From NCBI RefSeq assembly GCF_902813185.1, contig NZ_LR778301.1, forward strand, positions 124,001 to 188,000: DNA of 64,000 bases, read 5' to 3'. The translations under genes were made by a program, and so were the position numbers. Source of the stretch: Denitratisoma oestradiolicum. GTDB lineage: Bacteria > Pseudomonadota > Gammaproteobacteria > Burkholderiales > Rhodocyclaceae. A model generated the notes under the pieces. It was given only the letters and a program-made list of their open reading frames with translations, had not been told where the DNA came from and did not search any database. This document shows, one piece after another, positions 1 to 64,000 of the stretch (position 1 is the stretch's first letter; each line of letters starts with the position of its first letter).

Positions 1-247
1 CGCCCTGGCGGCAACCATGGGGGGGCTGGTCTCCTGGCTGCTACTGGAGGCCCTGGTGGGCGAGGCCATGCCGGTGCCGGCCCAGTTGATCGGCCTTGCC
101 GTCAGCTTTGTTGGCATGGTGCTGGGTTCCTTGCTGCCTCAGTGGGTGGGTCATTCGACGCCTTACCCGGACCTGCATCCGGACCTGCATCATCACGCGG
201 CCTCCAGTACCCACCACGTGACCGCCAAGACGCACCACCATAGCTAG
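1..247 (+). CDS. C-terminal fragment of a probable sodium:solute symporter
   Basis: Only the last 81 or so codons lie in the window; the reading frame is open from base 2, so the gene starts upstream. The visible part has two hydrophobic segments separated by a short polar stretch, then a polar tail rich in His (HHH and THH clusters). The layout resembles the C-terminal helices of SSS-family Na+/solute symporters, which often sit next to polyamine ABC genes, but so little is visible that another multi-pass permease is possible. The stop is 13 bp before the downstream ATPase gene, suggesting one operon. The His-rich tail might bind metal; that is speculation. Confidence 0.45.
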   Translation, partial: ALAATMGGLVSWLLLEALVGEAMPVPAQLIGLAVSFVGMVLGSLLPQWVGHSTPYPDLHPDLHHHAASSTHHVTAKTHHHS

Positions 248-260
248 GGAGCGTAAGAGC

Positions 261-1346
261 GTGGCGTTGCTTGAACTCAGGAACGTCACCCGCCGCTTCG
301 GCAGTCTCGAAGCCGTGAAGGAGGTTTCCCTCGCCGTGGAGGCAGGGGAGTTCTTCACCCTGCTGGGCCCCTCGGGCTGCGGCAAGACCACCATCCTGCG
401 CATGATCGCCGGCTTCGACGCGCCGGACCAGGGCGACATCCTGCTCGACGGCCTATCCCTGTCCGGAGTGCCGCCGGAGCAGCGGCCGCTGCATACGGTG
501 TTCCAGAGCTACGCCCTGTTTCCCCACATGAGCGTGGCCGGCAATGTGGCCTTTCCCCTGGAGATGGCCGGCCGCTCCCGGGACGAGATCAAGCGTCGGG
601 TGGCGGAGACCCTGGCCCTGGTGCATCTGGAGGACAAGGGCAGCGCCTACCCTCACGAGCTTTCCGGCGGCCAGAAGCAACGGGTGGCCCTGGCCCGGGG
701 TCTGGTGAACAAACCCCGGCTGTTGCTGCTGGACGAACCCCTGGGCGCCCTGGATGCCAAGCTGCGGGAGGAAATGCAGATCGAGCTGATTGCCCTGCAA
801 CGGGAGGTGGGCGTCACCTTCATCTTTGTCACCCATTCCCAGCAGGAGGCCCTGGCCCTGTCCCATCGCATCGCGGTGATGCGGGAGAGCCGCATCGAAC
901 AGCTCGACGAGCCGGACCAGTTGTACACCCAGCCCGCCAATCGCTTCGTCGCCGACTTCATCGGCAAGATCAACCTGATCGAGGTGGAGATCATCGCCGC
1001 CAGCAAGCTGCGCCTGAGCCTGCGGGCCGCGGGCCTGGGAGAGATTGCCGCTACCGATCCCCGCCCCCTTCAGGCGGGGGAGCGTGGCGCCTTCGCCCTG
1101 CGCCCCGAGCTGATCCGGGTCTATGGCAGCAAGGAGGCGGCGGACCTGAAGAACCGTTTCGAAGGCCATGTGCGGGAACTGCTTTACCTGGGGGACGTGA
1201 CCCTCTACAAAGTGGAATTGACCAACGGCGTGCGGATCGAGGCCCTGATGCCCAACGCCGCTCCGGGCCGGGCCAAGTTCCATGAAGTGGGGGACCCGGT
1301 CAGCGTCTGCTGGCGCCATGACGCCGGCGTCTACCTGAGGAATTGA
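261..1346 (+). CDS. potA: Polyamine ABC transporter ATPase (PotA-like)
   Basis: This is the ATP-hydrolysing subunit of a spermidine/putrescine-type importer, 361 residues with a GTG start. Walker A is GPSGCGKTT near residue 36, the signature is LSGGQKQRVALARGL near 134, Walker B is LLLLDEPLGALD near 155, and the switch His is in VTHSQ. The C-terminal third is the TOBE/OB regulatory domain usual in PotA and other MOI-type ATPases. The gene is followed after 4 bp by two permeases and a binding protein, giving a complete importer. Family and role are clear; the exact polyamine (spermidine or putrescine, PotA versus PotG) cannot be read from the sequence. Confidence 0.9.
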   Translation: MALLELRNVTRRFGSLEAVKEVSLAVEAGEFFTLLGPSGCGKTTILRMIAGFDAPDQGDILLDGLSLSGVPPEQRPLHTVFQSYALFPHMSVAGNVAFPLEMAGRSRDEIKRRVAETLALVHLEDKGSAYPHELSGGQKQRVALARGLVNKPRLLLLDEPLGALDAKLREEMQIELIALQREVGVTFIFVTHSQQEALALSHRIAVMRESRIEQLDEPDQLYTQPANRFVADFIGKINLIEVEIIAASKLRLSLRAAGLGEIAATDPRPLQAGERGAFALRPELIRVYGSKEAADLKNRFEGHVRELLYLGDVTLYKVELTNGVRIEALMPNAAPGRAKFHEVGDPVSVCWRHDAGVYLRN

Positions 1347-1350
1347 AGCC

Positions 1351-2187
1351 ATGGCCGGCAAGCGCGACCTGACCCGCTGGGTTGTTACCGCTCCGCCTAC
1401 CCTGTTCCTGCTGGCTTTCTTCCTGGTCCCGGCCCTGATCGTCGTGCTCGCCTCCTTCCGGGAGCCCGGGGAATTCGGTGGCCTCGCCCCCCTGCGGGTG
1501 GATGGGCGCTCCACCCTGGGGCTGGAGGCTTACCACTTCCTGCTGGGGGACGTGATCTATCTGGAGATCCTGGCCCGCTCTTTCCTGGTGGCCCTCGTCA
1601 CCACCCTGCTCTGCATCCTCCTGGCCTATCCCCTGGCCTGGCTGATTGCCCGCAGTCCGGCGAAGCGCCGCGACCTGCTGGTGCTGCTGGTGGTATTGCC
1701 CTTCGCCAGCAATTTCCTGGTGCGCATCTATGCCTGGATCATGCTGCTGGGGCCTATCAACCTGCTCTACACGCCCTTCGCGGTGATCGCCGGCATGGTC
1801 TATGTGCATCTGCCCTTCATGGTGCTGCCCCTCTACACCAACCTGGAAAAGCACGACCCGGCCCTGCTGGAGGCGGCCCAGGACCTGGGAGCCTCGGCCT
1901 GGACCCGCTTCTGGCGGGTGACCTTTCCACTGTCGCTGCCCGGCATCTTCTCCGGCGCGGCCCTGGTCTTCATTCCGGTGCTGGGCATGTTCGCGGTGCC
2001 GGAACTGCTGGGGGGCACCGGCGACATCCTGATCGGCAACCTGATCAAGGAGCAGTTCCTCGACAACCGGGACTGGCCCCTGGGCTCGGCCCTATCGATC
2101 ATGCTCACCATTACGGTACTGCTCCTGGCCGGCGCCGCAGCATGGGCGGCCCGGCGCGGGCTGCACGGCACCGAGGCGGTGACATGA
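1351..2187 (+). CDS. potB: Polyamine ABC transporter permease (PotB-like)
   Basis: An inner-membrane permease of 278 residues with about six transmembrane helices. It carries the BPD_transp_1 EAA loop near residues 170-190 (EAAQDLGASAWTRFWRVTFP), which docks on the ATPase. It starts 4 bp after potA. The stop codon lies in GTGACATGAA, and the same ten bases recur at the start of potC 188 bp on. This suggests the two genes once overlapped as ATGA and were separated by an inserted repeat (see findings). Family assignment is firm; substrate is inferred from the neighbouring genes. Confidence 0.9.
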   Translation: MAGKRDLTRWVVTAPPTLFLLAFFLVPALIVVLASFREPGEFGGLAPLRVDGRSTLGLEAYHFLLGDVIYLEILARSFLVALVTTLLCILLAYPLAWLIARSPAKRRDLLVLLVVLPFASNFLVRIYAWIMLLGPINLLYTPFAVIAGMVYVHLPFMVLPLYTNLEKHDPALLEAAQDLGASAWTRFWRVTFPLSLPGIFSGAALVFIPVLGMFAVPELLGGTGDILIGNLIKEQFLDNRDWPLGSALSIMLTITVLLLAGAAAWAARRGLHGTEAVT

Positions 2188-2188
2188 A

Positions 2189-2366
2189 CGGCCCACCCCC
2201 CATCCCCCGCCCCAGGGGCGGAGGTGACTGCGGTTCGCGGACTGCGTCCGCTCCGTGGCGTGGCTGTCGCGCCTTGTCCCTCGGGGATTTCCTTCGGTCA
2301 AGGCGGCTCGGCGGCGCGGCCGGCTGCGCTCGAGTGCTGCGGGGGCGTCGCCACGGTTCGGGAGTC
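2189..2366 (+). repeat. Intergenic GC-rich repeat inserted between potB and potC
   Basis: This noncoding stretch shares GGGATTTCCTTCGGTCA and GGCTGCGCTCGA-like words with the repeats near 10.9 and 19.7 kb, so it belongs to the same dispersed family. It is bounded by identical 10-bp direct repeats GTGACATGAA at 2179-2188 and 2367-2376. The copy on the right supplies the potC start codon and the copy on the left supplies the potB stop. Confidence 0.7.
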
Positions 2367-2371
2367 GTGAC

Positions 2372-3172
2372 ATGAAGGCACTCACCATGGCACACGGTCG
2401 CGCGCGGTTCTGGCTCTGGGGCGCTGCCTTGGCTGTGTATGGTTTTCTCTACCTTCCGCTGGCCGTGGTGGTGCTGTTCTCCTTCAACGACTCCCAGCTC
2501 AACGCCCAGTGGGTGGGCTTCACCACCCGCTGGTACAGCAAACTCCTGGGCGATGGCGAGATGCTGCGGGCGGCGGCCAACTCCCTTACCATCGCCCTGC
2601 TCTCATCCACCATTGCAACCGTGCTGGGGGCCATGGCCGGACTGGCCATGCACCGCTACCGCTTTCGCTTTCTGCCCTTCCTGGTGCTGACGCCGGTGGC
2701 CATGCCGGAGATCCTGCTGGGCGTTTCCCTGCTGCTGTTCTTCCGCCAGGTGCTGGACCTGACCCTGGGCTTCCTGTCCATCCTGGTGGCCCACATCACC
2801 TTTTCCATCGGCTTCGTCGCCGTCATTGTCCGGGCTCGATTGGCGGGCATGGACGAGAGCATCTTCGAGGCGGCCCGGGACCTGGGCGCCAGCCCCTGGG
2901 CCACTTTCCGCCGCATCACCCTGCCCCTGATTCTGCCGGCCCTGGTGGCGGGCTTCCTGATGAGTTTCACCCTGTCCATTGACGATTTCGTCATCACCTT
3001 TTTCGTCGCTGGCGTGGGCGTCAGCACCCTGCCCCTGCAAATCTATTCCATGATCAAAGTGGCGGTGACACCGGAGGTGAATGCCGTCTCCACCCTGCTG
3101 ATGGCCTTGACCCTGAGCCTGATCTTCCTCGCCAGCCGCTTCGCGCCGGATGTGCTGAAGGGCAAGGAATGA
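2372..3172 (+). CDS. potC: Polyamine ABC transporter permease (PotC-like)
   Basis: The second inner-membrane permease, 266 residues, with about six helices and an EAA loop (EAARDLGASPWATFRRITLP) near residues 168-187. I start it at ATG 2372 because GGGAG lies 7 bases upstream; the open frame extends further left only through the inserted repeat, and ATG 2387 is an alternative. Its stop overlaps the start of the binding-protein gene (ATGA at 3169-3172), indicating translational coupling. Together with PotB it forms the membrane channel. Family assignment is firm. Confidence 0.9.
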   Translation: MKALTMAHGRARFWLWGAALAVYGFLYLPLAVVVLFSFNDSQLNAQWVGFTTRWYSKLLGDGEMLRAAANSLTIALLSSTIATVLGAMAGLAMHRYRFRFLPFLVLTPVAMPEILLGVSLLLFFRQVLDLTLGFLSILVAHITFSIGFVAVIVRARLAGMDESIFEAARDLGASPWATFRRITLPLILPALVAGFLMSFTLSIDDFVITFFVAGVGVSTLPLQIYSMIKVAVTPEVNAVSTLLMALTLSLIFLASRFAPDVLKGKE

Positions 3173-4245
3173 GCTGCGCTCCGACACTGACTGCCATCTT
3201 CCTGGGTCTGCTGTTTTGGCTTGCTCCGGGTGCCCGCGCCGAAGAAGTGCTGTATCTCTACAACTGGAACAACTACATCAGCGATGAAACCCTGCACCGC
3301 TTCGAGGTCCGCTGCGGCTGCCGGGTGAAGCAGGACTACTACTCCGACAATGAGGAGATGCTGGCCAAGCTGGAGGCCGGCGCGGTGGGCTACGATCTGC
3401 TGGTGCCCACCGGCAACGCGGTGGAGTCCCTGATCCGGCGCGGCGCCCTGCGGCCCCTGGACAAGGCCCGGCTGCCCCATCTGGAGAACATCAAGCCCGA
3501 ATTCCGCAATCCCTGGTACGACCCGGGCAACCGCTATGCGGTGCCCTATGCCACCTCCGTCACCTTGATCGGCTACAACGTCGAGAGGCTGCGGGCTCTG
3601 GGCCTGCCCACCGATACCTGGGCGCTGATCTTCGAGCCGAAGCATTTGGAGAAGATTCGCGGCAAGGTGACGGTGCTGAACAGCCAGCGGGAGCTGATGG
3701 CGGCGGCGATGAAATACCTGGGGCACTCGATCCAGTCCCGGGACATGGCCCAGTGGCAGGCGGCCAAGGCCCTGATCCTGCGGGCCAAGCCCTACTGGGC
3801 CACCTTTTCCAACAGCACCTACATCAAGGATCTGGCGGTGGGCAACATCTGGGTCGCCCATGGCTACTCCAACGACATGTTCCGGGCCCGGGAGGATGCC
3901 AAGGCGGCGGGCCGGCCCTTCACCATCGGCTTCACCACGCCCCGGGAGGGGGCGGTGCTGGCGGTGGACAACTGGGTGCTGCACCGTTCCGGCCGGCATC
4001 CCGAGCTGGCCCAACGTTTCATCGATTTCATGCTGGAGGGGGATAACGCGGCCGACGTTTCCAACCTGATCGGTGCCGGCAATCCCAATGCCGCTGCCAT
4101 GGAACGGGTGCGTCCGGAGATAGCCGGGGATCCGGCTATCTTCCCAACCCGTGCGGATCTGCGCCGCCTGGAAATGCTGCGTGACTTCGAGCCCCGTCTG
4201 CGGCGCACCCTGTCCCGCCTGTGGACCGAGGTCAAGGTTCGATAA
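3169..4245 (+). CDS. potD: Periplasmic polyamine-binding protein (PotD/PotF-like)
   Basis: A 358-residue solute-binding protein with a clear signal peptide (hydrophobic core, cleavage after ARA near residue 24). The mature protein begins EEVLYLYNWNNYISDETL, the typical N-terminus of PotD/PotF, and later aromatic and acidic residues match the polyamine-binding cleft of that family. It delivers substrate in the periplasm to PotBC. It overlaps potC by 4 bp and is the last gene of the operon; an FNR-like box for the next operon begins 4 bp after its stop. Confidence 0.9.
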   Translation: MSCAPTLTAIFLGLLFWLAPGARAEEVLYLYNWNNYISDETLHRFEVRCGCRVKQDYYSDNEEMLAKLEAGAVGYDLLVPTGNAVESLIRRGALRPLDKARLPHLENIKPEFRNPWYDPGNRYAVPYATSVTLIGYNVERLRALGLPTDTWALIFEPKHLEKIRGKVTVLNSQRELMAAAMKYLGHSIQSRDMAQWQAAKALILRAKPYWATFSNSTYIKDLAVGNIWVAHGYSNDMFRAREDAKAAGRPFTIGFTTPREGAVLAVDNWVLHRSGRHPELAQRFIDFMLEGDNAADVSNLIGAGNPNAAAMERVRPEIAGDPAIFPTRADLRRLEMLRDFEPRLRRTLSRLWTEVKVR

Positions 4246-4249
4246 ACCC

Positions 4250-4291
4250 ATGATTTCGATCAAGTATTGACCGATGGCCGGGGGCTATAAT
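4250..4291 (+). promoter_or_regulatory. FNR/CRP-type box and -10 element upstream of ubiU
   Basis: ATGAT-TTCG-ATCAA at 4250-4263 matches 9 of 10 defined bases of the FNR consensus TTGAT-N4-ATCAA. A perfect TATAAT lies at 4286-4291. Placing +1 at about 4298 puts the box centre at -41.5, the classical class II activator position. There is no good -35 hexamer at normal spacing, as expected for an activator-dependent promoter. The downstream genes make ubiquinone without oxygen, so anaerobic activation fits. Confidence 0.75.
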
Positions 4292-4324
4292 CACCCCTTC
4301 AGCCATCCGTAGCAAAGTCCTGCC

Positions 4325-5338
4325 ATGCCCGCCCCCCATCGCCCCGAACTGGTCTGCCCTGCCGGCGGCCTGCCTGCTCTCAAGGCCGCCATCGATAACG
4401 GCGCCAATTGCGTCTACGCCGGCTTCAAGGACGAGACCAATGCCCGCAACTTCAATGGCCTGAATTTCGACGACAAGAGCCTGAAGGAAGGCATCCGCTA
4501 CGCCCACGACCGGGGTGCCAAGGTGTTGATCGCCCTCAACACCTATCCCCAGACGGACAACTGGTCCCGCTGGACCGCCGCTGTGGACCGGGCCGCCGCC
4601 TTTGGCGTGGATGCGGTGATCCTGGCCGATCCGGGCCTGATGGATTACGCCCACCGCACGCATCCGGATCTGCGCCTGCATCTGTCGGTGCAGGGCTCGG
4701 CCACCAGCTATGAGGCCATCAATTTCTATCGGGAGCGTTTCGGCATCCAGCGCGCCGTGCTGCCCCGGGTGCTTTCCCTGGCCCAGGTGGAACAGGTGGT
4801 GAAGAACACCCCGGTGGAGATCGAGCTTTTCGGTTTCGGCGGACTGTGCGTCATGGTGGAGGGCCGCTGCGCCCTGTCCGCCTATGCCACCGGCGTTTCC
4901 CCCAATTGCAACGGCGCCTGTTCCCCGGGCAAGTTGGTGCGCTGGGAGCAGACGCCTCAGGGCATGGAGACCCGACTCAATGGCATCCTGATCGACCGCT
5001 TCGGCGACGACGAACGGGCCGGCTATCCCACCCTGTGCAAGGGCCGTTTCGAGGTGGATGAGGCAACCTATTACGCCATCGAGGAACCCACCAGCCTCAA
5101 CACCCTGGAACTGCTGCCGGAGATCACCGCCATGGGCATCTCCGCCATCAAGATCGAGGGCCGCCAGCGCAGCCCGGCCTACGTGGCCCAGGTGACCAAG
5201 GTCTGGCGCGAGGCCATCGACAGCGCCTGGCGCAACACTGACCAGTTCGTTGCCAAGCCGGCCTGGATGGCCGAGCTGAGCAAGGTTTCGGAAGGTCAGG
5301 CCACCACCCTCGGCGCCTATAACCGTCCCTGGAAATAA
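4325..5338 (+). CDS. ubiU: Ubiquinone biosynthesis protein UbiU (U32 family)
   Basis: A U32-family [4Fe-4S] protein of 337 residues. With UbiV it performs the hydroxylations of ubiquinone synthesis without O2, using prephenate-derived oxygen in known systems. Cysteines at 175, 182, 199 and 238 have exactly the spacing of the E. coli UbiU cluster ligands (169, 176, 193, 232); C195 is additional. Despite the old peptidase U32 name, no protease role is implied. The gene heads ubiU-ubiV-ubiT behind an FNR-like promoter. Its TAA forms a TAATG that recurs at the ubiV start, suggesting an ancestral stop/start overlap split by a repeat. Confidence 0.93.
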   Translation: MPAPHRPELVCPAGGLPALKAAIDNGANCVYAGFKDETNARNFNGLNFDDKSLKEGIRYAHDRGAKVLIALNTYPQTDNWSRWTAAVDRAAAFGVDAVILADPGLMDYAHRTHPDLRLHLSVQGSATSYEAINFYRERFGIQRAVLPRVLSLAQVEQVVKNTPVEIELFGFGGLCVMVEGRCALSAYATGVSPNCNGACSPGKLVRWEQTPQGMETRLNGILIDRFGDDERAGYPTLCKGRFEVDEATYYAIEEPTSLNTLELLPEITAMGISAIKIEGRQRSPAYVAQVTKVWREAIDSAWRNTDQFVAKPAWMAELSKVSEGQATTLGAYNRPWK

Positions 5339-5340
5339 TG

Positions 5341-5499
5341 GCCCCCATCCCCCAACCCCTTCCCGTGGGAAGGGGCGCTTGCAAGCTCGCTGCGCTCGAT
5401 AACTCGGGGGCGCTGTCGTTTCGGCACTGTGCCCATGCCGCCTCCGGCGGCGCGCCGTCCGGCCTTGGGACGGCCCGGCGGCCGGACTATCTGGAGAAG
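5341..5499 (+). repeat. Intergenic repeat inserted between ubiU and ubiV
   Basis: A GC-rich noncoding stretch containing the family core AGCTCGCTGCGCTCGATAA and GGGACGGCCCGGCGG, both shared with the repeats at 10.5, 14.1 and 19.4 kb. Its borders carry imperfect direct repeats, CTGGAAATAATG at 5329-5340 and CTGGAGAAGTAATG at 5491-5504. Each contains one gene's stop or start and a purine-rich RBS-like run. Confidence 0.7.
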
Positions 5500-5501
5500 T
5501 A

Positions 5502-6398
5502 ATGAAACTCGCCCTCGGCCCCAATCTCTACTACTGGCCCCGCCAGCAGACCCTGGACTTCTACGCCGCCATGGCCAGCCAGCCGGTGGATATCATCTAC
5601 GTCGGGGAGACCGTCTGCTCCCGCCGCCATGAGCTGCGTCTGCCCGACTGGCTGGACGTGGCGGGCCAGTTGGCCGATGCCGGCAAGGAAGTGGTGCTGT
5701 CCAGCCAGGCCCTGATCGAATCGGAATCGGACCTGAAGGCCCTGCGCCGGGAGGTGGGAAACGGCCGCTGTACCGTGGAAGCCAACGAAATGGGCGCGGT
5801 GCGGATGCTGGCGGAAAAGAAACTGCCCTTCGTCGCCGGTCCCACTCTCAACATCTTCAATGGCGAGACCCTGCGGCTGATGGCCGAGGCCGGCGCCACC
5901 CGCTGGGTGATGCCTCCCGAGTCCAGCCGCGAACTGCTGGCGGGCATCCATGCCAGCCGGCCGGCTGGCATGCAAACCGAGGTCTTTGCCCATGGCCGGC
6001 TGCCCCTGGCCTACTCGGCCCGCTGCTTCACGGCGCGCCGCTACAACCTGCAGAAGGACACCTGCGAGTTCAAGTGCATCGACTTCCCCGACGGCATGCT
6101 GCTGAAGACCCGGGAAGGGGAACCCTTCCTGACCCTGAACGGCATCCAGACCCAGTCGGCCAAGACCTACACCCTGCTGCGGGAAGTGCCCGAGCTGGCC
6201 GCGGCCGGGGTCGATGTGCTGCGCCTGAGCCCCCAGGCCGAGGGCATGGCGACCATCATCAACCTGTTCCGCCAGGCGGTGGATGGAACTCGTGCCGGTG
6301 CCGAGGCCCTGGCGACACTCAATGGCACTATGGCCGCCGGTGCCTGCAACGGTTTCTGGCACAATCGGCCCGGACTCGAACTCGTGGAGATTGCGTGA
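5502..6398 (+). CDS. ubiV: Ubiquinone biosynthesis protein UbiV (U32 family)
   Basis: The partner of UbiU, 298 residues, also a U32-family [4Fe-4S] protein. Cysteines at 39, 175, 188 and 192 correspond in position and spacing to E. coli UbiV C39, C180, C193 and C197. A GGAG lies 7 bases before the ATG. The stop overlaps the ubiT start by one base (TGATG at 6396-6400). Known UbiU-UbiV heterodimers act in O2-independent hydroxylation of the quinone ring; that function is inferred here from homology and the conserved ligands. Confidence 0.93.
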
Positions 6399-6898
6399 TG
6401 CCCTTCAAGCTGCCAACCCAGATTCCCCAATTCACCCTGCCGGCCCCGGTGGCCCGCATCGGTGCCAAGCTGCCCCAGTTGCCCCCCACCCTGGCCCTGG
6501 TCACCGGCCTCAACCTGGCCCTGGGGCGGATGATTCCCCGGGAACCCCTGGAGCCCCTGATCGGCAAGCGCTTTGCGATCCGGGTGCTGGATGCGGGCCT
6601 GACCCTGCGCTTCGCCTATTCCATACGGGGATTCCGGCCCATTTTCGATGCCGGCAAGCCTGATCTCACCATTTCCGCCAAGAGCCGCGATTTCATCGCT
6701 CTGCTGGCGCGGGAGGAAGACCCCGACACCCTGTTCTTCAGCCGCCGCTTGCTCACCGAAGGGGATACCGATTTGGGCCTGCTGGTGAAGAACACCCTGG
6801 ACGGTATCGAAATGCCCCGTTTCGATCCTTCCCGCTTCGCTCCCGGCGAGATGTTGCGTCGCCTGCGTCAGCGCCTGGCCCCGCCCCGCGGGGCCTGA
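6398..6898 (+). CDS. ubiT: Ubiquinone accessory factor UbiT (SCP2 domain)
   Basis: A 166-residue protein with an SCP2 sterol-carrier-like lipid-binding domain, the anaerobic counterpart of UbiJ, which binds isoprenoid quinone intermediates. It starts at the ATG overlapping the ubiV stop; longer open frames to the left are only the shadow of ubiV. A proline-rich N-terminus (residues 1-30) precedes the domain. Position directly after ubiUV is the standard arrangement. The domain is recognised by similarity in length and pattern rather than by a catalytic motif. Confidence 0.88.
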   Translation: MPFKLPTQIPQFTLPAPVARIGAKLPQLPPTLALVTGLNLALGRMIPREPLEPLIGKRFAIRVLDAGLTLRFAYSIRGFRPIFDAGKPDLTISAKSRDFIALLAREEDPDTLFFSRRLLTEGDTDLGLLVKNTLDGIEMPRFDPSRFAPGEMLRRLRQRLAPPRGA

Positions 6899-6923
6899 GC
6901 GGTTCCAGGCACCGCCCGCAGGA

Positions 6924-8012
6924 ATGGCGGTCGTCATGCACAGCCCCGATGCCCGCCCGCCCCGGCTGCGCCTCTACATTGCTGCCGCCTACACCCTGCT
7001 GGTGATCCATGCCAGCCTCTATCCCTTCACCGGTTGGCGGGATTCGGGTGCTCCCTTGTGGGACTACCTGTCGGCGCCCTGGCCCCGCTACTACACCTTG
7101 TTCGACCTGGCCACCAATGTGGCGGCCTACATTCCTCTGGGATTCTTCTGGGGGGCGGCCCTCCAGGCCCGTCTACCCCGCTGGCTCGCTGTCATCCTGG
7201 CCGCTCTGATCGGGGCGAGTCTCAGTCTGAGCCTGGAAACGGCCCAGCACTTCCTGCCCAGTCGGGTGCCGTCCAACCTGGATCTGGGCAGCAACATTCT
7301 GGGCGCCCTGGCCGGCGCCCTCGCCGCCGCTGCTCTGGGGCGGCGCCTGCTCGACAGCGACCATCTGCGTGAACTGCGGGATCGCTGGGTGGTGCCGGGT
7401 CATGGGGGCGATTATGGCCTGGTGCTGCTGGCCCTGTGGCTGCTGACCCAGCTCAATCCCGAAATCCTGCTCTTCGGCTGTGGCGATTTGCGCCAGTGGC
7501 TGGGCCTGGCGCCCAGCTTCGAGTTCGATGCAGAGCGTTTCAGCCGCATCGAAACCGGCATTGCCGCCGCCGGCAGCCTTGCCGTGGGAATGGTGGCTGC
7601 CGGGGTGTTGCTCCGACGCCGGGGTGCGGCCCTGGCCTTGCTGTTCGTTCTGGCGATCCTGGTGCATAGCCTGGCCTCCGCCTTGCTGGTGGCACCGGAC
7701 CAGGCCTTGCATTGGCTCACGCCGGGCAATCGTAGGGGCCTGATCCTGGGCCTGCTGCTGCTGCTGCCCGGCCTGTGGCTGAATCCGGTTCTGGGCCGGG
7801 TGCTGGCAGCCAGCGCCCTGTTGTTCGCCACGGCCCTGGTCAACCTGGCCCCGGAAAATCCCTATCTGGCCCAGGCCACCCAGGTCTGGGCCCAGGGCCA
7901 CTTTCTCAATTTCAACGGACTGACCCGGCTGACATCCATGCTCTGGCCCTTTCTGGCCCTGCCCTGGCTGCTGCTGGCGGAGCGCGACCCATGGAAAGCA
8001 AGCAAAGCCTGA
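6924..8012 (+). CDS. VanZ-like integral membrane protein
   Basis: A 362-residue membrane protein with about nine predicted hydrophobic helices. The N-terminal 130 residues resemble the VanZ domain: an early helix followed by a short YPF segment, then DLATNVAAYIPLGFFWG and a later SLETAQHFLPSRVPSNLDLG, a pattern seen in VanZ/RDD-like proteins. The C-terminal half holds further helices of unknown role. The ATG at 6924 is used, but ATG 6936 is also possible. It overlaps the next gene by 22 bp. The biological role of chromosomal VanZ-like proteins is not established, so no function is asserted. Confidence 0.75.
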   Translation: MAVVMHSPDARPPRLRLYIAAAYTLLVIHASLYPFTGWRDSGAPLWDYLSAPWPRYYTLFDLATNVAAYIPLGFFWGAALQARLPRWLAVILAALIGASLSLSLETAQHFLPSRVPSNLDLGSNILGALAGALAAAALGRRLLDSDHLRELRDRWVVPGHGGDYGLVLLALWLLTQLNPEILLFGCGDLRQWLGLAPSFEFDAERFSRIETGIAAAGSLAVGMVAAGVLLRRRGAALALLFVLAILVHSLASALLVAPDQALHWLTPGNRRGLILGLLLLLPGLWLNPVLGRVLAASALLFATALVNLAPENPYLAQATQVWAQGHFLNFNGLTRLTSMLWPFLALPWLLLAERDPWKASKA

Positions 8013-8326
8013 CCGACCTGCGGGATGCCCTGCGTCGCTTCGCCGCCGAACGCCGCTGGGAGGTCTTCCACACCCCCAAGAATCTGGCCATGGCGATGAT
8101 CGTCGAGGCCGCCGAACTGGTGGAGCACTTCCAGTGGCTGACACCGGAGCAGAGCATGGCCCTGCCGGCGGAGGTCCATGCCGAAGTGAGGGACGAGATC
8201 GCCGACACCTTCATCTATCTGTTGCGCATGGCCGATGTGCTGGAGATCGACCTGATCGACGCAGCCCGGGACAAGATGGTCAAGAACGCCCTGAAATATC
8301 CGGCGCTCCCGGCGGATTTGCGATAA
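7991..8326 (+). CDS. MazG-like nucleotide pyrophosphohydrolase
   Basis: A 111-residue all-alpha NTP pyrophosphatase of the MazG/dUTPase superfamily (RS21-C6/dCTPase-like). It shows the EAAELVEHFQW helix followed by the second metal-binding helix VRDEIADTFIYLLRMAD, giving the EExxE and ExxD acidic pattern that binds Mg2+. Such enzymes hydrolyse non-canonical or excess dNTPs. The start at ATG 7991 lies inside the end of the VanZ-like gene; longer upstream frames are shadows of that gene. Substrate is unknown. Confidence 0.88.
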   Translation: MESKQSLTDLRDALRRFAAERRWEVFHTPKNLAMAMIVEAAELVEHFQWLTPEQSMALPAEVHAEVRDEIADTFIYLLRMADVLEIDLIDAARDKMVKNALKYPALPADLR

Positions 8327-8354
8327 TCGCGGTTTTCACTTTCAGGGCAAGGTC

Positions 8355-8663
8355 ATGAGCTTTTACGAACGTCACATCTTCTTTTGCGTCAACGAGCGGG
8401 ACGAAGGCCAGATGTGCTGCAATGCCAGCGGCGGCGGGAAAATGCTGAACTACGCCAAGGACAAGATCAAGGCCCTCCAGGCCGACGGTCCGGGCAAGGT
8501 CCGGGTCAACAAGGCCGGCTGCCTGGGTCGCTGCGACAAGGGGCCGGTGGCCGTGGTGTACCCGGAAGGCGTCTGGTATTCCTTCGTGGATGAAGAAGAC
8601 ATCGACGAAATCGTCGACTCCCACCTGATCAAGGGCGAAGTGGTGGAGCGGCTGAAAGTCTAA
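8355..8663 (+). CDS. Thioredoxin-like [2Fe-2S] ferredoxin
   Basis: A 102-residue protein with the thioredoxin-fold ferredoxin pattern. Ligand cysteines are in FFCVN near residue 11, the MCC pair near 23-24, and NKAGCLGRCDKGP near 53-62, then a VVYPEGVWY strand. Such proteins resemble the NuoE C-terminal domain and act in electron transfer or Fe-S handling. The TAA stop sits exactly at the left end of a repeat element (CTAACGCGCATGG), so the element may supply the stop codon. Confidence 0.9.
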   Translation: MSFYERHIFFCVNERDEGQMCCNASGGGKMLNYAKDKIKALQADGPGKVRVNKAGCLGRCDKGPVAVVYPEGVWYSFVDEEDIDEIVDSHLIKGEVVERLKV

Positions 8664-8877
8664 CGCGCATGGTCACCAGCACCACCACCGAGGATGCCAA
8701 TGCGTAAAGGCCAATTGAACGCCCCCCACCCCCGTTCCACGGCCGGCTTCGGCGGCGCGAAGCAGTGCTTCGCGCAACCCCGCCTACGCCCCCTTCCCAG
8801 GGCGGGGCTACCCATTAGCTCGCTGCGCTCGACGGTCACCCCCGGTTCTGTGGATGCTTTTTCACGTTTAAAAGCAA
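8661..8877 (+). repeat. Dispersed intergenic element with conserved ends
   Basis: Left end TAACGCGCATGG is followed by CCAGCACCACC and GAGGATGCCAATGCG. The middle holds CCAGGGCGGGGCTACC and CTCGCTGCGCTCGACGGTCA, and the right end is TTTTTCACGTTTAAA. The element at 38559-38700 shares both ends and the core. The ends include the short inverted pair TAACG / CGTTT(A). The interior has a further short inverted repeat around AAGCAGTGCTTCG. I see no coding capacity. Confidence 0.7.
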
Positions 8878-8881
8878 GCTC

Positions 8882-9523
8882 ATGTCCCGCCACGAACGTA
8901 TTCTGATCGACGGCCCCACGGGCCGTATCGAGGTCTTTGTCGAAGCCGTGGACGGGGCGCGGGGCATCGCCCTGATCTCCCATCCCCATCCCCTTTTCGG
9001 CGGCAGCGCCGACAACAAGGTGGTGACCACCCTGGCGCGGACTTTCCGGGATCTGGGCTATGTCACGTTGCGGCCCAATTTCCGCGGTGTCGGTGGCTCC
9101 GAGGGGGATCACGATCATGGTGCCCAGGAAACCGATGACCAGCTCGCGGTGCTGGCATACGCCCGGCAGCGCTTCGGCGATCTGCCGGTGTTCCTGGCCG
9201 GTTTTTCCTTCGGCGCCTACGTCAGTACCCGGGTCGCCAAGTCCCTGGCCGATGCCGGGCGACCGGCGACGCGGCTGGTGCTGGTAGGTACGGCTGCCGG
9301 CTTTGTCGAAGGTGCCCGGAGTTACCGGAGCGAAGCTGTGGCCGCCGACACCATTGTCATCCACGGCTCCGCCGACGAGACCGTGCCCCTGGCCAATGTG
9401 CTGGCTTGGGCCGAGCCCCTGGATCTGCCGGTGACGGTGATTCCCGGCGCCGACCATTTCTTCCACCGCCGCCTGCACATCATCCGCGACATTATCAGCC
9501 GGGCCTGGAGGCATCCCGCGTAA
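8882..9523 (+). CDS. Alpha/beta hydrolase (dienelactone hydrolase-like)
   Basis: A 213-residue cytoplasmic alpha/beta hydrolase of the small YsgA/CC-type group annotated as dienelactone hydrolase-related. The nucleophile elbow is GFSFG (Ser near residue 112), the acid is likely in HGSADETVP and the catalytic His in PGADHFFH. An [15 protein letters not shown] segment at residues 37-51 is characteristic of this subfamily. No signal peptide is visible. It lies 43 bp before the ABC ATPase gene and may be cotranscribed with it. Substrate is unknown. Confidence 0.87.
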
Positions 9524-9566
9524 TGTCGCGCTGTCGTTCGTCATCCCTTTTTCGAGTCGTCGGGCC

Positions 9567-10487
9567 ATGCCTCTGAATTCAGTACTGCGGGTCGAAGAGC
9601 TGCGCAAGTCCTACGGCAACCATGAAGTGGTGGCCGGGATTTCCTTCGAATTGAGGCCCGGCGAGTGTTTCGGCCTGCTGGGGCCCAACGGGGCTGGCAA
9701 GACCACCACCCTGCGCTGCTGCCTGGGCTTGACCGCTCCTGGCGGCGGACGCATCGAACTGGTGGGAGAACCGGTGCCGGTGCGGGCCCGGCAGGCTCGC
9801 GCCCGGGTCGGCGTGGTGCCTCAACTGGACAACCTGGACCCGGACTTCACTTGTGCGGAGAACCTGCTGGTCTATGGCCGCTACTTCGGCTTCAGGGATG
9901 AGGATATCCGGGCGCAGATTCCCCGCCTGATGGAATTCGCCGGTCTGGCCGGCAAGGAAAACGCCGACATCAAGACCCTCTCCGGCGGCATGAAGCGTCG
10001 CCTGACCCTGGCCCGGGCCCTGGTGAACGACCCGGACCTGCTGATCCTGGACGAGCCCACTACCGGGCTGGACCCCCAGGCCCGGCACCTGATCTGGGAA
10101 CGCCTGAAGCGCCTCTTGGCCGAGGGCAAGACCATCCTGCTCACCACTCATTTCATGGACGAGGCCGAGCGCCTCTGTCACCGCCTGGCGGTGATGGATG
10201 CCGGGCGCATCATCCGTCAGGGCACCCCCCAGGGCCTGATCGGTGAATTCATCGAGCCCCATGTGGTGGAGGTGTTCGGCGAGGACGCGCCGGGCTGGGC
10301 CGAGGCCGAGGCGGGGCAGTTTGCCCGCCGTTGCGAGGTGAGTGGCGAGACGGCCTTCTGCTATGTGGAGGACGCCCGTCCCCTGCTGGACCATCTGGCG
10401 GAGCGTCCCCAGTTGCGCACCCTGCATCGGCCGGCCAATCTGGAGGATGTGTTCCTCAAGTTGACGGGGCGGGAGTTGCGGGATTAA
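9567..10487 (+). CDS. ABC-2 type transporter ATPase (NodI/DrrA-like)
   Basis: A 306-residue ATPase of the NodI/DrrA export family. Walker A is [10 protein letters not shown] near residue 37, the Q-loop is VPQLDNLD, the signature is [15 protein letters not shown], and Walker B is [13 protein letters not shown]. The C-terminal extension (HVVEVFGE onward) is typical of NodI-type exporters. These normally have a membrane partner (NodJ-like ABC-2 permease) directly downstream. Here the TAA merges into three tandem repeat units and the next gene is an unrelated minus-strand GGDEF protein, so the partner must be elsewhere or lost. Confidence 0.88.
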
Positions 10488-10647
10488 GGCTCGCCCCCCT
10501 TCGCCCCCCTCCGGGGGGTTCGATACAGCTCGCTCTGCTCGATATTACGGGGCACTTTGTAGGGGCACCGAGGGCTTGCGGCTGGCGTCGCGTGCCGTTT
10601 TTCCTTGGGCCGGCCCGGCGGAAAAACTGCTTTTCGATGGCCATGAA
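10486..10647 (+). repeat. 162-bp tandem repeat unit 1
   Basis: Begins AAGGCTCGCCCCCCTTCGCC inside the TAA of the ABC ATPase gene and ends in TTTTCGATGGCCATGA. It contains a C-run/G-run hairpin (CCCCCCTCCGGGGGG), the core GCTCGCTCTGCTCGATATTA and CTTGGGCCGGCCCGGCGG. The following unit starts exactly 162 bp later and is nearly identical. Confidence 0.9.
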
Positions 10648-10809
10648 AAGGCTCGCCCCCCTTCGCCCCCCTCCGGGGGGTTCGATACGGCTCGCTCTGC
10701 TCGATATTACGGGGCACTTTGTAGGGGCACCGAGGGCTTGCGGCTGGCGCCGCGTGCCGTTTTTCCTTGGGCCGGCCCGGCGGAAAAACTGCTTTTCGAT
10801 GGCCATGAA
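10648..10809 (+). repeat. 162-bp tandem repeat unit 2
   Basis: A near-identical copy of unit 1 with only a few substitutions (for example GCGCCG for GCGTCG). It is the same length as unit 1, so this is a true tandem duplication rather than independent insertions. Confidence 0.9.
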
Positions 10810-10990
10810 AAGGCTCGCCTCCCTTCGCCACCCTCCGGGGGAGGCGATACGGCTCGCTGCGCTCGATATTACGGGGCACTTCGTAGGGGCACCGAGGGCT
10901 TGCGGCTGGCGCCGCGTGCCGCTTTCCCTTGTCCCACAGGGATTTCCTTCGGTCAGGGCGGCCTTGCGGGAAAGCTCGCTTTTCACGTTA
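10810..10990 (+). repeat. Third, diverged and chimeric repeat unit
   Basis: The first 120 bp match units 1 and 2 with scattered changes. The end then switches to a different version, CTTGTCCCACAGGGATTTCC onward, finishing in GCTTTTCACGTTA. The same ending occurs in the second unit at 19.6-19.7 kb. Together the three units fill the gap of about 500 bp between the ABC ATPase and the GGDEF gene; nothing else is visible there. Confidence 0.85.
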
Positions 10991-11002
10991 TCACCTAGGC
11001 TC

Positions 11003-12358
11003 TTATTTCTCCCCCGCGCCAGCGAAGCAGACCAGGCCGTGGCCCTGGCTCTTTGCCCGGTACATGGCCTGGTCGGCCAGGGCCAGCAGACGGTCGGCAT
11101 CCTCGCCCTGGTCCGGATAGAGGCTGATGCCAATACTGGCCGAGATGGGTTCCGGGATACCGAGTTCCTTCGTCGCCAGGGCGATTCGGGCCTGAATGGC
11201 ATCGGTCACCCGTTCCACGTCCGGGGGGCCGTTGATGGCGGGCAGCAGAATGGCGAATTCGTCGCCCCCCAGCCGCGCTACCGTGTCGGACTCCCGCAGG
11301 CATGCACTCAACTGCCGAGCCACCTGGCACAGCACCTGGTCCCCCGAACCATGGCCATGGCAGTCGTTGATGGTCTTGAAGCCGTCCAGGTCCAGGAAGA
11401 GCACCGCGAACCGGCTGGCCTCCCGACGCGCTCGCCGGATCAACTGGTTCATTCGGTCGAAGAACAGCTTGCGGTTGGGCAGGCAGGTCAGGTCATCGTG
11501 CAGGGCCTGATAGTTGAGCTCCCGCTCCAGGGCCTTGCGTGCCGAGATGTCGATGATCACGCCGACGATGGTGGGTTGGCCGTCGATCTCCACCACCCGG
11601 CCATGGGCCTCCAGTTCCAGCAGTCCGCCATCGGGGCGCAGGCCGATGAATTCGTAACGGGCGTCGCTGATATCTCCAGTCAGGCGCCGGGTCATGTATT
11701 CCTGCATGGTGGCACGGGATTCCGGTGCTACCAGGTCAAAGACGCTGGTACCGATGAATGCCGCTGCCGAGGGAACGCCATAGAGTTGCGCCAGCATTTG
11801 ATTGGCATAGACCAGTTGGCCATCGCGAATCATGTAGATGCCGGCCAGGGATTGGTCCACCAGGCCGCGAAAGCGGGCGGTTTCTGAGGCCAGTTGTCGC
11901 TTCAGGGTCTTGGTCGCCTTCAGGACCGCCTGTTCCTGTTTCTTGCGCCGACCGATTTCCTCGACAAGCCCCAGTACCGAGAATTCTGAACCGCCTGACT
12001 TTATGGGTTGCAGAACGTAGCGGCACTGGTGGATTTTGCCGCCCGGAATGAAGGCATGGCGGGTTTCGAAATCCACGGGTTCCCCCGCCAGTGCCCGACG
12101 CAGATGGGCGCCCAGGGTGGTGCGCCCCCGCGGCGAACCCAGCGGATTGAAACCGATCAGCTTTTCCCGGGGAAGGGCGGTGATGGAGAGAAAAATTGGG
12201 TTGCAATCGACCACGCTCCCGGTATGGTCGATGACGAAGATGCCGAAGGGCGAGGCATCAAACAGGAAGCGATCGCCTATCCCCTGAGGCTCCGGCGCCG
12301 GAGTCATGCCGGGATGGCCTGGGGCAACGCCTTTCGGATCCTGTTCGATGTCGTCCAT
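11003..12358 (-). CDS. PAS-PAS-GGDEF diguanylate cyclase
   Basis: A 451-residue cytoplasmic protein with two PAS-like sensor domains (about residues 25-150 and 155-275) and a C-terminal GGDEF domain with the intact active site RLGGDEFAIL near residue 364, so it should make c-di-GMP. The first PAS starts FDASPFGIFVIDHTGSVVDC. I use ATG 12358 (MDDIEQ). The open frame continues for 159 further codons, but that stretch overlaps the Sel1-like gene in another frame and has no domain character. It lies 79 bp after the Sel1-like gene and is probably cotranscribed with it behind the candidate c-di-GMP riboswitch, suggesting feedback. Confidence 0.88.
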   Translation of the reverse strand: MDDIEQDPKGVAPGHPGMTPAPEPQGIGDRFLFDASPFGIFVIDHTGSVVDCNPIFLSITALPREKLIGFNPLGSPRGRTTLGAHLRRALAGEPVDFETRHAFIPGGKIHQCRYVLQPIKSGGSEFSVLGLVEEIGRRKKQEQAVLKATKTLKRQLASETARFRGLVDQSLAGIYMIRDGQLVYANQMLAQLYGVPSAAAFIGTSVFDLVAPESRATMQEYMTRRLTGDISDARYEFIGLRPDGGLLELEAHGRVVEIDGQPTIVGVIIDISARKALERELNYQALHDDLTCLPNRKLFFDRMNQLIRRARREASRFAVLFLDLDGFKTINDCHGHGSGDQVLCQVARQLSACLRESDTVARLGGDEFAILLPAINGPPDVERVTDAIQARIALATKELGIPEPISASIGISLYPDQGEDADRLLALADQAMYRAKSQGHGLVCFAGAGEK

Positions 12359-12437
12359 GGACCGGGTCCCCTGCGACTCTGGTTCAGGAATCCTAGTTGT
12401 AGTGCTGGCTGATTGCCAATCTTGCAGCCGGAGCCGG

Positions 12438-12851
12438 CTAGCTATCGGGACTCGATGTCCGTAATTTTCCGAGGGCACTGGCGGCCCCGGGATAGTTCTT
12501 CCGGGAAGCCAGCTTGAGCCAGTATTCGGCCTGGCGTTCGCTTTTGCGGGTGCCCAGTCCTTCCGCATACATGATGCCCAGGCGGTAGTGCGCCTCCGGC
12601 ACCCCCAGGACGGCGATGTTGCGGAATATGCGCAGGGCCTCGGTGTACTCCTTCCGTGCATAGGCGGCATTCCCGGCCTGGAGCTGGCGGGCTGGATCGA
12701 TCTGTACGAGCGGGCCTGCATCGGCCACCCGCAGCGGTGTATCCAGGGTGTCAGGCTCCATGGCTGCCCCGGTCGGCCCGGCTGCCAGGGCGACGCATAT
12801 TCCGATCCAAAGGCGGGGGCGGGAAGACTTTGCAATCTGTGTGAATTTCAT
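12438..12851 (-). CDS. Exported Sel1-like/TPR repeat protein
   Basis: A 137-residue secreted or periplasmic protein. Start ATG 12851 is chosen because AGGAG lies 7 bases upstream. The N-terminus is basic then hydrophobic, with likely cleavage after GAAM or nearby (residue about 30). The mature part has a TPR-like helix pair (NAAYARKEYTEALRIFRNIA) and a Sel1 repeat with YRLGIMYAEGLGTRK. Such repeats mediate protein binding. It is the first gene after the candidate c-di-GMP-I riboswitch and precedes a diguanylate cyclase gene, so it may act in c-di-GMP-controlled envelope functions (inference). Confidence 0.8.
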   Translation of the reverse strand: MKFTQIAKSSRPRLWIGICVALAAGPTGAAMEPDTLDTPLRVADAGPLVQIDPARQLQAGNAAYARKEYTEALRIFRNIAVLGVPEAHYRLGIMYAEGLGTRKSERQAEYWLKLASRKNYPGAASALGKLRTSSPDS

Positions 12852-12899
12852 GACGACACTCCTGGGTAGTGGACGAGTGCCGGCCATGCGGGTGACGTT

Positions 12900-13035
12900 T
12901 GCGGCTCTGTCGATGGCGACGGGACCGGCAGCTGGCTGGCGTGGGACACTGCCCCTTAGCCCCTGTAGCTTTGCGTCACCGGCTTTCGCCGGGTTTGCGG
13001 TGGAAGCGATTCCACACCGCGCAGTTAGCCAGCCT
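12900..13035 (-). promoter_or_regulatory. Candidate c-di-GMP-I (GEMM) riboswitch
   Basis: Read on the minus strand, the segment 12955-13000 gives GCAAACC, a GGC-GAAA-GCC stem-loop, then GTGACGCAAAGC. Next come a GGGGCTAAGG stretch and, past a short hairpin, AGCCAGCTGCCGG. This order matches the GEMM-I aptamer: the GAAA tetraloop stem, the ACGCAAAGC core and the tetraloop-receptor side. A perfect GTGGAA-TCGC-TTCCAC hairpin directly before the aptamer core is unusual. It lies about 90 nt upstream of the Sel1-like gene. I cannot tell from sequence whether it switches on or off. Confidence 0.75.
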
Positions 13036-13111
13036 CGGGGCGCGGGGTCAATCGCCGATTGCGTCGGACCTGGGCGTAGTTCACGGTTGTGCCGCGAACG
13101 ACCTGAGCCCC

Positions 13112-13140
13112 TTGCTTGCCTCCCGCTCTCCGCCTATAGT
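13112..13140 (+). promoter_or_regulatory. Sigma70-type promoter for the PhnD-like operon
   Basis: TTGCTT at 13112-13117 and TATAGT at 13135-13140 are separated by exactly 17 bp. Transcription would start near 13147, leaving a leader of about 110 nt before the binding-protein gene. The gap 12852-13255 (about 400 bp) contains only this promoter and the minus-strand riboswitch. Confidence 0.5.
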
Positions 13141-13255
13141 CCCGCCCGCGGTCTGCGTACCGCTTGGGCATTACTTTCGCGGTTCCCGCTGTCCGGGGCC
13201 GTTGTTAAGCCGTGACGACTTCCCCGTCGCGGCGGCTGATTGATTGGGAGACATC

Positions 13256-14125
13256 ATGAACTACCGTTCCTTGCGCCGTCTGGCGCTGGGCGGCCTTTGC
13301 GCCCTGGCGCTGGGTCTGCCCTTTTCCGCCCTAGCGGCGGAAAACGTGCTGCGGGTTTCCGCGATTCCCGACGAGGCACCCACCGAGTTGCAACGCAAGT
13401 TCGTGCCCCTGGGACAATACCTGGAGCAACAGACCGGCATGAAGGTCAGCTTCGTTCCGGTCTCCGACTACGCGGCCGTGGTTGAATCCCTGGCCACCGG
13501 CAAGCTGGACCTGGCCTGGCTGGGAGGCTTCACCTTCATCCAGGCCAAGCGGCGCACCCAGGGTACAGCGATCCCCATCGCGCAGCGGGCCGAGGACGCC
13601 AAGTTCACCTCCCGTTTCATCACCGCCAGCGAGGGCATCAAGAGTTTCGCCGACCTGAAGGGCAAGACCTTCGTCTTCGGTTCACCTTCCTCCACCTCGG
13701 GTCATCTGATGCCCCGCTACTTCCTGGGCCGGGAGGGGATCAACGCGGACAAGGACTTCAAGAACCTGGCCTTCTCCGGGGCCCATGACGCCACGGTGGC
13801 CTTTGTCGCCGCCGGCCGCGCCGATGCCGGCGTACTCAACGCCTCGGTCTGGGACAAGCTGGTGGAGCAGGGCAAGGTGGATACGGCCAAGGTGCGGGTG
13901 TTCGCCACCACGCCGCCCTACTTCGATTACAACTGGACGGTGCGCGGCGACCTGGACCCGGCGCTGGTGAAAAAGCTGACCGAGGCCTTCCTCAAGCTGG
14001 ACCCAGCCAATCCGGCCCACAAGGAGATCATGGCCCTGCAACGGGCCAGCAAGTTCATCCCGACCAAAAAGGAAAATTACGAAGGGATAGAACAGGCTGC
14101 CCAGGCTGCCGGTTTGTTGAAGTAG
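13256..14125 (+). CDS. PhnD-family ABC substrate-binding protein (phosphonate/putative selenate type)
   Basis: A 289-residue periplasmic binding protein; ATG 13256 has GGGAG 5 bases upstream. The signal peptide ends near ALA (residue 25). The mature N-terminus RVSAIPDEAPTELQRKF and the LGGFTF motif near residue 85 place it in the phosphate/phosphite/phosphonate (PhnD) family. They recall the subgroup annotated as putative selenate transporter binding proteins. It is followed by an ATPase and a fused permease, so the importer is complete. No phosphonate-degradation or selenium gene is nearby, so the ligand is undetermined. Confidence 0.85.
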   Translation: MNYRSLRRLALGGLCALALGLPFSALAAENVLRVSAIPDEAPTELQRKFVPLGQYLEQQTGMKVSFVPVSDYAAVVESLATGKLDLAWLGGFTFIQAKRRTQGTAIPIAQRAEDAKFTSRFITASEGIKSFADLKGKTFVFGSPSSTSGHLMPRYFLGREGINADKDFKNLAFSGAHDATVAFVAAGRADAGVLNASVWDKLVEQGKVDTAKVRVFATTPPYFDYNWTVRGDLDPALVKKLTEAFLKLDPANPAHKEIMALQRASKFIPTKKENYEGIEQAAQAAGLLK

Positions 14126-14290
14126 GTATGAAAACGCTCGCCCCCCTTCGCCCCCCTCCGGGGGGTTCGAGTCGGCTCGCGGCGCTCGAAGCTACGGGGA
14201 ACTCCGTAGCAGGGGCTTGCCGTTTGCGCCTCCGGCGCGTGTCGCTTTCCCTTGGGGCGGCCCGGCGGGAAAGCTGTTTGGTCACATAAA
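14126..14290 (+). repeat. Single repeat unit between binding-protein and ATPase genes
   Basis: Contains CGCTCGCCCCCCTTCGCC, the CCCCCCTCCGGGGGG hairpin, GTCGGCTCGCGGCGCTCGA and CTTGGGGCGGCCCGGCGG in the same order as the 162-bp units. It starts within 10 bases of the stop codon and ends shortly before the ATPase ATG at 14296. Confidence 0.85.
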
Positions 14291-14295
14291 CCGTC

Positions 14296-15117
14296 ATGAG
14301 TTTTCGCCTGGAGGGCGTGGGCCTGACCCACGCCAACGGCCATCGCGCCCTGGTCGATATCGACCTGACGGCCCGGCCGGGAGAGCAGGTCGCGGTGATC
14401 GGCCCCTCGGGGGCCGGCAAGACCACGCTGCTGGCCCTGCTGGGCAGTGCCCTCGCGCCCAGCACCGGGCGCCTTGCGCTGCTGGACCAGCATCCCTGGA
14501 TGCTGACACCGGGTGCCTTGCGCCGGCTGCGTGCCCGCATCGGCACGGTGCATCAGTCTCCACCCATCCCGCCCCGGCAGCGGGTGGTCACTGCCGTGCT
14601 GGCTGGCCGCCTGGGCCGCTGGCCCCTGTGGAAGGGCTTGCTCTCCCTGCTCTATCCCCTGGATATTCCCGGCGCCCGTGGGGCCCTGGCCCGGCTGGAC
14701 CTGGGGGAACGCCTCTTCGATCGTTGCGATGCCATCTCGGGCGGCCAGTTGCAGCGGGTGGGTGTGGCCCGGGTGTTGTATCAACAGCCGGACCTGATCC
14801 TGGCCGACGAGCCCGTCTCGGCCCTGGACCCGACCCTGGCGCGGCAGACGGTGGCGGTCCTGTGCGCCGACGCCACGGCGCGCCAGGCCACGCTGGTGGC
14901 CAGTCTCCATGCGGTGGATCTGGCCCTGGCCCATTTCCCCCGCATCGTAGGCCTGCGGGAGGGGCGCATCGTTTTCGACTGCCCCGCCGGCCAGGTGAGC
15001 GAGGCCATGCTCCATGCCCTGTATGCCGCCGAAGGGGAGGCCCTGCCGGTCCTGGCGCGAGAACCCCGTAGCGACCCCCGGCCTGCTGGGCTATCCGAAG
15101 GTCACGCGTGGGGCTAA
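14296..15117 (+). CDS. PhnC-like ABC transporter ATPase
   Basis: A 273-residue ATPase. Walker A is [11 protein letters not shown] near residue 36, the signature is [15 protein letters not shown] near 148, Walker B is [13 protein letters not shown], followed by SLHAVDLAL. It resembles PhnC-type import ATPases. Its TAA is embedded in CTAACGGCCATGG, the left end of a repeat element, as seen at the ferredoxin gene. It pairs with the binding protein upstream and the permease downstream. Confidence 0.88.
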
Positions 15118-15267
15118 CGGCCATGGCGGTAGGCGCCCCCCCTGATGATGAAACCCGTCACCCCGGCGCAGGCCGGGGTCCAGATCGGCGTCCCCCTGGA
15201 TTCCGGCCTACGCCGGAATGACGAGGCGGTGTTTGTGATGTTTCACAAGATTGTTCCTCGTTTCACG
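15114..15267 (+). repeat. Repeat element with a proteobacterial RND-type repeat inside
   Basis: The left end CTAACGGCCATGG and right end GTTTCACGTTAAG match the ends of the elements at 8.7, 38.6 and 62.1 kb. Unlike those, the interior (about 15157-15226) is the widespread proteobacterial repeat starting GTCACCCCGGCGCAGGCCGG and ending CGCCGGAATGAC. Translated in the ORF frame, that repeat gives the familiar PAGVQ / DSGLRRND peptide. Confidence 0.7.
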
Positions 15268-16863
15268 TTAAGTGTCGCTACTCTCCGCCGTGATCCCGCC
15301 GCGCCGGGTCGTGCGCTGGCCCTGACCCTGGGCATCCTGCTGTTCTGGCAACTGGGGCGGATCGGCGAGTTCCAGCCCGGCCGGTTGCTGGAGCCGGGCA
15401 ACCTCCGGGTGATGGGCAACTTTCTCCAGGGCTTCTATCCACCGGCCACGGATCGGGACTTTCTGAGCCTGCTGGCCCGTGCCACCCTGGAAACCCTGGC
15501 CATCGCCACGGCCGGCATCGCCCTGGCCCTGCTGCTGGCCCTGCCCCTGTCCCTGCTCATCTCCCAGGCCCTGTCCCTGAGCCGCCTGCTGCCCGGTCCC
15601 CGCCGGCCCGGCGGCATTCTGCTGCGCCAGGTCCTGCGGGGCCTGACCATGGTGCTGCGGGGTATCCCCGAACTGGTCTGGGCCCTGGCCCTGGTGCGGG
15701 TCTTCGGCCTGGGGCCGGCGGCCGGGGTGCTGGCCCTGGCCCTGACCTATGGCGGCATGCTGGCCAAGGTCTATGCCGAGATTCTCGAATCGGGAGACCG
15801 GCGCGCCGCCCGGGCCATCGTCGCCAGCGGCGGCGGACGCCTGGCAGCCCTGGGCTACGGACTGTTGCCGGGGGTGGCCCAGGAGCTGGTGTCCTACACC
15901 GTCTATCGCTGGGAATGCGCCCTGCGGGCTGCAGTGGTGATGGGCTTCGTCGGTGCCGGCGGCCTGGGCCAGTTGATGGACCAGGCCATGAAAATGCTCA
16001 ACGGCGGCGAGGCCGCCGCCATCCTGCTGGCCTTCCTGTTGCTGGTGCTGGCGGCGGACGGCTTCTCCGCCCTGTTGCGGCGGGGACTGGAAACCGTGGA
16101 TCGACGCCGTCCGGCGGCCCTGGGGCCCCTGGCCTGGGGCCTGCTGCTGGGCCTGGCGCTGGCGGTGGCGGCCAGCTTCCGTTTTCTCGAGCTGGGCCTG
16201 TCGGCCCTGGCCAGCGTCGATACCCTGACCCAGGTGCTGCGCTTTGCCGCCGACTTCTTTCCCGTCGATTTTTCTTCCGAGTGGCGCCACAAAGTTTTTC
16301 AGGGATCCTTGCAGACCATCGCCATCTCGGCCCTGGGCACACTGCTGGCGATGGCCCTGGGTCTGCTCCTGGCCCTGCCTTCCTCCCGACTGTGGCGTGG
16401 CGTCACTCGCCTTGTGCTCAATACCCTGCGTTCGGTGCCGGAACTGGTCTGGGCCACCCTGATGGTGCTGGCGGCGGGCCTGGGGCCCTTTGCCGGCACC
16501 CTGGCCCTGGCCCTGCACACCACCGGCGTGCTGGGCCGTCTGTTCGCCGAGGCTCTGGAAAACACGCCGCGCCAGCCCCGGGATGCCCTGGCGGTGACGG
16601 GAAGCCGTTCATTCCTGGCCTTTCTCTATGGCACCTTGCCCGGGGTGCTGCCCCAGCTTGCAGCCTACAGTCTCTATCGTTGGGAAATGAATATCCGCAT
16701 GGCGGCCATCCTGGGCTTCGTCGGCGCCGGCGGTCTGGGGCAATTGCTCTACGTGGAGTTGTCACTCTTCCACTATGCCCAGGCCAGCACGGTGATCGGC
16801 GCCATGCTGCTGCTTTCGCTGATGGTGGATGGTGCCAGCGCGGCCCTGCGCCGCCGACTCTGA
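15238..16863 (+). CDS. Fused double PhnE-type ABC permease
   Basis: A permease of about 541 residues with two BPD_transp_1 domains in one chain. Each has an EAA-like region and a repeated YRWE...GFVGAGGLG motif (near residues 223 and 480), so it arose by duplication and fusion and probably works alone where PhnE works as a dimer. The start is uncertain: I take ATG 15238. Upstream codons come from the RND repeat, and the first 10-15 residues still overlap the right end of that element. The domain proper begins near residue 25. Confidence 0.85.
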   Translation: MFHKIVPRFTLSVATLRRDPAAPGRALALTLGILLFWQLGRIGEFQPGRLLEPGNLRVMGNFLQGFYPPATDRDFLSLLARATLETLAIATAGIALALLLALPLSLLISQALSLSRLLPGPRRPGGILLRQVLRGLTMVLRGIPELVWALALVRVFGLGPAAGVLALALTYGGMLAKVYAEILESGDRRAARAIVASGGGRLAALGYGLLPGVAQELVSYTVYRWECALRAAVVMGFVGAGGLGQLMDQAMKMLNGGEAAAILLAFLLLVLAADGFSALLRRGLETVDRRRPAALGPLAWGLLLGLALAVAASFRFLELGLSALASVDTLTQVLRFAADFFPVDFSSEWRHKVFQGSLQTIAISALGTLLAMALGLLLALPSSRLWRGVTRLVLNTLRSVPELVWATLMVLAAGLGPFAGTLALALHTTGVLGRLFAEALENTPRQPRDALAVTGSRSFLAFLYGTLPGVLPQLAAYSLYRWEMNIRMAAILGFVGAGGLGQLLYVELSLFHYAQASTVIGAMLLLSLMVDGASAALRRRL

Positions 16864-16984
16864 GCCCATATCGCCCCCCAATTTTGCCTGTAGCTGTGAC
16901 ATAGAATGGGGACACGGCATGAGATGGTGCTGATCGGCGCCTGTCTCTGACGGCAAGTTTTGGATAAAGGCGCGAGGCCTGCTC

Positions 16985-19393
16985 TTGCAAAAGAATCGTT
17001 ACCCACTTCTGGTTCTGATCTCCAGCGTCCTGCTGGCGGCCACGTTTTTGTCTATCGCCCTGGTCCGTCAGGGGAAGGACCAGCAGGAGTTCGAGCAGCA
17101 TCTGGCGAACGATGGCCGACAGGCTCAGGCGGCTTTCCAGATTGCGGCAGCCAACCAGGAACTTCAGTTATTGACCCTGGCGGCTCTGGTGGCCAACTCA
17201 CCGCGGGTGGCGGCGCTGTTCGCCCAGGGCCGGGAGGCGGTATTGGCCGAAGGGGGTGGCCCAGGCCAGTCCCGCAGTGCCGAGGCGAGGGCGGCCCTGA
17301 TGCGGGAAGTGGAGCCTGCCTGGCGTGTCCTGCAACAGCAATTCGGTCTGCGCCAGTTGCATTTTTTTCTGGCCCCCGGTGCCTTGTCCTATCTGCGGGT
17401 GCACCATCCGGACAAGTTCGGGGATCGCATCGACGATGTGCGTCCGATTATTGTCGATGTCAATCGGGACCAGCGGCCCCGTTCCGGCTTCGAGACGGGA
17501 CGGCTCTATTCCGCACTGCGAGGTGTGGTTCCCGTGCTGTTGTCCCGCCCCGGCGGGAACCCCATGACGGTGGGCGCGGTGGAAGCCGGCGGTTCCTTCG
17601 AGCCCATTCTGTCCCTGCTGGATCGGCAACTGGACGCGGGGCTGGCGGTGACGGTGGATAGCACTCATGTGGAGGGGACGGTCTGGAACACCAACCTGCC
17701 CAATGCGGGCGAAAAGTTTCCCGGCTGCGACTGCTATCTGGAAATCACCTCCCGTCCAGAAATTCGGGCTTGGCTGACCCAGGGCCTGCTGCCCGATCAA
17801 AAGACTGGCCTCAGCTCCCGCCTGCTGGAATGGAAGGACCATAGCTACCATATGTTGCGCTTCCCCCTGCGGGACTATCTGGGCACCCTGGACTTGAAGC
17901 GCCCCACGGTAGGATCGGTGCTGATCTGGTCCGACATCAGCCGGCAGGTTGCCAATGAGCGCAACAAGGCCTGGCGTAACTGGGGGTTCAATTTTCTGGC
18001 TTACCTGGTGGCCCAGGCCGTACTCCTGCTGCTGCTGCAATATTTCCGCAAGGAATGGCAGCGTCGGCTGGACGCGGCCAAGGAAGCCGTGTCGGTTAGG
18101 GAACAGAGCCTGGATCTGGCCTTGAAGGGAGCCGACCTGGGCACCTGGGACTGGCATGTGCCCAGCAGCCGCGTGGAATTCAACGAACGCTGGGCACGGA
18201 TGCTGGGCTATCGCCCGGACGAGCTGGAGGGGAACCTGGAGACCTGGTCCCGCCTGGTGCACCCCGACGACTGGCTCGCGCTCAATGCCGTCCTGGAGCC
18301 CCATCTGCGGGGCGATACGCCGGCTTACGAATCGGAACACCGCATGCGCCACAAGGACGGCCACTGGGTCTGGGTGCTGGATCGGGGCCGGGTGGTGGAG
18401 CGGGACGCCGTCGGGCAACCCCTGCGGGCGGCGGGAACCCACCTGGACATCACTGCCCGCCGTGACGCATTGGCGGCGGCGGAAGCCAGTCGGCGCGAGG
18501 TGGAGCATCTCTCCCGGCGCAACGAGCTGCTGCTGATGTCGGCCGGGGAAGGCATCTTCGGTCTCGACGTGCGGGGGCGGATTACCTTCATCAATCCGGC
18601 AGCCCTTTCGATGCTGGGTTACGGCAGCGCCGAGGTTATTGGCCAGGACTCCCATGCCCTGCTGCATCCCCGGCGGCAGGATGGAACAGCCTACCCCGAA
18701 GCGGAGTGCCCCATCTTCCGTACCCTCCATGACGGCATGACCCGCCATACCGAGGACTGGCTGATTCGCAAGGACGGCCAGGGTTTCCCGGTGGAATTGA
18801 CAACCACGGCCATGAAGGAACAGGGGACCATCGAAGGGGCGGTGACGGTGTTCCAGAACATCGAGGTGCGCCGCCAGGCCGAGGCGGAAATGATTCGCCT
18901 GGCCACCATCGATTCCCTGACCGGCTTGCTCAACCGCCGCTGTTTCCTGGAGCAGGCGGAAAAGGAAATGGCCCGGGTCAGGCGTTTCAACCAGGGCGCG
19001 GCCCTGCTGATGCTGGACCTGGATTTCTTCAAACGGGTCAATGATACTCATGGCCATGCCGCCGGAGATGGGGTCCTGCGGCATTTCGCCACCCTGTCCC
19101 GGGACAGCCTGCGTCAGGTGGATCTCTTCGGCCGCCTGGGGGGCGAGGAGTTCGGCATCCTGCTGCCCGCCACCGACGAGGTTGGTGCCCGGGAGACGGC
19201 CGAGCGCCTGCGGGGGCGGCTGGAGGGCCACCCTGCTGAATTCCAGGGAATCACCATTGCTGTCACCGTCAGTATCGGACTGACCCTGCTCAGTGCTGCC
19301 GATGCTTCCCTGGATATTGTCATCAATCGGGCCGATGCCGCCCTCTATCGGGCCAAGCATCAGGGTCGCAATCGGGTCGAGGCGGTGATTTAA
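16985..19393 (+). CDS. Membrane Cache-PAS-PAS-GGDEF diguanylate cyclase
   Basis: An 802-residue inner-membrane sensor. A TM helix near 8-28, a periplasmic ligand-binding region of about 300 residues resembling double-Cache domains and a second TM near 338-356 are followed by two PAS domains (about 375-495 and 510-635). The GGDEF domain has an active GGEEF motif (FGRLGGEEFGILL near 719). The start is a TTG at 16985 with no better ATG, so it may be wrong by several codons. The 121-bp gap upstream shows no convincing promoter. The stop TAA merges into the following 162-bp repeat. Confidence 0.85.
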   Translation: MQKNRYPLLVLISSVLLAATFLSIALVRQGKDQQEFEQHLANDGRQAQAAFQIAAANQELQLLTLAALVANSPRVAALFAQGREAVLAEGGGPGQSRSAEARAALMREVEPAWRVLQQQFGLRQLHFFLAPGALSYLRVHHPDKFGDRIDDVRPIIVDVNRDQRPRSGFETGRLYSALRGVVPVLLSRPGGNPMTVGAVEAGGSFEPILSLLDRQLDAGLAVTVDSTHVEGTVWNTNLPNAGEKFPGCDCYLEITSRPEIRAWLTQGLLPDQKTGLSSRLLEWKDHSYHMLRFPLRDYLGTLDLKRPTVGSVLIWSDISRQVANERNKAWRNWGFNFLAYLVAQAVLLLLLQYFRKEWQRRLDAAKEAVSVREQSLDLALKGADLGTWDWHVPSSRVEFNERWARMLGYRPDELEGNLETWSRLVHPDDWLALNAVLEPHLRGDTPAYESEHRMRHKDGHWVWVLDRGRVVERDAVGQPLRAAGTHLDITARRDALAAAEASRREVEHLSRRNELLLMSAGEGIFGLDVRGRITFINPAALSMLGYGSAEVIGQDSHALLHPRRQDGTAYPEAECPIFRTLHDGMTRHTEDWLIRKDGQGFPVELTTTAMKEQGTIEGAVTVFQNIEVRRQAEAEMIRLATIDSLTGLLNRRCFLEQAEKEMARVRRFNQGAALLMLDLDFFKRVNDTHGHAAGDGVLRHFATLSRDSLRQVDLFGRLGGEEFGILLPATDEVGARETAERLRGRLEGHPAEFQGITIAVTVSIGLTLLSAADASLDIVINRADAALYRAKHQGRNRVEAVI

Positions 19394-19553
19394 GGCTCGC
19401 CCCCCTTCGCCCCCCTCCGGGGGGTTCGAGTCGGCTCGCTGCGCTCGATATCACGGGGCACTCCGTAGCGGCACCGAGAGGTTGCGGCTGGCGCCGCTTG
19501 CCGTTTTTCCTTGGGTCGGCCCGGCGGAAAAACTGCTTTTCGATGAGCATGGA
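19392..19553 (+). repeat. 162-bp tandem repeat unit (first of two)
   Basis: Starts AAGGCTCGCCCCCC in the TAA of the GGDEF gene and is exactly 162 bp to the next unit, the same period as at 10.5 kb. It carries the CCCCCCTCCGGGGGG hairpin and GGCTCGCTGCGCTCGATATC. Confidence 0.9.
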
Positions 19554-19735
19554 AAGGCTCGCCCCCCTTCGCCCCCTCCGAGGGGTTCGAGTCGGCTCGC
19601 TGCGCTCGATATTACGGGGCACTCCGTAGCGGCACCGAGAGGTCGCGGCTAGCGCCGCTTGCCGTTTTTCCTTGTCCCACAGGGATTTCCTTCGGTCAGG
19701 GCGGCCCGGCGGGAAAACTCATTTTCCCCATTACG
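19554..19735 (+). repeat. Second repeat unit with alternative ending
   Basis: Begins like the first unit but ends with CTTGTCCCACAGGGATTTCC and GGGCGGCCCGGCGGGAAAAC, the same switch as the third unit at 10.8-11.0 kb. GGTAACGCGTAGGG follows at 19735, resembling the CTAACGCGCATGG end seen elsewhere. The gap of about 350 bp between genes holds only these two units. Confidence 0.85.
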
Positions 19736-19748
19736 GTAACGCGTAGGG

Positions 19749-21254
19749 TCATGTGGGGTCGCTTACCCACGGCAGTTCGTCGGCTTCCAGGGGCTCGTGG
19801 CTGACCAACTGTCGTTCCAGTACTTCCAGGGTGGCCTCGGATGCGTCCCGTCCCTTGCGGGCGCGGGCAGCCACCCGCTGCCGCAGCACCTCTACCGGGG
19901 CCGACGGAGCCAGGATGGCGAAGGGCACTGTGCAGGTTTCGGACAGGGCATGGAACTCATCCCGCTCCCTGCGCTTAAGGAAGGCGGCGTCGACGATCAC
20001 TGACCAGCCCTGGCCCAGCACCTGCCGCGCCAGTTCGGCCAGCCGTCGATAGGTGCGCTCATGGGCCTGAGCGTCGTAGAGCCCGCTGTCCAGGGCCGAG
20101 CCGCTCCGGTCCAGGGCTCCCAGGCCGAACAGGCGCTTGCGCTCCACGTCGGAGCGCAGGCGGACTGTGGCGGCCGCCGGGTCTGTCAGCAGGCGCTGGC
20201 GCGAGGCCCGGCTCTTGCCGCTGCCGGAGAGGCCGAAGGTGATGGTCAGGGTAGGCGCTGCGGGTGTGCTCAGGCGTGCGGCCAGTGCCAGGTAGCCTTG
20301 TGCTGCCGCCAGATTCCCGTCGCTTTGGGCGGCCCGCAGGGCGGCTACTTTGGCCCTTACCATGGACCGGTAGACGGCGTAGAAGCGCAGTACCGTCAGG
20401 GCGTCGAAATCACCGCTGTGGGCCAACCATTCATTGATGAACCAGCAGGCCAAACCCGGCTGGCCGTGATCGATCAGATCCACATAGGTGAAGGCGATTT
20501 CGCTGGCCACATCGATCCAGCGAAAGCCTTCGTTGAACTCGATGCAGTCGAAGGGCAGCACCTGCTCGCCGAGCAGCACCAGATTGCCCAGATGCAAGTC
20601 TCCGTGGCATTCACGCACCCGGCCCCGGGTCTTGCGCCGGGTAAAGTCGTCTTCACGGCGGTGGAGTTCGTCGTGGGTCCAGTGTTCCAGGGCCGACAGC
20701 ATGGGCTCGTCATGGGGTGCCAGCAGGTGTCGCAGCTCATCGAAGTTTTCCAGTGAATCGGCGGCCACCCGTACCGGGGTGCCATGGGGCGAGTCCGGCG
20801 CCGCGGCCGCTGCCAAGTCATGGAAGCCTGCCATGGCGGAGGCCAGGCCGCTGATGTGCTGATACGTGAGTTCGCCCCGGTCACAGACGTGATCCAGGCG
20901 CCCTTCCTCGGCGAAACGGCGCATCACCACGGCATGTTCGATCACGGGGCCCGTGCCGTTCCAGACCGGGTCCGAGATACTGCCGGTGAGGCGGGCCACT
21001 TCCAGATAGAGGTCCGGAGCAAAGCGGCGGTTGAGGCGCAGCTCTGCTTCACAGCAGGCTTGGCGTTTTTCCAGATTGCCGTAGTCGAGGAAGGGCAGGG
21101 TGACCGGCTTCTTGATCTTGTAGGCCCGTTCCCCCGCCAGTAGCAGCCAGGAGGCATGGGTTTCCACCAGATCCACCCGCTCCACCGGGCCAGGATAGCG
21201 GGCCGGGTTCAGCAGGGCGGCGATCAGGGGTGGCAGGCTCATGATGGCTCCCAT
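19749..21254 (-). CDS. Aminoglycoside phosphotransferase-like / AAA (zeta-type) kinase fusion
   Basis: A 501-residue protein of a known bifunctional family. Residues about 20-320 resemble an APH-type kinase with a catalytic loop CHGDLHLGNLVLL and a downstream FDCIEFNE metal motif. Residues about 335-495 form a P-loop kinase with GLSGSGKSR as Walker A, like zeta toxin/gluconate kinase folds. Despite the name, members are not shown to confer drug resistance and their substrate is unknown. Two starts 12 bp apart (21254 and 21242) are equally possible. It is divergent from the secretion locus, with about 190 bp between. Confidence 0.82.
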   Translation of the reverse strand: MGAIMSLPPLIAALLNPARYPGPVERVDLVETHASWLLLAGERAYKIKKPVTLPFLDYGNLEKRQACCEAELRLNRRFAPDLYLEVARLTGSISDPVWNGTGPVIEHAVVMRRFAEEGRLDHVCDRGELTYQHISGLASAMAGFHDLAAAAAPDSPHGTPVRVAADSLENFDELRHLLAPHDEPMLSALEHWTHDELHRREDDFTRRKTRGRVRECHGDLHLGNLVLLGEQVLPFDCIEFNEGFRWIDVASEIAFTYVDLIDHGQPGLACWFINEWLAHSGDFDALTVLRFYAVYRSMVRAKVAALRAAQSDGNLAAAQGYLALAARLSTPAAPTLTITFGLSGSGKSRASRQRLLTDPAAATVRLRSDVERKRLFGLGALDRSGSALDSGLYDAQAHERTYRRLAELARQVLGQGWSVIVDAAFLKRRERDEFHALSETCTVPFAILAPSAPVEVLRQRVAARARKGRDASEATLEVLERQLVSHEPLEADELPWVSDPT

Positions 21255-21473
21255 TATGCCCCCAGGGTTCCGGGCAATACTTTGCGGGCCATGGCCCGGC
21301 TCTTTTCCTGTTCCCTCCGGCTATCCCCGTTCGACCCGGAGTGGCGGGGGTAATTTGCTGAGGAATGGCGCAAGGGGCAATCTAATCGGTTCTTTAGAAA
21401 CAACTTTAGTAATAAGGGCATAGGTAGAATATCCACCCAGCCCATTTTGAAAATTCACCTGGAGAGAATGGCG

Positions 21474-25946
<4,473 letters not shown>

Positions 25947-25958
25947 GAGACCGCGATC

Positions 25959-28046
25959 ATGACTACTCGCACCCGCCTTGTCTGTGTCCTGGCTCTTGCC
26001 TGCCTGGCTACTCCCGCATGGTCTGCTCCTCCCGATGCGGGGGCTTTTATACGTGAAGAAATGCTGCGTCGTCGTCAGAGTCAACTTGACGCTTATGAAG
26101 ATGCTGGAGCCTCAGTGTCAGAGGAGGTACAACGCCCTGATGCCGCCCCCAAGTTGGCTTTTCGTGATTCCGGCTCCCTGATGCGGGATGAGACCCAGCG
26201 CGAGCGTCCCCCCGTCCCAGCCATGCCGCCGCCTCCGCCTGCCGTGGTCAAGGAAGCGCCTAAACCGGATACCAGTTCGGCTAAGCCGCCTGCTCAGGAA
26301 GCCCCGGCCAAAGAGAAGTCCAAGTCGGATGTCAGCCCGACTGTGCCGCGTCCGGTGGAGTCTCCAACCAAGGAGAAATCCACGCCAGGGGGCAGTTCGT
26401 CGACGTCACCCACTCCGGAGTCCCCGGCGAAAGAGAAGCAGATGCCCAAGCCGGATGCCAGTCCGGCTGCCCCCCGTTCACAAGAATCACCAGTACCGGA
26501 GAAACCCAAGTCCGATGCCGGGCAGGCCATTCCCGTGCGTGCCTTCCGCCTCAACGGACTGACTGCCCTGCCGGAGACGGAAGCCCAGGCCTTGCTTGCG
26601 GAACATGTCGGCCAGCCCACAAGTCTGGAGGGACTTCATCGGATTGCCGAGAAATTGGAGCAGTGGCTCAAGGCCCGGGGGCTGTTCCTGGCCCGAGCGT
26701 ACGTGCCACCCCAGGAAATAAAGGACGGCGTGATTGAAGTTCGTGTCATGGAGGGCAAGCTGGAGGGGATCGACATCAAGCGTGCGCCCGGGACCCGTAT
26801 TGACGAGGACACGCTGCGCCTCACCCTGGCCACCAGTCTGTCGGCCGGGATGGCTTTGGAGCAGGAGCGTCTGGAGCGTGGCCTGCTGCTGCTGAACGAC
26901 CTTCCCGCCACCAGCGCCCGTGCCGTACTGGTTCCGGGCAAGGCGCCGGGAACCACCCGTGTGGTAGTGGAAGCGGCCCAGGGGGAGGTGTATACGGGCA
27001 GCGTGGAGTTGGACAACGGCGGCAATCGCTACACTGGCGCTGCCCGACTGACCGCGACATTGTTCATCAACGATCTTTCTGGCCGGGGCGACCTGGGAAC
27101 GATTCGTGCAGTTGCCAGTGAGGGCAGCAGTTTCGCTCGGGTCGGCTGGAGCCTGCCCCTGGGCAACGCTGGCTGGCGCGCAGGGGCGGCTCTGATCGAC
27201 TCTCGCTTCACGCTGTGTTGCGATCCGGCCGCCGAGACCCTGCAATCGAGCGGTCAGGCGAGGGCGGTCTCGGCCTATGTCAGCTATCCTCTGGTAAGGA
27301 CCCGGCTCTCCAATCTGTCGCTGTCGGCCAATATGGCCCAGCGTCATTTTGTCGACCGCTCCCTGGGCGCCAACATCAGTGACAAGCAGAGCGACACCCT
27401 GACTCTGGCTCTCAATGGCGATCGTAGCGCGCTGAGCGGCCAGGGTGCCTACTCCACTTATGGCTTGCAGTGGGTGACGGGCCGTATGGATCTGGCCGAT
27501 CTGGCGGCGGATCTTGCCCAGGATGCCCTGACCGCCAGAACCCACGGGGGATTCCTCAAGTGGACAGCCCAGGCTTCCCACTTGCAGCGCCTGAGTGGCA
27601 ACTCGGCTCTGTATGGGGCGCTGTCCGGCCAATGGTCGGACAGGAATCTGGATTCCTCGGAGAAATTCGTACTCGGAGGCCTCCAGGGCGTTCGCGCCTA
27701 TCCCAGCGGCGAAGCCACCGGAGATGAAGGCTGGTTGGCTACCGTCGAATGGCGCCGGGAACTCGACCGGGACTGGCGTCTCGCCCTGTTCGCCGACCAT
27801 GGGGTGGTCAGTCTGCACAAGAGCCCCTGGACCAATTGGAACGCAGCGACACCGGGCCTGAGCAACCACTATGCCCTTTCCGGCATCGGCGCATCCCTGG
27901 CGTGGTCGGCCACACCCCGCAGCCAGATTGTCGCCACCCTGGCCTCGAAAATAGGCAGCAACCCGGCCCGGGACACCCAGGGACGGGACAGCGACAATCG
28001 CTCCGACAATTTGCGCCTCTGGTTGCAGGGCAATGTGATGTTCTGA
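25959..28046 (+). CDS. TpsB outer-membrane transporter (ShlB/FhaC/HecB family)
   Basis: A 695-residue outer-membrane two-partner secretion pore. A signal peptide (cleavage near WSA, about residue 22) leads into an unusual Pro/Lys/Ser-rich region (about 75-190) with recurring ESPxKEK-like blocks. Next come the POTRA domains (FRLNGLTALPETEAQALL onward, about 195-340) and a 16-strand-type barrel with the conserved VRAYPSGE (VRGY motif) near 590 and a C-terminal Phe. It starts 12 bp after the exoprotein gene and is its evident transporter. The low-complexity N-terminus may span the periplasm or bind peptidoglycan (inference). Confidence 0.9.
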   Translation: MTTRTRLVCVLALACLATPAWSAPPDAGAFIREEMLRRRQSQLDAYEDAGASVSEEVQRPDAAPKLAFRDSGSLMRDETQRERPPVPAMPPPPPAVVKEAPKPDTSSAKPPAQEAPAKEKSKSDVSPTVPRPVESPTKEKSTPGGSSSTSPTPESPAKEKQMPKPDASPAAPRSQESPVPEKPKSDAGQAIPVRAFRLNGLTALPETEAQALLAEHVGQPTSLEGLHRIAEKLEQWLKARGLFLARAYVPPQEIKDGVIEVRVMEGKLEGIDIKRAPGTRIDEDTLRLTLATSLSAGMALEQERLERGLLLLNDLPATSARAVLVPGKAPGTTRVVVEAAQGEVYTGSVELDNGGNRYTGAARLTATLFINDLSGRGDLGTIRAVASEGSSFARVGWSLPLGNAGWRAGAALIDSRFTLCCDPAAETLQSSGQARAVSAYVSYPLVRTRLSNLSLSANMAQRHFVDRSLGANISDKQSDTLTLALNGDRSALSGQGAYSTYGLQWVTGRMDLADLAADLAQDALTARTHGGFLKWTAQASHLQRLSGNSALYGALSGQWSDRNLDSSEKFVLGGLQGVRAYPSGEATGDEGWLATVEWRRELDRDWRLALFADHGVVSLHKSPWTNWNAATPGLSNHYALSGIGASLAWSATPRSQIVATLASKIGSNPARDTQGRDSDNRSDNLRLWLQGNVMF

Positions 28047-28078
28047 TCGGCCACCCTGCCCTTCGTTGGCAGACTGAG

Positions 28079-28093
28079 ATAGAGTGTGCCTAT
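28079..28093 (+). promoter_or_regulatory. Possible OxyR half-site upstream of oxyR
   Basis: ATAG-N7-CTAT occurs at 28079-28093, the half-site form of the OxyR operator, about 150 bp upstream of oxyR. The next two quarter sites are not in phase, so this would be only one dimer site; autoregulation is possible. The rest of the 196-bp gap (28047-28242) shows nothing definite. Confidence 0.35.
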
Positions 28094-28242
28094 GGATAGG
28101 CTGCATATCCTTGGCAGGCTTCTATGGCTGCCGCTATGCAGGGAGGCGGGGCTGATCGTGGTGGGGAAAGTTTTCCACGGTTTCGGTACCGAAATTGCCG
28201 TGAGCCGCCCCGCTGGACTTTCAATCGGATCTGCCTGAACTC

Positions 28243-29160
28243 ATGACCCTCACTGAACTGCGTTACATCATCGCCCTCGCCCAGGAGCGCCATTTCGGCC
28301 GCGCCGCCGATAAGTGCTCGGTCTCCCAGCCTACCCTTTCGGTGGCAGTGAAGAAACTGGAGGAGGAACTGGGCGTGATCCTCTTCGAGCGGGCGCCCCA
28401 GGAGGTCCGGGTCACCGGTATCGGTACCCAGGTGGTGGCCCAGGCCGAGCGGGTGCTGGCGGAATGCGCCCGGGTGGCGGAGGTGGCTACCGCCGGCCGC
28501 GATCCCCTGGTTGGGCCTCTGCGCCTGGGCTGCATCTACACCATCGGCCCCTACCTGCTGCCCCGGCTGGTGCCCCTGCTGCGCGAATCGGCGCCGGCCA
28601 TTCCCCTGATCATCGAAGAGAACTTCACTTATCGGTTGCTGGAAAAGCTCAAGAACGGGGAACTGGACGTGGCCATCCTGGCCCTGCCGGTGGAGGAGCC
28701 GGGGCTGGTGGCCCAGCCCGTTTACGACGAGATGTTCCGGGTGCTGCTGCCCGTGGGCCATCCTTTGGTCAAGTGCAAGAGCATAGTGCCGGCCCAGTTG
28801 CTGGATGCGGCTCTCCTGATGCTGGGGCCCGGCAACTGCTTCCGCGACCAGGTGCTGGATCTGTGTACTCCCGCCAATCTCCAGGCCGGCGCTTCACCCC
28901 ATATTCTCGAGGGCAGCTCCCTGGAAACCATCCGCCATATGGTGGCCAGCGGCGTCGGCATCACGGTGATGCCGGCCTCGGCCGTGGATGGCATCTCCGT
29001 CAAGGACCCCCTGCTGCGGGTGCGCCCCTTCGCCGAACCCCAGCCCACGCGGCGGGTGGGCCTGGTCTGGCGCAACAGCTTTCCCCGTTACCAGGCCATC
29101 GACGTCATGCGTCGCGCCCTGCTGGCAGCCCGCCTGCCAGGCACCCGGCCGATCCGCTAG
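28243..29160 (+). CDS. oxyR: Hydrogen peroxide sensor OxyR
   Basis: A LysR-type regulator of 305 residues. The N-terminal helix-turn-helix spans about residues 3-60 (HFGRAADKCSVSQPTLSVAV). The redox pair falls exactly at Cys199 (GNCFRDQVL) and Cys208, the same numbers as E. coli OxyR, whose disulfide forms on H2O2 exposure. It activates peroxide-defence genes. A near-complete OxyR operator lies just after this gene, in front of the rubrerythrin operon, arguing that this operon is a direct target. Confidence 0.95.
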   Translation: MTLTELRYIIALAQERHFGRAADKCSVSQPTLSVAVKKLEEELGVILFERAPQEVRVTGIGTQVVAQAERVLAECARVAEVATAGRDPLVGPLRLGCIYTIGPYLLPRLVPLLRESAPAIPLIIEENFTYRLLEKLKNGELDVAILALPVEEPGLVAQPVYDEMFRVLLPVGHPLVKCKSIVPAQLLDAALLMLGPGNCFRDQVLDLCTPANLQAGASPHILEGSSLETIRHMVASGVGITVMPASAVDGISVKDPLLRVRPFAEPQPTRRVGLVWRNSFPRYQAIDVMRRALLAARLPGTRPIR

Positions 29161-29162
29161 CG

Positions 29163-29228
29163 ATAGTCATTGCCTATTCAAACAATGTAAACTATCCATT
29201 GGATTTATCGTTGGGCCGGCTCTAGCAT
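29163..29228 (+). promoter_or_regulatory. OxyR operator and promoter of the rubrerythrin operon
   Basis: The quarter sites ATAG, CTAT, ATGT and CCAT at 29163, 29174, 29185 and 29196 are each separated by 7 bp. This is the spacing of the OxyR tetramer operator (ATAG-N7-CTAT-N7-ATAG-N7-CTAT); the first two match fully and the last two partly. Immediately downstream, TTGGAT (29199) and TAGCAT (29223) form a plausible promoter with an 18-bp spacer. OxyR would thus sit against the -35, its usual activating position. Confidence 0.75.
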
Positions 29229-29273
29229 GGCAAGCGTCAAGGTACTCAACCAATCGAGACAAGGAGACGCGCC

Positions 29274-29744
29274 ATGGAAAGCAATTCAGTCACCATCAAG
29301 AACCTCGAATCCGCCTTCGCCGGCGAATCGATGGCCCACATCAAGTACCGCTACTTCGCCAAGCTCTCTCGGGCGGCGGGGGATGAGGCGACCGCGAGGA
29401 TTTTCGAGGAAACCGCCGACCAGGAGGTGATGCATGCCTTCGGTCACCTGGACCTGCTCTATCCGGCGGATCGCATGAGTCCCGCCCGTTGCCTGGAAAT
29501 GGCCATCGCCGGCGAGACCTACGAATACACCGAGATGTACCCTGGCTTCCGCCATGCCGCCGAAGTCGAGGGTCGCGCCGATGCGGTGCGGGAAATCGAC
29601 GAGCAGATTGCCGAATCCCGGGAGCACGCTGAGCGTTTCGCCCAGACCCTGGTGCGTGCCGCCAAGCGCTTCGCGGCTCTGGCCAAGGTGGAAGAACGGC
29701 ATGCGGGACATTACCGCGAGCAACTGAAAAAAATCGTCGGCTGA
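29274..29744 (+). CDS. Rubrerythrin (diiron peroxidase, no rubredoxin domain)
   Basis: A 156-residue ferritin-like four-helix protein. The diiron ligands appear as E in [30 protein letters not shown], the [10 protein letters not shown] segment and [10 protein letters not shown]. Rubrerythrins reduce H2O2 to water. The usual C-terminal rubredoxin domain is absent but is encoded as a separate gene 37 bp downstream, followed by a flavoprotein reductase: a complete electron chain. Placement behind an OxyR operator supports peroxide defence. Confidence 0.92.
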
Positions 29745-29781
29745 CGCCGGCTCCCAACCCCCAACTCACAGGAGAGTGAAC

Positions 29782-29946
29782 ATGAAAGTCTGGCAATGTG
29801 TGGTTTGCGGTTATACCTACGATGAGGCGGCGGGCGATCCGGAACATGGCATCGCTCCCGGTACCCGCTGGGAAGATGTGCCCGCCGACTGGAGCTGCCC
29901 CGAATGCGGCGTGGCGAAGATGGATTTCGATATGGTGGAAATCTGA
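29782..29946 (+). CDS. Rubredoxin
   Basis: A 54-residue small electron carrier. Two CxxCG knuckles ([18 protein letters not shown] and SWSCPECG-like [10 protein letters not shown]) bind one iron. A GGAGAG ribosome site lies 5-10 bases upstream of ATG 29782. It lies between the rubrerythrin gene and the reductase gene and presumably passes electrons between them. Confidence 0.95.
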
Positions 29947-29961
29947 AGGAGGATGGGGCCG

Positions 29962-31107
29962 ATGAATACTCCAGTGCTGATCCTGGGCGCCGGTCAGGCG
30001 GCCATAACCCTGGCGCGGGAGTTGCGCAAGCTTGATGCCGGACTCCCCCTCATGCTGGTGACAGCCGACGGCGGAGGCTTCTACAGCAAGCCCAGCCTTT
30101 CCAACGCCCTGCTCCTGAAGCGTGACCCCGAGCAACTGTTGCAAACGCCCCGGGAAGTCCTGGCGGGGCAGCTCAAGGCCGAAATCCACGCCGGGGTGAA
30201 GGTTCATGCCATCGATGCCGCGGCCCATCGGATCGACACCACGGCCGGCAGTCTCGACTACGGGCGCCTGGTCCTGGCCGTGGGGGCCCATCCGATCCGC
30301 CTGCCCCTGGCGGGGGATGGGGCGGACGATGTGCTGTCGGTGAACCATCTTGATGACTACACCGTGTTTCGCCAGCGCCTGGAGGGTGCCCGTCGTGTCG
30401 TTATCCTGGGGGCGGGCCTGATCGGCTGCGAATTCGCCAACGACATCGTCGCCACCGGGCGCCAGGTGACCGTCCTCGATCTGGCACCCCAGGCTCTGGG
30501 CCGGCTGCTGCCGCCCAAGAGCGCGGATTTTTTCCGCCGGCGGCTGGAGACGGCCGGCATCGTGTTCCATTTCGGCATCAGCGCGGCGCGGGTGGACAAG
30601 GTTCCCGGCAGCTATCGGATTACCGACAACACCGGCGCCGAAGTGGAGGCCGATCTGGTGGTCTCCGCCGTGGGCCTCAAGCCTGCCGTGGAGCTGGCAC
30701 AGTCTGCGGGGCTGGCGGTGAATCGGGGCATTCAGGTGAACACCTTGCTGGCCAGCTCGGCGGCCGATATCTATGCCCTGGGGGATTGTGCCGAGGTCCA
30801 GGGACTGGTGCTGCCCTTCGTACTGCCCATCATGCAGCAGGCCCGTGCCCTGGCCAAGACCCTGGCGGGCAATCCGACAGCGGTGACCTATCCGGCCATG
30901 CCGGTGGTGGTGAAGACTCCCGCCTGTCCTACCGTGGTTTGCCCGCCGCCGGCGGGTGCCGAGGGGACATGGCAGGAAGAGGTCGGTGCCGAGGGCGTCA
31001 CTGCCCGCTACCAGGATGCCCAGGGCCGTTTGCTGGGCTTCGCTCTGCTTGGCGACACGGTGAGCGCCCGCCAGACCTTGGCCGCCCAGGTGCCAGCCTG
31101 GATTTAG
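29962..31107 (+). CDS. NAD(P)H:rubredoxin reductase-like flavoprotein
   Basis: A 381-residue pyridine nucleotide-disulfide oxidoreductase family member without redox-active cysteines of the glutathione reductase type. The FAD-binding motif is ILGAGQAAITLARELRKL near residue 6, the NAD-binding motif VVILGAGLIGCEFAND near 147, and the second FAD motif IYALGDCAEV near 270. I start it at ATG 29962, 9 bases after AAGGAGG; ATG 29953 is too close to that site. It most likely reduces the adjacent rubredoxin, completing the rubrerythrin peroxidase chain. Confidence 0.9.
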   Translation: MNTPVLILGAGQAAITLARELRKLDAGLPLMLVTADGGGFYSKPSLSNALLLKRDPEQLLQTPREVLAGQLKAEIHAGVKVHAIDAAAHRIDTTAGSLDYGRLVLAVGAHPIRLPLAGDGADDVLSVNHLDDYTVFRQRLEGARRVVILGAGLIGCEFANDIVATGRQVTVLDLAPQALGRLLPPKSADFFRRRLETAGIVFHFGISAARVDKVPGSYRITDNTGAEVEADLVVSAVGLKPAVELAQSAGLAVNRGIQVNTLLASSAADIYALGDCAEVQGLVLPFVLPIMQQARALAKTLAGNPTAVTYPAMPVVVKTPACPTVVCPPPAGAEGTWQEEVGAEGVTARYQDAQGRLLGFALLGDTVSARQTLAAQVPAWI

Positions 31108-31111
31108 TGTG

Positions 31112-31117
31112 TAGAAT
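31112..31117 (+). promoter_or_regulatory. Possible extended -10 for the Mn-exporter transcript
   Basis: TAGAAT preceded by TGTG lies 12 bp before the likely 5' end of the riboswitch (about 31124). No good -35 is visible. Weak evidence beyond the position. Confidence 0.35.
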
Positions 31118-31123
31118 TCGCCC

Positions 31124-31298
31124 CCGTCATTGGGGAGTAGCCTCTTTCCGCACAGGAAAGGAACGCATCAACAGACTTGGCTGAGGCCATGGTGCGCTCG
31201 ACTCAGGTTTGGCGAGACCTTTGACGCGATGTCGACACCCGGGTTGGGCGGCGGCATCGCGTCATTGTGTTTACCGCCGCCCGACCCCGAGGTCTCAC
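31124..31298 (+). promoter_or_regulatory. yybP-ykoY manganese riboswitch
   Basis: The leader carries the conserved GGGGAGTAGC near 31131, ATCAACAGACTTGGC near 31167, and TTTGGCGAGACCTTTGAC near 31208, in the order of the proteobacterial yybP-ykoY aptamer. The conserved GAGACCT (31214-31220) is perfectly complementary to AGGTCTC (31290-31296), which contains the GAGG ribosome site 6 bases before the ATG. Pairing would hide the site when Mn2+ is absent; Mn2+ binding would hold GAGACCT in the aptamer and free it. Confidence 0.9.
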
Positions 31299-31874
31299 AT
31301 GGAAGCTTTTCTCGTCTCCACCGGCATCGTCGCCCTGGCTGAAATCGGCGACAAGACCCAGTTGCTGGCCTTCATCCTGGCCGCCAAGTTCCGCAAGCCC
31401 CTGCCCATCGTCTTGGGGATACTGATCGCCACCCTGGCCAATCATGGTTTTGCTGGGGCACTGGGGGCCTGGGTGACTTCCCTCGTTAGTCCTCAAGCCC
31501 TGCGTTGGGTGCTGGGGCTTTCCTTCATTGGCATGGGGTTGTGGACCCTGATTCCCGACAAGTTCGAGGAAGATGAGGCCCGTTTCGTCCGTCTGGGGGT
31601 CTTCGGCACCACCCTGGTGGCTTTCTTCCTCGCCGAAATGGGCGATAAGACCCAAATCGCCACCGTGGCCCTGGCGGCCCAGTATCAGTCCTTCTACTGG
31701 GTGGTCGCCGGTACCACCCTGGGAATGATGATCGCCAATGTGCCCGCCGTGCTGCTGGGGGATCGCATCGCCCAGCGCATGCCGGTGCGCCTGATCCACG
31801 GCATTGCCGCGGCGATCTTCGTGGCGCTCGGTGCCGCCACCCTGCTGGGTGCCGGTGAGAGCCTGGGGTTTTGA
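31299..31874 (+). CDS. Manganese exporter of the GDT1/UPF0016 family
   Basis: A 191-residue inner-membrane protein with six helices arranged as two repeats. Each repeat carries the family motif: EIGDKTQ near residue 13 and EMGDKTQ near 117. Members (MneA, Gdt1, TMEM165) export Mn2+. The yybP-ykoY riboswitch directly upstream, a Mn2+ sensor that turns on such genes, strongly supports the role. It follows the rubrerythrin operon, a sensible pairing of metal and peroxide control. Confidence 0.93.
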   Translation: MEAFLVSTGIVALAEIGDKTQLLAFILAAKFRKPLPIVLGILIATLANHGFAGALGAWVTSLVSPQALRWVLGLSFIGMGLWTLIPDKFEEDEARFVRLGVFGTTLVAFFLAEMGDKTQIATVALAAQYQSFYWVVAGTTLGMMIANVPAVLLGDRIAQRMPVRLIHGIAAAIFVALGAATLLGAGESLGF

Positions 31875-31953
31875 CGGGGTAAGATGGCACGTAATGGCCC
31901 AGATTTTCCAGAGGCCGTATCTCGCAAAAGATAATTCAAAGAGGAGAAACACA

Positions 31954-32832
31954 ATGCAGTTTGCCTACCACGCCGGCATGTGCAACCCGGCCTTCTATCT
32001 GGAACTGGCCAAGGCCGCCGAGGCCGCCGGCTATGATTCCTTCACCCTGCCCGACAGCATCTTCTATCCCCAGCAGGCGGATACCAAGTATCCCTACAAC
32101 GCCGATGGCTCCCGGGAGTTCCTTGACGGCGTACCCTTCCTGGAACCCTTCAGCGCCGTGCCCTGGATGGCTGGGGTGACCACCAAGTTGAAGTTTTCCA
32201 CTTCGGTGATGAAGCTGCCGATACGCAATCCGGTGCTGGTGGCCAAGTCCCTGACCAGCATTGCGGTGATGACCAACAACCGCTTCATGCTCGGCGCCGG
32301 CATCAGTCCTTGGAAGGAGGATTTCGACATTTGTGGCCAACCCTGGGAAGGCCGGGGCAAGCGACTGGACGAGATGATCCACATCATCCGCGGCCTCATG
32401 GGGGGCGACTATTTCGGCTACCAGGGGGAGTTCTATCAGTTCGCGCCGGTGAAGATGTGTCCGGTGCCCACCCAGCCCATCCCCATTCTGGTCGGCGGTC
32501 ATGCCGACGTCGCCCTCAAGCGGGCCGCCCGGCTGGGCGACGGCTGGATCAGTGCCGGCAGCACCCTGGAAGACCTGACCGCCATGATCGGCAAACTCAA
32601 TGTCTTGCGCCAGGAGTGTGGCCGCAGCCATCTGCCCTTCCATATCCAGGCTGGTGGGGTGGATGCCTATACGCTGGATGGAATACGGCGCCTGGAGGAC
32701 CTGGGGGTGACCGAGGTGGTGGTCGCGTTCCGCAATACCTATGCGGGCGGGCCGGACAACCGGACCCTGGAATCGATGCTCGCGGAACTGAATGGCTACG
32801 CGGAAAACGTGATCCACAAGTGCAGGGCGTGA
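31954..32832 (+). CDS. LLM-class flavin/F420-dependent oxidoreductase
   Basis: A 292-residue TIM-barrel oxidoreductase of the luciferase-like monooxygenase superfamily. AKAAEAAGYDSFTLPDSIF near 20-38, GAGISPWKEDFDICG near 112, a GRGKRLDEMIHIIRGL helix and PIPILVGGHADVALKRAARL near 180 are typical. Close-looking homologues are abundant in actinobacteria as F420-dependent enzymes. No F420 genes are in view, so FMN or F420 use cannot be decided. The ribosome site GAGGAG lies 7 bases before the ATG. The substrate is unknown. Confidence 0.85.
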   Translation: MQFAYHAGMCNPAFYLELAKAAEAAGYDSFTLPDSIFYPQQADTKYPYNADGSREFLDGVPFLEPFSAVPWMAGVTTKLKFSTSVMKLPIRNPVLVAKSLTSIAVMTNNRFMLGAGISPWKEDFDICGQPWEGRGKRLDEMIHIIRGLMGGDYFGYQGEFYQFAPVKMCPVPTQPIPILVGGHADVALKRAARLGDGWISAGSTLEDLTAMIGKLNVLRQECGRSHLPFHIQAGGVDAYTLDGIRRLEDLGVTEVVVAFRNTYAGGPDNRTLESMLAELNGYAENVIHKCRA

Positions 32833-32875
32833 TTCACGAATCCAAATCCCCGTGAGCTCACGGGGTTCGACCTGA

Positions 32876-34063
32876 TTACCCCCGCCGCGGCGGGGGTAGT
32901 TTCATCGACAGGGCCACCATCACCCAGGCAGTTGCAACGAGGGCGCCAAGGCCGAATACTCCTGCCGGCCCCTGATGCTGGGCAATCCAGCCGCCAGCGG
33001 CGCCCCCGATGAACAGGCCGATGGCCTGGCTGGTGTTGTATACCCCGAGGGCCGCGCCCTTGGCCCGGGCCGGTGCCACCCGGGAGATCAGCGAAGGCAG
33101 GCTGGCCTCCAGCACGTTGAAGGCAAAGAAAAACACCGTCATCATTGCCACCAGGGTGTTGAAGCTGGCCATGCCCAGGTAGCTGCCGGTTTCGGCCACC
33201 ACCAGCAGTACCACAGCACCGACGAACACCCCCTTCATCCTGCCATGGCGTTCGGCCAGAATGATGGCCGGCACCATGGGCAGCAGGGAGAGCAGCATGG
33301 TGCCCAGATAGACCTTCCAATGCCCCCCCAGGGGCAGGCCGGCCTTGACCAGCAGTCCCGGCACCACGACGAACATGGCCATCTGCACCAGATGCAGGGC
33401 GAAGATGCCGAAGTTCAGCCGCATCAGTTGCGGGTCCCACAGCACTTCGCGGAAGGGCACCACCGGGCCGGGCTGGGGCGGTGGCGGGGTCGGCACCACC
33501 CGGGTGATCAGGAAGATGGCCCCCAGGGCCAGCACGGCGGTGAGCCAGAACAGGCCGCCCATGCCGATCACTGCGTAGAGGGCCGGGGCGCCGATCAGGG
33601 ACAGGGCGAAGACCAGGCCGATGGAGGAGCCGATCATGGCCATCACCTTGGTGCGGTGCTGTTCCCGGGTCAGGTCGGCGGCCAGTGCCGTCACTGCGGC
33701 GGAAATCGCGCCCGCACCTTGCAGTACCCGGCCGGCGATCACCATGTAGATGTCTCCCGCCAGGGCCGCTACCGCGCTGCCCAGGGCGAACATCAGCAGG
33801 CCGACGACGATCACACGCTTGCGCCCCCAGCGGTCGGAAGCCATGCCGTAGGGAATCTGGAACATGGCCTGGGTCAGGCCGTAGGCGCCCATGGCCAGGC
33901 CCACCAGGGCCATGCTGTCGCCGCCAGGGATGTGCTTGGCGTGCTCGGCGAAGACCGGCAGGATCAGGAACAGGCCCAGCATGCGCAGCGCGAAGATCGC
34001 GGCCAGGCTGGCGCCGGCGCGCTTTTCATCGCGGCTCATGGGATCGTTGCTGGGGGAACGCAT
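32876..34063 (-). CDS. MFS transporter (YajR/drug efflux type)
   Basis: A 395-residue major facilitator with 12 predicted helices. Motif A between TM2 and TM3 is GMASDRWGRKRVIVVG near residue 73. A central loop is PTPPPPQPGP-rich near 185. It resembles efflux MFS proteins that lie next to uvrA in many Betaproteobacteria. It is divergent from uvrA with 85 bp between. Substrate is unknown. Two start codons (34063 and the one at MSRDEK, eight codons later) are possible. Confidence 0.88.
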   Translation of the reverse strand: MRSPSNDPMSRDEKRAGASLAAIFALRMLGLFLILPVFAEHAKHIPGGDSMALVGLAMGAYGLTQAMFQIPYGMASDRWGRKRVIVVGLLMFALGSAVAALAGDIYMVIAGRVLQGAGAISAAVTALAADLTREQHRTKVMAMIGSSIGLVFALSLIGAPALYAVIGMGGLFWLTAVLALGAIFLITRVVPTPPPPQPGPVVPFREVLWDPQLMRLNFGIFALHLVQMAMFVVVPGLLVKAGLPLGGHWKVYLGTMLLSLLPMVPAIILAERHGRMKGVFVGAVVLLVVAETGSYLGMASFNTLVAMMTVFFFAFNVLEASLPSLISRVAPARAKGAALGVYNTSQAIGLFIGGAAGGWIAQHQGPAGVFGLGALVATAWVMVALSMKLPPPRRG

Positions 34064-34099
34064 GTCGGACAGTGGCGGGAGTGGTGCTGCAATCGGGGG

Positions 34100-34115
34100 C
34101 CGCGTATATTAACAG
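34100..34115 (+). promoter_or_regulatory. Possible degenerate LexA box and -10 upstream of uvrA
   Basis: CCGCGTATATTAACAG matches the LexA palindrome CTGTATATATATACAG at 11 of 16 positions, well on the right half and poorly on the left. TATATT within it could also be the uvrA -10. uvrA is a classic SOS gene, which motivates the call, but the match is weak. Confidence 0.35.
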
Positions 34116-34148
34116 GTTGCCCCAACCCCCTCGCCTACCCCCGAAGAC

Positions 34149-36989
34149 ATGGACGAAATCAAGATCCGCGGCGCCCGGACCCACAATCTCAAGAACATCA
34201 ATCTGGACCTGCCGCGCAACAAGCTCACCGTGATCACCGGATTGTCCGGTTCCGGCAAGTCGTCGCTGGCCTTCGACACCCTCTATGCCGAGGGTCAGCG
34301 CCGCTATGTGGAATCCCTTTCTGCCTACGCACGCCAGTTTCTGCAGTTGATGGAAAAGCCGGATGTGGATTTGATCGAGGGCCTCTCGCCGGCGATCTCC
34401 ATCGAGCAGAAGGCCACCAGCCACAATCCCCGCTCCACCGTGGGCACGGTGACCGAGATCCACGATTACCTGCGCCTGCTCTTCGCCCGGGCCGGCACGC
34501 CCCATTGCCCGGAGCACGACCTGCCCCTGGAGGCCATGAGCGTGTCCCAGATGGTGGACCACGTGCTGGCCCTGCCCGAGGACACCAAGCTGATGATCCT
34601 GGCGCCGGTGGTGGCCAACCGCAAGGGCGAGCAACTGGAGCTGTTCTCCGAGCTGCGGGCCCAGGGCTTCGTGCGCCTGCGGGTGGACGGTCAGGTTTAT
34701 GACATCGATGCTCTGCCCAAGCTGGCCAAGACCACCAAGCACAGCGTGGACGTGGTGGTGGATCGACTCAAGGTACGGCCCGACGTGCGCCAGCGCCTGG
34801 CGGAAAGTTTCGAGACGGCCCTGGTCCATGCCGAGGGCCGAGCCCTGGCGGTGGAAATGGACAGTGGCACGGAGCACCTGTTCTCCTCCCGCTTCGCCTG
34901 TCCGGTCTGCTCCTATGCCTTGCAGGAGCTGGAGCCCCGGCTGTTTTCCTTCAACAACCCGATGGGGGCCTGCGGCAAGTGCGATGGTCTGGGCCAGATC
35001 CAATTCTTCGATCCGTCCCGGGTGGTGGCCTATCCCCACCTGTCCCTGTCCGGGGGAGCCATCAAAGGCTGGGACAAGCGCAACCAGTTCTACTTCCAGA
35101 TGCTGGAATCCCTGGCGGCCCACTACCAGTTCGATATCACCACGCCCTTCGAGGAGCTGCCGGCCGCTGTGCAGCGGGTGGTCCTCCAGGGCTCGGGCAA
35201 GGAGCAGATCAAGTTCCGCTACTTGAGCGAGAAGGGCACCCGCTTCGATCGGGCCCACAGCTTCGAAGGCATCATTCCCAATCTGGAGCGCCGTTACCGG
35301 GAGACCGATTCCCAGATGGTGCGGGAAGAGTTGTCCAAATACCTCAATGCCCAGCTCTGCCCCGAATGCGACGGCACCCGCCTGAAGCGGGAGGCCCGCC
35401 ACGTCTTCATCGGTGGCCGCACCATCGCCGAGATCGGCCGGGATGCCCTGGGGGCCTGCCGGAATTTTTTCAACGACTTGAAGCTCAGTGGTCACAAGGC
35501 CCAGGTGGCCGACAAGATCGTCAAGGAAATCCAGAGCCGCCTGGGTTTCCTGATCAACGTGGGCCTGGATTACCTTTCCCTGGACCGCTCCGCCGAGTCC
35601 CTCTCCGGTGGTGAGGCCCAGCGCATCCGCCTGGCCTCCCAGATCGGCTCCGGCCTCACCGGCGTGATGTATGTGCTGGACGAGCCCTCCATCGGTCTGC
35701 ACCAGCGGGACAACAGTCGCTTGCTGGATACCCTGATCTACCTGCGGGATCTGGGCAACACGGTGATCGTGGTGGAGCACGACCAGGAAGCCATCGAAGC
35801 CGCCGACCATGTGGTGGATATGGGTCCTGGCGCCGGCGAGCACGGCGGTCGGATCGTCGCCCAGGGCACACCGGCCCAGGTGGAGGCTCATCCGGATTCC
35901 CTCACCGGCGCCTATCTTTCCGGCCGGCGCCGGATCGAAGTGCCGGCCCGGCGCACGGCTCCCGACCTGGAGCGGCAACTGCGCATCTGCAACGCCAGCG
36001 GCAACAATCTGAAGGGTGTGGACCTGGAACTGCCGGTGGGCCTGTTCACCTGCGTCACTGGCGTTTCCGGCTCGGGCAAGTCCACCCTGATCAACGACAC
36101 CCTCTACGCCATTGCCGCCCGCCATCTCTATGGTTCGGCCATCGAGCCGGCGGCCTATGGGGAGATCGAGGGCCTGGAGTTCTTCGACAAGGTCATCAAC
36201 GTGGACCAGTCGCCCATCGGCCGCACCCCTCGCTCCAACCCGGCTACCTACACCGGCTTGCTGACGCCGATCCGGGAACTTTTCTCCGGCGTGCCCGAGG
36301 CGCGCCAGCGGGGCTACGAGCCGGGCCGCTTCTCCTTCAACGTCAAAGGCGGCCGCTGCGAAGCCTGCCAGGGCGACGGCATGATCAAGGTGGAGATGCA
36401 TTTCCTGCCCGACATCTTCGTGCCCTGCGATGTCTGCCACGGCAAGCGCTACAACCGGGAAACCCTGGAAGTACGCTACAAGGGCAAGACCATCCACGAC
36501 GTGCTGCAGATGACCGTGGAGCAGGCCCGGGAATTCTTCGACGCGGTGCCCGTGGTGGCACGGAAGCTCCAGACCCTGATGGACGTGGGTCTCTCCTACG
36601 TGCAGCTGGGCCAGAGTGCCACCACCCTCTCCGGTGGCGAAGCCCAGCGGGTCAAGCTGGCCCTGGAACTCTCCAAGCGGGACACGGGGCGCACCTTGTA
36701 CATCCTGGACGAGCCCACCACGGGCCTGCACTTCCAGGACATCGAGATGTTGCTGACGGTGCTGCACCGGCTGCGGGACCACGGCAACACCATCGTCGTC
36801 ATCGAGCATAACCTCGACGTGATCAAGACGGCAGACTGGGTCGTGGATCTGGGCCCCGAAGGGGGCGACGGTGGCGGGCGTATCATCGCCACCGGCACCC
36901 CGGAACAGGCCGCAGCCGCCAAGGCCAGCCATACCGGCCACTATCTGGCCAAGCTGCTGACCCCCAAGCCGAGGAAAGGAAGGAAATAA
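34149..36989 (+). CDS. uvrA: Excinuclease ABC subunit A
   Basis: The 946-residue damage-recognition ATPase of nucleotide excision repair, full length. Two ABC modules each have Walker A ([12 protein letters not shown] near 31; [10 protein letters not shown] near 642). [16 protein letters not shown] and [16 protein letters not shown] are the two signatures. Zinc-binding cysteines occur in [13 protein letters not shown] / CGKCDGLG near 253-280 and in CEACQGDG / CDVCHGKRY near 738-763. It acts with UvrB and UvrC in the cytoplasm. A small gene follows after 2 bp and is probably cotranscribed. Confidence 0.97.
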
Positions 36990-36991
36990 CC

Positions 36992-37321
36992 ATGCCTGCC
37001 TTTGAAAACTATGGGGCCGAGGTGGCCCAGCTGGAAACCGAAATCGCCCGCAAGGGCGTGATCCTGGGCATCAACTGGGAGGACGAGGGTCAGTTGCGCA
37101 AGCTGGCCCGGCAGGCCCTGGCCTGCCACCAGGAAACCATCCAACTGGACTGCAATCCCGGCAGCCCGGAAGGCATTGCCAAGCTGGAGCTTTTCGGTCT
37201 CGCCCAGTTGATGTTGAAGGTCATGGAGCAGGCCGCCGGGGACAACATGGAGGTCCATGGCGGCCCGGTCTGGAAGGCCCTGGCCCGGGCGCTCTGGAAA
37301 GAGCGGGAAGCGGGTGGCTGA
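36992..37321 (+). CDS. Hypothetical protein downstream of uvrA
   Basis: A 109-residue soluble, mostly helical and acidic protein that I do not recognise. It has no signal peptide, membrane segment or cysteine cluster; two Cys are present (LACHQ and LDCNP, about residues 46 and 54). It begins 2 bp after the uvrA stop with GGAAGGAAA upstream, so it is expressed with uvrA. A conserved-looking core GINWEDEGQLRKLARQAL lies near residues 26-43. It ends 8 bp before the convergent cca gene. Codon use matches its neighbours, so it is probably real. Confidence 0.75.
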   Translation: MPAFENYGAEVAQLETEIARKGVILGINWEDEGQLRKLARQALACHQETIQLDCNPGSPEGIAKLELFGLAQLMLKVMEQAAGDNMEVHGGPVWKALARALWKEREAGG

Positions 37322-37329
37322 GTATCCGC

Positions 37330-38556
37330 TCAGGAAGCGGCGGCTTTCCGAGGTAATGGGCTGATCGCAGCCACCCGGGCCTGATGGATACGGTCGGGGA
37401 TCTGCCCGGGTTCGGTGCAGGCCCGGGCAATGGCGCCGGCGTCTACGGCCTGTACCGCCATCAGGGCCCGTTGCCAACTTTGAGCAGGAGCGTAGGCCCG
37501 CGCTTCGAAGCCGCTGCGACCCCGATAGTCGGCCTCGCAGGCCAGCAGTAACTGTCCAAAGCGCTCCGGGCGACGCAGGGCGTCGCAACGCTCAAGCAGG
37601 CGTACCACGGTGTTGGGGCGGAGTTCGTCGTAACGATGGATTTCACCATGGTGGCGAGCCACCAGCCGGGCCAGGTCACGGCAATCGGCGGGTACCCGCA
37701 GACGTTCGCAGAGGGGGCCGAGCAGGGCCACGCTGCGGGCCTCGTGGCCGACGTGGCGCGGCAAGGCCTCGGCTGGCGTACCCCCCTTGCCCAGGTCATG
37801 GGTCAGAGCGGCGAAGCGGGCTGGCAGGGGGGCATCGAGCCGGGCGGTCATGTCCATCACCAGCATCATGTGCACCCCGGTATCCACTTCCGGGTGATAG
37901 TCGGGCCGCTGGGGCACACCCCACAGGGCATCCAGTTCCGGCAGGATTTTTTGCAGGGCGCCGCAACGGCGCAGCACCTCGAACATGCGGGAGGGCCGGA
38001 CTTCCATCAGGCCCTTGGCCAGTTCCTGCCAGACCCGCTCGGGCACCAGGGCATCCACTTCGCCGTTGGCCACCATGGCGCCCATCAGGGCCAGGGTTTC
38101 CGGAGCCACGCTGAAGTCGGCGAAGCGGGCGGCAAAGCGGGCCACTCGCAGGATGCGCACCGGGTCCTCGGCAAAGGCGGCGGAAACATGGCGCAACACG
38201 CGCGCCTCCAGGTCGGCCCGGCCCCCATGGGGATCGATAAGGGTGCCATCCTCATCCTGGGCAATGGCGTTGATGGTGAGGTCGCGGCGGATCAGGTCTT
38301 CCTCCAGGCTCACTCCGGGGTCGGTATGGAAGACGAAGCCCTTGTAACCCGGCGCGGTCTTGCGCTCGGTGCGAGCCAGAGCGTATTCCTCCCGGCTCCT
38401 GGGGTGAAGAAAGACCGGAAAATCGCGGCCGACCGGCTTGTAACCCTGGGCCAGCATGTCGTCCGGGGTAGCGCCCACCACCACCCAATCCCTGTCCTGC
38501 ACCGGCAGGCCCAGCAACTGGTCGCGCACCGCGCCGCCGACGACGTAGACTTTCAT
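37330..38556 (-). CDS. cca: CCA-adding enzyme (multifunctional, with HD domain)
   Basis: A 408-residue tRNA nucleotidyltransferase that adds or repairs the 3' CCA end. The class II head starts [16 protein letters not shown], followed by the metal-binding DRDWVVVG and the [11 protein letters not shown] motif near 88. An HD phosphohydrolase domain ([21 protein letters not shown] near 225-260) makes it the proteobacterial multifunctional type. I start at ATG 38556; the longer frame upstream is entirely repeat element. The repeat border is directly at the start codon (GTTAGC-ATG), so its ribosome site may come from the element. Confidence 0.95.
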
Positions 38557-38558
38557 GC

Positions 38559-38700
38559 TAACGCGCATGGTTGCCAGCACCACCCTCGAGGATGCCAATG
38601 CGCCCAAGTAACGCATCCCATACCCCGCCCCAGGTCGGGGCTACTGACCGGCTCGCTGCGCTCGATGGTCACACCCGGCTCCGTTGATGCTTTTCCGTTA
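38559..38700 (+). repeat. Dispersed intergenic element between cca and NDUFA9-like gene
   Basis: The left end CTAACGCGCATGG, CCAGCACCACC and GAGGATGCCAATGCG match the element at 8.66 kb base for base over most positions. The core is CCAGGTCGGGGCTACTGACC and GGCTCGCTGCGCTCGATGGT; the right end is GATGCTTTTCCGTTAAA. The flanking genes are on the minus strand, yet the element has the same orientation as all others in the window. Confidence 0.75.
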
Positions 38701-39607
38701 AAGGTTTGGTCTTGGCTAGGTATAAAGGGGCGATGGCTTCCAGTGGCGTGGGTTTCATGCCGAAGGGCAGGACGCAGGCGGAATCGCAAGTGCTGGGCAG
38801 TTCCATGGAACGGATGTTGTCGAGGCGGATCGGGGCGCCGGGGATGAAGTCCATCAGCCGCCCCTGGAGACGGGCGATGGCGTCCGGCAGGCCGATGATG
38901 GGACGGGGGTGGCCGCTCAGTTTTCCGGCATAGGCCACCAGTTCCCGCAGGGTGTATACACGGGGGCCGCACAGTTCATAGGTCTGGCCGTGGCTTTCTT
39001 CCCGCTCCAGGCTGGCGCAGATGACCTCGGCCACGTCCCCGACCCAGACCGGCTGGAACAGCGCCCGGGGACAGGCCAGGGGCAGCAGGGGCAGCAGGGC
39101 CTGAAGGGACGCGAAGAGGGTGAGGAAGGCATCGCCATCGCCGAACACCACGGAGGGTCGGAACAGGGTGAGATCGCCACCGGCCTGGGCCAGGGCGATC
39201 TCGCCGGCGGCCTTGGAGCGCAGGTAGCCGGACGGGGCGTCGGCAGCCGCGTTCAGGGCCGAAATGTGGAGCAGGCGGCGGACGCCGTTGCGGGTCGCGG
39301 CGGCGGCGATCTTTTGCGGCAACTCCACATGAGCGCGGGCGAAGCCCCGGCCATAGGGTTCGCCATTGCCGCCATGGAGAATGCCCACCAGATTGATCAC
39401 CGCGTCCTGGCCCTCCATCAGCCGGGCCAGTTGCACGGGATCATGGACATTCGCCTCCAGCAGTTCCAGGGTGGGGAGCACCAGCAGGTGGCGAGCCCGT
39501 TCCCGATGGCGGGTCGGCACCCGCAGGCGATAGCCGCGCCGGGTCAGGCGCTGGGCCAGATAGCCGCCGATGAAACCGGAACCCCCGATGATCAGTACAT
39601 TCTTCAT
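38669..39607 (-). CDS. NDUFA9-like NAD(P)-binding protein
   Basis: A 312-residue extended short-chain dehydrogenase. The N-terminal Rossmann motif is GGSGFIGGYLAQRL near residue 8; VWVGDVAEVI follows near 199. It is similar to the bacterial complex I NDUFA9-subunit family, which may bind quinone or NADPH; catalytic activity is uncertain. The last 10-14 residues (after LYLAKTKP) are encoded by the repeat element, so the element replaced the native stop and lengthened the protein. AGGAG lies 6 bases before the start. Confidence 0.87.
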   Translation of the reverse strand: MKNVLIIGGSGFIGGYLAQRLTRRGYRLRVPTRHRERARHLLVLPTLELLEANVHDPVQLARLMEGQDAVINLVGILHGGNGEPYGRGFARAHVELPQKIAAAATRNGVRRLLHISALNAAADAPSGYLRSKAAGEIALAQAGGDLTLFRPSVVFGDGDAFLTLFASLQALLPLLPLACPRALFQPVWVGDVAEVICASLEREESHGQTYELCGPRVYTLRELVAYAGKLSGHPRPIIGLPDAIARLQGRLMDFIPGAPIRLDNIRSMELPSTCDSACVLPFGMKPTPLEAIAPLYLAKTKPLTEKHQRSRV

Positions 39608-39631
39608 GGCGTTCTCCTGAATTGTTGAAGC

Positions 39632-41575
39632 TCAGGGCAGTTCCTCGACCCCCGTGCCATTGCCGTTGCGGGGCTGGATGGTGCCCAGACGCTGCTTGAG
39701 GGATTGGGGCTTGTCCTGGAACATTGTGGCGTAATAGACCGAGTTGCTCATGACCTTCTTGACGTAATCCCGGGTTTCGTTGAAAGGGATGGTCTCGGCA
39801 TAGATGGCGCCTTCCAGTGCATGATCGGCGCGCCAGCGCTGGGCCCGACCGGGACCGGCGTTGTAGGCGGCGCAGGCCAGCACGGGCTGGTTGTCGAGGC
39901 GGTCGAGGACCATTTTCAGGTAATGGGTGCCCAGCCTGACATTGGTCTCCGTCTCTCCCACCTTGGCGGGATGATAGTCGGTGAGGCCGATCTTGCGGGC
40001 CACCCATTTAGCCGTGGCCGGCATCAACTGCATCAGGCCCTTGGCGCCGACACCGGACCTGGCACTGGTGATGAAGCGGCTTTCCTGGCGCATCAGGCCA
40101 TACACCCAGCCATCATCCAGGGCCAGCAGTCGGGCCTGGGGCGAGACATGTTCTCGGAAGGGGGCCAGGTAACGCAGCTCGAAATCGTGCTGGGCCAGGG
40201 TCCGTTCGGCGGCGTAGATGGCCCGGTCATAGACGTCGTTGCGGCGGGCCAGTTCGGCCGCCGCCAGGAGTTGGCGATCATCCATGCCGCGCAGGGTCCA
40301 GTTCCATTCCCGGATGCCCTCGATGCGCATGTCCAGCCGTAACAGGGCCAGGGCACGGCGCAGGCCCGGCAGGCTGGAGACATGGGCCAGTTCCTCGCTG
40401 CTGGCCGCGGCGGCCCGGGGCGGTACGGTGATGGTCTGCCCCAGTTCCTCTGCCGCCAGGTTGCCGTAGAAACTGGCCAGCCCGGCAATTCTCTGGAACT
40501 GGAGGCGGGCTGTCTCACCCTTGCCCTGGACGGCCAGGGCACGGCCCAGCCAATAGATCCAGTCGGGCTGGTCGGCCTGGGTGGCGGGCATGCGCTCGAT
40601 GACCTGGCGTACCGTTGTCCAATCCTGCACTCGCAAGGCGGCCCGAACCCACCAGGCCAGTTGTTCCTCGGACAGTTTGGTGTCAGTCGCCAGACTGTAC
40701 CAGCCTAGGGCCTCGGCCATGTGCCGCTTGGCCGCCTGATGGGCCAGTTGCCCCCAGGCATAGCTCCGCTCGCTGTCGGCAAGTCGGCTTTCGATGGGGC
40801 GCAACTGCTCGGCGGCCTCCCGGGGGTCCTGGCGTCCCAGGGCCTGCACCGCGTAGAGGGCCATCTCGCGCCCGGTACGTGTCTGGTCAAAATGGGTCGG
40901 CAGTTTTTTCAGAGCACGGGCTGGCGCCTTGGCGATGCCTTCCAGGGCCTTGAGGTCGGGCATATGGGCGTCGGACAGATAGCGTGCCGCCGCCAGGGCC
41001 GATCTGGGCCGGCCCGATTCCAGCAGACGCCGGATGCGCAGCCAGACATCATCGGCGGAGAGACGCTGTTCCACTGCCAGTTGATCCATCAGGGGTGTGC
41101 AGGACTCGGCCAGTTCCCCGGCGTTGAACCAGAGTGCCCGGGCCTCATCCAGAATATTCGGGTCACGGGTGGTTTCCCGAAGGGCCTGCCAGGCGTAGCA
41201 CTGGATTTCCTGGTCCACCTGCACCAGGGGGGGGAATGCTTGCACGAAACTGTCCCAGCGTCGTTTCTTGCCCAGTTGCCGGAGCCAGTCGCCGCGCAGT
41301 CTTTCCGCAAGGTAGGAGCCCGACTCCCGCTGCAGGAAGGCAGCCACGGTGGCATCGTCGCTGTCCTCCAATCTTGATTTGAGGTTCCAGTATTCGGCCC
41401 AGGGCTCCAGATCATGGCCCCGCAGGTTCTCGATGGCCTGGGCCAGGCGCTTGCCATCCCCCACCCGGAAGGCTTCCCGGGCGGCCAGGAAGCCTTCATC
41501 CCCTTCCCGGGGGAGGGCGGCCAGGGGGAGCAGGAGCAGGGCGCCAAGCAGCAGCATCGTATAGTGTCGGATCAT
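39632..41575 (-). CDS. slt: Soluble lytic murein transglycosylase (Slt70-like)
   Basis: A 647-residue periplasmic peptidoglycan-cleaving enzyme. The signal peptide is MIRHYTMLLLGALLLLPLAA. A long superhelical alpha-domain of TPR-like repeats (about 30-450) precedes the SLT catalytic domain (about 480-610) with the catalytic Glu in RQESRF and the GLMQLMPATAKWV and AYNAGPGRAQRW motifs. It produces 1,6-anhydromuropeptides. It lies 24 bp upstream of the NDUFA9-like gene on the same strand, and is divergent from the folate gene. Confidence 0.93.
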   Translation of the reverse strand: MIRHYTMLLLGALLLLPLAALPREGDEGFLAAREAFRVGDGKRLAQAIENLRGHDLEPWAEYWNLKSRLEDSDDATVAAFLQRESGSYLAERLRGDWLRQLGKKRRWDSFVQAFPPLVQVDQEIQCYAWQALRETTRDPNILDEARALWFNAGELAESCTPLMDQLAVEQRLSADDVWLRIRRLLESGRPRSALAAARYLSDAHMPDLKALEGIAKAPARALKKLPTHFDQTRTGREMALYAVQALGRQDPREAAEQLRPIESRLADSERSYAWGQLAHQAAKRHMAEALGWYSLATDTKLSEEQLAWWVRAALRVQDWTTVRQVIERMPATQADQPDWIYWLGRALAVQGKGETARLQFQRIAGLASFYGNLAAEELGQTITVPPRAAAASSEELAHVSSLPGLRRALALLRLDMRIEGIREWNWTLRGMDDRQLLAAAELARRNDVYDRAIYAAERTLAQHDFELRYLAPFREHVSPQARLLALDDGWVYGLMRQESRFITSARSGVGAKGLMQLMPATAKWVARKIGLTDYHPAKVGETETNVRLGTHYLKMVLDRLDNQPVLACAAYNAGPGRAQRWRADHALEGAIYAETIPFNETRDYVKKVMSNSVYYATMFQDKPQSLKQRLGTIQPRNGNGTGVEELP

Positions 41576-41599
41576 GGTCGAAATCTAGCATATGGACTC

Positions 41600-42196
41600 A
41601 TGGCCACTCCTACTGAAAATTCCGGACAAAATGCTTCATTTCGCGCTCGGTTGCGGCGCGAACGCATCGCGTTGCGGGAAGGCATGGCGCCGGAGGCCCG
41701 AGCCCAGGCCAGCGCTGTCATTGAGGCACACTTGAAGGAATTGTTATTGCCGAGGTTGCCTGGGGTGATCGCTTTTTGCTGGCCGATCCGGTCGGAGTTC
41801 GATGCCCGCTCCCTGTTGCGACACTTCCTGCTGGACCGGGGCTGGACGGCCTGCATTCCTGTGGTGGAGCAGGTCGACAGGCCCATGGTGTTCCGTGTCT
41901 GGAGCCCCGACGGCGCCATGGCCAGAGATGTTCATGGCATTCCCATTCCCGCCGCTGGCCCTTGCTGTCACCCCGACGTGATTCTGCTGCCCCTGGTGGC
42001 CTTTGACGGACGAGGCTATCGTTTAGGCTACGGTGGTGGCTACTTTGACCGAACGCTGGCCGTTCTGAATCCCCGACCCTGGACCATCGGAGTCGGTTAT
42101 GAGTTGGGCCGGGTGGATACAATCCGGCCTGAACCCCATGATGTACCCCTTGATTTTTGCGTCACCGAGGCAGGTGTGAGTACCCCGAATCGATAA
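41600..42196 (+). CDS. 5-formyltetrahydrofolate cyclo-ligase
   Basis: A 198-residue enzyme converting 5-formyl-THF to 5,10-methenyl-THF with ATP. The N-terminal basic RxRLRRERIALR segment and the C-terminal signature LGYGGGYFDRTLA near 150 (Mg-ATP and folate binding) define the family. The start at ATG 41600 is in frame; the open frame further left is a shadow of the divergent slt gene. The stop is one base from the next start. In E. coli the gene (ygfA/fau) is linked to 6S RNA; I see no clear 6S-like RNA in the 24-bp gap here. Confidence 0.9.
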   Translation: MATPTENSGQNASFRARLRRERIALREGMAPEARAQASAVIEAHLKELLLPRLPGVIAFCWPIRSEFDARSLLRHFLLDRGWTACIPVVEQVDRPMVFRVWSPDGAMARDVHGIPIPAAGPCCHPDVILLPLVAFDGRGYRLGYGGGYFDRTLAVLNPRPWTIGVGYELGRVDTIRPEPHDVPLDFCVTEAGVSTPNR

Positions 42197-42197
42197 C

Positions 42198-44531
42198 ATG
42201 CTTGATCACGACGATGACGTTTCGCGTTGCGCAGCCCTGTGCGCGGCCATTCTCGATGCGGGAGAAGAGGGGCTGGTCGGCGAGTTGTCGCGCGTTGCCG
42301 GGGATTTCATAGGAGCGCGGGAGGGGGGATATTTCCTCCTGGATAAGGAAATACCCGCCTATCTGACCCTGCGCGTCGAACTGCTCGGCGAGGTGGAACC
42401 GGCGGGAGTTTTTGCTTTTGCCGCGCCACCGAACGCGATTGTCCGTCTTAAGGCCCTGGTGGAACTGGTGCGGGTGTTGCTGCGCCGGCGTCAGACGGAA
42501 CGGCGCCAGGCCCAGATTCTGGATCAGATTCACGATTCCGTGATCACCATGGATCTGACCGGTTTCATCACCGGCTGGAACAAAGGGGCTGAGCGCATTT
42601 TCGGTTATACGGCTGCGGAGGCCATCGGTCGCCATGTGCTGTTTTTGTATGCCGACGAGGACGAGAATGAGGACGACCTGCTCGGAGACGTTTTCCTGGA
42701 GCAGGGAGGGCACAAAATGGAAGTGCGCCGCCGCCGCAAGTCCGGGGAGGTGTTTTGGGCCAGCCTGTCCCTGTCCCTGGTACATGATCAGCGCGGTAAT
42801 GCGGTGGGCCTAATTGGCTACTTGGTGGATATCACCGACCGGCTCGAATCGGAGCAGCGATTGCGACTTCATGCCCGTATTTTCGACCATAGCGAAGAGG
42901 CCATCCTGATCACCGATGCCCAGGAACGCATCGTTTCAGTCAATCCGGCTTTCTGCCGTATTACCGGCTATCTTGCGGAAGAGGTACTGGGCCAGACGCC
43001 CCGCGTTTTTCAGTCCGGACGCCACCCCTCGTCTTTCTACGAGACCATGTGGGGGGCCATCCATGCCACGGGGCGGTGGCAGGGGGAAATATGGGACAAA
43101 CGCAAGTCTGGTGAGGAGTTCCCTCAGTGGTCTTCGATCAGCGCGGTGCGTAACAGCGCCGGGGAAGTGACTCATTATTTTTCTATCTTCACTGACATTA
43201 CCGAACGCAAGCGCAGCGAGGAGCAGATCCACCATCTGGCCTATTTCGATTCCCTGACCGGCTTGCCCAATCGATCCCAGTTCTTCAACCTGCTCGACCG
43301 GGCACTGCTTGATGCCAAGCGGGATGGCAGCGAGGGGGCGGTTCTGTTCGTTGACCTCAACCGTTTCAAGCCCATCAACGACACCCTGGGTCATGACGTC
43401 GGCGATCTGCTGCTGAAGGAGGTGGGGCAGCGCTTCCGTAGCGCCTTGCGAGAGTCCGACCTAGTGGCCCGCATCGGCGGTGACGAGTTCGTGGTGAGCC
43501 TGTCCGATATGACCAACAGTGCCCATGCGGGGGGGGTCGCCTTGAAACTGCTTGATGCACTTGATGCCCCTTTCATACTGCAGGGGCAGGAATTGCGGGT
43601 GGGCGCCTCTATTGGTATCAGTCTCTACCCCGAGGATGCCATGGCGACCGAGACATTGCTGCGCTACGCCGATATTGCTATGTACCGGGCCAAACAGCGC
43701 GGCGACAATGGTTTCGCCTACTATTCCCACGAGATGAACCAGCGGTCATTGGATCGACTGAAGATCGAGGCGGGATTGCGCAAGGCTTTGGAGCAGGGCG
43801 AGCTGTTGTTGCATTACCAGCCCAAGTTGGAACTGGAATCCGGCCGAGTGGTTGGCGCCGAGGCCCTGGTGCGCTGGCAACATCCAGATCGGGGCATGGT
43901 GCCGCCCGGGGAGTTCATTCCAGTGGCGGAGGAGTCCGGCCTGATTGTCCGTATCGGCGACTGGGTACTGGAGGCAGCCTGCATCCAGGCTCGTTGCTGG
44001 CTTGATGCGGATATGCCGGTCATGCGGGTCGCTGTGAATCTGTCGGCCCGCCAATTCACCCCCGGCCTGGCTGGCAAGGTGAGAGACCTGCTGAACCGTC
44101 ATCAACTACCGGCGGCCTGGCTGGAACTGGAGATCACCGAGAGCATGCTGATGCACAGTGCCGAGGAGGTGATCACCATGATGGATGAGCTGGTCGGCCT
44201 GGGGGTCTCCCTGTCCCTTGATGATTTCGGTACTGGCTATTCAAGCCTTTCCTATCTGAAGCGCTTTCCCATCGAAACCCTCAAGATCGATCGTTCCTTT
44301 ATCGAGGGTACACCGGGGGATAGCGATGATTGCGCCATCACTAGCACCATCATCAGCATGGCCAAGCAGTTGAAGCATCGGGTGATCGCTGAGGGTGTGG
44401 AAACTGCCGATCAGGTGGCTTTCCTGAAAACCCTGGGTTGCGAGGAGATTCAAGGCTATATATTTTCGCCACCACTATCGGCGGGGAAATTCGAGGCCCT
44501 GATGCGGGAGTCGCCGACCTTTATGCTGTAA
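42198..44531 (+). CDS. PAS-PAS-GGDEF-EAL c-di-GMP enzyme
   Basis: A 777-residue cytoplasmic protein. An N-terminal region of about 95 residues of unknown type is followed by two PAS domains (about 105-225 and 230-350), a GGDEF domain with intact ARIGGDEFVVSL near 428 and an EAL domain with AEALVRWQHP near 553 and DDFGTGYSS near 675. All key residues look present, so both cyclase and phosphodiesterase activity are possible. It starts one base after the cyclo-ligase gene and overlaps the convergent lyase gene by 11 bp. Confidence 0.92.
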   Translation: MLDHDDDVSRCAALCAAILDAGEEGLVGELSRVAGDFIGAREGGYFLLDKEIPAYLTLRVELLGEVEPAGVFAFAAPPNAIVRLKALVELVRVLLRRRQTERRQAQILDQIHDSVITMDLTGFITGWNKGAERIFGYTAAEAIGRHVLFLYADEDENEDDLLGDVFLEQGGHKMEVRRRRKSGEVFWASLSLSLVHDQRGNAVGLIGYLVDITDRLESEQRLRLHARIFDHSEEAILITDAQERIVSVNPAFCRITGYLAEEVLGQTPRVFQSGRHPSSFYETMWGAIHATGRWQGEIWDKRKSGEEFPQWSSISAVRNSAGEVTHYFSIFTDITERKRSEEQIHHLAYFDSLTGLPNRSQFFNLLDRALLDAKRDGSEGAVLFVDLNRFKPINDTLGHDVGDLLLKEVGQRFRSALRESDLVARIGGDEFVVSLSDMTNSAHAGGVALKLLDALDAPFILQGQELRVGASIGISLYPEDAMATETLLRYADIAMYRAKQRGDNGFAYYSHEMNQRSLDRLKIEAGLRKALEQGELLLHYQPKLELESGRVVGAEALVRWQHPDRGMVPPGEFIPVAEESGLIVRIGDWVLEAACIQARCWLDADMPVMRVAVNLSARQFTPGLAGKVRDLLNRHQLPAAWLELEITESMLMHSAEEVITMMDELVGLGVSLSLDDFGTGYSSLSYLKRFPIETLKIDRSFIEGTPGDSDDCAITSTIISMAKQLKHRVIAEGVETADQVAFLKTLGCEEIQGYIFSPPLSAGKFEALMRESPTFML

Positions 44532-45672
44532 GCGCCTGCGCCATACGGGCCAGGGCGGTGTCCAAGGTATGGCGGGGACAACCGAAATTGAGCCGCACGA
44601 AGCCCGGTGCGCCAAAATCGGTGCCATCGGAAAGCCCTACCCCGGCTGCCTCAAAAAATTCCGCAGGCCGTTCCAGGCCCCGTTCCCGACAGTCGATCCA
44701 GGCCAGGTAGGTGGCTTCCACCGGAGTCATGCATAGACCAGGCATGCCTGCGACCGCGGCCTCGACCCGTTGCGCGTTGCCGCGCAGGTAGTCGAGCAGC
44801 GCCTGTCGCCAGGGGGCACCGTTGCGCAGGGCCGCCTCGCAAGCGACTAGACCCAGGGTATTGACATGGGGCATGATGCCTTGCATCGTGGCCTTGAACG
44901 CATGCCGCAGTTTTGCGCCGGGGATGATGGCGAAGGCGCAGCCCAGGCCAGGAATGTTGAAGGTCTTGGAGGGCGCCATCAGGGTGATGCTGCGCTCGGC
45001 TAGGGCGGGCGCCACGGTGACGAAGGGGTGATGGTCCAGGGTGGTGTCGAGGATCAGGTCGCAATGGATTTCGTCGGAACAGACGACCAGATCGTACCGT
45101 GTTGCCAGTTCGGCGATTCTCCCCAGTTCCTCGTCCCGCCAGACCCGCCCTGCCGGGTTGTGGGGGTGGCAGAGTAGCAGCAGCCGGACGCTACTGTCGC
45201 GCAGCATCATCTCCATTGCGTCGAAGTCCCAGTTCCAGCGGCTGCCTTCACGCACCAAGGGGACCTGTAAGGTGCGTCGCCCGGAGTGGGTGGGTGCGGT
45301 GAGGAAGGGTGGATAGATGGGGGCGGCGGTGCATACCGCGTCTCCCCCCCTGCCCACGGCCCGACAGGCCAGATTGAGCCCGGATACTAGTCCTGGCAGC
45401 CACACCAGCCAGTTTTCACGAATGGTCCAGCGGTAATTGCGTTCCAGGTATTCCAGCACCGCCTCGGTCAGGGAGGGCCAGGGCTGGCTGTAGCCCAGCA
45501 CACCATGATTAATCCGGTCATGGAGGGCCGACAAGACGGCTGGTGGTGCCGCAAAGTCCATGTCTGCCACCCAGAGGGGCAGTATATCCCGGTTGTCATA
45601 ACGGTTCCATTTGAGGGAGTCGCCGTGGCGTCGGTCGGGAGCGCTATCGAAATCGAAGGCTGGGGAATTCAA
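44521..45672 (-). CDS. PatB/MalY-type cystathionine beta-lyase
   Basis: A 383-residue PLP enzyme of fold type I. The PLP-lysine is in APSKTFNIPGL, with the phosphate-binding neighbourhood CHPHNPAGRVW and SDEIHCDLI. PatB/MalY proteins cleave C-S bonds of cystathionine or Cys conjugates. The start is TTG 45672, which overlaps the TGA of the caspase gene (TTGA), so it is translationally coupled as the last gene of the secreted-caspase operon. That is an odd partner, as all other products of the operon look exported while this one is cytoplasmic. Confidence 0.88.
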   Translation of the reverse strand: MNSPAFDFDSAPDRRHGDSLKWNRYDNRDILPLWVADMDFAAPPAVLSALHDRINHGVLGYSQPWPSLTEAVLEYLERNYRWTIRENWLVWLPGLVSGLNLACRAVGRGGDAVCTAAPIYPPFLTAPTHSGRRTLQVPLVREGSRWNWDFDAMEMMLRDSSVRLLLLCHPHNPAGRVWRDEELGRIAELATRYDLVVCSDEIHCDLILDTTLDHHPFVTVAPALAERSITLMAPSKTFNIPGLGCAFAIIPGAKLRHAFKATMQGIMPHVNTLGLVACEAALRNGAPWRQALLDYLRGNAQRVEAAVAGMPGLCMTPVEATYLAWIDCRERGLERPAEFFEAAGVGLSDGTDFGAPGFVRLNFGCPRHTLDTALARMAQALTA

Positions 45673-46766
45673 GGCGCAGGGGTTTCGAACAGGTATTCGC
45701 CACCGGCGGCATGGCCAGCCGTGACCACGGCTCCGTATTGGGGCTGCTGGGGATAATCCTTGGTCACGTCTTCATGGACCACTTGGTAGATGTCGTAGCC
45801 GGTGGTCAGACCTTTGGTTTTTTCCAGGGTCTTGATCAGGTTGTAGGCGAAGATGGAATGTCCCTCCTTGCCTTCGTCGGAGACCGGCTCCTCGTCCCCC
45901 GAGGAAAAGGCCAGTACCGAGCGCTGCTTGCGGATTTCCTCGGCATTGGCCTTGCCGGAGAATTTCGTCTTTTGCTCCTTGGTCAGGGAGCCGGAAAAAC
46001 AACTGTCGGAGATCAGGATCAACTGCTGGGCCGGAATGGCCTTCAGCAGCTTGGAAATGTCCGTGTTGGAGATCCAGTTGGCAGGGGACTTGACCGAGGC
46101 GTCGATGGGAATCCAGAAGCCCATCTTGGTGTCGTCCATCAGATAGCCGTGGCCCGCATAGAGCAGTAAAACGCTGTCTGCGGGGCTCACTTCGATGGCG
46201 ATGCGGTTGATGGCCTCGATGATCTGGGCCTTTCCGGCGTTGTGCAGTACTCGGGCGTCGAAGCCGAGGTGGGTGCGTAGTACCCGGGCCACTTCATTGA
46301 CGTCCGCCATCGGGGTCTCCAGGGCCGGGATGGGCGTTTTGTAATCGTTGTTGCCGATCAAGAGAGCCAGGCGTCGCGGTGGTTGGGGCGTCGAGGTGGG
46401 TAGCTCTGCTTTTGGAGCAGCGGCTGCCGGTGCGGGGATAGCTATCGGTAGTTTTTCAGCCGTTGACGGCGTTGTCACCAGCAGCGTGGCTGGTACTTCC
46501 TGGGGACGCTGAAGGCAAACCAAGCCGAGCGGGCGGGGGCCATCGGGGCATTCGGGCACGTCGGCCGCCTGGGGGTTCTTGCGCAGGGCCTCCAGGGCTT
46601 CCCGGTACAGGGCGGTGCGGGATTGATGCCGTTGGTTGAAGGTCGCCTGCATCTGGGCCACACCGGGAATGCCGCCGATGAAGGCGGGAGGCCGCATGGG
46701 CATCTGGGCGTTAACAGTGTGCGCTGCCGCTAGGGCACAAAGTAAAAGAAATCGCTTGATGTTCAT
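45669..46766 (-). CDS. Secreted caspase-like (C14) peptidase
   Basis: A 365-residue protein with signal peptide (MNIKRFLLLCALAAAHTVNA). I start at ATG 46766, overlapping the TGA of the previous gene (ATGA). A pre-domain (about 40-90, ALYREALEALRKNPQAADVP) precedes a variable linker and the caspase domain from about 130 (RLALLIGNNDY) with His206 (AGHGYL) and Cys256 (SDSCFSG). Both pre-domain and catalytic domain are clearly paralogous to the C-terminus of the TpsA-like exoprotein, and the His-to-Cys spacing (50) is identical. C14 proteases of this type usually cut after Arg or Lys; specificity here is not readable. Confidence 0.9.
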   Translation of the reverse strand: MNIKRFLLLCALAAAHTVNAQMPMRPPAFIGGIPGVAQMQATFNQRHQSRTALYREALEALRKNPQAADVPECPDGPRPLGLVCLQRPQEVPATLLVTTPSTAEKLPIAIPAPAAAAPKAELPTSTPQPPRRLALLIGNNDYKTPIPALETPMADVNEVARVLRTHLGFDARVLHNAGKAQIIEAINRIAIEVSPADSVLLLYAGHGYLMDDTKMGFWIPIDASVKSPANWISNTDISKLLKAIPAQQLILISDSCFSGSLTKEQKTKFSGKANAEEIRKQRSVLAFSSGDEEPVSDEGKEGHSIFAYNLIKTLEKTKGLTTGYDIYQVVHEDVTKDYPQQPQYGAVVTAGHAAGGEYLFETPAP

Positions 46767-47596
46767 TGGGATGCATCCTTCAACAGGTGAGCCCATTGCT
46801 GAGCCCAGCAACAGACATGGTCGAAGTTTGGCATGACGCGCAGCGTACCGCCATGGCGTTCAATGAAACTTTGGCTGACCGTTAGAGGTACCACCCGGTC
46901 TTCCCCTCCGGCCCAGTGAAATCCTGGAGGTAGAGTATCCATCGGCAATCGTCCAGGATCCATGGACTTTGTCATGGGTGAGATACCTTGGTGGTTGGTC
47001 CAGGCCTCCAGATCAAGGGGAGCGGCGACAGTGGTCCATCGTGCCACGTCGGTACGGTGAGCGGCAAGGAGTGCGGCCACGACGCCACCGCCGGAATATC
47101 CAGTGATATGTAGTTTCAATGCGCCCGTTTGCCGCTTCAGGGTATCCAAGATATGGTCATACTCTGCGATGACCTCGGGGGCAAATCGCCCTTCGTCCCG
47201 GTAGCTCGGATCGCAGTTGGCCAGGGCCTGGACTCCCAGATACTGACAGGGCCTGCCCAGATAAACCGTATTCGGTTCAGGATCCATCATGGCCATGTTC
47301 AGCACCGTAGCGCTTGTCGGCGTCGGATCCCGGGGTGGATGGTAGGGTGAGGGCCAGGGAGCACCATCTCCCTCAATGTAAATGGAAATCGTGGTAACCG
47401 GTTTGTCGCCAAGACGCCCCAGCACCAGCAGGGGAAATTGCCGTGGCGCAATTTCCTGAACCAGAAGGCCGCCCCCCTGGGCTAACGCCAGGGTTTTCTG
47501 CCGCAGGGCGGCGCTGCCCCCGCATCCCGTCAGTAAAAATAAAAAGGCCGCACAGGAAAGCGCGGCCTTGAGGTCTGCCAAGCAGAAACCGTACAT
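46763..47596 (-). CDS. Alpha/beta-hydrolase-like lipoprotein
   Basis: A 277-residue probable lipoprotein with lipobox LLTGC near residue 24. The serine hydrolase signs are GYSGGGV near 144 (nucleophile Ser), GGEDRVVP (acid) near 230 and a final FDHVCCW (His). ATG 47596 overlaps the stop of the beta-barrel gene (ATGA), and the stop overlaps the caspase start. The signal-peptide codons coincide with a terminator-like hairpin (47532-47569). I do not recognise a specific enzyme. Its operon position points to work at the envelope together with the barrel and caspase. Confidence 0.8.
   Translation of the reverse strand: MYGFCLADLKAALSCAAFLFLLTGCGGSAALRQKTLALAQGGGLLVQEIAPRQFPLLVLGRLGDKPVTTISIYIEGDGAPWPSPYHPPRDPTPTSATVLNMAMMDPEPNTVYLGRPCQYLGVQALANCDPSYRDEGRFAPEVIAEYDHILDTLKRQTGALKLHITGYSGGGVVAALLAAHRTDVARWTTVAAPLDLEAWTNHQGISPMTKSMDPGRLPMDTLPPGFHWAGGEDRVVPLTVSQSFIERHGGTLRVMPNFDHVCCWAQQWAHLLKDASQ
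47532..47569 (-). terminator. Terminator-like hairpin inside the lipoprotein signal-peptide codons
   Basis: On the minus strand AAGGCCGC, a 10-nt loop and GCGGCCTT are followed by TTTATTTTTA, the form of an intrinsic terminator. It lies just after the beta-barrel gene's stop but within the first 25 codons of the hydrolase gene. It could attenuate the distal operon genes (hydrolase, caspase, patB). Confidence 0.6.
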
Positions 47597-48603
47597 CAGA
47601 ACCGGAAGTTGATGCTGGCGGTCCAGGTTTCGTTGTCCATGTTGTTGCGGGACTCATTGCTATACGACAAGCCGCCGTAGATGGTATTGCTGGCGTTGAA
47701 GAAGTTGATGCCGACCTGACCGACCCAGCCATCCTTCTCAAACTTGGTGCCGGCGGCGGGTTTGGGCGACTGATCCTGGTCACTGACGTAGGTCAGGCCC
47801 ACGTAGGGCTGAACACCGTTACCCATCCAGTACGCACCTTGGATTCCGACGCGGATTTGGTCGAGCTTGTTGGTGACCCCAGAACCGGAGACGACGACAC
47901 CGGCGTTCTTCGAATTCTCGTATTTTTCCTCGGCGTAGAGGTAGCTGCCCTTGCCGACGATCTGCCAGTTACCAACCCACTGGGAGTAGCTCAGGTTGAG
48001 ACCGCCGAAGACGCGATCGGACTTTGCCGAGCCTACGCCCATCTTCAGCTCGCCTTCACCCCAGCCCAGGGAGGCGTCCAGGGCCAGGTTCTGGTTGATC
48101 TGCCAGCCCAGATAGGGGGCCACCGACATACCCTTATTGCTGAGCTTGGGACCAACACCCTTCAGCAGATTGCCGTCGGCGTCGTCATAGGAGCCGGTCA
48201 GGCCGAGCACCAGGTTGGGGGCCAGGGCGTAATCGAAACCGAGCACAGTGTTGTCGGCTTCCACTTTGGACTCCTGGCCAGTACGATCATCCTCCTGGGA
48301 AGAAGAACCAAAGCTGCCCCACGCACTGTACCCCTGCCCACCGCCGGCCGCCATACTGGTGCGCTGGATAGACGCGGTGGGGCGTGGACCACCGGTCATG
48401 GTCATGCGGGAGGTGACAGCATTGGAGATGGTCACCATGGTCTGGATGGTGGTGCCCTGGATCAGGGCATTGTTCAGACCGGGAGCTTCGGTGCCCGAGC
48501 CGCAGTAGCTGGTGCCCAGATAGCAGGTGGGGGTCGATGCGAAAGCGGAACTGCCCAGCATTGCCAAGGCTGCGGGGATTACTAAGTTGCGAATGGCTTT
48601 CAT
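47596..48603 (-). CDS. Outer-membrane autotransporter-type beta-barrel protein
   Basis: A 335-residue protein. The signal peptide ends AFA (about residue 23). A short Cys-containing segment (CYLGTSYCGSG) and a Thr/Ser-rich stretch are followed by about 230 residues of alternating amphipathic strands resembling the autotransporter barrel, ending in Phe (ASINFRF) as needed for BAM assembly. It has only a short passenger, so it may serve as a porin or anchor. It is the second gene of the minus-strand operon; the gap of 77 bp to the FecR-like gene shows nothing definite. Confidence 0.82.
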   Translation of the reverse strand: MKAIRNLVIPAALAMLGSSAFASTPTCYLGTSYCGSGTEAPGLNNALIQGTTIQTMVTISNAVTSRMTMTGGPRPTASIQRTSMAAGGGQGYSAWGSFGSSSQEDDRTGQESKVEADNTVLGFDYALAPNLVLGLTGSYDDADGNLLKGVGPKLSNKGMSVAPYLGWQINQNLALDASLGWGEGELKMGVGSAKSDRVFGGLNLSYSQWVGNWQIVGKGSYLYAEEKYENSKNAGVVVSGSGVTNKLDQIRVGIQGAYWMGNGVQPYVGLTYVSDQDQSPKPAAGTKFEKDGWVGQVGINFFNASNTIYGGLSYSNESRNNMDNETWTASINFRF

Positions 48604-48680
48604 CGGTGATTCTCCTATGGAAAGATGCCCCGCGTACGCGGGTGAAATAATCTAGCGCGGTAGGATTAAACCCCCCTTTC

Positions 48681-49370
48681 CTAATGTGGGGAAGAGGTTT
48701 GCCGGGCGTTGCGAACTGCGCGTTGGTAAAGTGCAACAAGCAGTTTTGCCTGGCTGTCATTGGGCCGGTTGGCGCGGAGATCTTCTATCGCCTGCTCTAC
48801 TCTATCCAGGGCGCGGACCTCGAACAGGCCGGCAAGCAGGTACATCTCAGGATTGAGGTCGGTCTGATCGGCTTCGGCACGAAGCTGCCGATAGGTATTG
48901 TCGATCTTGGCAAGGGCTTCCGGAGTGGCAATGGCCCGTAGTCGGGTCATACCCGCCCTACCTTGGCTATCCACGGAAGGCGTCTTGGCAATCTGTGCGA
49001 CGAGCACTGCCGGTAACTGGGTTACATGGGGTGTCCCAAGGTCGGAGGATTTGCTTTCTCCCGAGCCAATCTCAAGTTTCCCCTTCCCTGTCCAGCCTTC
49101 CTGTCGGCCGTTGGTCAAGTATACCAGCTTGATCTTGGCTCCCGTCTCCATAGCAATCAGGTCACCTTCCTTGAGTCTTGTGAATGCTTGTAGAGGTTGG
49201 AACCCGCTGTTGGACGCACGAGTGGCGGCGCCTTCGACAGCAGTGATCAGAGCGCCGCTTTCGGCCGCCAGCGCAATAGACGCTATTAGTCCACCCAAGA
49301 ACAGGCAGCAGCGTATAAGGATTTTGGGTAGTGATGTCATATGATTCGATCTATAAAGTTGATTATTCAT
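48681..49370 (-). CDS. Exported FecR-like domain protein
   Basis: About 229 residues. ATG 49370 has GGAGG 10 bases upstream; ATG 49340 is an alternative. The signal peptide ends ALAAES. A FecR-like beta-domain (about 45-110: ITAVEGAATRAS, LKEGDLIAMETGAKIKLVYLTNG) is followed by an alpha-helical C-terminus of TPR-like character (about 150-225). Unlike true FecR it has no sigma-factor partner nearby; such periplasmic FecR domains commonly occur with CHASE2 cyclases and secretion genes. It heads the barrel-hydrolase-caspase operon. Confidence 0.75.
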   Translation of the reverse strand: MNNQLYRSNHMTSLPKILIRCCLFLGGLIASIALAAESGALITAVEGAATRASNSGFQPLQAFTRLKEGDLIAMETGAKIKLVYLTNGRQEGWTGKGKLEIGSGESKSSDLGTPHVTQLPAVLVAQIAKTPSVDSQGRAGMTRLRAIATPEALAKIDNTYRQLRAEADQTDLNPEMYLLAGLFEVRALDRVEQAIEDLRANRPNDSQAKLLVALYQRAVRNARQTSSPH

Positions 49371-49587
49371 CGCCAATATACCTCCGATGAGTTGTAATGA
49401 TCCGGTACTGACGAGGGGCAATGGTTTGCCGCTGTCTTGTCTATTGGTTCTTTTTGTATATTTCGCACATTAGCATTAGGGTATAGACTTTGAATCTGTT
49501 TCAATTTGCCGTAAACCTAATCGGGTCATGGGCGTTCCTCCAAAGTATTCGGTCAATGCCCTAAAAACACTAAAAAGAGGTTCCGGA

Positions 49588-51147
49588 ATGTTCAGCAAGA
49601 AAGCGTTGTATGGCTTCCTCCTGGCGGCGCCGTTGCTGCCGGCCGGTGTGGCCCAGGGAGGTGATGTGGCGGCTGAGGCGGCCGCATCCGCAGCCCCTAA
49701 GACTCCGGCGATCAAAACAGTCACCAATTTTTCCCAGGCCCTACGTTGTATGGACGACCTTTTCATGGCCTTTGGCAAGCAGGGAATAGTCATTACGTCT
49801 GCTGGTATTCCCGATGAAACGGGCAAGGTTCGGACTGGAACCAAGGAAATGGTGATTACTGCCATCGCGAAGATGACGGTAAAAAGTAACGCTCTGGAGT
49901 TCATCGATTTCCATGCTGGAGGTGACGATCTTGCCAACCTCTTTGCGGCCAAGGGGGATGCAGCCCGGAAGCTTCCGGATTACTACATTCGAGGTTCCAT
50001 CACCCAGATGGACGATAACTCTGTTCGCAAAAACAAGGGCGCAGGCATTTCTCTCCCCTTCTTGGACTTCGGTTCATCAAAGGATGAGTCCTATGATCTT
50101 ATTAGTATGGACATGAGCGTGGGCGATGCGGCAACACGAAAAATCTTGCCTATCACCAGCACCTCAAACACCATGGTATTGGTGAAAGGTGGGTCGGCCA
50201 AGGAGGGAGGGGGGCGCCTTGGCAAACTGGGATTGAGTTTCAACGTTGATCTGAGCCGCTCGGAAGGTGTCGGTGCCGCAACGCGGACTCTTATAGAACT
50301 GGGTTTGATCGAAACAGTGGGGAAGTTTACTCAAGTACCCTACTGGAAATGCCTGGATACCAGCATTACCAATCCGCTGATTCGTGATCAGGCTCGGGAG
50401 TGGTATGACAGTGCTAAGGACAAGGATCGGGTGCTGTTCATTCAACGCAAGTTGGCAGGGATGAACCGCTATCGCGGTCCCCTGGATGGCAGCATCAACG
50501 ATGGGTTGCGCAACAGCGTAGCGGAATATCAGGCTTCGGCCGGATTAGTGGCTGATGGCGCCGTTAATTTCGACTTGTACGCCAGTCTGCTGGACGATAC
50601 CCAGAATGTGCTGGCAGCTCTGCCGGCACCGGCAGTTGTGCCTTATGTGCCCGGCGTCTCGGCGGCAGTCAAGGCGCCTCCGGCAGTGGCGGCGGCTGCA
50701 CAGTCGCAGATGACTGGGGCGTCCATGGCTCCCTTTAGGGTCAGCCTGGAGAGTGACCGGGGGGTTACGCCCTCCTATCGGGTAGGCGATTATCTGAACA
50801 TGGTTCTGTCCCTCAACAGTCATGGCACTGCCTATTGCTACTATGAGGACGCGACACGAAATACCGCCCGTATCTTCCCCAATCAATTCCATCCGGATTC
50901 TTCCTTGAAGGCCGGTGCGATTACGCGCCTACCCTCAGGGGGGTTCAAAATCAGGTTTGATCGGGCTGGGCGGGAAAGGGTGGCATGTATCGGTGCTGAC
51001 CGGGAACTCGTAGTGCCATCTTCTCTTCGAGGCGCGAGGGATCTCACTCCCCTGCCGGTCCGGTCCTTGGATGAGGTGGTCAGTCAGTTCAAACAGAGCA
51101 ATCCTGCTGCTGTTGCCAGTTTTGTCGACATCTCGGTTGCTCCCTGA
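49588..51147 (+). CDS. CsgG-like / peptidoglycan-binding / DUF4384 exported protein
   Basis: A 519-residue protein; ATG 49588 has AGAGG 7 bases upstream. After the signal peptide, residues about 35-265 resemble the CsgG/HfaB fold (YIRGSITQMDDN, a core strand pair, then a helix ending LGLIETVGKFTQVPYWKCL); no lipobox Cys is seen. A PG_binding_1-like domain follows (about 280-345, IQRKLAGMNRYRGPLDG), then a DUF4384-like domain (about 400-495, YRVGDYLNMVLSLNSHGTAY). It heads the plus-strand operon. A role in exporting or anchoring the small repeat proteins is inferred from CsgG's role in curli export. Confidence 0.72.
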   Translation: MFSKKALYGFLLAAPLLPAGVAQGGDVAAEAAASAAPKTPAIKTVTNFSQALRCMDDLFMAFGKQGIVITSAGIPDETGKVRTGTKEMVITAIAKMTVKSNALEFIDFHAGGDDLANLFAAKGDAARKLPDYYIRGSITQMDDNSVRKNKGAGISLPFLDFGSSKDESYDLISMDMSVGDAATRKILPITSTSNTMVLVKGGSAKEGGGRLGKLGLSFNVDLSRSEGVGAATRTLIELGLIETVGKFTQVPYWKCLDTSITNPLIRDQAREWYDSAKDKDRVLFIQRKLAGMNRYRGPLDGSINDGLRNSVAEYQASAGLVADGAVNFDLYASLLDDTQNVLAALPAPAVVPYVPGVSAAVKAPPAVAAAAQSQMTGASMAPFRVSLESDRGVTPSYRVGDYLNMVLSLNSHGTAYCYYEDATRNTARIFPNQFHPDSSLKAGAITRLPSGGFKIRFDRAGRERVACIGADRELVVPSSLRGARDLTPLPVRSLDEVVSQFKQSNPAAVASFVDISVAP

Positions 51148-51156
51148 GTATTGACC

Positions 51157-51717
51157 ATGGTCCGTTCCCTGTGGCTGGTTCTTGTGTTGGCTTCGGCAGG
51201 GGTGGCGTGGTCGGGCGAGATCATTCTGTTGCCCCAGAAGGCTGACGGGGTGGGTAGCGCGACCAGCGCAGGCGGGCAACGTGCCAGGGCAAAGGGTTAT
51301 CGAAAGGAGCAGCCTGAAGCGGGGAGCGAAGTCGTCTTGGTGCCAGAGGACTTGGTCGAAGAGGATGGGATGCTGTCTCCCCGGGGTGGAGTGGAGTCTT
51401 CCGCCACGGAAAATCGCTTGCGGGCGAAGGTCTTGCGACAATCAGATGAAGGACATCAGGCGCCCACCGTCATTCTTCCAGGGATCGCAGGGGATGGGGA
51501 CGTCGCCCAGGAAAGGGCAAGGAATAATCGACTAAAAGCCAGGGCGTACCGAGAGCACGGGCAGTCAGCCATGGATAGTGTTGGTTCTGATGGCATCCCT
51601 TTGGTGCTTTGCACAAACACGGAGAGTGTGGCTGGTCGGATTGGCGATGATGTTCAATCGGGGAGCCTGATCTACATTATTCGTGATGGAAAGTCAGTTA
51701 AGGCGCGTTGTCGCTAG
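51157..51717 (+). CDS. Small exported protein with novel RxRAKxYR repeats
   Basis: A 186-residue protein (from ATG 51157; TTG 51151 is also open) with signal peptide ending AWSGE. I recognise no family. It contains three degenerate repeats of about 40-45 residues, each with a hydrophobic VxLVP-type strand and a basic segment: QRARAKGYRKEQ, NRLRAKVLRQSDEG and NNRLKARAYREHGQ. The same two-part repeat recurs in the protein at 52086. The C-terminus has one Cys pair (VLCTNT and KARCR). It starts 9 bp after the CsgG-like gene. Confidence 0.7.
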   Translation: MVRSLWLVLVLASAGVAWSGEIILLPQKADGVGSATSAGGQRARAKGYRKEQPEAGSEVVLVPEDLVEEDGMLSPRGGVESSATENRLRAKVLRQSDEGHQAPTVILPGIAGDGDVAQERARNNRLKARAYREHGQSAMDSVGSDGIPLVLCTNTESVAGRIGDDVQSGSLIYIIRDGKSVKARCR

Positions 51718-51796
51718 TGAAAGCTGGAGCCGTGTCAACCAAATGCCCGAGCCTTACGTTGTTTTTACAAGCTATGGGTGTGACTGGGGCGGGATT

Positions 51797-52108
51797 ATGA
51801 AATTTGGTCTGGCAATTTCCCTGTTATTCGCTGCAGGTGCAGTGGGCGCCCAGGTATCTGTTGATGTTTCCAGTTATGGAGTGAAGGTTCTGACTGGAAA
51901 GGACGGTGCCTCGAATTCCGTGAGTGTGCAGTCCGGAGTCGTGGAGTCCGACGTCCAAATAGACGGTGTGGCAGTCATCAATGACGATGTGTTTGTCGAT
52001 GGTGAGAAGGTTCCAAGGGAGAAGGCTTCCTATACTTCTAAGAAGACAGGCAAGACCTACCTCATTAGACGGAGCAAGGGCGGTAATGTCAGTGTTTTTG
52101 AAAAATAA
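51797..52108 (+). CDS. Small exported beta-rich protein
   Basis: A 103-residue protein with signal peptide MKFGLAISLLFAAGAVGAQ. The mature part is rich in Val, Ser and Asp with alternating hydrophobic residues (VSVDVSSYGVKVLTG, VVESDVQIDGVAVINDDVFV), suggesting beta-strands, and ends in a basic tail. Not recognised. The frame is open further upstream but without a plausible start or signal. It overlaps the next gene by 23 bp. Base composition is more AT-rich than the flanking housekeeping genes. Confidence 0.65.
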   Translation: MKFGLAISLLFAAGAVGAQVSVDVSSYGVKVLTGKDGASNSVSVQSGVVESDVQIDGVAVINDDVFVDGEKVPREKASYTSKKTGKTYLIRRSKGGNVSVFEK

Positions 52109-52466
52109 GCCGAGTTTGCTTGGGGCGATGTTGTTATTCCTGTGTGTGGGAGTCGCCTTGTCTTCAGCCAAGGCTGAGATCGTGCTGCAATATGGTGTTC
52201 CTGGCTATTCTTTCGGTTACAACCGGGATGGCCGGATCATGTCAACAATCGTCGTTGCTCCCCCGGTGGCAGGTTCTAATGCGGCTTATCTGGCTCAGCG
52301 TAGCCGGGCGTGGTATTCCTACGGACGTCAGGGGACTGGATCGGGACTCCCTTTGGTGATTGCACCTATGTCAGGTATGTCTGGTGATGTGTCCGAGCGC
52401 CAGATCCGAGCACGTAGCCATGTGTCGCAGGCCAATGCCTATCGCCTGCACTTCTACGACAGATAA
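52086..52466 (+). CDS. Small exported protein sharing the novel repeat
   Basis: A 126-residue protein; ATG 52086 gives a signal peptide ending SSAKAE. Two copies of the repeat seen in the 51157 protein are visible: STIVVAPP followed by AQRSRAWYSYGRQG, and LPLVIAP followed by ERQIRARSHVSQANAYR. Function unknown. It overlaps the previous gene, so the two are probably translationally linked, and ends about 20 bp before the metallopeptidase-like gene. Confidence 0.65.
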   Translation: MSVFLKNKPSLLGAMLLFLCVGVALSSAKAEIVLQYGVPGYSFGYNRDGRIMSTIVVAPPVAGSNAAYLAQRSRAWYSYGRQGTGSGLPLVIAPMSGMSGDVSERQIRARSHVSQANAYRLHFYDR

Positions 52467-52485
52467 CTTTATGGGGGTGGGCGTG

Positions 52486-53391
52486 ATGTTGGTGTCGGAG
52501 GTTAGAAAGTATTTGTGTTCTTTCTGGGTCGGAGTGTTCGCCCTATTGTTGGTAACACCGTCTTTTGCGCTGGACGTAGTCGATGGTGACTTCAAGACCA
52601 TCCTTTATGGGCGTTCTGAAACACTGTCCGTTTGGCGCTATAGCGGGAATCCGAACATATTGGTCTTTGACTTCCCAGGCCTTACCCATCAGGGCTTGAG
52701 TTTCAATCGGGTAATGCAACTTACCGAGCAGCAGACCAGCGAGCCCTATCCGAGACCGTTGAGCACCGAAGAGTTGGCGAAGTACATCGAGGCATCCCGT
52801 AGAACACAGGCCGATTTTGCTTTCGGCCACGATATTCTTGTTTCGGAGTTCGTACAATTTTTCAATTGGGCTGATCGCGATAAGCTGGTCCTAAATCCTG
52901 AAGAATTGCTGATCCGAGATTTTCTCGTTCAACAAGGAATGATGCGTAGCTGGCGAGGCTTTTATCAAGCCCTCAGGCCCGATGTCGTTATTCTCTCAAT
53001 TCCCCAGATGCAGGAGCGCAAGTCGAATGAGCCTCGTATTACCATAGCAGCACGCTATGCCATATTGATGCACGAGATGGCGCATGGAGAGTACTATACG
53101 AACCCCTACTACAAGGCCTATTGTCAGCGCTTTTGGGCTGAGTCTCTGAATGACGCCCAGCGGGATGCTTTCAAGAAATTTTTGTCCAATTACGGTTATT
53201 CCAGCTATGGTGACGAGTTGATAATTAACGAGATGCAGGCCTATTTGATGTTTACGCCTGATCCAGCCTCCTTCAGCGCGCGCAAGTTGGGGGTTAGCGA
53301 TACCGAACTGGATGCCATGCGCGATGCCTTCCGTAAAGGTAAACCAGCAACCAAGCTTCCGCTCAATCTGCCACGAGGTGAGTTGCCATGA
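52486..53391 (+). CDS. Exported HExxH metallopeptidase-like protein
   Basis: A 301-residue protein (ATG 52486; ATG 52471 is also open) with signal peptide ending SFA. A zinc-site motif H196-E-M-A-H200 lies in YAILMHEMAHGEYYT, and E249 in IINEMQAYLMFT, about 50 residues later, is a plausible third ligand (gluzincin-like order). A conserved-looking NP-x-Y-x-A-Y-C segment follows the motif. I know no named family for it. The stop overlaps the next gene (ATGA at 53388-53391), so it is coupled to a repeat-protein gene: a possible processing protease for that protein (inference). Confidence 0.72.
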   Translation: MLVSEVRKYLCSFWVGVFALLLVTPSFALDVVDGDFKTILYGRSETLSVWRYSGNPNILVFDFPGLTHQGLSFNRVMQLTEQQTSEPYPRPLSTEELAKYIEASRRTQADFAFGHDILVSEFVQFFNWADRDKLVLNPEELLIRDFLVQQGMMRSWRGFYQALRPDVVILSIPQMQERKSNEPRITIAARYAILMHEMAHGEYYTNPYYKAYCQRFWAESLNDAQRDAFKKFLSNYGYSSYGDELIINEMQAYLMFTPDPASFSARKLGVSDTELDAMRDAFRKGKPATKLPLNLPRGELP

Positions 53392-53687
53392 AAAAATGTT
53401 TGGTGCTTATTGGATTTTCTCTGGTTGCCTGCACCGGGATGGCACAGGTAAGCCAGCGTACCAAGATTCAGGGCAACACGGAAATCAACGTTTCTACGCA
53501 AAATACTGTTGCAGTGGCGACAGGTGAGAACACCGTTGCAAAGAACCGTGTTGGTGTGATCCAGGGTAGCAAGAAGGGCAACACCAAGATCAGTGTCAGC
53601 GCATCAAACGTTACTACTGTAGTGGGTGGGCGCGACAAGAAAGCTTGTACCAATATTGGAGGAATTGTCAGCGATGATTGCAAATAA
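53388..53687 (+). CDS. Curlin-like repeat protein, diverged copy with two cysteines
   Basis: A 99-residue protein with signal peptide ending GMAQ. The mature chain has one clear repeat, IQGNTEINVSTQNTVAVATG followed by ENTVAKNRVGVIQG, and a second degraded one starting KGNTKISVSASN. The C-terminus has two Cys (KKACTN and DDCK). It is homologous to the two proteins at 54638 and 54986. The Asn/Gln/Thr/Ala pattern is reminiscent of curlin repeats. Start ATG overlaps the metallopeptidase stop. Confidence 0.75.
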   Translation: MKKCLVLIGFSLVACTGMAQVSQRTKIQGNTEINVSTQNTVAVATGENTVAKNRVGVIQGSKKGNTKISVSASNVTTVVGGRDKKACTNIGGIVSDDCK

Positions 53688-53979
53688 ATTTACTGTCAGG
53701 CATGGGGTCTTTGTGATGCTATGCGTTGCTGCCACTACGGTATGGGCAGTTCAGGGGCTTGAGTCAAGATCACAAACCAAAGTAAATAATGCAATGGCCA
53801 AGGCATGGCAAAAGGGTGGCACAAGTCAGAACGATCCCGCGTTGCAAAAGCAGGTTGTAAATATTGGAAGTAAACGTGGCGGTACTTGCAACGTTAATGT
53901 AGGTACTGCCAAGGCAGGTGAGAAGGCGCCGAAGGAAATCGTGGTTACAACCAAAGAAGTCATTAACGTTTGCAAGTGA
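53674..53979 (+). CDS. Small exported protein of unknown function
   Basis: A 101-residue protein; ATG 53674 has GGAGG about 11 bases upstream, inside the previous gene, which it overlaps by 14 bp. The signal peptide ends VWA. The mature part is Lys/Asn/Gln-rich with two Cys (GGTCNVNVG and VINVCK) that could form a disulfide. Not recognised; it lies between the repeat protein and the OmpA-like gene. Confidence 0.65.
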   Translation: MIANKFTVRHGVFVMLCVAATTVWAVQGLESRSQTKVNNAMAKAWQKGGTSQNDPALQKQVVNIGSKRGGTCNVNVGTAKAGEKAPKEIVVTTKEVINVCK

Positions 53980-53986
53980 GAGACCG

Positions 53987-54598
53987 ATGAAAACGCGTAC
54001 CCGTTTCCAGTTGTCGTTGCTTATGATGGCCCTGTTGGGAACAATAGGTGCTCAGCCAGCCTTTTCGGCCAATGACGATACAGTAAAACTCGAAGAACTG
54101 AAGCGTGCTATGACTACGCCGGGAAGTGAGAGTATTCCCGGCAAGAAGAAAGTTCGTACCCGGGCCATTGTGTTCGATAGTGAACCTCAGGTTGGTTCTG
54201 CACCCGAGGCCCCAGTGGCGCCACCGACAGATTGTTCGTCCCTCTCTCCGGATATAAAAGCGAATGCTGTGGATTTCGCCATTCAGTTCAAAGTGGGGAG
54301 TGCCGACCTGTCATCCACTTCTGAAGGGACGCTGATTGAAATTGGCAAGATTTTGTCTTTGTCTCCGGATCGTTGTGTTTTGGTCGAGGGCCATACCGAC
54401 TCTACCGGCAATGCTGACAAGAACATGGCGCTGTCCCGTGATCGTGCCGGCTCTGTCGTCAAATTTATTTCCGAGCGGGGCGGCGTGGAGCGTAAGCGCC
54501 TGATCCCCATCGGCAAGGGATCCTCTGATCCTATCAAGAACCTAGATCCGCGCGACCCCAAGAATCGACGCGTGGTGTTCAAGGTTGTCGTCGGCTGA
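53987..54598 (+). CDS. OmpA-family exported protein
   Basis: A 203-residue protein with signal peptide ending AFSA. The C-terminal half is an OmpA-like peptidoglycan-binding domain (about 95-200: IQFKVGSADLSSTSEG, VEGHTDSTGNADKNMALSRDRA, NRRVVFKVV). There is no barrel domain and no lipobox, so it is probably periplasmic or bound to the cell wall. Start ATG 53987 lies 7 bp after the previous gene. A short N-terminal linker carries SIPGKKKVRTRAIVF. It may anchor the secretion or surface complex to peptidoglycan. Confidence 0.85.
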   Translation: MKTRTRFQLSLLMMALLGTIGAQPAFSANDDTVKLEELKRAMTTPGSESIPGKKKVRTRAIVFDSEPQVGSAPEAPVAPPTDCSSLSPDIKANAVDFAIQFKVGSADLSSTSEGTLIEIGKILSLSPDRCVLVEGHTDSTGNADKNMALSRDRAGSVVKFISERGGVERKRLIPIGKGSSDPIKNLDPRDPKNRRVVFKVVVG

Positions 54599-54637
54599 TA
54601 GCCGAGGCATTTCATATCACTGTTAAGGAGATTGACT

Positions 54638-54952
54638 ATGCGCGTTATCGCTATTCTCGTTGCATCTGCCGTTATTGCTGCCCCCGCTTTTGCTCAGCAG
54701 GCCCAGCGTTCCAGCAACCCGCAGGGCGTCCAGATTCAGGGCAACACCGAGATCAAGGCCAAGCAGGAAAACACCGCTGCTGTTGCCGTGGGTGAAGGCA
54801 ACGTTGCCAAGAACACGGCTGGCGCCATCAAGGGCGGCACCCAGATTCAGGGCAACACCAAAATCACGGCCAGCCAGAAGAATACCGCAGCTGTGGCTGT
54901 GGGCAAGAACAATACCGCTGCCAATGAAGCCGGCGTGATCGGTGGCAAGTAA
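54638..54952 (+). CDS. Small curlin-like repeat protein, copy A
   Basis: A 104-residue protein; AAGGAG lies 7 bases before ATG 54638. The signal peptide ends AFAQ. The mature protein is almost entirely two tandem repeats of about 36 residues: VQIQGNTEIKAKQENTAAVA... and TQIQGNTKITASQKNTAAVA..., each ending N-x-A-x-N-x-A-G-x-I. The regular Gln, Asn and Ala spacing recalls CsgA repeats, so an amyloid-like fold is plausible but unproven. It is nearly identical to the next gene. Confidence 0.8.
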   Translation: MRVIAILVASAVIAAPAFAQQAQRSSNPQGVQIQGNTEIKAKQENTAAVAVGEGNVAKNTAGAIKGGTQIQGNTKITASQKNTAAVAVGKNNTAANEAGVIGGK

Positions 54953-54985
54953 ACCGTTCCGATTCCAACTAAGGAGCCAATAACT

Positions 54986-55321
54986 ATGAACCGTATTCTC
55001 GTTCTCGCACTCGTTTCCGCTTTTGCTTCCACTGCTTTTGGTCAGGCTTCCCAGGCTGGTCCCCGTGGTGCGATGTCTTCTCCCAATGCTCAGGGTGTCC
55101 AGATTCAAGGAAACACCGAAATCAAGGCCAAGCAGGAAAATACAGCTGCCGTTTCGGTTGGTGAAGGCAACGTTGCCAAGAACACGGCCGGCGCCATCAA
55201 GGGTGGTACCCAGATTCAGGGCAACACCAAGATCAAAGCCAGCCAGAAGAACACTGCGGCTGTGGCGGTTGGCAAGAACAATACCGCTGCCAACGAGGCT
55301 GGTCAGATCGGCGGCAAGTAA
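54986..55321 (+). CDS. Small curlin-like repeat protein, copy B
   Basis: A 111-residue paralogue of copy A; signal peptide ends AFGQ. It has the same two repeats with few changes (IKASQKNTAAVAVG for ITASQKNTAAVAVG) and a slightly longer linker (GPRGAMSSPNAQ). DNA identity is high over both repeats, pointing to a recent tandem duplication. AAGGAG lies about 8 bases before the ATG. It is the last gene before a strong terminator. Confidence 0.8.
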   Translation: MNRILVLALVSAFASTAFGQASQAGPRGAMSSPNAQGVQIQGNTEIKAKQENTAAVSVGEGNVAKNTAGAIKGGTQIQGNTKIKASQKNTAAVAVGKNNTAANEAGQIGGK

Positions 55322-55339
55322 ACGTTCGTCGTCAAGACT

Positions 55340-55369
55340 CCCCCCAGAGGTCAGCCTCTGGGGGGTTTT
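55340..55369 (+). terminator. Strong intrinsic terminator after the repeat-protein genes
   Basis: A perfect 11-bp stem CCCCCCAGAGG / CCTCTGGGGGG with a TCAG loop is followed by TTTTCATTT. It lies 18 bp after the last repeat-protein gene and ends the plus-strand operon that begins near 49588. Confidence 0.93.
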
Positions 55370-55417
55370 CATTTGTGCGATGATCCAAGCGTGGACCTCC
55401 ACTTGGGATGCGTTGAT

Positions 55418-55870
55418 ATGAAATTGATGTGCAATCTCTCGCTGGTTGTCGCTCTGCTGATTGTGTCGAACCTTGCACTGGCTGAACCCGATGTAGGATG
55501 GGTGGCTCAGATCAAGGTTGCCCGTGGAATAATCAACGTTGAGCGTACGGGGCAGCGTCACCCTGGTCTGGTCGGCATGCGCCTCAAACAGAATGACATC
55601 ATCACGACGGCTGGCAATGGATCGGCTGGGTTGATGTTTCTGGATAATTCCATGCTGTCCCTGGGGCCGGATGCGGAAGTGTCTCTGCAACGCTTTTCCT
55701 ATGATCCCGTAACCTACATGGGTGCCTTCGATGCTTTCGTCAAGCGCGGCACTGTGTCTGTTCAATCCGGTAACATCGCACGACAGTCCGCCGATGCGAT
55801 GCGGGTCACCACACCCAAGGCCGAGATCAAGGGAGATGCCCGGTCCTATCTGGTTAGTGTGGAGAAATGA
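55418..55870 (+). CDS. Exported FecR-domain protein
   Basis: A 150-residue protein (ATG 55418) with signal peptide ending LALAEP. The rest is a FecR-type beta domain: VARGIINVERTG, RLKQNDIITTAGNGSAGLMF, then a glycine/aspartate turn and VKRGTVSVQSG and MRVTTPKAEIKG. No sigma factor is nearby. It begins a second transcription unit after the terminator, with the OmpA lipoprotein gene following by 1 bp. Confidence 0.85.
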   Translation: MKLMCNLSLVVALLIVSNLALAEPDVGWVAQIKVARGIINVERTGQRHPGLVGMRLKQNDIITTAGNGSAGLMFLDNSMLSLGPDAEVSLQRFSYDPVTYMGAFDAFVKRGTVSVQSGNIARQSADAMRVTTPKAEIKGDARSYLVSVEK

Positions 55871-55871
55871 C

Positions 55872-56453
55872 ATGAAATGGTCGTTGCTTGTTTTGACCGC
55901 ATGCGTATTGGCCGGGTGTGTACACCGTGAAACTGTCGCCCTGCTGCCGGGCGCGGACGGCAAGACGGGGAGCTTGAGTGTGAAAAGCAAGGAGGGTCTT
56001 GTCCGGCTCGACGAAGCCTACGCCGCCGCGGATGTCCGGGGGGAAAGTGTGCTGACGGTGCGCCTGACGCAAGCAGAGGTCTCGGAAAGATTCTCTGCCG
56101 CTCTGGATGCTCGTCCCCAGGAGCCCGTTCGCTTTCGGCTTTATTTCATAGAAGGCAGCGACCGACTGACATCCGAGTCGGAGCAGCAGATTCCCCGGGT
56201 TTTCAGTGAAATCAAAAATCGGTCGGCACCGGATGTTCAGGTGGTTGGACATACCGATCGGGTAGGTATCATTTTCGACAATGACCGACTTGCCTTGAAG
56301 CGGGCCGAGAAGATTCGAGGAGATCTGATTCAGCAAGGCCTCGATGCAGAGAATGTGGTCGCCAGCGGGCGGGGGGAGCGGGAACCCTTGGTGGTGACCG
56401 ACGATGAAGTTCCGGAGCCCCGCAATCGGCGGGTAGAACTTTACGTACGTTGA
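55872..56453 (+). CDS. OmpA-family lipoprotein
   Basis: A 193-residue protein with lipobox LAGC near residue 16, so lipid-anchored. The C-terminal OmpA-like domain (about 85-190) has FIEGSDRLTSESEQQ, VVGHTDRVGIIFDNDRLALKRA and NRRVELYV, which bind diaminopimelate in peptidoglycan. It starts 1 bp after the FecR-like gene and 27 bp before the WD40-caspase gene: a likely three-gene unit. The ATG at 55872 is used. Confidence 0.88.
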   Translation: MKWSLLVLTACVLAGCVHRETVALLPGADGKTGSLSVKSKEGLVRLDEAYAAADVRGESVLTVRLTQAEVSERFSAALDARPQEPVRFRLYFIEGSDRLTSESEQQIPRVFSEIKNRSAPDVQVVGHTDRVGIIFDNDRLALKRAEKIRGDLIQQGLDAENVVASGRGEREPLVVTDDEVPEPRNRRVELYVR

Positions 56454-56480
56454 ACGAAATCCTGGCATTCGGAGGTTCCC

Positions 56481-59400
56481 ATGTCCGGCATGAAGTCACG
56501 CAGCAGTTCTTCCTGGTGTATTTCTGCGGCCTGCCTGTTTCTGCTTGGCGGAGCCGTGGCAGCGCCCAAGCCGGCGCTACCTGCGCCAACCTCTGGTGAG
56601 CCCGTGCTGCGGATCGAGACCGGCGTCCATCTGGCGCTGATTACCAAAATTGGCACCGATGGTGCCGGCCGCTGGATCGTGACTGCCTCGGAAGACAAGA
56701 CTGCCCGCATCTGGAATGCGGTGACAGGCAAACCGGTGTCCGTGCTTCGCCCCCCCATTGGCGAGGAAAGTGCCGGTACGCTCTATGCGGCAGCCATTTC
56801 TCCGGATGGACGCCAGGTGGCACTCGGGGGCAATGGGAATTTTGATGGCCGCAATACCCATGCCTTGTATCTGTTCGATCGGGCATCTGGTGCGCTGCCA
56901 CCCAAGAGTACCCTGTCGGGCCTGGAAGCCCCCCTGACCCAGATTGCTTGGTCCAGGGACAGTCAGTTCATCGCTATCGGCCTGCGCCAGGAGGGGCTGC
57001 GCGTATTTCGCCGCAACCTGGGTTTTGTTGGCGCCGACCCGGAATATAACGAAGCCATCTATGGCGCCGACTTTTCCCGCGATGGACGCCTGATCACCGC
57101 CAGCCTCGATGGCGCCTTGCGCCTTTACATCATTGGCAAGGCCGGTCTGGAGCGCGTGGCTAGACGTCAGGCCCCAGGGGGGAAACCCTATTCTGTGGCT
57201 TTCTCGCCGGATGGAGCGCTGGTCGCCCTGGGCTATCAGGATGGACCGCGCGTCGATGTGCTCGACACCAATACCCTGGAACTTGCTTATACGGCCCAGG
57301 TCCGGGCGAATGGCAACCTGGGCCGCGTTGCCTGGTCCGATGATGGCCAGATTCTGTACGCGGGAGGGAGCGCCAACAGCGGTGGTCGTTTCCTGCTGTA
57401 CGCTTTCGCCGATGCCGGTCGTGGCCAGAGCCGGGAGATTGGCAGCTTTGCCAACACCATCACCGGACTGGCAACCCTGGGCGCCGGCGTTGTCGCGGCC
57501 AGCGCCGAACCTTCCTGGGCCGCCTTTGACGGCAGCGGTATTTCCCGAATTGGGGCGCGCCCCCAGTCCGCTGATTTCCGTGATGCCGGAGAAAATTTTC
57601 GTGTGGCCGATGACGGTCATGGGCTGGTCTTCCCCATGATGGTCAAGGGACCGTCCCTAGTGTTCGATCTCAGTCAGGGTAGCCTCAAACAGGCCACTCC
57701 CGGTCCGGAACTGAAGTCGCCGCGCTTGCCCAAGCGGGGTAGCGGCCCGGCAGACTGGAAGAATTCCCTGACGCCGAAACTCGATGGCCGCGCCCTTCCG
57801 CTTCGCCCCGGGGAAGTCTCCCGTAGTGCGGCCCTGGCGGGAGACAATCGTTTCGTCCTCGGTACAGACTGGAATTTGCGTCTCTTTGACGCCAATGGCC
57901 GTGCCCTCTGGGAGCGTCGCATTCCGGCCGCCGCCTGGGCCGTCAACATCACCGGGGACAGCCGCTGGGCAATCGCTGGTTTGGGGGATGGTACCGTGCG
58001 CTGGTATCGACTGGCCGATGGACTGGAACAACTGGCCCTGTTTGTCCATGCCGATCAGGAACGCTGGATCATCTGGTCTCCCAAAGGTTATTACGACACT
58101 TCGATTGGTGGCGAGAATCTGGTGGGCTGGCATCTGAATCGTGCCTTCAATCAGAGTGCCGACTTCTTTTCCGTGGGGCGTTTCCGTGAGCGCTTTTACC
58201 AACCTGGCACTATTCAGAAGATTCTGGCGCTGGCGGATGAGGATGACGCGGAGCGGCAAACCCGACAGGAACTGGCGGCTATCGCCGCGATGAATGCGGA
58301 ACCCGTGGCGCCAGTTCAACTCCAGGCGAAGGTCCCGCAGGAAGGCAAGGGACGCAAGTCGGCCTCAGTAGCCGGCCCGGCGTCCGCCGCTTCCGCAAGG
58401 CTGGTGGAAATCGTGCCGCCCATCATTGAGCTTCAGTCCGACAGTCAGGTGGAAGCTGTTGGTGATCTGGTCACCGTGCGCTATGCGGTGCGCACTCCCC
58501 AGGATGCTCCGGTCAAGGACATCAAGATTCGTGTCAATGGCCGTCTTGACCGCAGCATCAAACCGGTATCCCAGCGGGCCTTGCAGGGGGAGATACCAGT
58601 CCAGGAGGTACAGGTGCGAGTGCCTCCGGGCAAGGATGCCGAGATTCTGCTGATCGCCGAAAATCGCAATGCCAAGTCGGATCCGGTCAGTATCAAGGTG
58701 AGCCGTGGCGCCACCATGCCCAAGGCCGCAGCGGGCGACAAGGCCGACTTTGAGACCCTGTACATGCTGGTGGTTGCGGTCAACAAGTATCCGGGGGCGA
58801 ATGAGCTGGTCAGCCCGGTCAAGGATGCCAATGCCTTCAAGGCCCAAATGGCCCGCATTGCCAATCCTCCTGCCGGGGTGCGCAAGATCTACAACCGCAT
58901 TGAGTTCAAGATGCTCACCGACGACATGGCGACGCGGGAGAACATCCTCGAAGGCCTGAAGTGGCTCAAGACCAACATGAAGGAAAAGGATGCGGGCGTG
59001 CTTTTCCTGTCCGGCCATGGCATTGCCCAGGGTAAATCCTATTACTACATCCCCTTCAAGCCGGGCGGCATGGCAGGCAAGCCGGAGGAGTGGCTACCGG
59101 GCGACCAGATTGTTGGTACCCTGCAAAGCCTGCCCGGGCGCGCCATGTTCTTCCTCGATACCTGTTATGCCGGCGCCCTGACCAACCAGGCATCCAATGC
59201 CACAGACATCATCAACAAGATCGACGACGAGCGGGGCGTCATCGTGTTTGCATCGTCCACCGGTAAGGAAAAGTCTGGGGAGGACGACGAGAACGGTTTC
59301 TTCACCAAGGCCCTGATAGAGGGTTTGCGGGGCGAGGCTGTGGACAAGAAAGACAATCTGATCTATCCCACCTTACTCAAGCGCTATGTCACGCGCCGGG

Positions 59401-59483
59401 TCAAGGAGTTGTCCGACAATCAGCAGCGGCCCTTCATCAGCGATCATGGGATCGACGAACCGATCGCCATCGTTATAAAGTAA
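56481..59483 (+). CDS. Exported WD40-repeat/caspase fusion protein
   Basis: A 1000-residue protein. A signal peptide ends GAVAAP (about 28). A WD40-like beta-propeller (about 45-560; ASEDKTARIWNAVTG is a clear repeat) is followed by a linker and Ig-like region (about 650-755), then a C14 caspase-like domain (about 765-1000). His846 is in FLSGHGIA and Cys895 in FLDTCYAGA, so the dyad is intact. It is clearly different from the caspase at 45669. The propeller may sense or bind a target. A periplasmic or surface protease is inferred from the signal peptide. Confidence 0.9.
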   Translation: MSGMKSRSSSSWCISAACLFLLGGAVAAPKPALPAPTSGEPVLRIETGVHLALITKIGTDGAGRWIVTASEDKTARIWNAVTGKPVSVLRPPIGEESAGTLYAAAISPDGRQVALGGNGNFDGRNTHALYLFDRASGALPPKSTLSGLEAPLTQIAWSRDSQFIAIGLRQEGLRVFRRNLGFVGADPEYNEAIYGADFSRDGRLITASLDGALRLYIIGKAGLERVARRQAPGGKPYSVAFSPDGALVALGYQDGPRVDVLDTNTLELAYTAQVRANGNLGRVAWSDDGQILYAGGSANSGGRFLLYAFADAGRGQSREIGSFANTITGLATLGAGVVAASAEPSWAAFDGSGISRIGARPQSADFRDAGENFRVADDGHGLVFPMMVKGPSLVFDLSQGSLKQATPGPELKSPRLPKRGSGPADWKNSLTPKLDGRALPLRPGEVSRSAALAGDNRFVLGTDWNLRLFDANGRALWERRIPAAAWAVNITGDSRWAIAGLGDGTVRWYRLADGLEQLALFVHADQERWIIWSPKGYYDTSIGGENLVGWHLNRAFNQSADFFSVGRFRERFYQPGTIQKILALADEDDAERQTRQELAAIAAMNAEPVAPVQLQAKVPQEGKGRKSASVAGPASAASARLVEIVPPIIELQSDSQVEAVGDLVTVRYAVRTPQDAPVKDIKIRVNGRLDRSIKPVSQRALQGEIPVQEVQVRVPPGKDAEILLIAENRNAKSDPVSIKVSRGATMPKAAAGDKADFETLYMLVVAVNKYPGANELVSPVKDANAFKAQMARIANPPAGVRKIYNRIEFKMLTDDMATRENILEGLKWLKTNMKEKDAGVLFLSGHGIAQGKSYYYIPFKPGGMAGKPEEWLPGDQIVGTLQSLPGRAMFFLDTCYAGALTNQASNATDIINKIDDERGVIVFASSTGKEKSGEDDENGFFTKALIEGLRGEAVDKKDNLIYPTLLKRYVTRRVKELSDNQQRPFISDHGIDEPIAIVIK

Positions 59484-59507
59484 CTATTCATCAAAGGGAG
59501 ACTCCAC

Positions 59508-60182
59508 ATGAATGCCAAGCTCGTTCAACGCCCCATCGCTGCCGCAGTGGCCGCCGCCATATTGCTTTCTGCCTGTGCCACCAATCCGGATGGTTCCATC
59601 AAGATGGACGATCGGGCCAAGGGCGCCCTGATCGGGGCCGCCGCCGGCTGCGCCCTGGCCAGCGCCGCCGGCAGCGACTGCGTCAAGGGCGCCGTGGTGG
59701 GGGCCGCGGTGGGTTTCCTGGTGGGCTGGTATTTCGAGTCCAAGAAAGTGGCCGACGCCAAGCAGGTCAATGCCGAGTATCAAAAAAAGAAAGTGGCGAT
59801 TCCCAAGAAGGAAATCACGCCGGTTGCCTTTTCCAGCAATGTCCAGCGGGCCGAACCAAACGCCCAGGGCGAACAGGAGGTGCAGATCACTTCCAGCACT
59901 GATTTGATCGGCTATGGCGACAAGGTTCCGGAAGTCAGTCAGAAGTATGCGATCTACGACGAGAACAACAAACTGGTGGAGGAAAAGACCGAGAAGCTGA
60001 CGGCCGTGGATGGCGCCGGCCGCTACCAGACCACGTCCAAGTTCAAGAAACCCGCCAATGCCAAGGGCAAGAACTACACGGTGAAGACCACTTTGCTGGC
60101 CAACAACAAGACCTACAAGGAAAACAGTTACAAGGTTTCCTTCGAGGACAGCGGTCGCATCATCGTGGCTCTGGCTAACTGA
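59508..60182 (+). CDS. Glycine-zipper lipoprotein
   Basis: A 224-residue protein with lipobox LLSAC near residue 23. A glycine-zipper segment (KGALIGAAAGCALASAAG and VVGAAVGFLVGWYF, about 38-75) could pack into the outer membrane. The rest (about 85-220) is a beta-rich domain with many Lys. GGGAG lies about 8 bases upstream, 24 bp after the caspase gene. It converges with the cyclase gene, overlapping by 8 bp. Not assigned to a named family. Confidence 0.8.
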   Translation: MNAKLVQRPIAAAVAAAILLSACATNPDGSIKMDDRAKGALIGAAAGCALASAAGSDCVKGAVVGAAVGFLVGWYFESKKVADAKQVNAEYQKKKVAIPKKEITPVAFSSNVQRAEPNAQGEQEVQITSSTDLIGYGDKVPEVSQKYAIYDENNKLVEEKTEKLTAVDGAGRYQTTSKFKKPANAKGKNYTVKTTLLANNKTYKENSYKVSFEDSGRIIVALAN

Positions 60183-62070
60183 TACCCAGGATCTCGCAGG
60201 CCGCCACCAACTGGGCGCGGCCCTTCACCTTCAGCGCATGGTGGGCGCCGGTCACCACGACCGGCCCCGCCGCATCGACCGTCGCCTGGCTGGCCAGGAT
60301 AGGCGCTCCCACTTCCTTGGTCATGCCTTCCAGCCGGGAGGCGGTATTCACCGTGTCGCCAATGGCCGTGTACTCCATGCGGCTGCTGGCGCCGATATTG
60401 CCCACCACCGCGTCGCCGGTATGAATGCCAATGCCGATGTCGAACTGGGATAGGCCCCGGCCGGCAAAGCGCACCTCCATCCAGGTGCGGAACTCCACCG
60501 CCACCTTACGTAGCGCCACGGCTGCCCGCAGGGCGCGGGCCGCATGGTCGTCCTGGCGCAGGGGGGCTCCGAATTCCGCCATGATGGCGTCACCGATGAA
60601 CTTGTCGATGGTGGCGCCTTCTTTCAGCAGCACGGTGCAGGCCTGTTCCAGATAGGTGTTCAGCATCTCCACCACTTCCTTTGGGGTCAATTTCTCGGAA
60701 AGGGTGGTGAAGTTGCGGATGTCGGAGAACAGCACCGTCACCCGCATGGCCTGCCCGCCCAGTTCCGGGAGTTCGGGTGATGCCAGCAGCGCCGTCATCA
60801 CCTGGGGTGATACGTAGCGGCCAAATAGGGCATTCAGATGGGAGCGCTCCCGCTCCTCACGGGTCAGACGCAACAGAAACAGGGTGCCGACCACCATGCC
60901 CAGGCCTAGATGCAGGTGGGCCAAGGGAAACAACACCATCCGGCCATGGAGCAGATAGGCGATGAAGGTGAAGCCCAGAGCCAGGGCCATGGCGAGCAGC
61001 AGGGTCCAGCTCATTGGCAGACGCATGCCCAGGAAGGCCAGGATGCCGAAGGCGGCGGCAAAGGTGGCCAGTCGCAGCCAGTTCGACAGGGGATCGACAA
61101 AACTTCCCGAGAGCAGGCTTTCAATGATGGAAGCCTGAATTTCCGGCCCGGACATCAGGGCATTGGCGCGGCCCAGGGTAGTGGAGTAGGGGGTCGGGTG
61201 TACGTCGTTCATGCCAGCGTAGCCGGCGCCGATGACTACCGCCTTGCCGGCCAGGGCACGCACTGCCGGGTCCCGTTCCGCGTTGGGGGCCAGCAGCCGC
61301 TGAAAGGACAGGGCGGCGATGCTTCCCGGCGGGCCGGCGAAGACGATGGGCCAGGCGTCCTGGGCGGCTACCGTGCGATTGCCAAAGCGCCAATGAGCGG
61401 CGGTCGGGTCCTGGCCCGTGTGGCGTATCGCGGCCAGCATGCCCAGGGTCAGATGGGGCATGCCCTCCAGGGTGCGCCGAGTTCCGTTGGCGGCGAAGCG
61501 GCGTACCACCCCGTCGGCATCTGCCTCCAGATTGGCCAGGCCCACATGGGGAACCAGCGCGAAGTCGGGCAGGGCCAGCAGATAGTCGGGGCTGGGCAAA
61601 ATGTAATCCCCTTCCTTGTCCCCATCGCCGATACGAAAAGCCGCCAGCAGCACGTTGCCCCGATTGATCTGTTGGCGGAAGGGCTGGTCGTAGCTGCGGG
61701 TCGCTTCCTCGGGGGCAAGCTTCAGCTTTTCCAGCCAGCGTTCCGGGCTGCCGCTGAAGAGAAAGTCCAGGGCCACGGTCTTGGCACCCACGGCGTCGAG
61801 TACTCCCAGGGCGCGGGCGAAGTGGGGTGTCCAGAAAGCCAGGGGCTCATCGGGCTGGGAAGACAAAGTTGGATCATCGATCATCACCAGAGCCACATGA
61901 GAGGCTTCGTGATGTTTGCCGGCTAGGCGATGCCAGAGGTCGCTGTAGAGGGATTCGGCGCGATCGGCGAATCCGCTGCGGTAGAGGGATTCGGCAACCC
62001 CGACGCTGAGGAACGTGGCGCAAAGGGCCAGCAACCAAGCCTTGGTGGTTAACCGACGCATGGTGGTCAT
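60175..62070 (-). CDS. CHASE2-domain adenylate cyclase
   Basis: A 631-residue inner-membrane sensor. ATG 62070 is used; the open frame upstream runs through a repeat. TM1 near 10-30 is followed by a periplasmic CHASE2 domain (about 35-300, VALVMIDDPTLS), three TM helices (about 325-400) and a class III cyclase domain (about 440-625). Metal Asp residues are in FSDIRNFT and GDAIMAEFG; Lys in IDKFIGD and Asp in AIGDTVNTASRLE indicate ATP specificity. It may signal envelope conditions through cAMP. CHASE2 cyclases often travel with FecR-domain genes. Confidence 0.9.
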   Translation of the reverse strand: MTTMRRLTTKAWLLALCATFLSVGVAESLYRSGFADRAESLYSDLWHRLAGKHHEASHVALVMIDDPTLSSQPDEPLAFWTPHFARALGVLDAVGAKTVALDFLFSGSPERWLEKLKLAPEEATRSYDQPFRQQINRGNVLLAAFRIGDGDKEGDYILPSPDYLLALPDFALVPHVGLANLEADADGVVRRFAANGTRRTLEGMPHLTLGMLAAIRHTGQDPTAAHWRFGNRTVAAQDAWPIVFAGPPGSIAALSFQRLLAPNAERDPAVRALAGKAVVIGAGYAGMNDVHPTPYSTTLGRANALMSGPEIQASIIESLLSGSFVDPLSNWLRLATFAAAFGILAFLGMRLPMSWTLLLAMALALGFTFIAYLLHGRMVLFPLAHLHLGLGMVVGTLFLLRLTREERERSHLNALFGRYVSPQVMTALLASPELPELGGQAMRVTVLFSDIRNFTTLSEKLTPKEVVEMLNTYLEQACTVLLKEGATIDKFIGDAIMAEFGAPLRQDDHAARALRAAVALRKVAVEFRTWMEVRFAGRGLSQFDIGIGIHTGDAVVGNIGASSRMEYTAIGDTVNTASRLEGMTKEVGAPILASQATVDAAGPVVVTGAHHALKVKGRAQLVAACEILGIS

Positions 62071-62077
62071 GGGTGGC

Positions 62078-62243
62078 CTAACGCACATGGAAGCCGATTT
62101 TCCGCCCTGATCCATGAAATACGCGAAAGGCAGGAAGGCCCACCCCCTCCCGACCTCCCCCTCTCCGGGGGAGGTGACGATATCGGCTCGCTACGCTCGA
62201 CAGTTCGATCTGCCATCATTTCAATTCGCTGTTTCACGCTAAA
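62078..62243 (+). repeat. Dispersed intergenic element between cyclase and methyltransferase
   Basis: The left end CTAACGCACATGG and right end GTTTCACGCTAAAC match the ends of the 8.7 and 38.6 kb elements. The core TCGGCTCGCTACGCTCGACA and the hairpin CCCCCTCTCCGGGGGAGG are also present. The right end overlaps the methyltransferase stop codon (TAG at 62241-62239 on the minus strand). Confidence 0.75.
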
Positions 62244-62859
62244 CAGGAAAGGCGATGCCGGTACTCATGTAACCGGCGATGCGTGGGGTGCGCTCGGCGT
62301 AGCCGGAGTGGCTTTCGCCGATACGAAATCCACCCTCCCGCAACAGCAGGGATACGTCACGGTTTACGTTGCAGCCGCCGAACACCTTGCGCCAGAGGGG
62401 ATTCACCCGGTCCTGCCAGCGCTGCACTCCCGGGTCCGGGGCGCGGCCATGCTCGGCAAACAGCAGTCGGCCGTCGGGTTTGAGCACCCGCCGCATTTGC
62501 GCCAGGGAGGCGGCTACATCGGGAATGGTGCACAGGGCGAAGGTGACCACCACGGTATCCACACTGGCATCGGGCAGGGGAATGTCCTCCGCTCCTGCAT
62601 TGATCAACTCCACCGCGAAGGGCAGGCCGCCCAGTCGTTGCCGGGCCAGCCTGAGCATGGGCTCGCCCGGGTCGATGCCAATCAGCTGTTCGACCTGGGC
62701 ATGATCGTAGAAGGGCAGGTTATGGCCTGAGCCGACGCCGATTTCCAGGACCCGCCCCCGGGCCTGGGGCACCACCCCGGCCCGGCGCTCTCGGATCACC
62801 TCCTGGTTGCAGCCCCAGTCGATGAGGCGCGGCAGGATGTGGTTCTCGTAGAGCGACAC
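62239..62859 (-). CDS. Class I SAM-dependent methyltransferase
   Basis: A 206-residue methyltransferase of the UbiE/COQ5-like (Methyltransf_11) type. Motif I is VLEIGVGSGHNLPFYD near residue 37, an acidic ligand follows in IGIDPGE, and motif IV-like VVVTFALCTIPD is near 104. Substrate is unknown. The stop lies in the right end of a repeat element. It is 12 bp after ilvA on the same strand and may be cotranscribed with it. Confidence 0.88.
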   Translation of the reverse strand: MSLYENHILPRLIDWGCNQEVIRERRAGVVPQARGRVLEIGVGSGHNLPFYDHAQVEQLIGIDPGEPMLRLARQRLGGLPFAVELINAGAEDIPLPDASVDTVVVTFALCTIPDVAASLAQMRRVLKPDGRLLFAEHGRAPDPGVQRWQDRVNPLWRKVFGGCNVNRDVSLLLREGGFRIGESHSGYAERTPRIAGYMSTGIAFPV

Positions 62860-62871
62860 GGCAGTTTCCTT

Positions 62872-64000
62872 TCAGCCCAGGAACAGCTTGTAGGCGGGAT
62901 TGCGGCTCTCGTCCCAGTGCAGATAGCCCAGGGTCTTGAGGAAGTTTTTGAATGCCTTCATCTCGGCGCGGGGCACCTGCATGCCCACCAGGACCCTGCC
63001 GTAGTCGGCGCCATGGTTGCGGTAATGGAACAGGGAGATATTCCAACCCTGGCTCATGTGGTCGAGAAAATTCATCAGGGCGCCGGGGCGCTCGGGAAAC
63101 TCGAATCGATAGAGCAGTTCGTCCTTGAGGGAAGGCGCATGGCCGCCGACCATGTGCCGCACATGGAGCTTGGCCATTTCGTCGTCGGTCAGGTCCAGGG
63201 CCGGCAGATCGTGACGGCGCAGGCTTTCCACCAGCTTCAGGGATTCAGCCCGGTGGGCCACCTGGACGCCGACGAAGACGTGGGCTTCCTTGACATCGGA
63301 GTAGCGATAGTTGAATTCGGTGATGGCGTGGCGGCCGATCAGGTTGCAGAAACGCTTGAAGCTGCCGGGTTTTTCCGGGATGGTCACGGCCAGCACGGCT
63401 TCCCGCTGTTCCCCCACCTCGGCCCGTTCGGCGACGAAGCGCAGCCGGTCGAAATTGGTGTTGGCTCCCGAGGCGATAGCCACCAGGGTTTTGCCCTTGA
63501 GCCGGTTCTTTTTGGCGTAGGCCTTGGCGCCGGCAATGGCCAGGGCGCCGGAGGGCTCCAGAATGGAACGGGTATCCTCGAACACGTCCTTGATGGCGGC
63601 GCAGATGGCGTCGGTGTCCACCAGGACGATGCCGTCGAGCAGTTCCCGGCAGAGACGGAAGGTTTCCTCGCCGACGAATTTCACTGCCGTACCATCGGCG
63701 AACAGCCCCACCTGGTCGAGTCGTATGCGCCGCCCCGCCTTGATGGAGCGGGCCATGGCATCGGCATCGATAGTCTCGACGCCGATCACCTTGATATCGG
63801 GCCGCAGGCGCTTGATATAGGCAGCAACGCCGGCGGCCAGGCCGCCGCCGCCGATGGGCACGAACACGGCATCGATGGTCTCCGGGTGCTGGCGCAGGAT
63901 TTCCATGCCCACCGTGCCCTGGCCGGCGATCACGTCGGGATCGTCGTAGGGATGGACAAAGGTCAGGCCCTGTTTCTTTTCCAGGGCCTTGGCGTGGGTG
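62872..64000 (-). CDS. ilvA: Threonine ammonia-lyase, biosynthetic (C-terminal part)
   Basis: The gene runs off the right edge, so its 5' end is missing; about 376 codons are visible. The visible catalytic part has PYDDPDVIAGQGT, the PLP phosphate loop GGGGLAAG and a Ser/Gly-rich IASGANTNF. Two ACT-like regulatory domains follow (about the last 180 residues), as in the isoleucine-inhibited biosynthetic enzyme. It converts threonine to 2-oxobutanoate, the first step of isoleucine synthesis. Confidence 0.95.
   Translation of the reverse strand, partial: THAKALEKKQGLTFVHPYDDPDVIAGQGTVGMEILRQHPETIDAVFVPIGGGGLAAGVAAYIKRLRPDIKVIGVETIDADAMARSIKAGRRIRLDQVGLFADGTAVKFVGEETFRLCRELLDGIVLVDTDAICAAIKDVFEDTRSILEPSGALAIAGAKAYAKKNRLKGKTLVAIASGANTNFDRLRFVAERAEVGEQREAVLAVTIPEKPGSFKRFCNLIGRHAITEFNYRYSDVKEAHVFVGVQVAHRAESLKLVESLRRHDLPALDLTDDEMAKLHVRHMVGGHAPSLKDELLYRFEFPERPGALMNFLDHMSQGWNISLFHYRNHGADYGRVLVGMQVPRAEMKAFKNFLKTLGYLHWDESRNPAYKLFLG

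Follow-up and report, generated by a model that had tools for sequence, protein, structure and literature searches.

A conserved set of CsgG-type and associated repeat-protein genes in Denitratisoma oestradiolicum and other Proteobacteria

A cassette of envelope-type genes in Denitratisoma oestradiolicum contains a conserved CsgG-type gene set with its own small repeat proteins. CsgGl, an HExxH protein, IQG repeat proteins, Sm117, OmpA1 and Sm141 form a conserved unit, which Rep188 and Sm166 join in part of the loci. This gene set probably builds something on the cell surface, and on balance we favour CsgG-type (type VIII-like) outer-membrane export and surface assembly of substrates unrelated by sequence to curlin.

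Organization of the gene set

The analysed stretch of DNA, hereafter the window, comprises 64,000 nucleotides and corresponds to bases 124001-188000 of contig C1 (4,168,563 bases; genome 4.29 Mb). Nineteen genes lie between 45669 and 62070 of the window, at the coordinates assigned by an earlier sequence-only reading, which had counted about 15. In the list below, under short names coined in this analysis, the plus-strand genes follow one another from CsgGl at 49588 through Sm117 and on from OmpA1 to the glycine-zipper lipoprotein; the minus-strand genes run from FecR1 at 49340 downward to Casp1, and the CHASE2-cyclase gene, also minus-strand, closes the gene set at its other edge. Fractions give occurrence in the 36 unique close loci defined in the next section.

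49588..51147, plus: CsgGl, predicted CsgG-like domain (approximately residues 43-258), PG_binding_1 and DUF4384; signal peptide without lipobox (Pfam, NCBIfam, AF2)
51157..51717, plus: Rep188, exported; three short R/A/K-rich motifs (e.g. RLKARAYR) and a conserved C-terminal part; 24/36
51797..52108, plus: Sm141, small exported protein; one IQG-like motif in the N-terminal part of some relatives; 32/36
52086..52466, plus: Sm166, small exported protein; 16/36
52486..53391, plus: exported protein with HExxH and NExxAY, gluzincin-like by motif, no Pfam family; 33/36
53388..53687, plus: IQG1, repeat protein with a C-terminal two-Cys end; ATGA overlap with the preceding HExxH gene
53674..53979, plus: Sm117, small exported protein ending in an INVCK-like sequence, with two Cys in its mature part; 32/36
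53987..54598, plus: OmpA1, exported OmpA-domain protein (PF00691, 63 bits)
54638..54952, plus: IQG2, repeat protein with two units of 37 residues; signal peptide followed by an RSSNPQG element
54986..55321, plus: IQG3, near-duplicate of IQG2 (240-nt stretch 87% identical)
55418..55870, plus: FecR2, exported, predicted FecR domain; 8/36
55872..56453, plus: OmpA2, OmpA-domain lipoprotein
56481..59483, plus: WD40-caspase, WD40 propeller with C-terminal caspase domain
59508..60182, plus: GlyZip, glycine-zipper lipoprotein; 7/36
48681..49340, minus: FecR1, exported, accompanies the caspase module; 11/36
47596..48603, minus: AutoT, autotransporter-type outer-membrane beta-barrel (PF03797, 45 bits); 10/36
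46763..47596, minus: ABhyd, alpha/beta-hydrolase-like lipoprotein with a GYSGG elbow (sub-threshold Pfam matches); 9/36
45669..46766, minus: Casp1, exported caspase-domain protein (PF00656, 103 bits)
60175..62070, minus: CHASE2 sensor with a class III nucleotidyl cyclase domain (Pfam); 10/36

AutoT and ABhyd, the latter resting on sub-threshold matches, are parts that the sequence-only reading had left unnamed. Its statement that nearly all products carry signal peptides or lipoboxes holds for 18/18 proteins encoded at 45669-60182, as judged by eye and by a hydrophobicity heuristic (not SignalP) that is weak because a neighbouring PAS-GGDEF-EAL protein scores nearly as high. The G+C content drops within the window, from approximately 0.65 over the first 20 kb to 0.50 at 52-54 kb.

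Conservation of the core genes

At E 1e-5, 18 of 121 family genomes matched CsgGl, 13 of them closely: the window's own genome and 12 others at 45-89% CsgGl identity. In these 13 close loci the genes for the HExxH protein, Sm141, IQG1, Sm117 and OmpA1 recur in one order. Nine form one block, among them L032, which shows no IQG2/3 there; at L037-L040 the part comprising IQG1, Sm117, OmpA1 and an IQG gene runs divergently to the CsgGl part, with neither Rep188 nor Sm166 found. A scan of genome contigs added 53 named loci, about three-fifths of them betaproteobacterial by title (including Rhodocyclaceae, Accumulibacter, Azonexus and Giesbergeria) and the remainder mostly alphaproteobacterial. The core is carried by named strains such as Giesbergeria anulus, Rhodocyclus purpureus and Propionivibrio dicarboxylicus. 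Phylum-wide, with up to 3 candidates scored per genome, a CsgGl relative was present in 20 of 398 genomes at E 1e-10.

The window, the 12 family loci and these 53 gave 66 loci, or 56 after removal of 10 near-identical ones, of which 36 scored above 690 bits and were classed as close (L078 excluded; L079 is labelled Terasakiella). Within 11 kb of CsgGl, the close loci contained HExxH in 33 cases and IQG, Sm117, OmpA and Sm141 in 32 each, followed by Rep188 (24), Sm166 (16), caspase (16), FecR1 (11), CHASE2 (10), AutoT (10), ABhyd (9), FecR2 (8) and GlyZip (7). IQG, Sm117 and OmpA are absent at four loci: at L055 and L072 the contigs end within 1.6 kb of CsgGl, L070 has unrelated neighbours with a full cassette approximately 22 kb away on the same contig, and L069 shares its MAG with L056, a locus that has the cassette. 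The locus represents more than chance, since gene content and order recur across loci.

Sixteen more distant loci contained caspase in 9, OmpA in 8, Sm117 in 7, IQG in 5, CHASE2 in 5 and HExxH in 0; Sm117 relatives also occur in alphaproteobacteria. Four still more distant loci, three of them from Rhodobacteraceae or their genera by title, contained OmpA in 4 and caspase in 3.

CsgGl is related to CsgG by predicted fold

The frame at 49528-51147 matched the Pfam families DUF4384 (43.6 bits) and PG_binding_1 (28.6 bits), as had been proposed. Its proposed CsgG relationship fell below the curated Pfam cut-off (PF03783, 12.6 bits against 20.8; E 0.08), and a profile search against the PDB returned CsgG only at E 0.5, with profile positions 152-198 aligned. 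The best NCBIfam match was HfaB (residues 30-98; E 2.4e-4), which scored 20.4 bits where the cut-off is 300. An AF2 model, of modest confidence overall and low confidence in the hairpins, placed CsgG at Foldseek ranks 1-25 and VIA ranks 1-8, above other folds by a clear margin, with 193-202 residues aligned to hairpin-bearing structures. Residues 213-222 are conserved and strongly amphipathic; residues 146-180 are not strongly amphipathic. The window protein has no lipobox; lipobox-like ends occur at L037-L040. CsgGl is therefore related to CsgG weakly by sequence and clearly by predicted fold.

IQG proteins form a distinct repeat family

IQG2 and IQG3 each contain two 37-residue repeats with a motif resembling AxAVGxGNxAxNxxGxI. 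A regular expression for this motif, written from the same 20 sequences in which it was counted, gave 40 matches and 0 in 200 shuffles; Sm141 of some relatives (L032, L074) also matches it. The family is rich in Ala, Gly, Asn, Lys and Thr (17/16/12/9/9%), with Gln at 9%. The predicted IQG model is all-beta, with eight strands, four per 37 residues (repeats pLDDT 82-90; pTM 0.49); it matched no solved fold, the two top Foldseek rows being non-significant FapC fibrils.

The earlier description of the repeats as curlin-like is not borne out in the strict sense: no IQG protein matched the Pfam curlin family, and searches against the PDB returned no CsgA or FapC match up to E 5. Passages of PMC10192328 give the curlin repeat patterns as NX5QXG, a degenerate form and QX10Q. 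In the 20 IQG sequences NX5QXG occurs 0 times and the degenerate form once (shuffle means 2.3 and 6.5), and QX10Q 22 times, against a shuffle mean of 10 and maximum of 16 in 200 shuffles. The minimal Fap repeat, X15GX4NX3GX6NX7 in the corresponding passage of PMC3792158, gave 0 matches in the same sequences (shuffle mean 0.4).

An [RM]SSx[PA]xG element soon after the signal-like N-terminus was found in one IQG-family frame at each of 36 loci (not de-duplicated), and it is kept even where the rest of the frame diverges (L037, L076-L079). Outside the cassette, proteins identified as FecR by Pfam end in a single C-terminal IQG repeat; one such protein is encoded in the window's own genome (L102) and the others in three further genomes (L103-L105). 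The IQG profile matched 14 of the 121 family genomes, comprising the 13 with a close CsgGl and one further genome (G087) with a partial match inside a 274-residue frame; the four genomes with only a distant CsgGl gave no IQG profile match. When 8000 candidates from the protein database were scored, 671 matched the profile. The 120 matches listed carry no Pfam domain, and those that bear a name are hypothetical proteins, except for one annotated as LpoB and another whose label is unreadable.

Proteases and further envelope components

The two proposed caspases were recovered by PF00656, at 103 bits for Casp1 and 64 bits for 56481-59483, and both contain the His-Gly and Asp-[Ser/Thr]-Cys motifs of the intact dyad. 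Among Casp1 relatives, counted without de-duplication and including the window's own locus, both motifs were present in 12/12 frames above 360 bits; above 200 bits the His pattern was found in 37/38 and the Cys pattern in 26/38. Of ten WD40-caspases, the Cys pattern missed five because those read DAC or DTCH; by eye, His and Cys are kept in 10/10. A further caspase of the window, at 21447-25946, has an N-terminal two-partner-secretion (TPS) domain and is followed by a ShlB-type transporter (25959-28046); aligned over 329 columns, its caspase-bearing end and Casp1 share 43% identity. At L034, a gene for a TPS protein with a C-terminal caspase ends approximately 170 bases before CsgGl. These fusions support, without proving, an action of Casp1-type caspases outside the cell.

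The protein at 52486-53391 belongs to no Pfam family, and the proposed HExxH motif was found in 41/42 relatives, the single miss being L055, which is cut by a contig end. NExxAY, the motif with the downstream Glu ligand of gluzincins, was likewise present in 41/42. By these motifs the protein is a putative enzyme, a gluzincin-like metallopeptidase.

Two FecR proteins had been proposed, of which one was upheld. FecR2 (55418-55870) scores 22.7 bits against PF04773, just below the cut-off of 24, and 25.2 bits, over it, with a match that extends beyond the stop of the gene; with an hhalign probability of 97.5 to other FecR proteins, it is predicted to carry a FecR domain. FecR1 (48681-49340) has no Pfam FecR match up to E 10 and an hhalign probability of 10.8 (E 0.003). 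The proposed OmpA anchors and CHASE2 cyclase were both recovered: OmpA domains are present in OmpA1 and OmpA2, and the frame at 60175-62115 exceeds the cut-offs for PF05226 CHASE2 (106 bits) and PF00211 cyclase (80 bits). At five alphaproteobacterial loci, four of them unique, the CHASE2-cyclase and CsgGl genes have a CRP-type regulator between them; the unique ones are three Rhodopila loci and one Rhodospirillales MAG (L085, L087, L089, L101; L088 is a near-duplicate of L087). The regulator's cNMP-binding and Crp HTH domains were assigned by Pfam at L085; at the others it was identified by phmmer. This placement fits the idea of the cyclase as a sensor; in the window, no CRP-like site was found upstream of the operon.

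Linkage of the accessory genes

Linkage to CsgGl was assessed with Poisson-binomial P values; 17 genomes were searched, and the counts refer to the 13 with a close CsgGl. A caspase lay within 10 kb in 10/13 genomes (expected 0.51; P 4e-13) and within 5 kb in 5/13 (expected 0.28), although this search overlooked the window's own WD40-caspase. CHASE2 lay within 15 kb in 6/13 (expected 0.28; P 1e-7) and within 10 kb in 4/13 (expected 0.19), and Pfam FecR within 10 kb in 4/13 (expected 0.29; P 1e-4). The P values are too small because related genomes were treated as independent; the proposed tie of caspases, CHASE2 and FecR to the system nevertheless exceeds a simple chance model. Intact modules change side and strand between loci, which, together with recurrence in more distant loci, argues against mere inheritance.

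Proposed mechanism and alternative explanations

In the favoured reading, the small proteins would reach the periplasm by Sec, and CsgGl would oligomerise into a channel in the outer membrane, with its own binding domain and OmpA1 anchoring it to peptidoglycan. IQG2 and IQG3 would leave through it, and we consider export of IQG by CsgGl rather likely; the RSSxPxG element after the IQG2 signal peptide is perhaps recognised by CsgGl, as the N-terminal segment of CsgA is by CsgG. At the surface they would stack as a beta-solenoid coat or fibre, for which the chances seem slightly short of even. The sequence-only reading had proposed a functional-amyloid-like assembly, and the stacks may be of that kind. 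IQG1, Sm141 and Sm117 may nucleate, cap or chaperone, and the HExxH protein may process one component. Three movable modules (FecR1-AutoT-ABhyd-Casp1; FecR2-OmpA2-WD40-caspase-GlyZip; the CHASE2 cyclase) might trim, remodel or report on the assembly; remodelling by the proteases is a tentative suggestion, and control by the cyclase an equally doubtful one.

The add-ons could instead be passengers at an envelope-gene hot spot, leaving only the block from CsgGl to IQG3 as the system. We regard this as somewhat unlikely. The caspase, the FecR2-OmpA2-WD40-caspase group and CHASE2 are indeed absent from many core loci and lie on either side and either strand, the 13 host genomes each hold 2 to 21 caspase domains, and genome kinship inflates the significance of linkage. 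Yet the observed co-occurrence stands at 10, 6 and 4 of 13 genomes for caspase, CHASE2 and FecR against the fractional expectations above, more distant loci again place caspase, OmpA or CHASE2 genes nearby, and FecR and IQG are fused in one protein. A reading of CsgGl as a ring scaffold in the periplasm or associated with the outer membrane, sharing the same wider fold as PelC, FlgT or LptE and tied to peptidoglycan, with the repeat proteins as a periplasmic layer, is unlikely: CsgG stands clearly above other folds, the alignment extends over structures that bear the hairpins, and the segment 213-222 is both conserved and strongly amphipathic.

Descent from curli or Fap, with the architecture kept and the recognisable subunit motifs lost, would account for the CsgG-type channel, the excess of QX10Q and the FapC rows at the top of the Foldseek list; passages of PMC12392863 further give a Fap repeat of 38-39 residues, close to the 37 of IQG, and a FapC consensus aaG*gN that resembles AVGxGN. 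Against it, Curlin_rpt, CsgE and CsgF had no match in the 13 genomes, the NX5QXG, degenerate and minimal Fap patterns are at or below shuffle means, and no CsgA or FapC sequence was matched in the PDB up to E 5, so that we hold this descent to be improbable. Least probable is a defence or programmed-cell-death island in which a cyclase signal triggers the caspases. PADLOC does return matches, at 36 bits for Casp1 and 23 bits for the WD40-caspase with its caspase models and at 98 bits for the cyclase with a Pycsar cyclase model, but these look like whole-domain-family matches, the other parts have signal-like N-termini or are of outer-membrane types, and Casp1-type caspase domains also occur on two-partner-secretion proteins.

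If export and surface assembly are correct, the gene set would represent a further CsgG-type export lineage that handles substrates of its own. Its carriers are Beta- and Alphaproteobacteria, among them Accumulibacter and Azonexus, organisms of wastewater flocs, in which matrix proteins matter. To our knowledge, the roles of caspase-domain proteins in bacteria are largely obscure, and here they would be tied to a concrete surface machine. The boldest version, which we offer as speculative, is a new Gram-negative surface fibre whose two-layer beta-solenoid subunits leave through a CsgG-type channel anchored to peptidoglycan; surface caspases would trim or shed the fibre, and the CHASE2 cyclase would switch it through cyclic AMP; if the fibre reading is true, bacterial caspases would gain a defined extracellular job in matrix biology.

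Comparison with known systems

We found no description of this system in open-licence papers. Curli is the main known case of CsgG-type export, and a related one is Hfa, in which HfaB, the CsgG relative of Caulobacter, is a holdfast anchor; HfaB is the best NCBIfam match of CsgGl, yet far below its cut-off. Whereas FecR typically acts as an anti-sigma regulator with a membrane segment, FecR2 is a stand-alone exported protein, and its FecR domain comes with a sub-threshold match to the retention module (NCBIfam) known from LapA. The caspase domain of TPS exoproteins resembles that of Casp1, which lacks a TPS domain and bears a signal peptide of its own.

Fap is exported through the FapF barrel, where the present system has a CsgG-type protein, and no C39 peptidase was matched among 20 window proteins scanned. 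In passages of PMC12392863, FapB/FapC repeats of about 38 residues have conserved Asn/Gln, with one layer per repeat in FapC; IQG repeats are of similar length and lack the minimal Fap pattern.

Curli (type VIII secretion) likewise places small exported repeat proteins beside a channel of CsgG fold, a fold predicted for CsgGl. Curlin repeats (PF07012), CsgE and CsgF were each found in 0/13 genomes at E 0.001, with a positive E. coli control. According to passages of PMC3521004, curli genes form two divergent operons, an arrangement shared by some loci of the present system. Relative to curli, CsgGl adds PG_binding_1 and DUF4384, and the gene set further includes the HExxH protein and OmpA, joined at many loci by caspases or a cyclase.

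Genes neighbouring the caspases

The gene for Casp1, the exported caspase-domain protein, overlaps an aminotransferase gene by 4 bases and lies two genes away from a PAS-GGDEF-EAL gene:

window 42198-44531 (+), PAS-GGDEF-EAL protein
window 44521-45672 (-), MalY-like aminotransferase

Relatives of the aminotransferase are also found close to the cassette, the conserved gene set around the CsgG-like protein CsgGl, at loci L029, L031, L033, L056, L074 and L096, and PAS-GGDEF-EAL relatives at L033 and L039. The PAS-GGDEF-EAL protein may provide a link to c-di-GMP.

A further caspase domain occurs in a two-partner-secretion pair:

window 21447-25946 (+), exoprotein of the two-partner-secretion type, carrying a caspase domain at its C-terminus
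window 25959-28046 (+), adjoining ShlB/FhaC-type transporter

At L034, a similar exoprotein is encoded immediately upstream of CsgGl.

CsgGl and IQG relatives elsewhere

Five alphaproteobacterial loci (L085, L087, its near-duplicate L088, L089 and L101) carry a CRP-type regulator, Pfam-checked in L085 and assigned by phmmer in the others, between the CHASE2-cyclase and CsgGl. A neighbouring caspase at L085 carries a fused FGE-sulfatase domain, and another protein lies near CsgGl at the Rhodopila loci:

L085 15199-16344 (+), second DUF4384 protein

Close CsgGl paralogs stand without the cassette at L069 and L070; distant paralogs at L045 (6012-6705) and L046 are adjoined by weak matches resembling IQG, the family of small exported repeat proteins. 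IQG-family frames distant from the cassette were found in G105, G003, G079 and G008 (L106, L107, L108, L109, L110, L111), and single terminal IQG repeats, likewise far from it, in FecR-domain proteins:

L102 4363-5244 (-), FecR-domain protein, one IQG repeat at its end
L103 4823-5695 (-), same architecture
L104 4946-5740 (-), same architecture
L105 4650-5444 (-), same architecture
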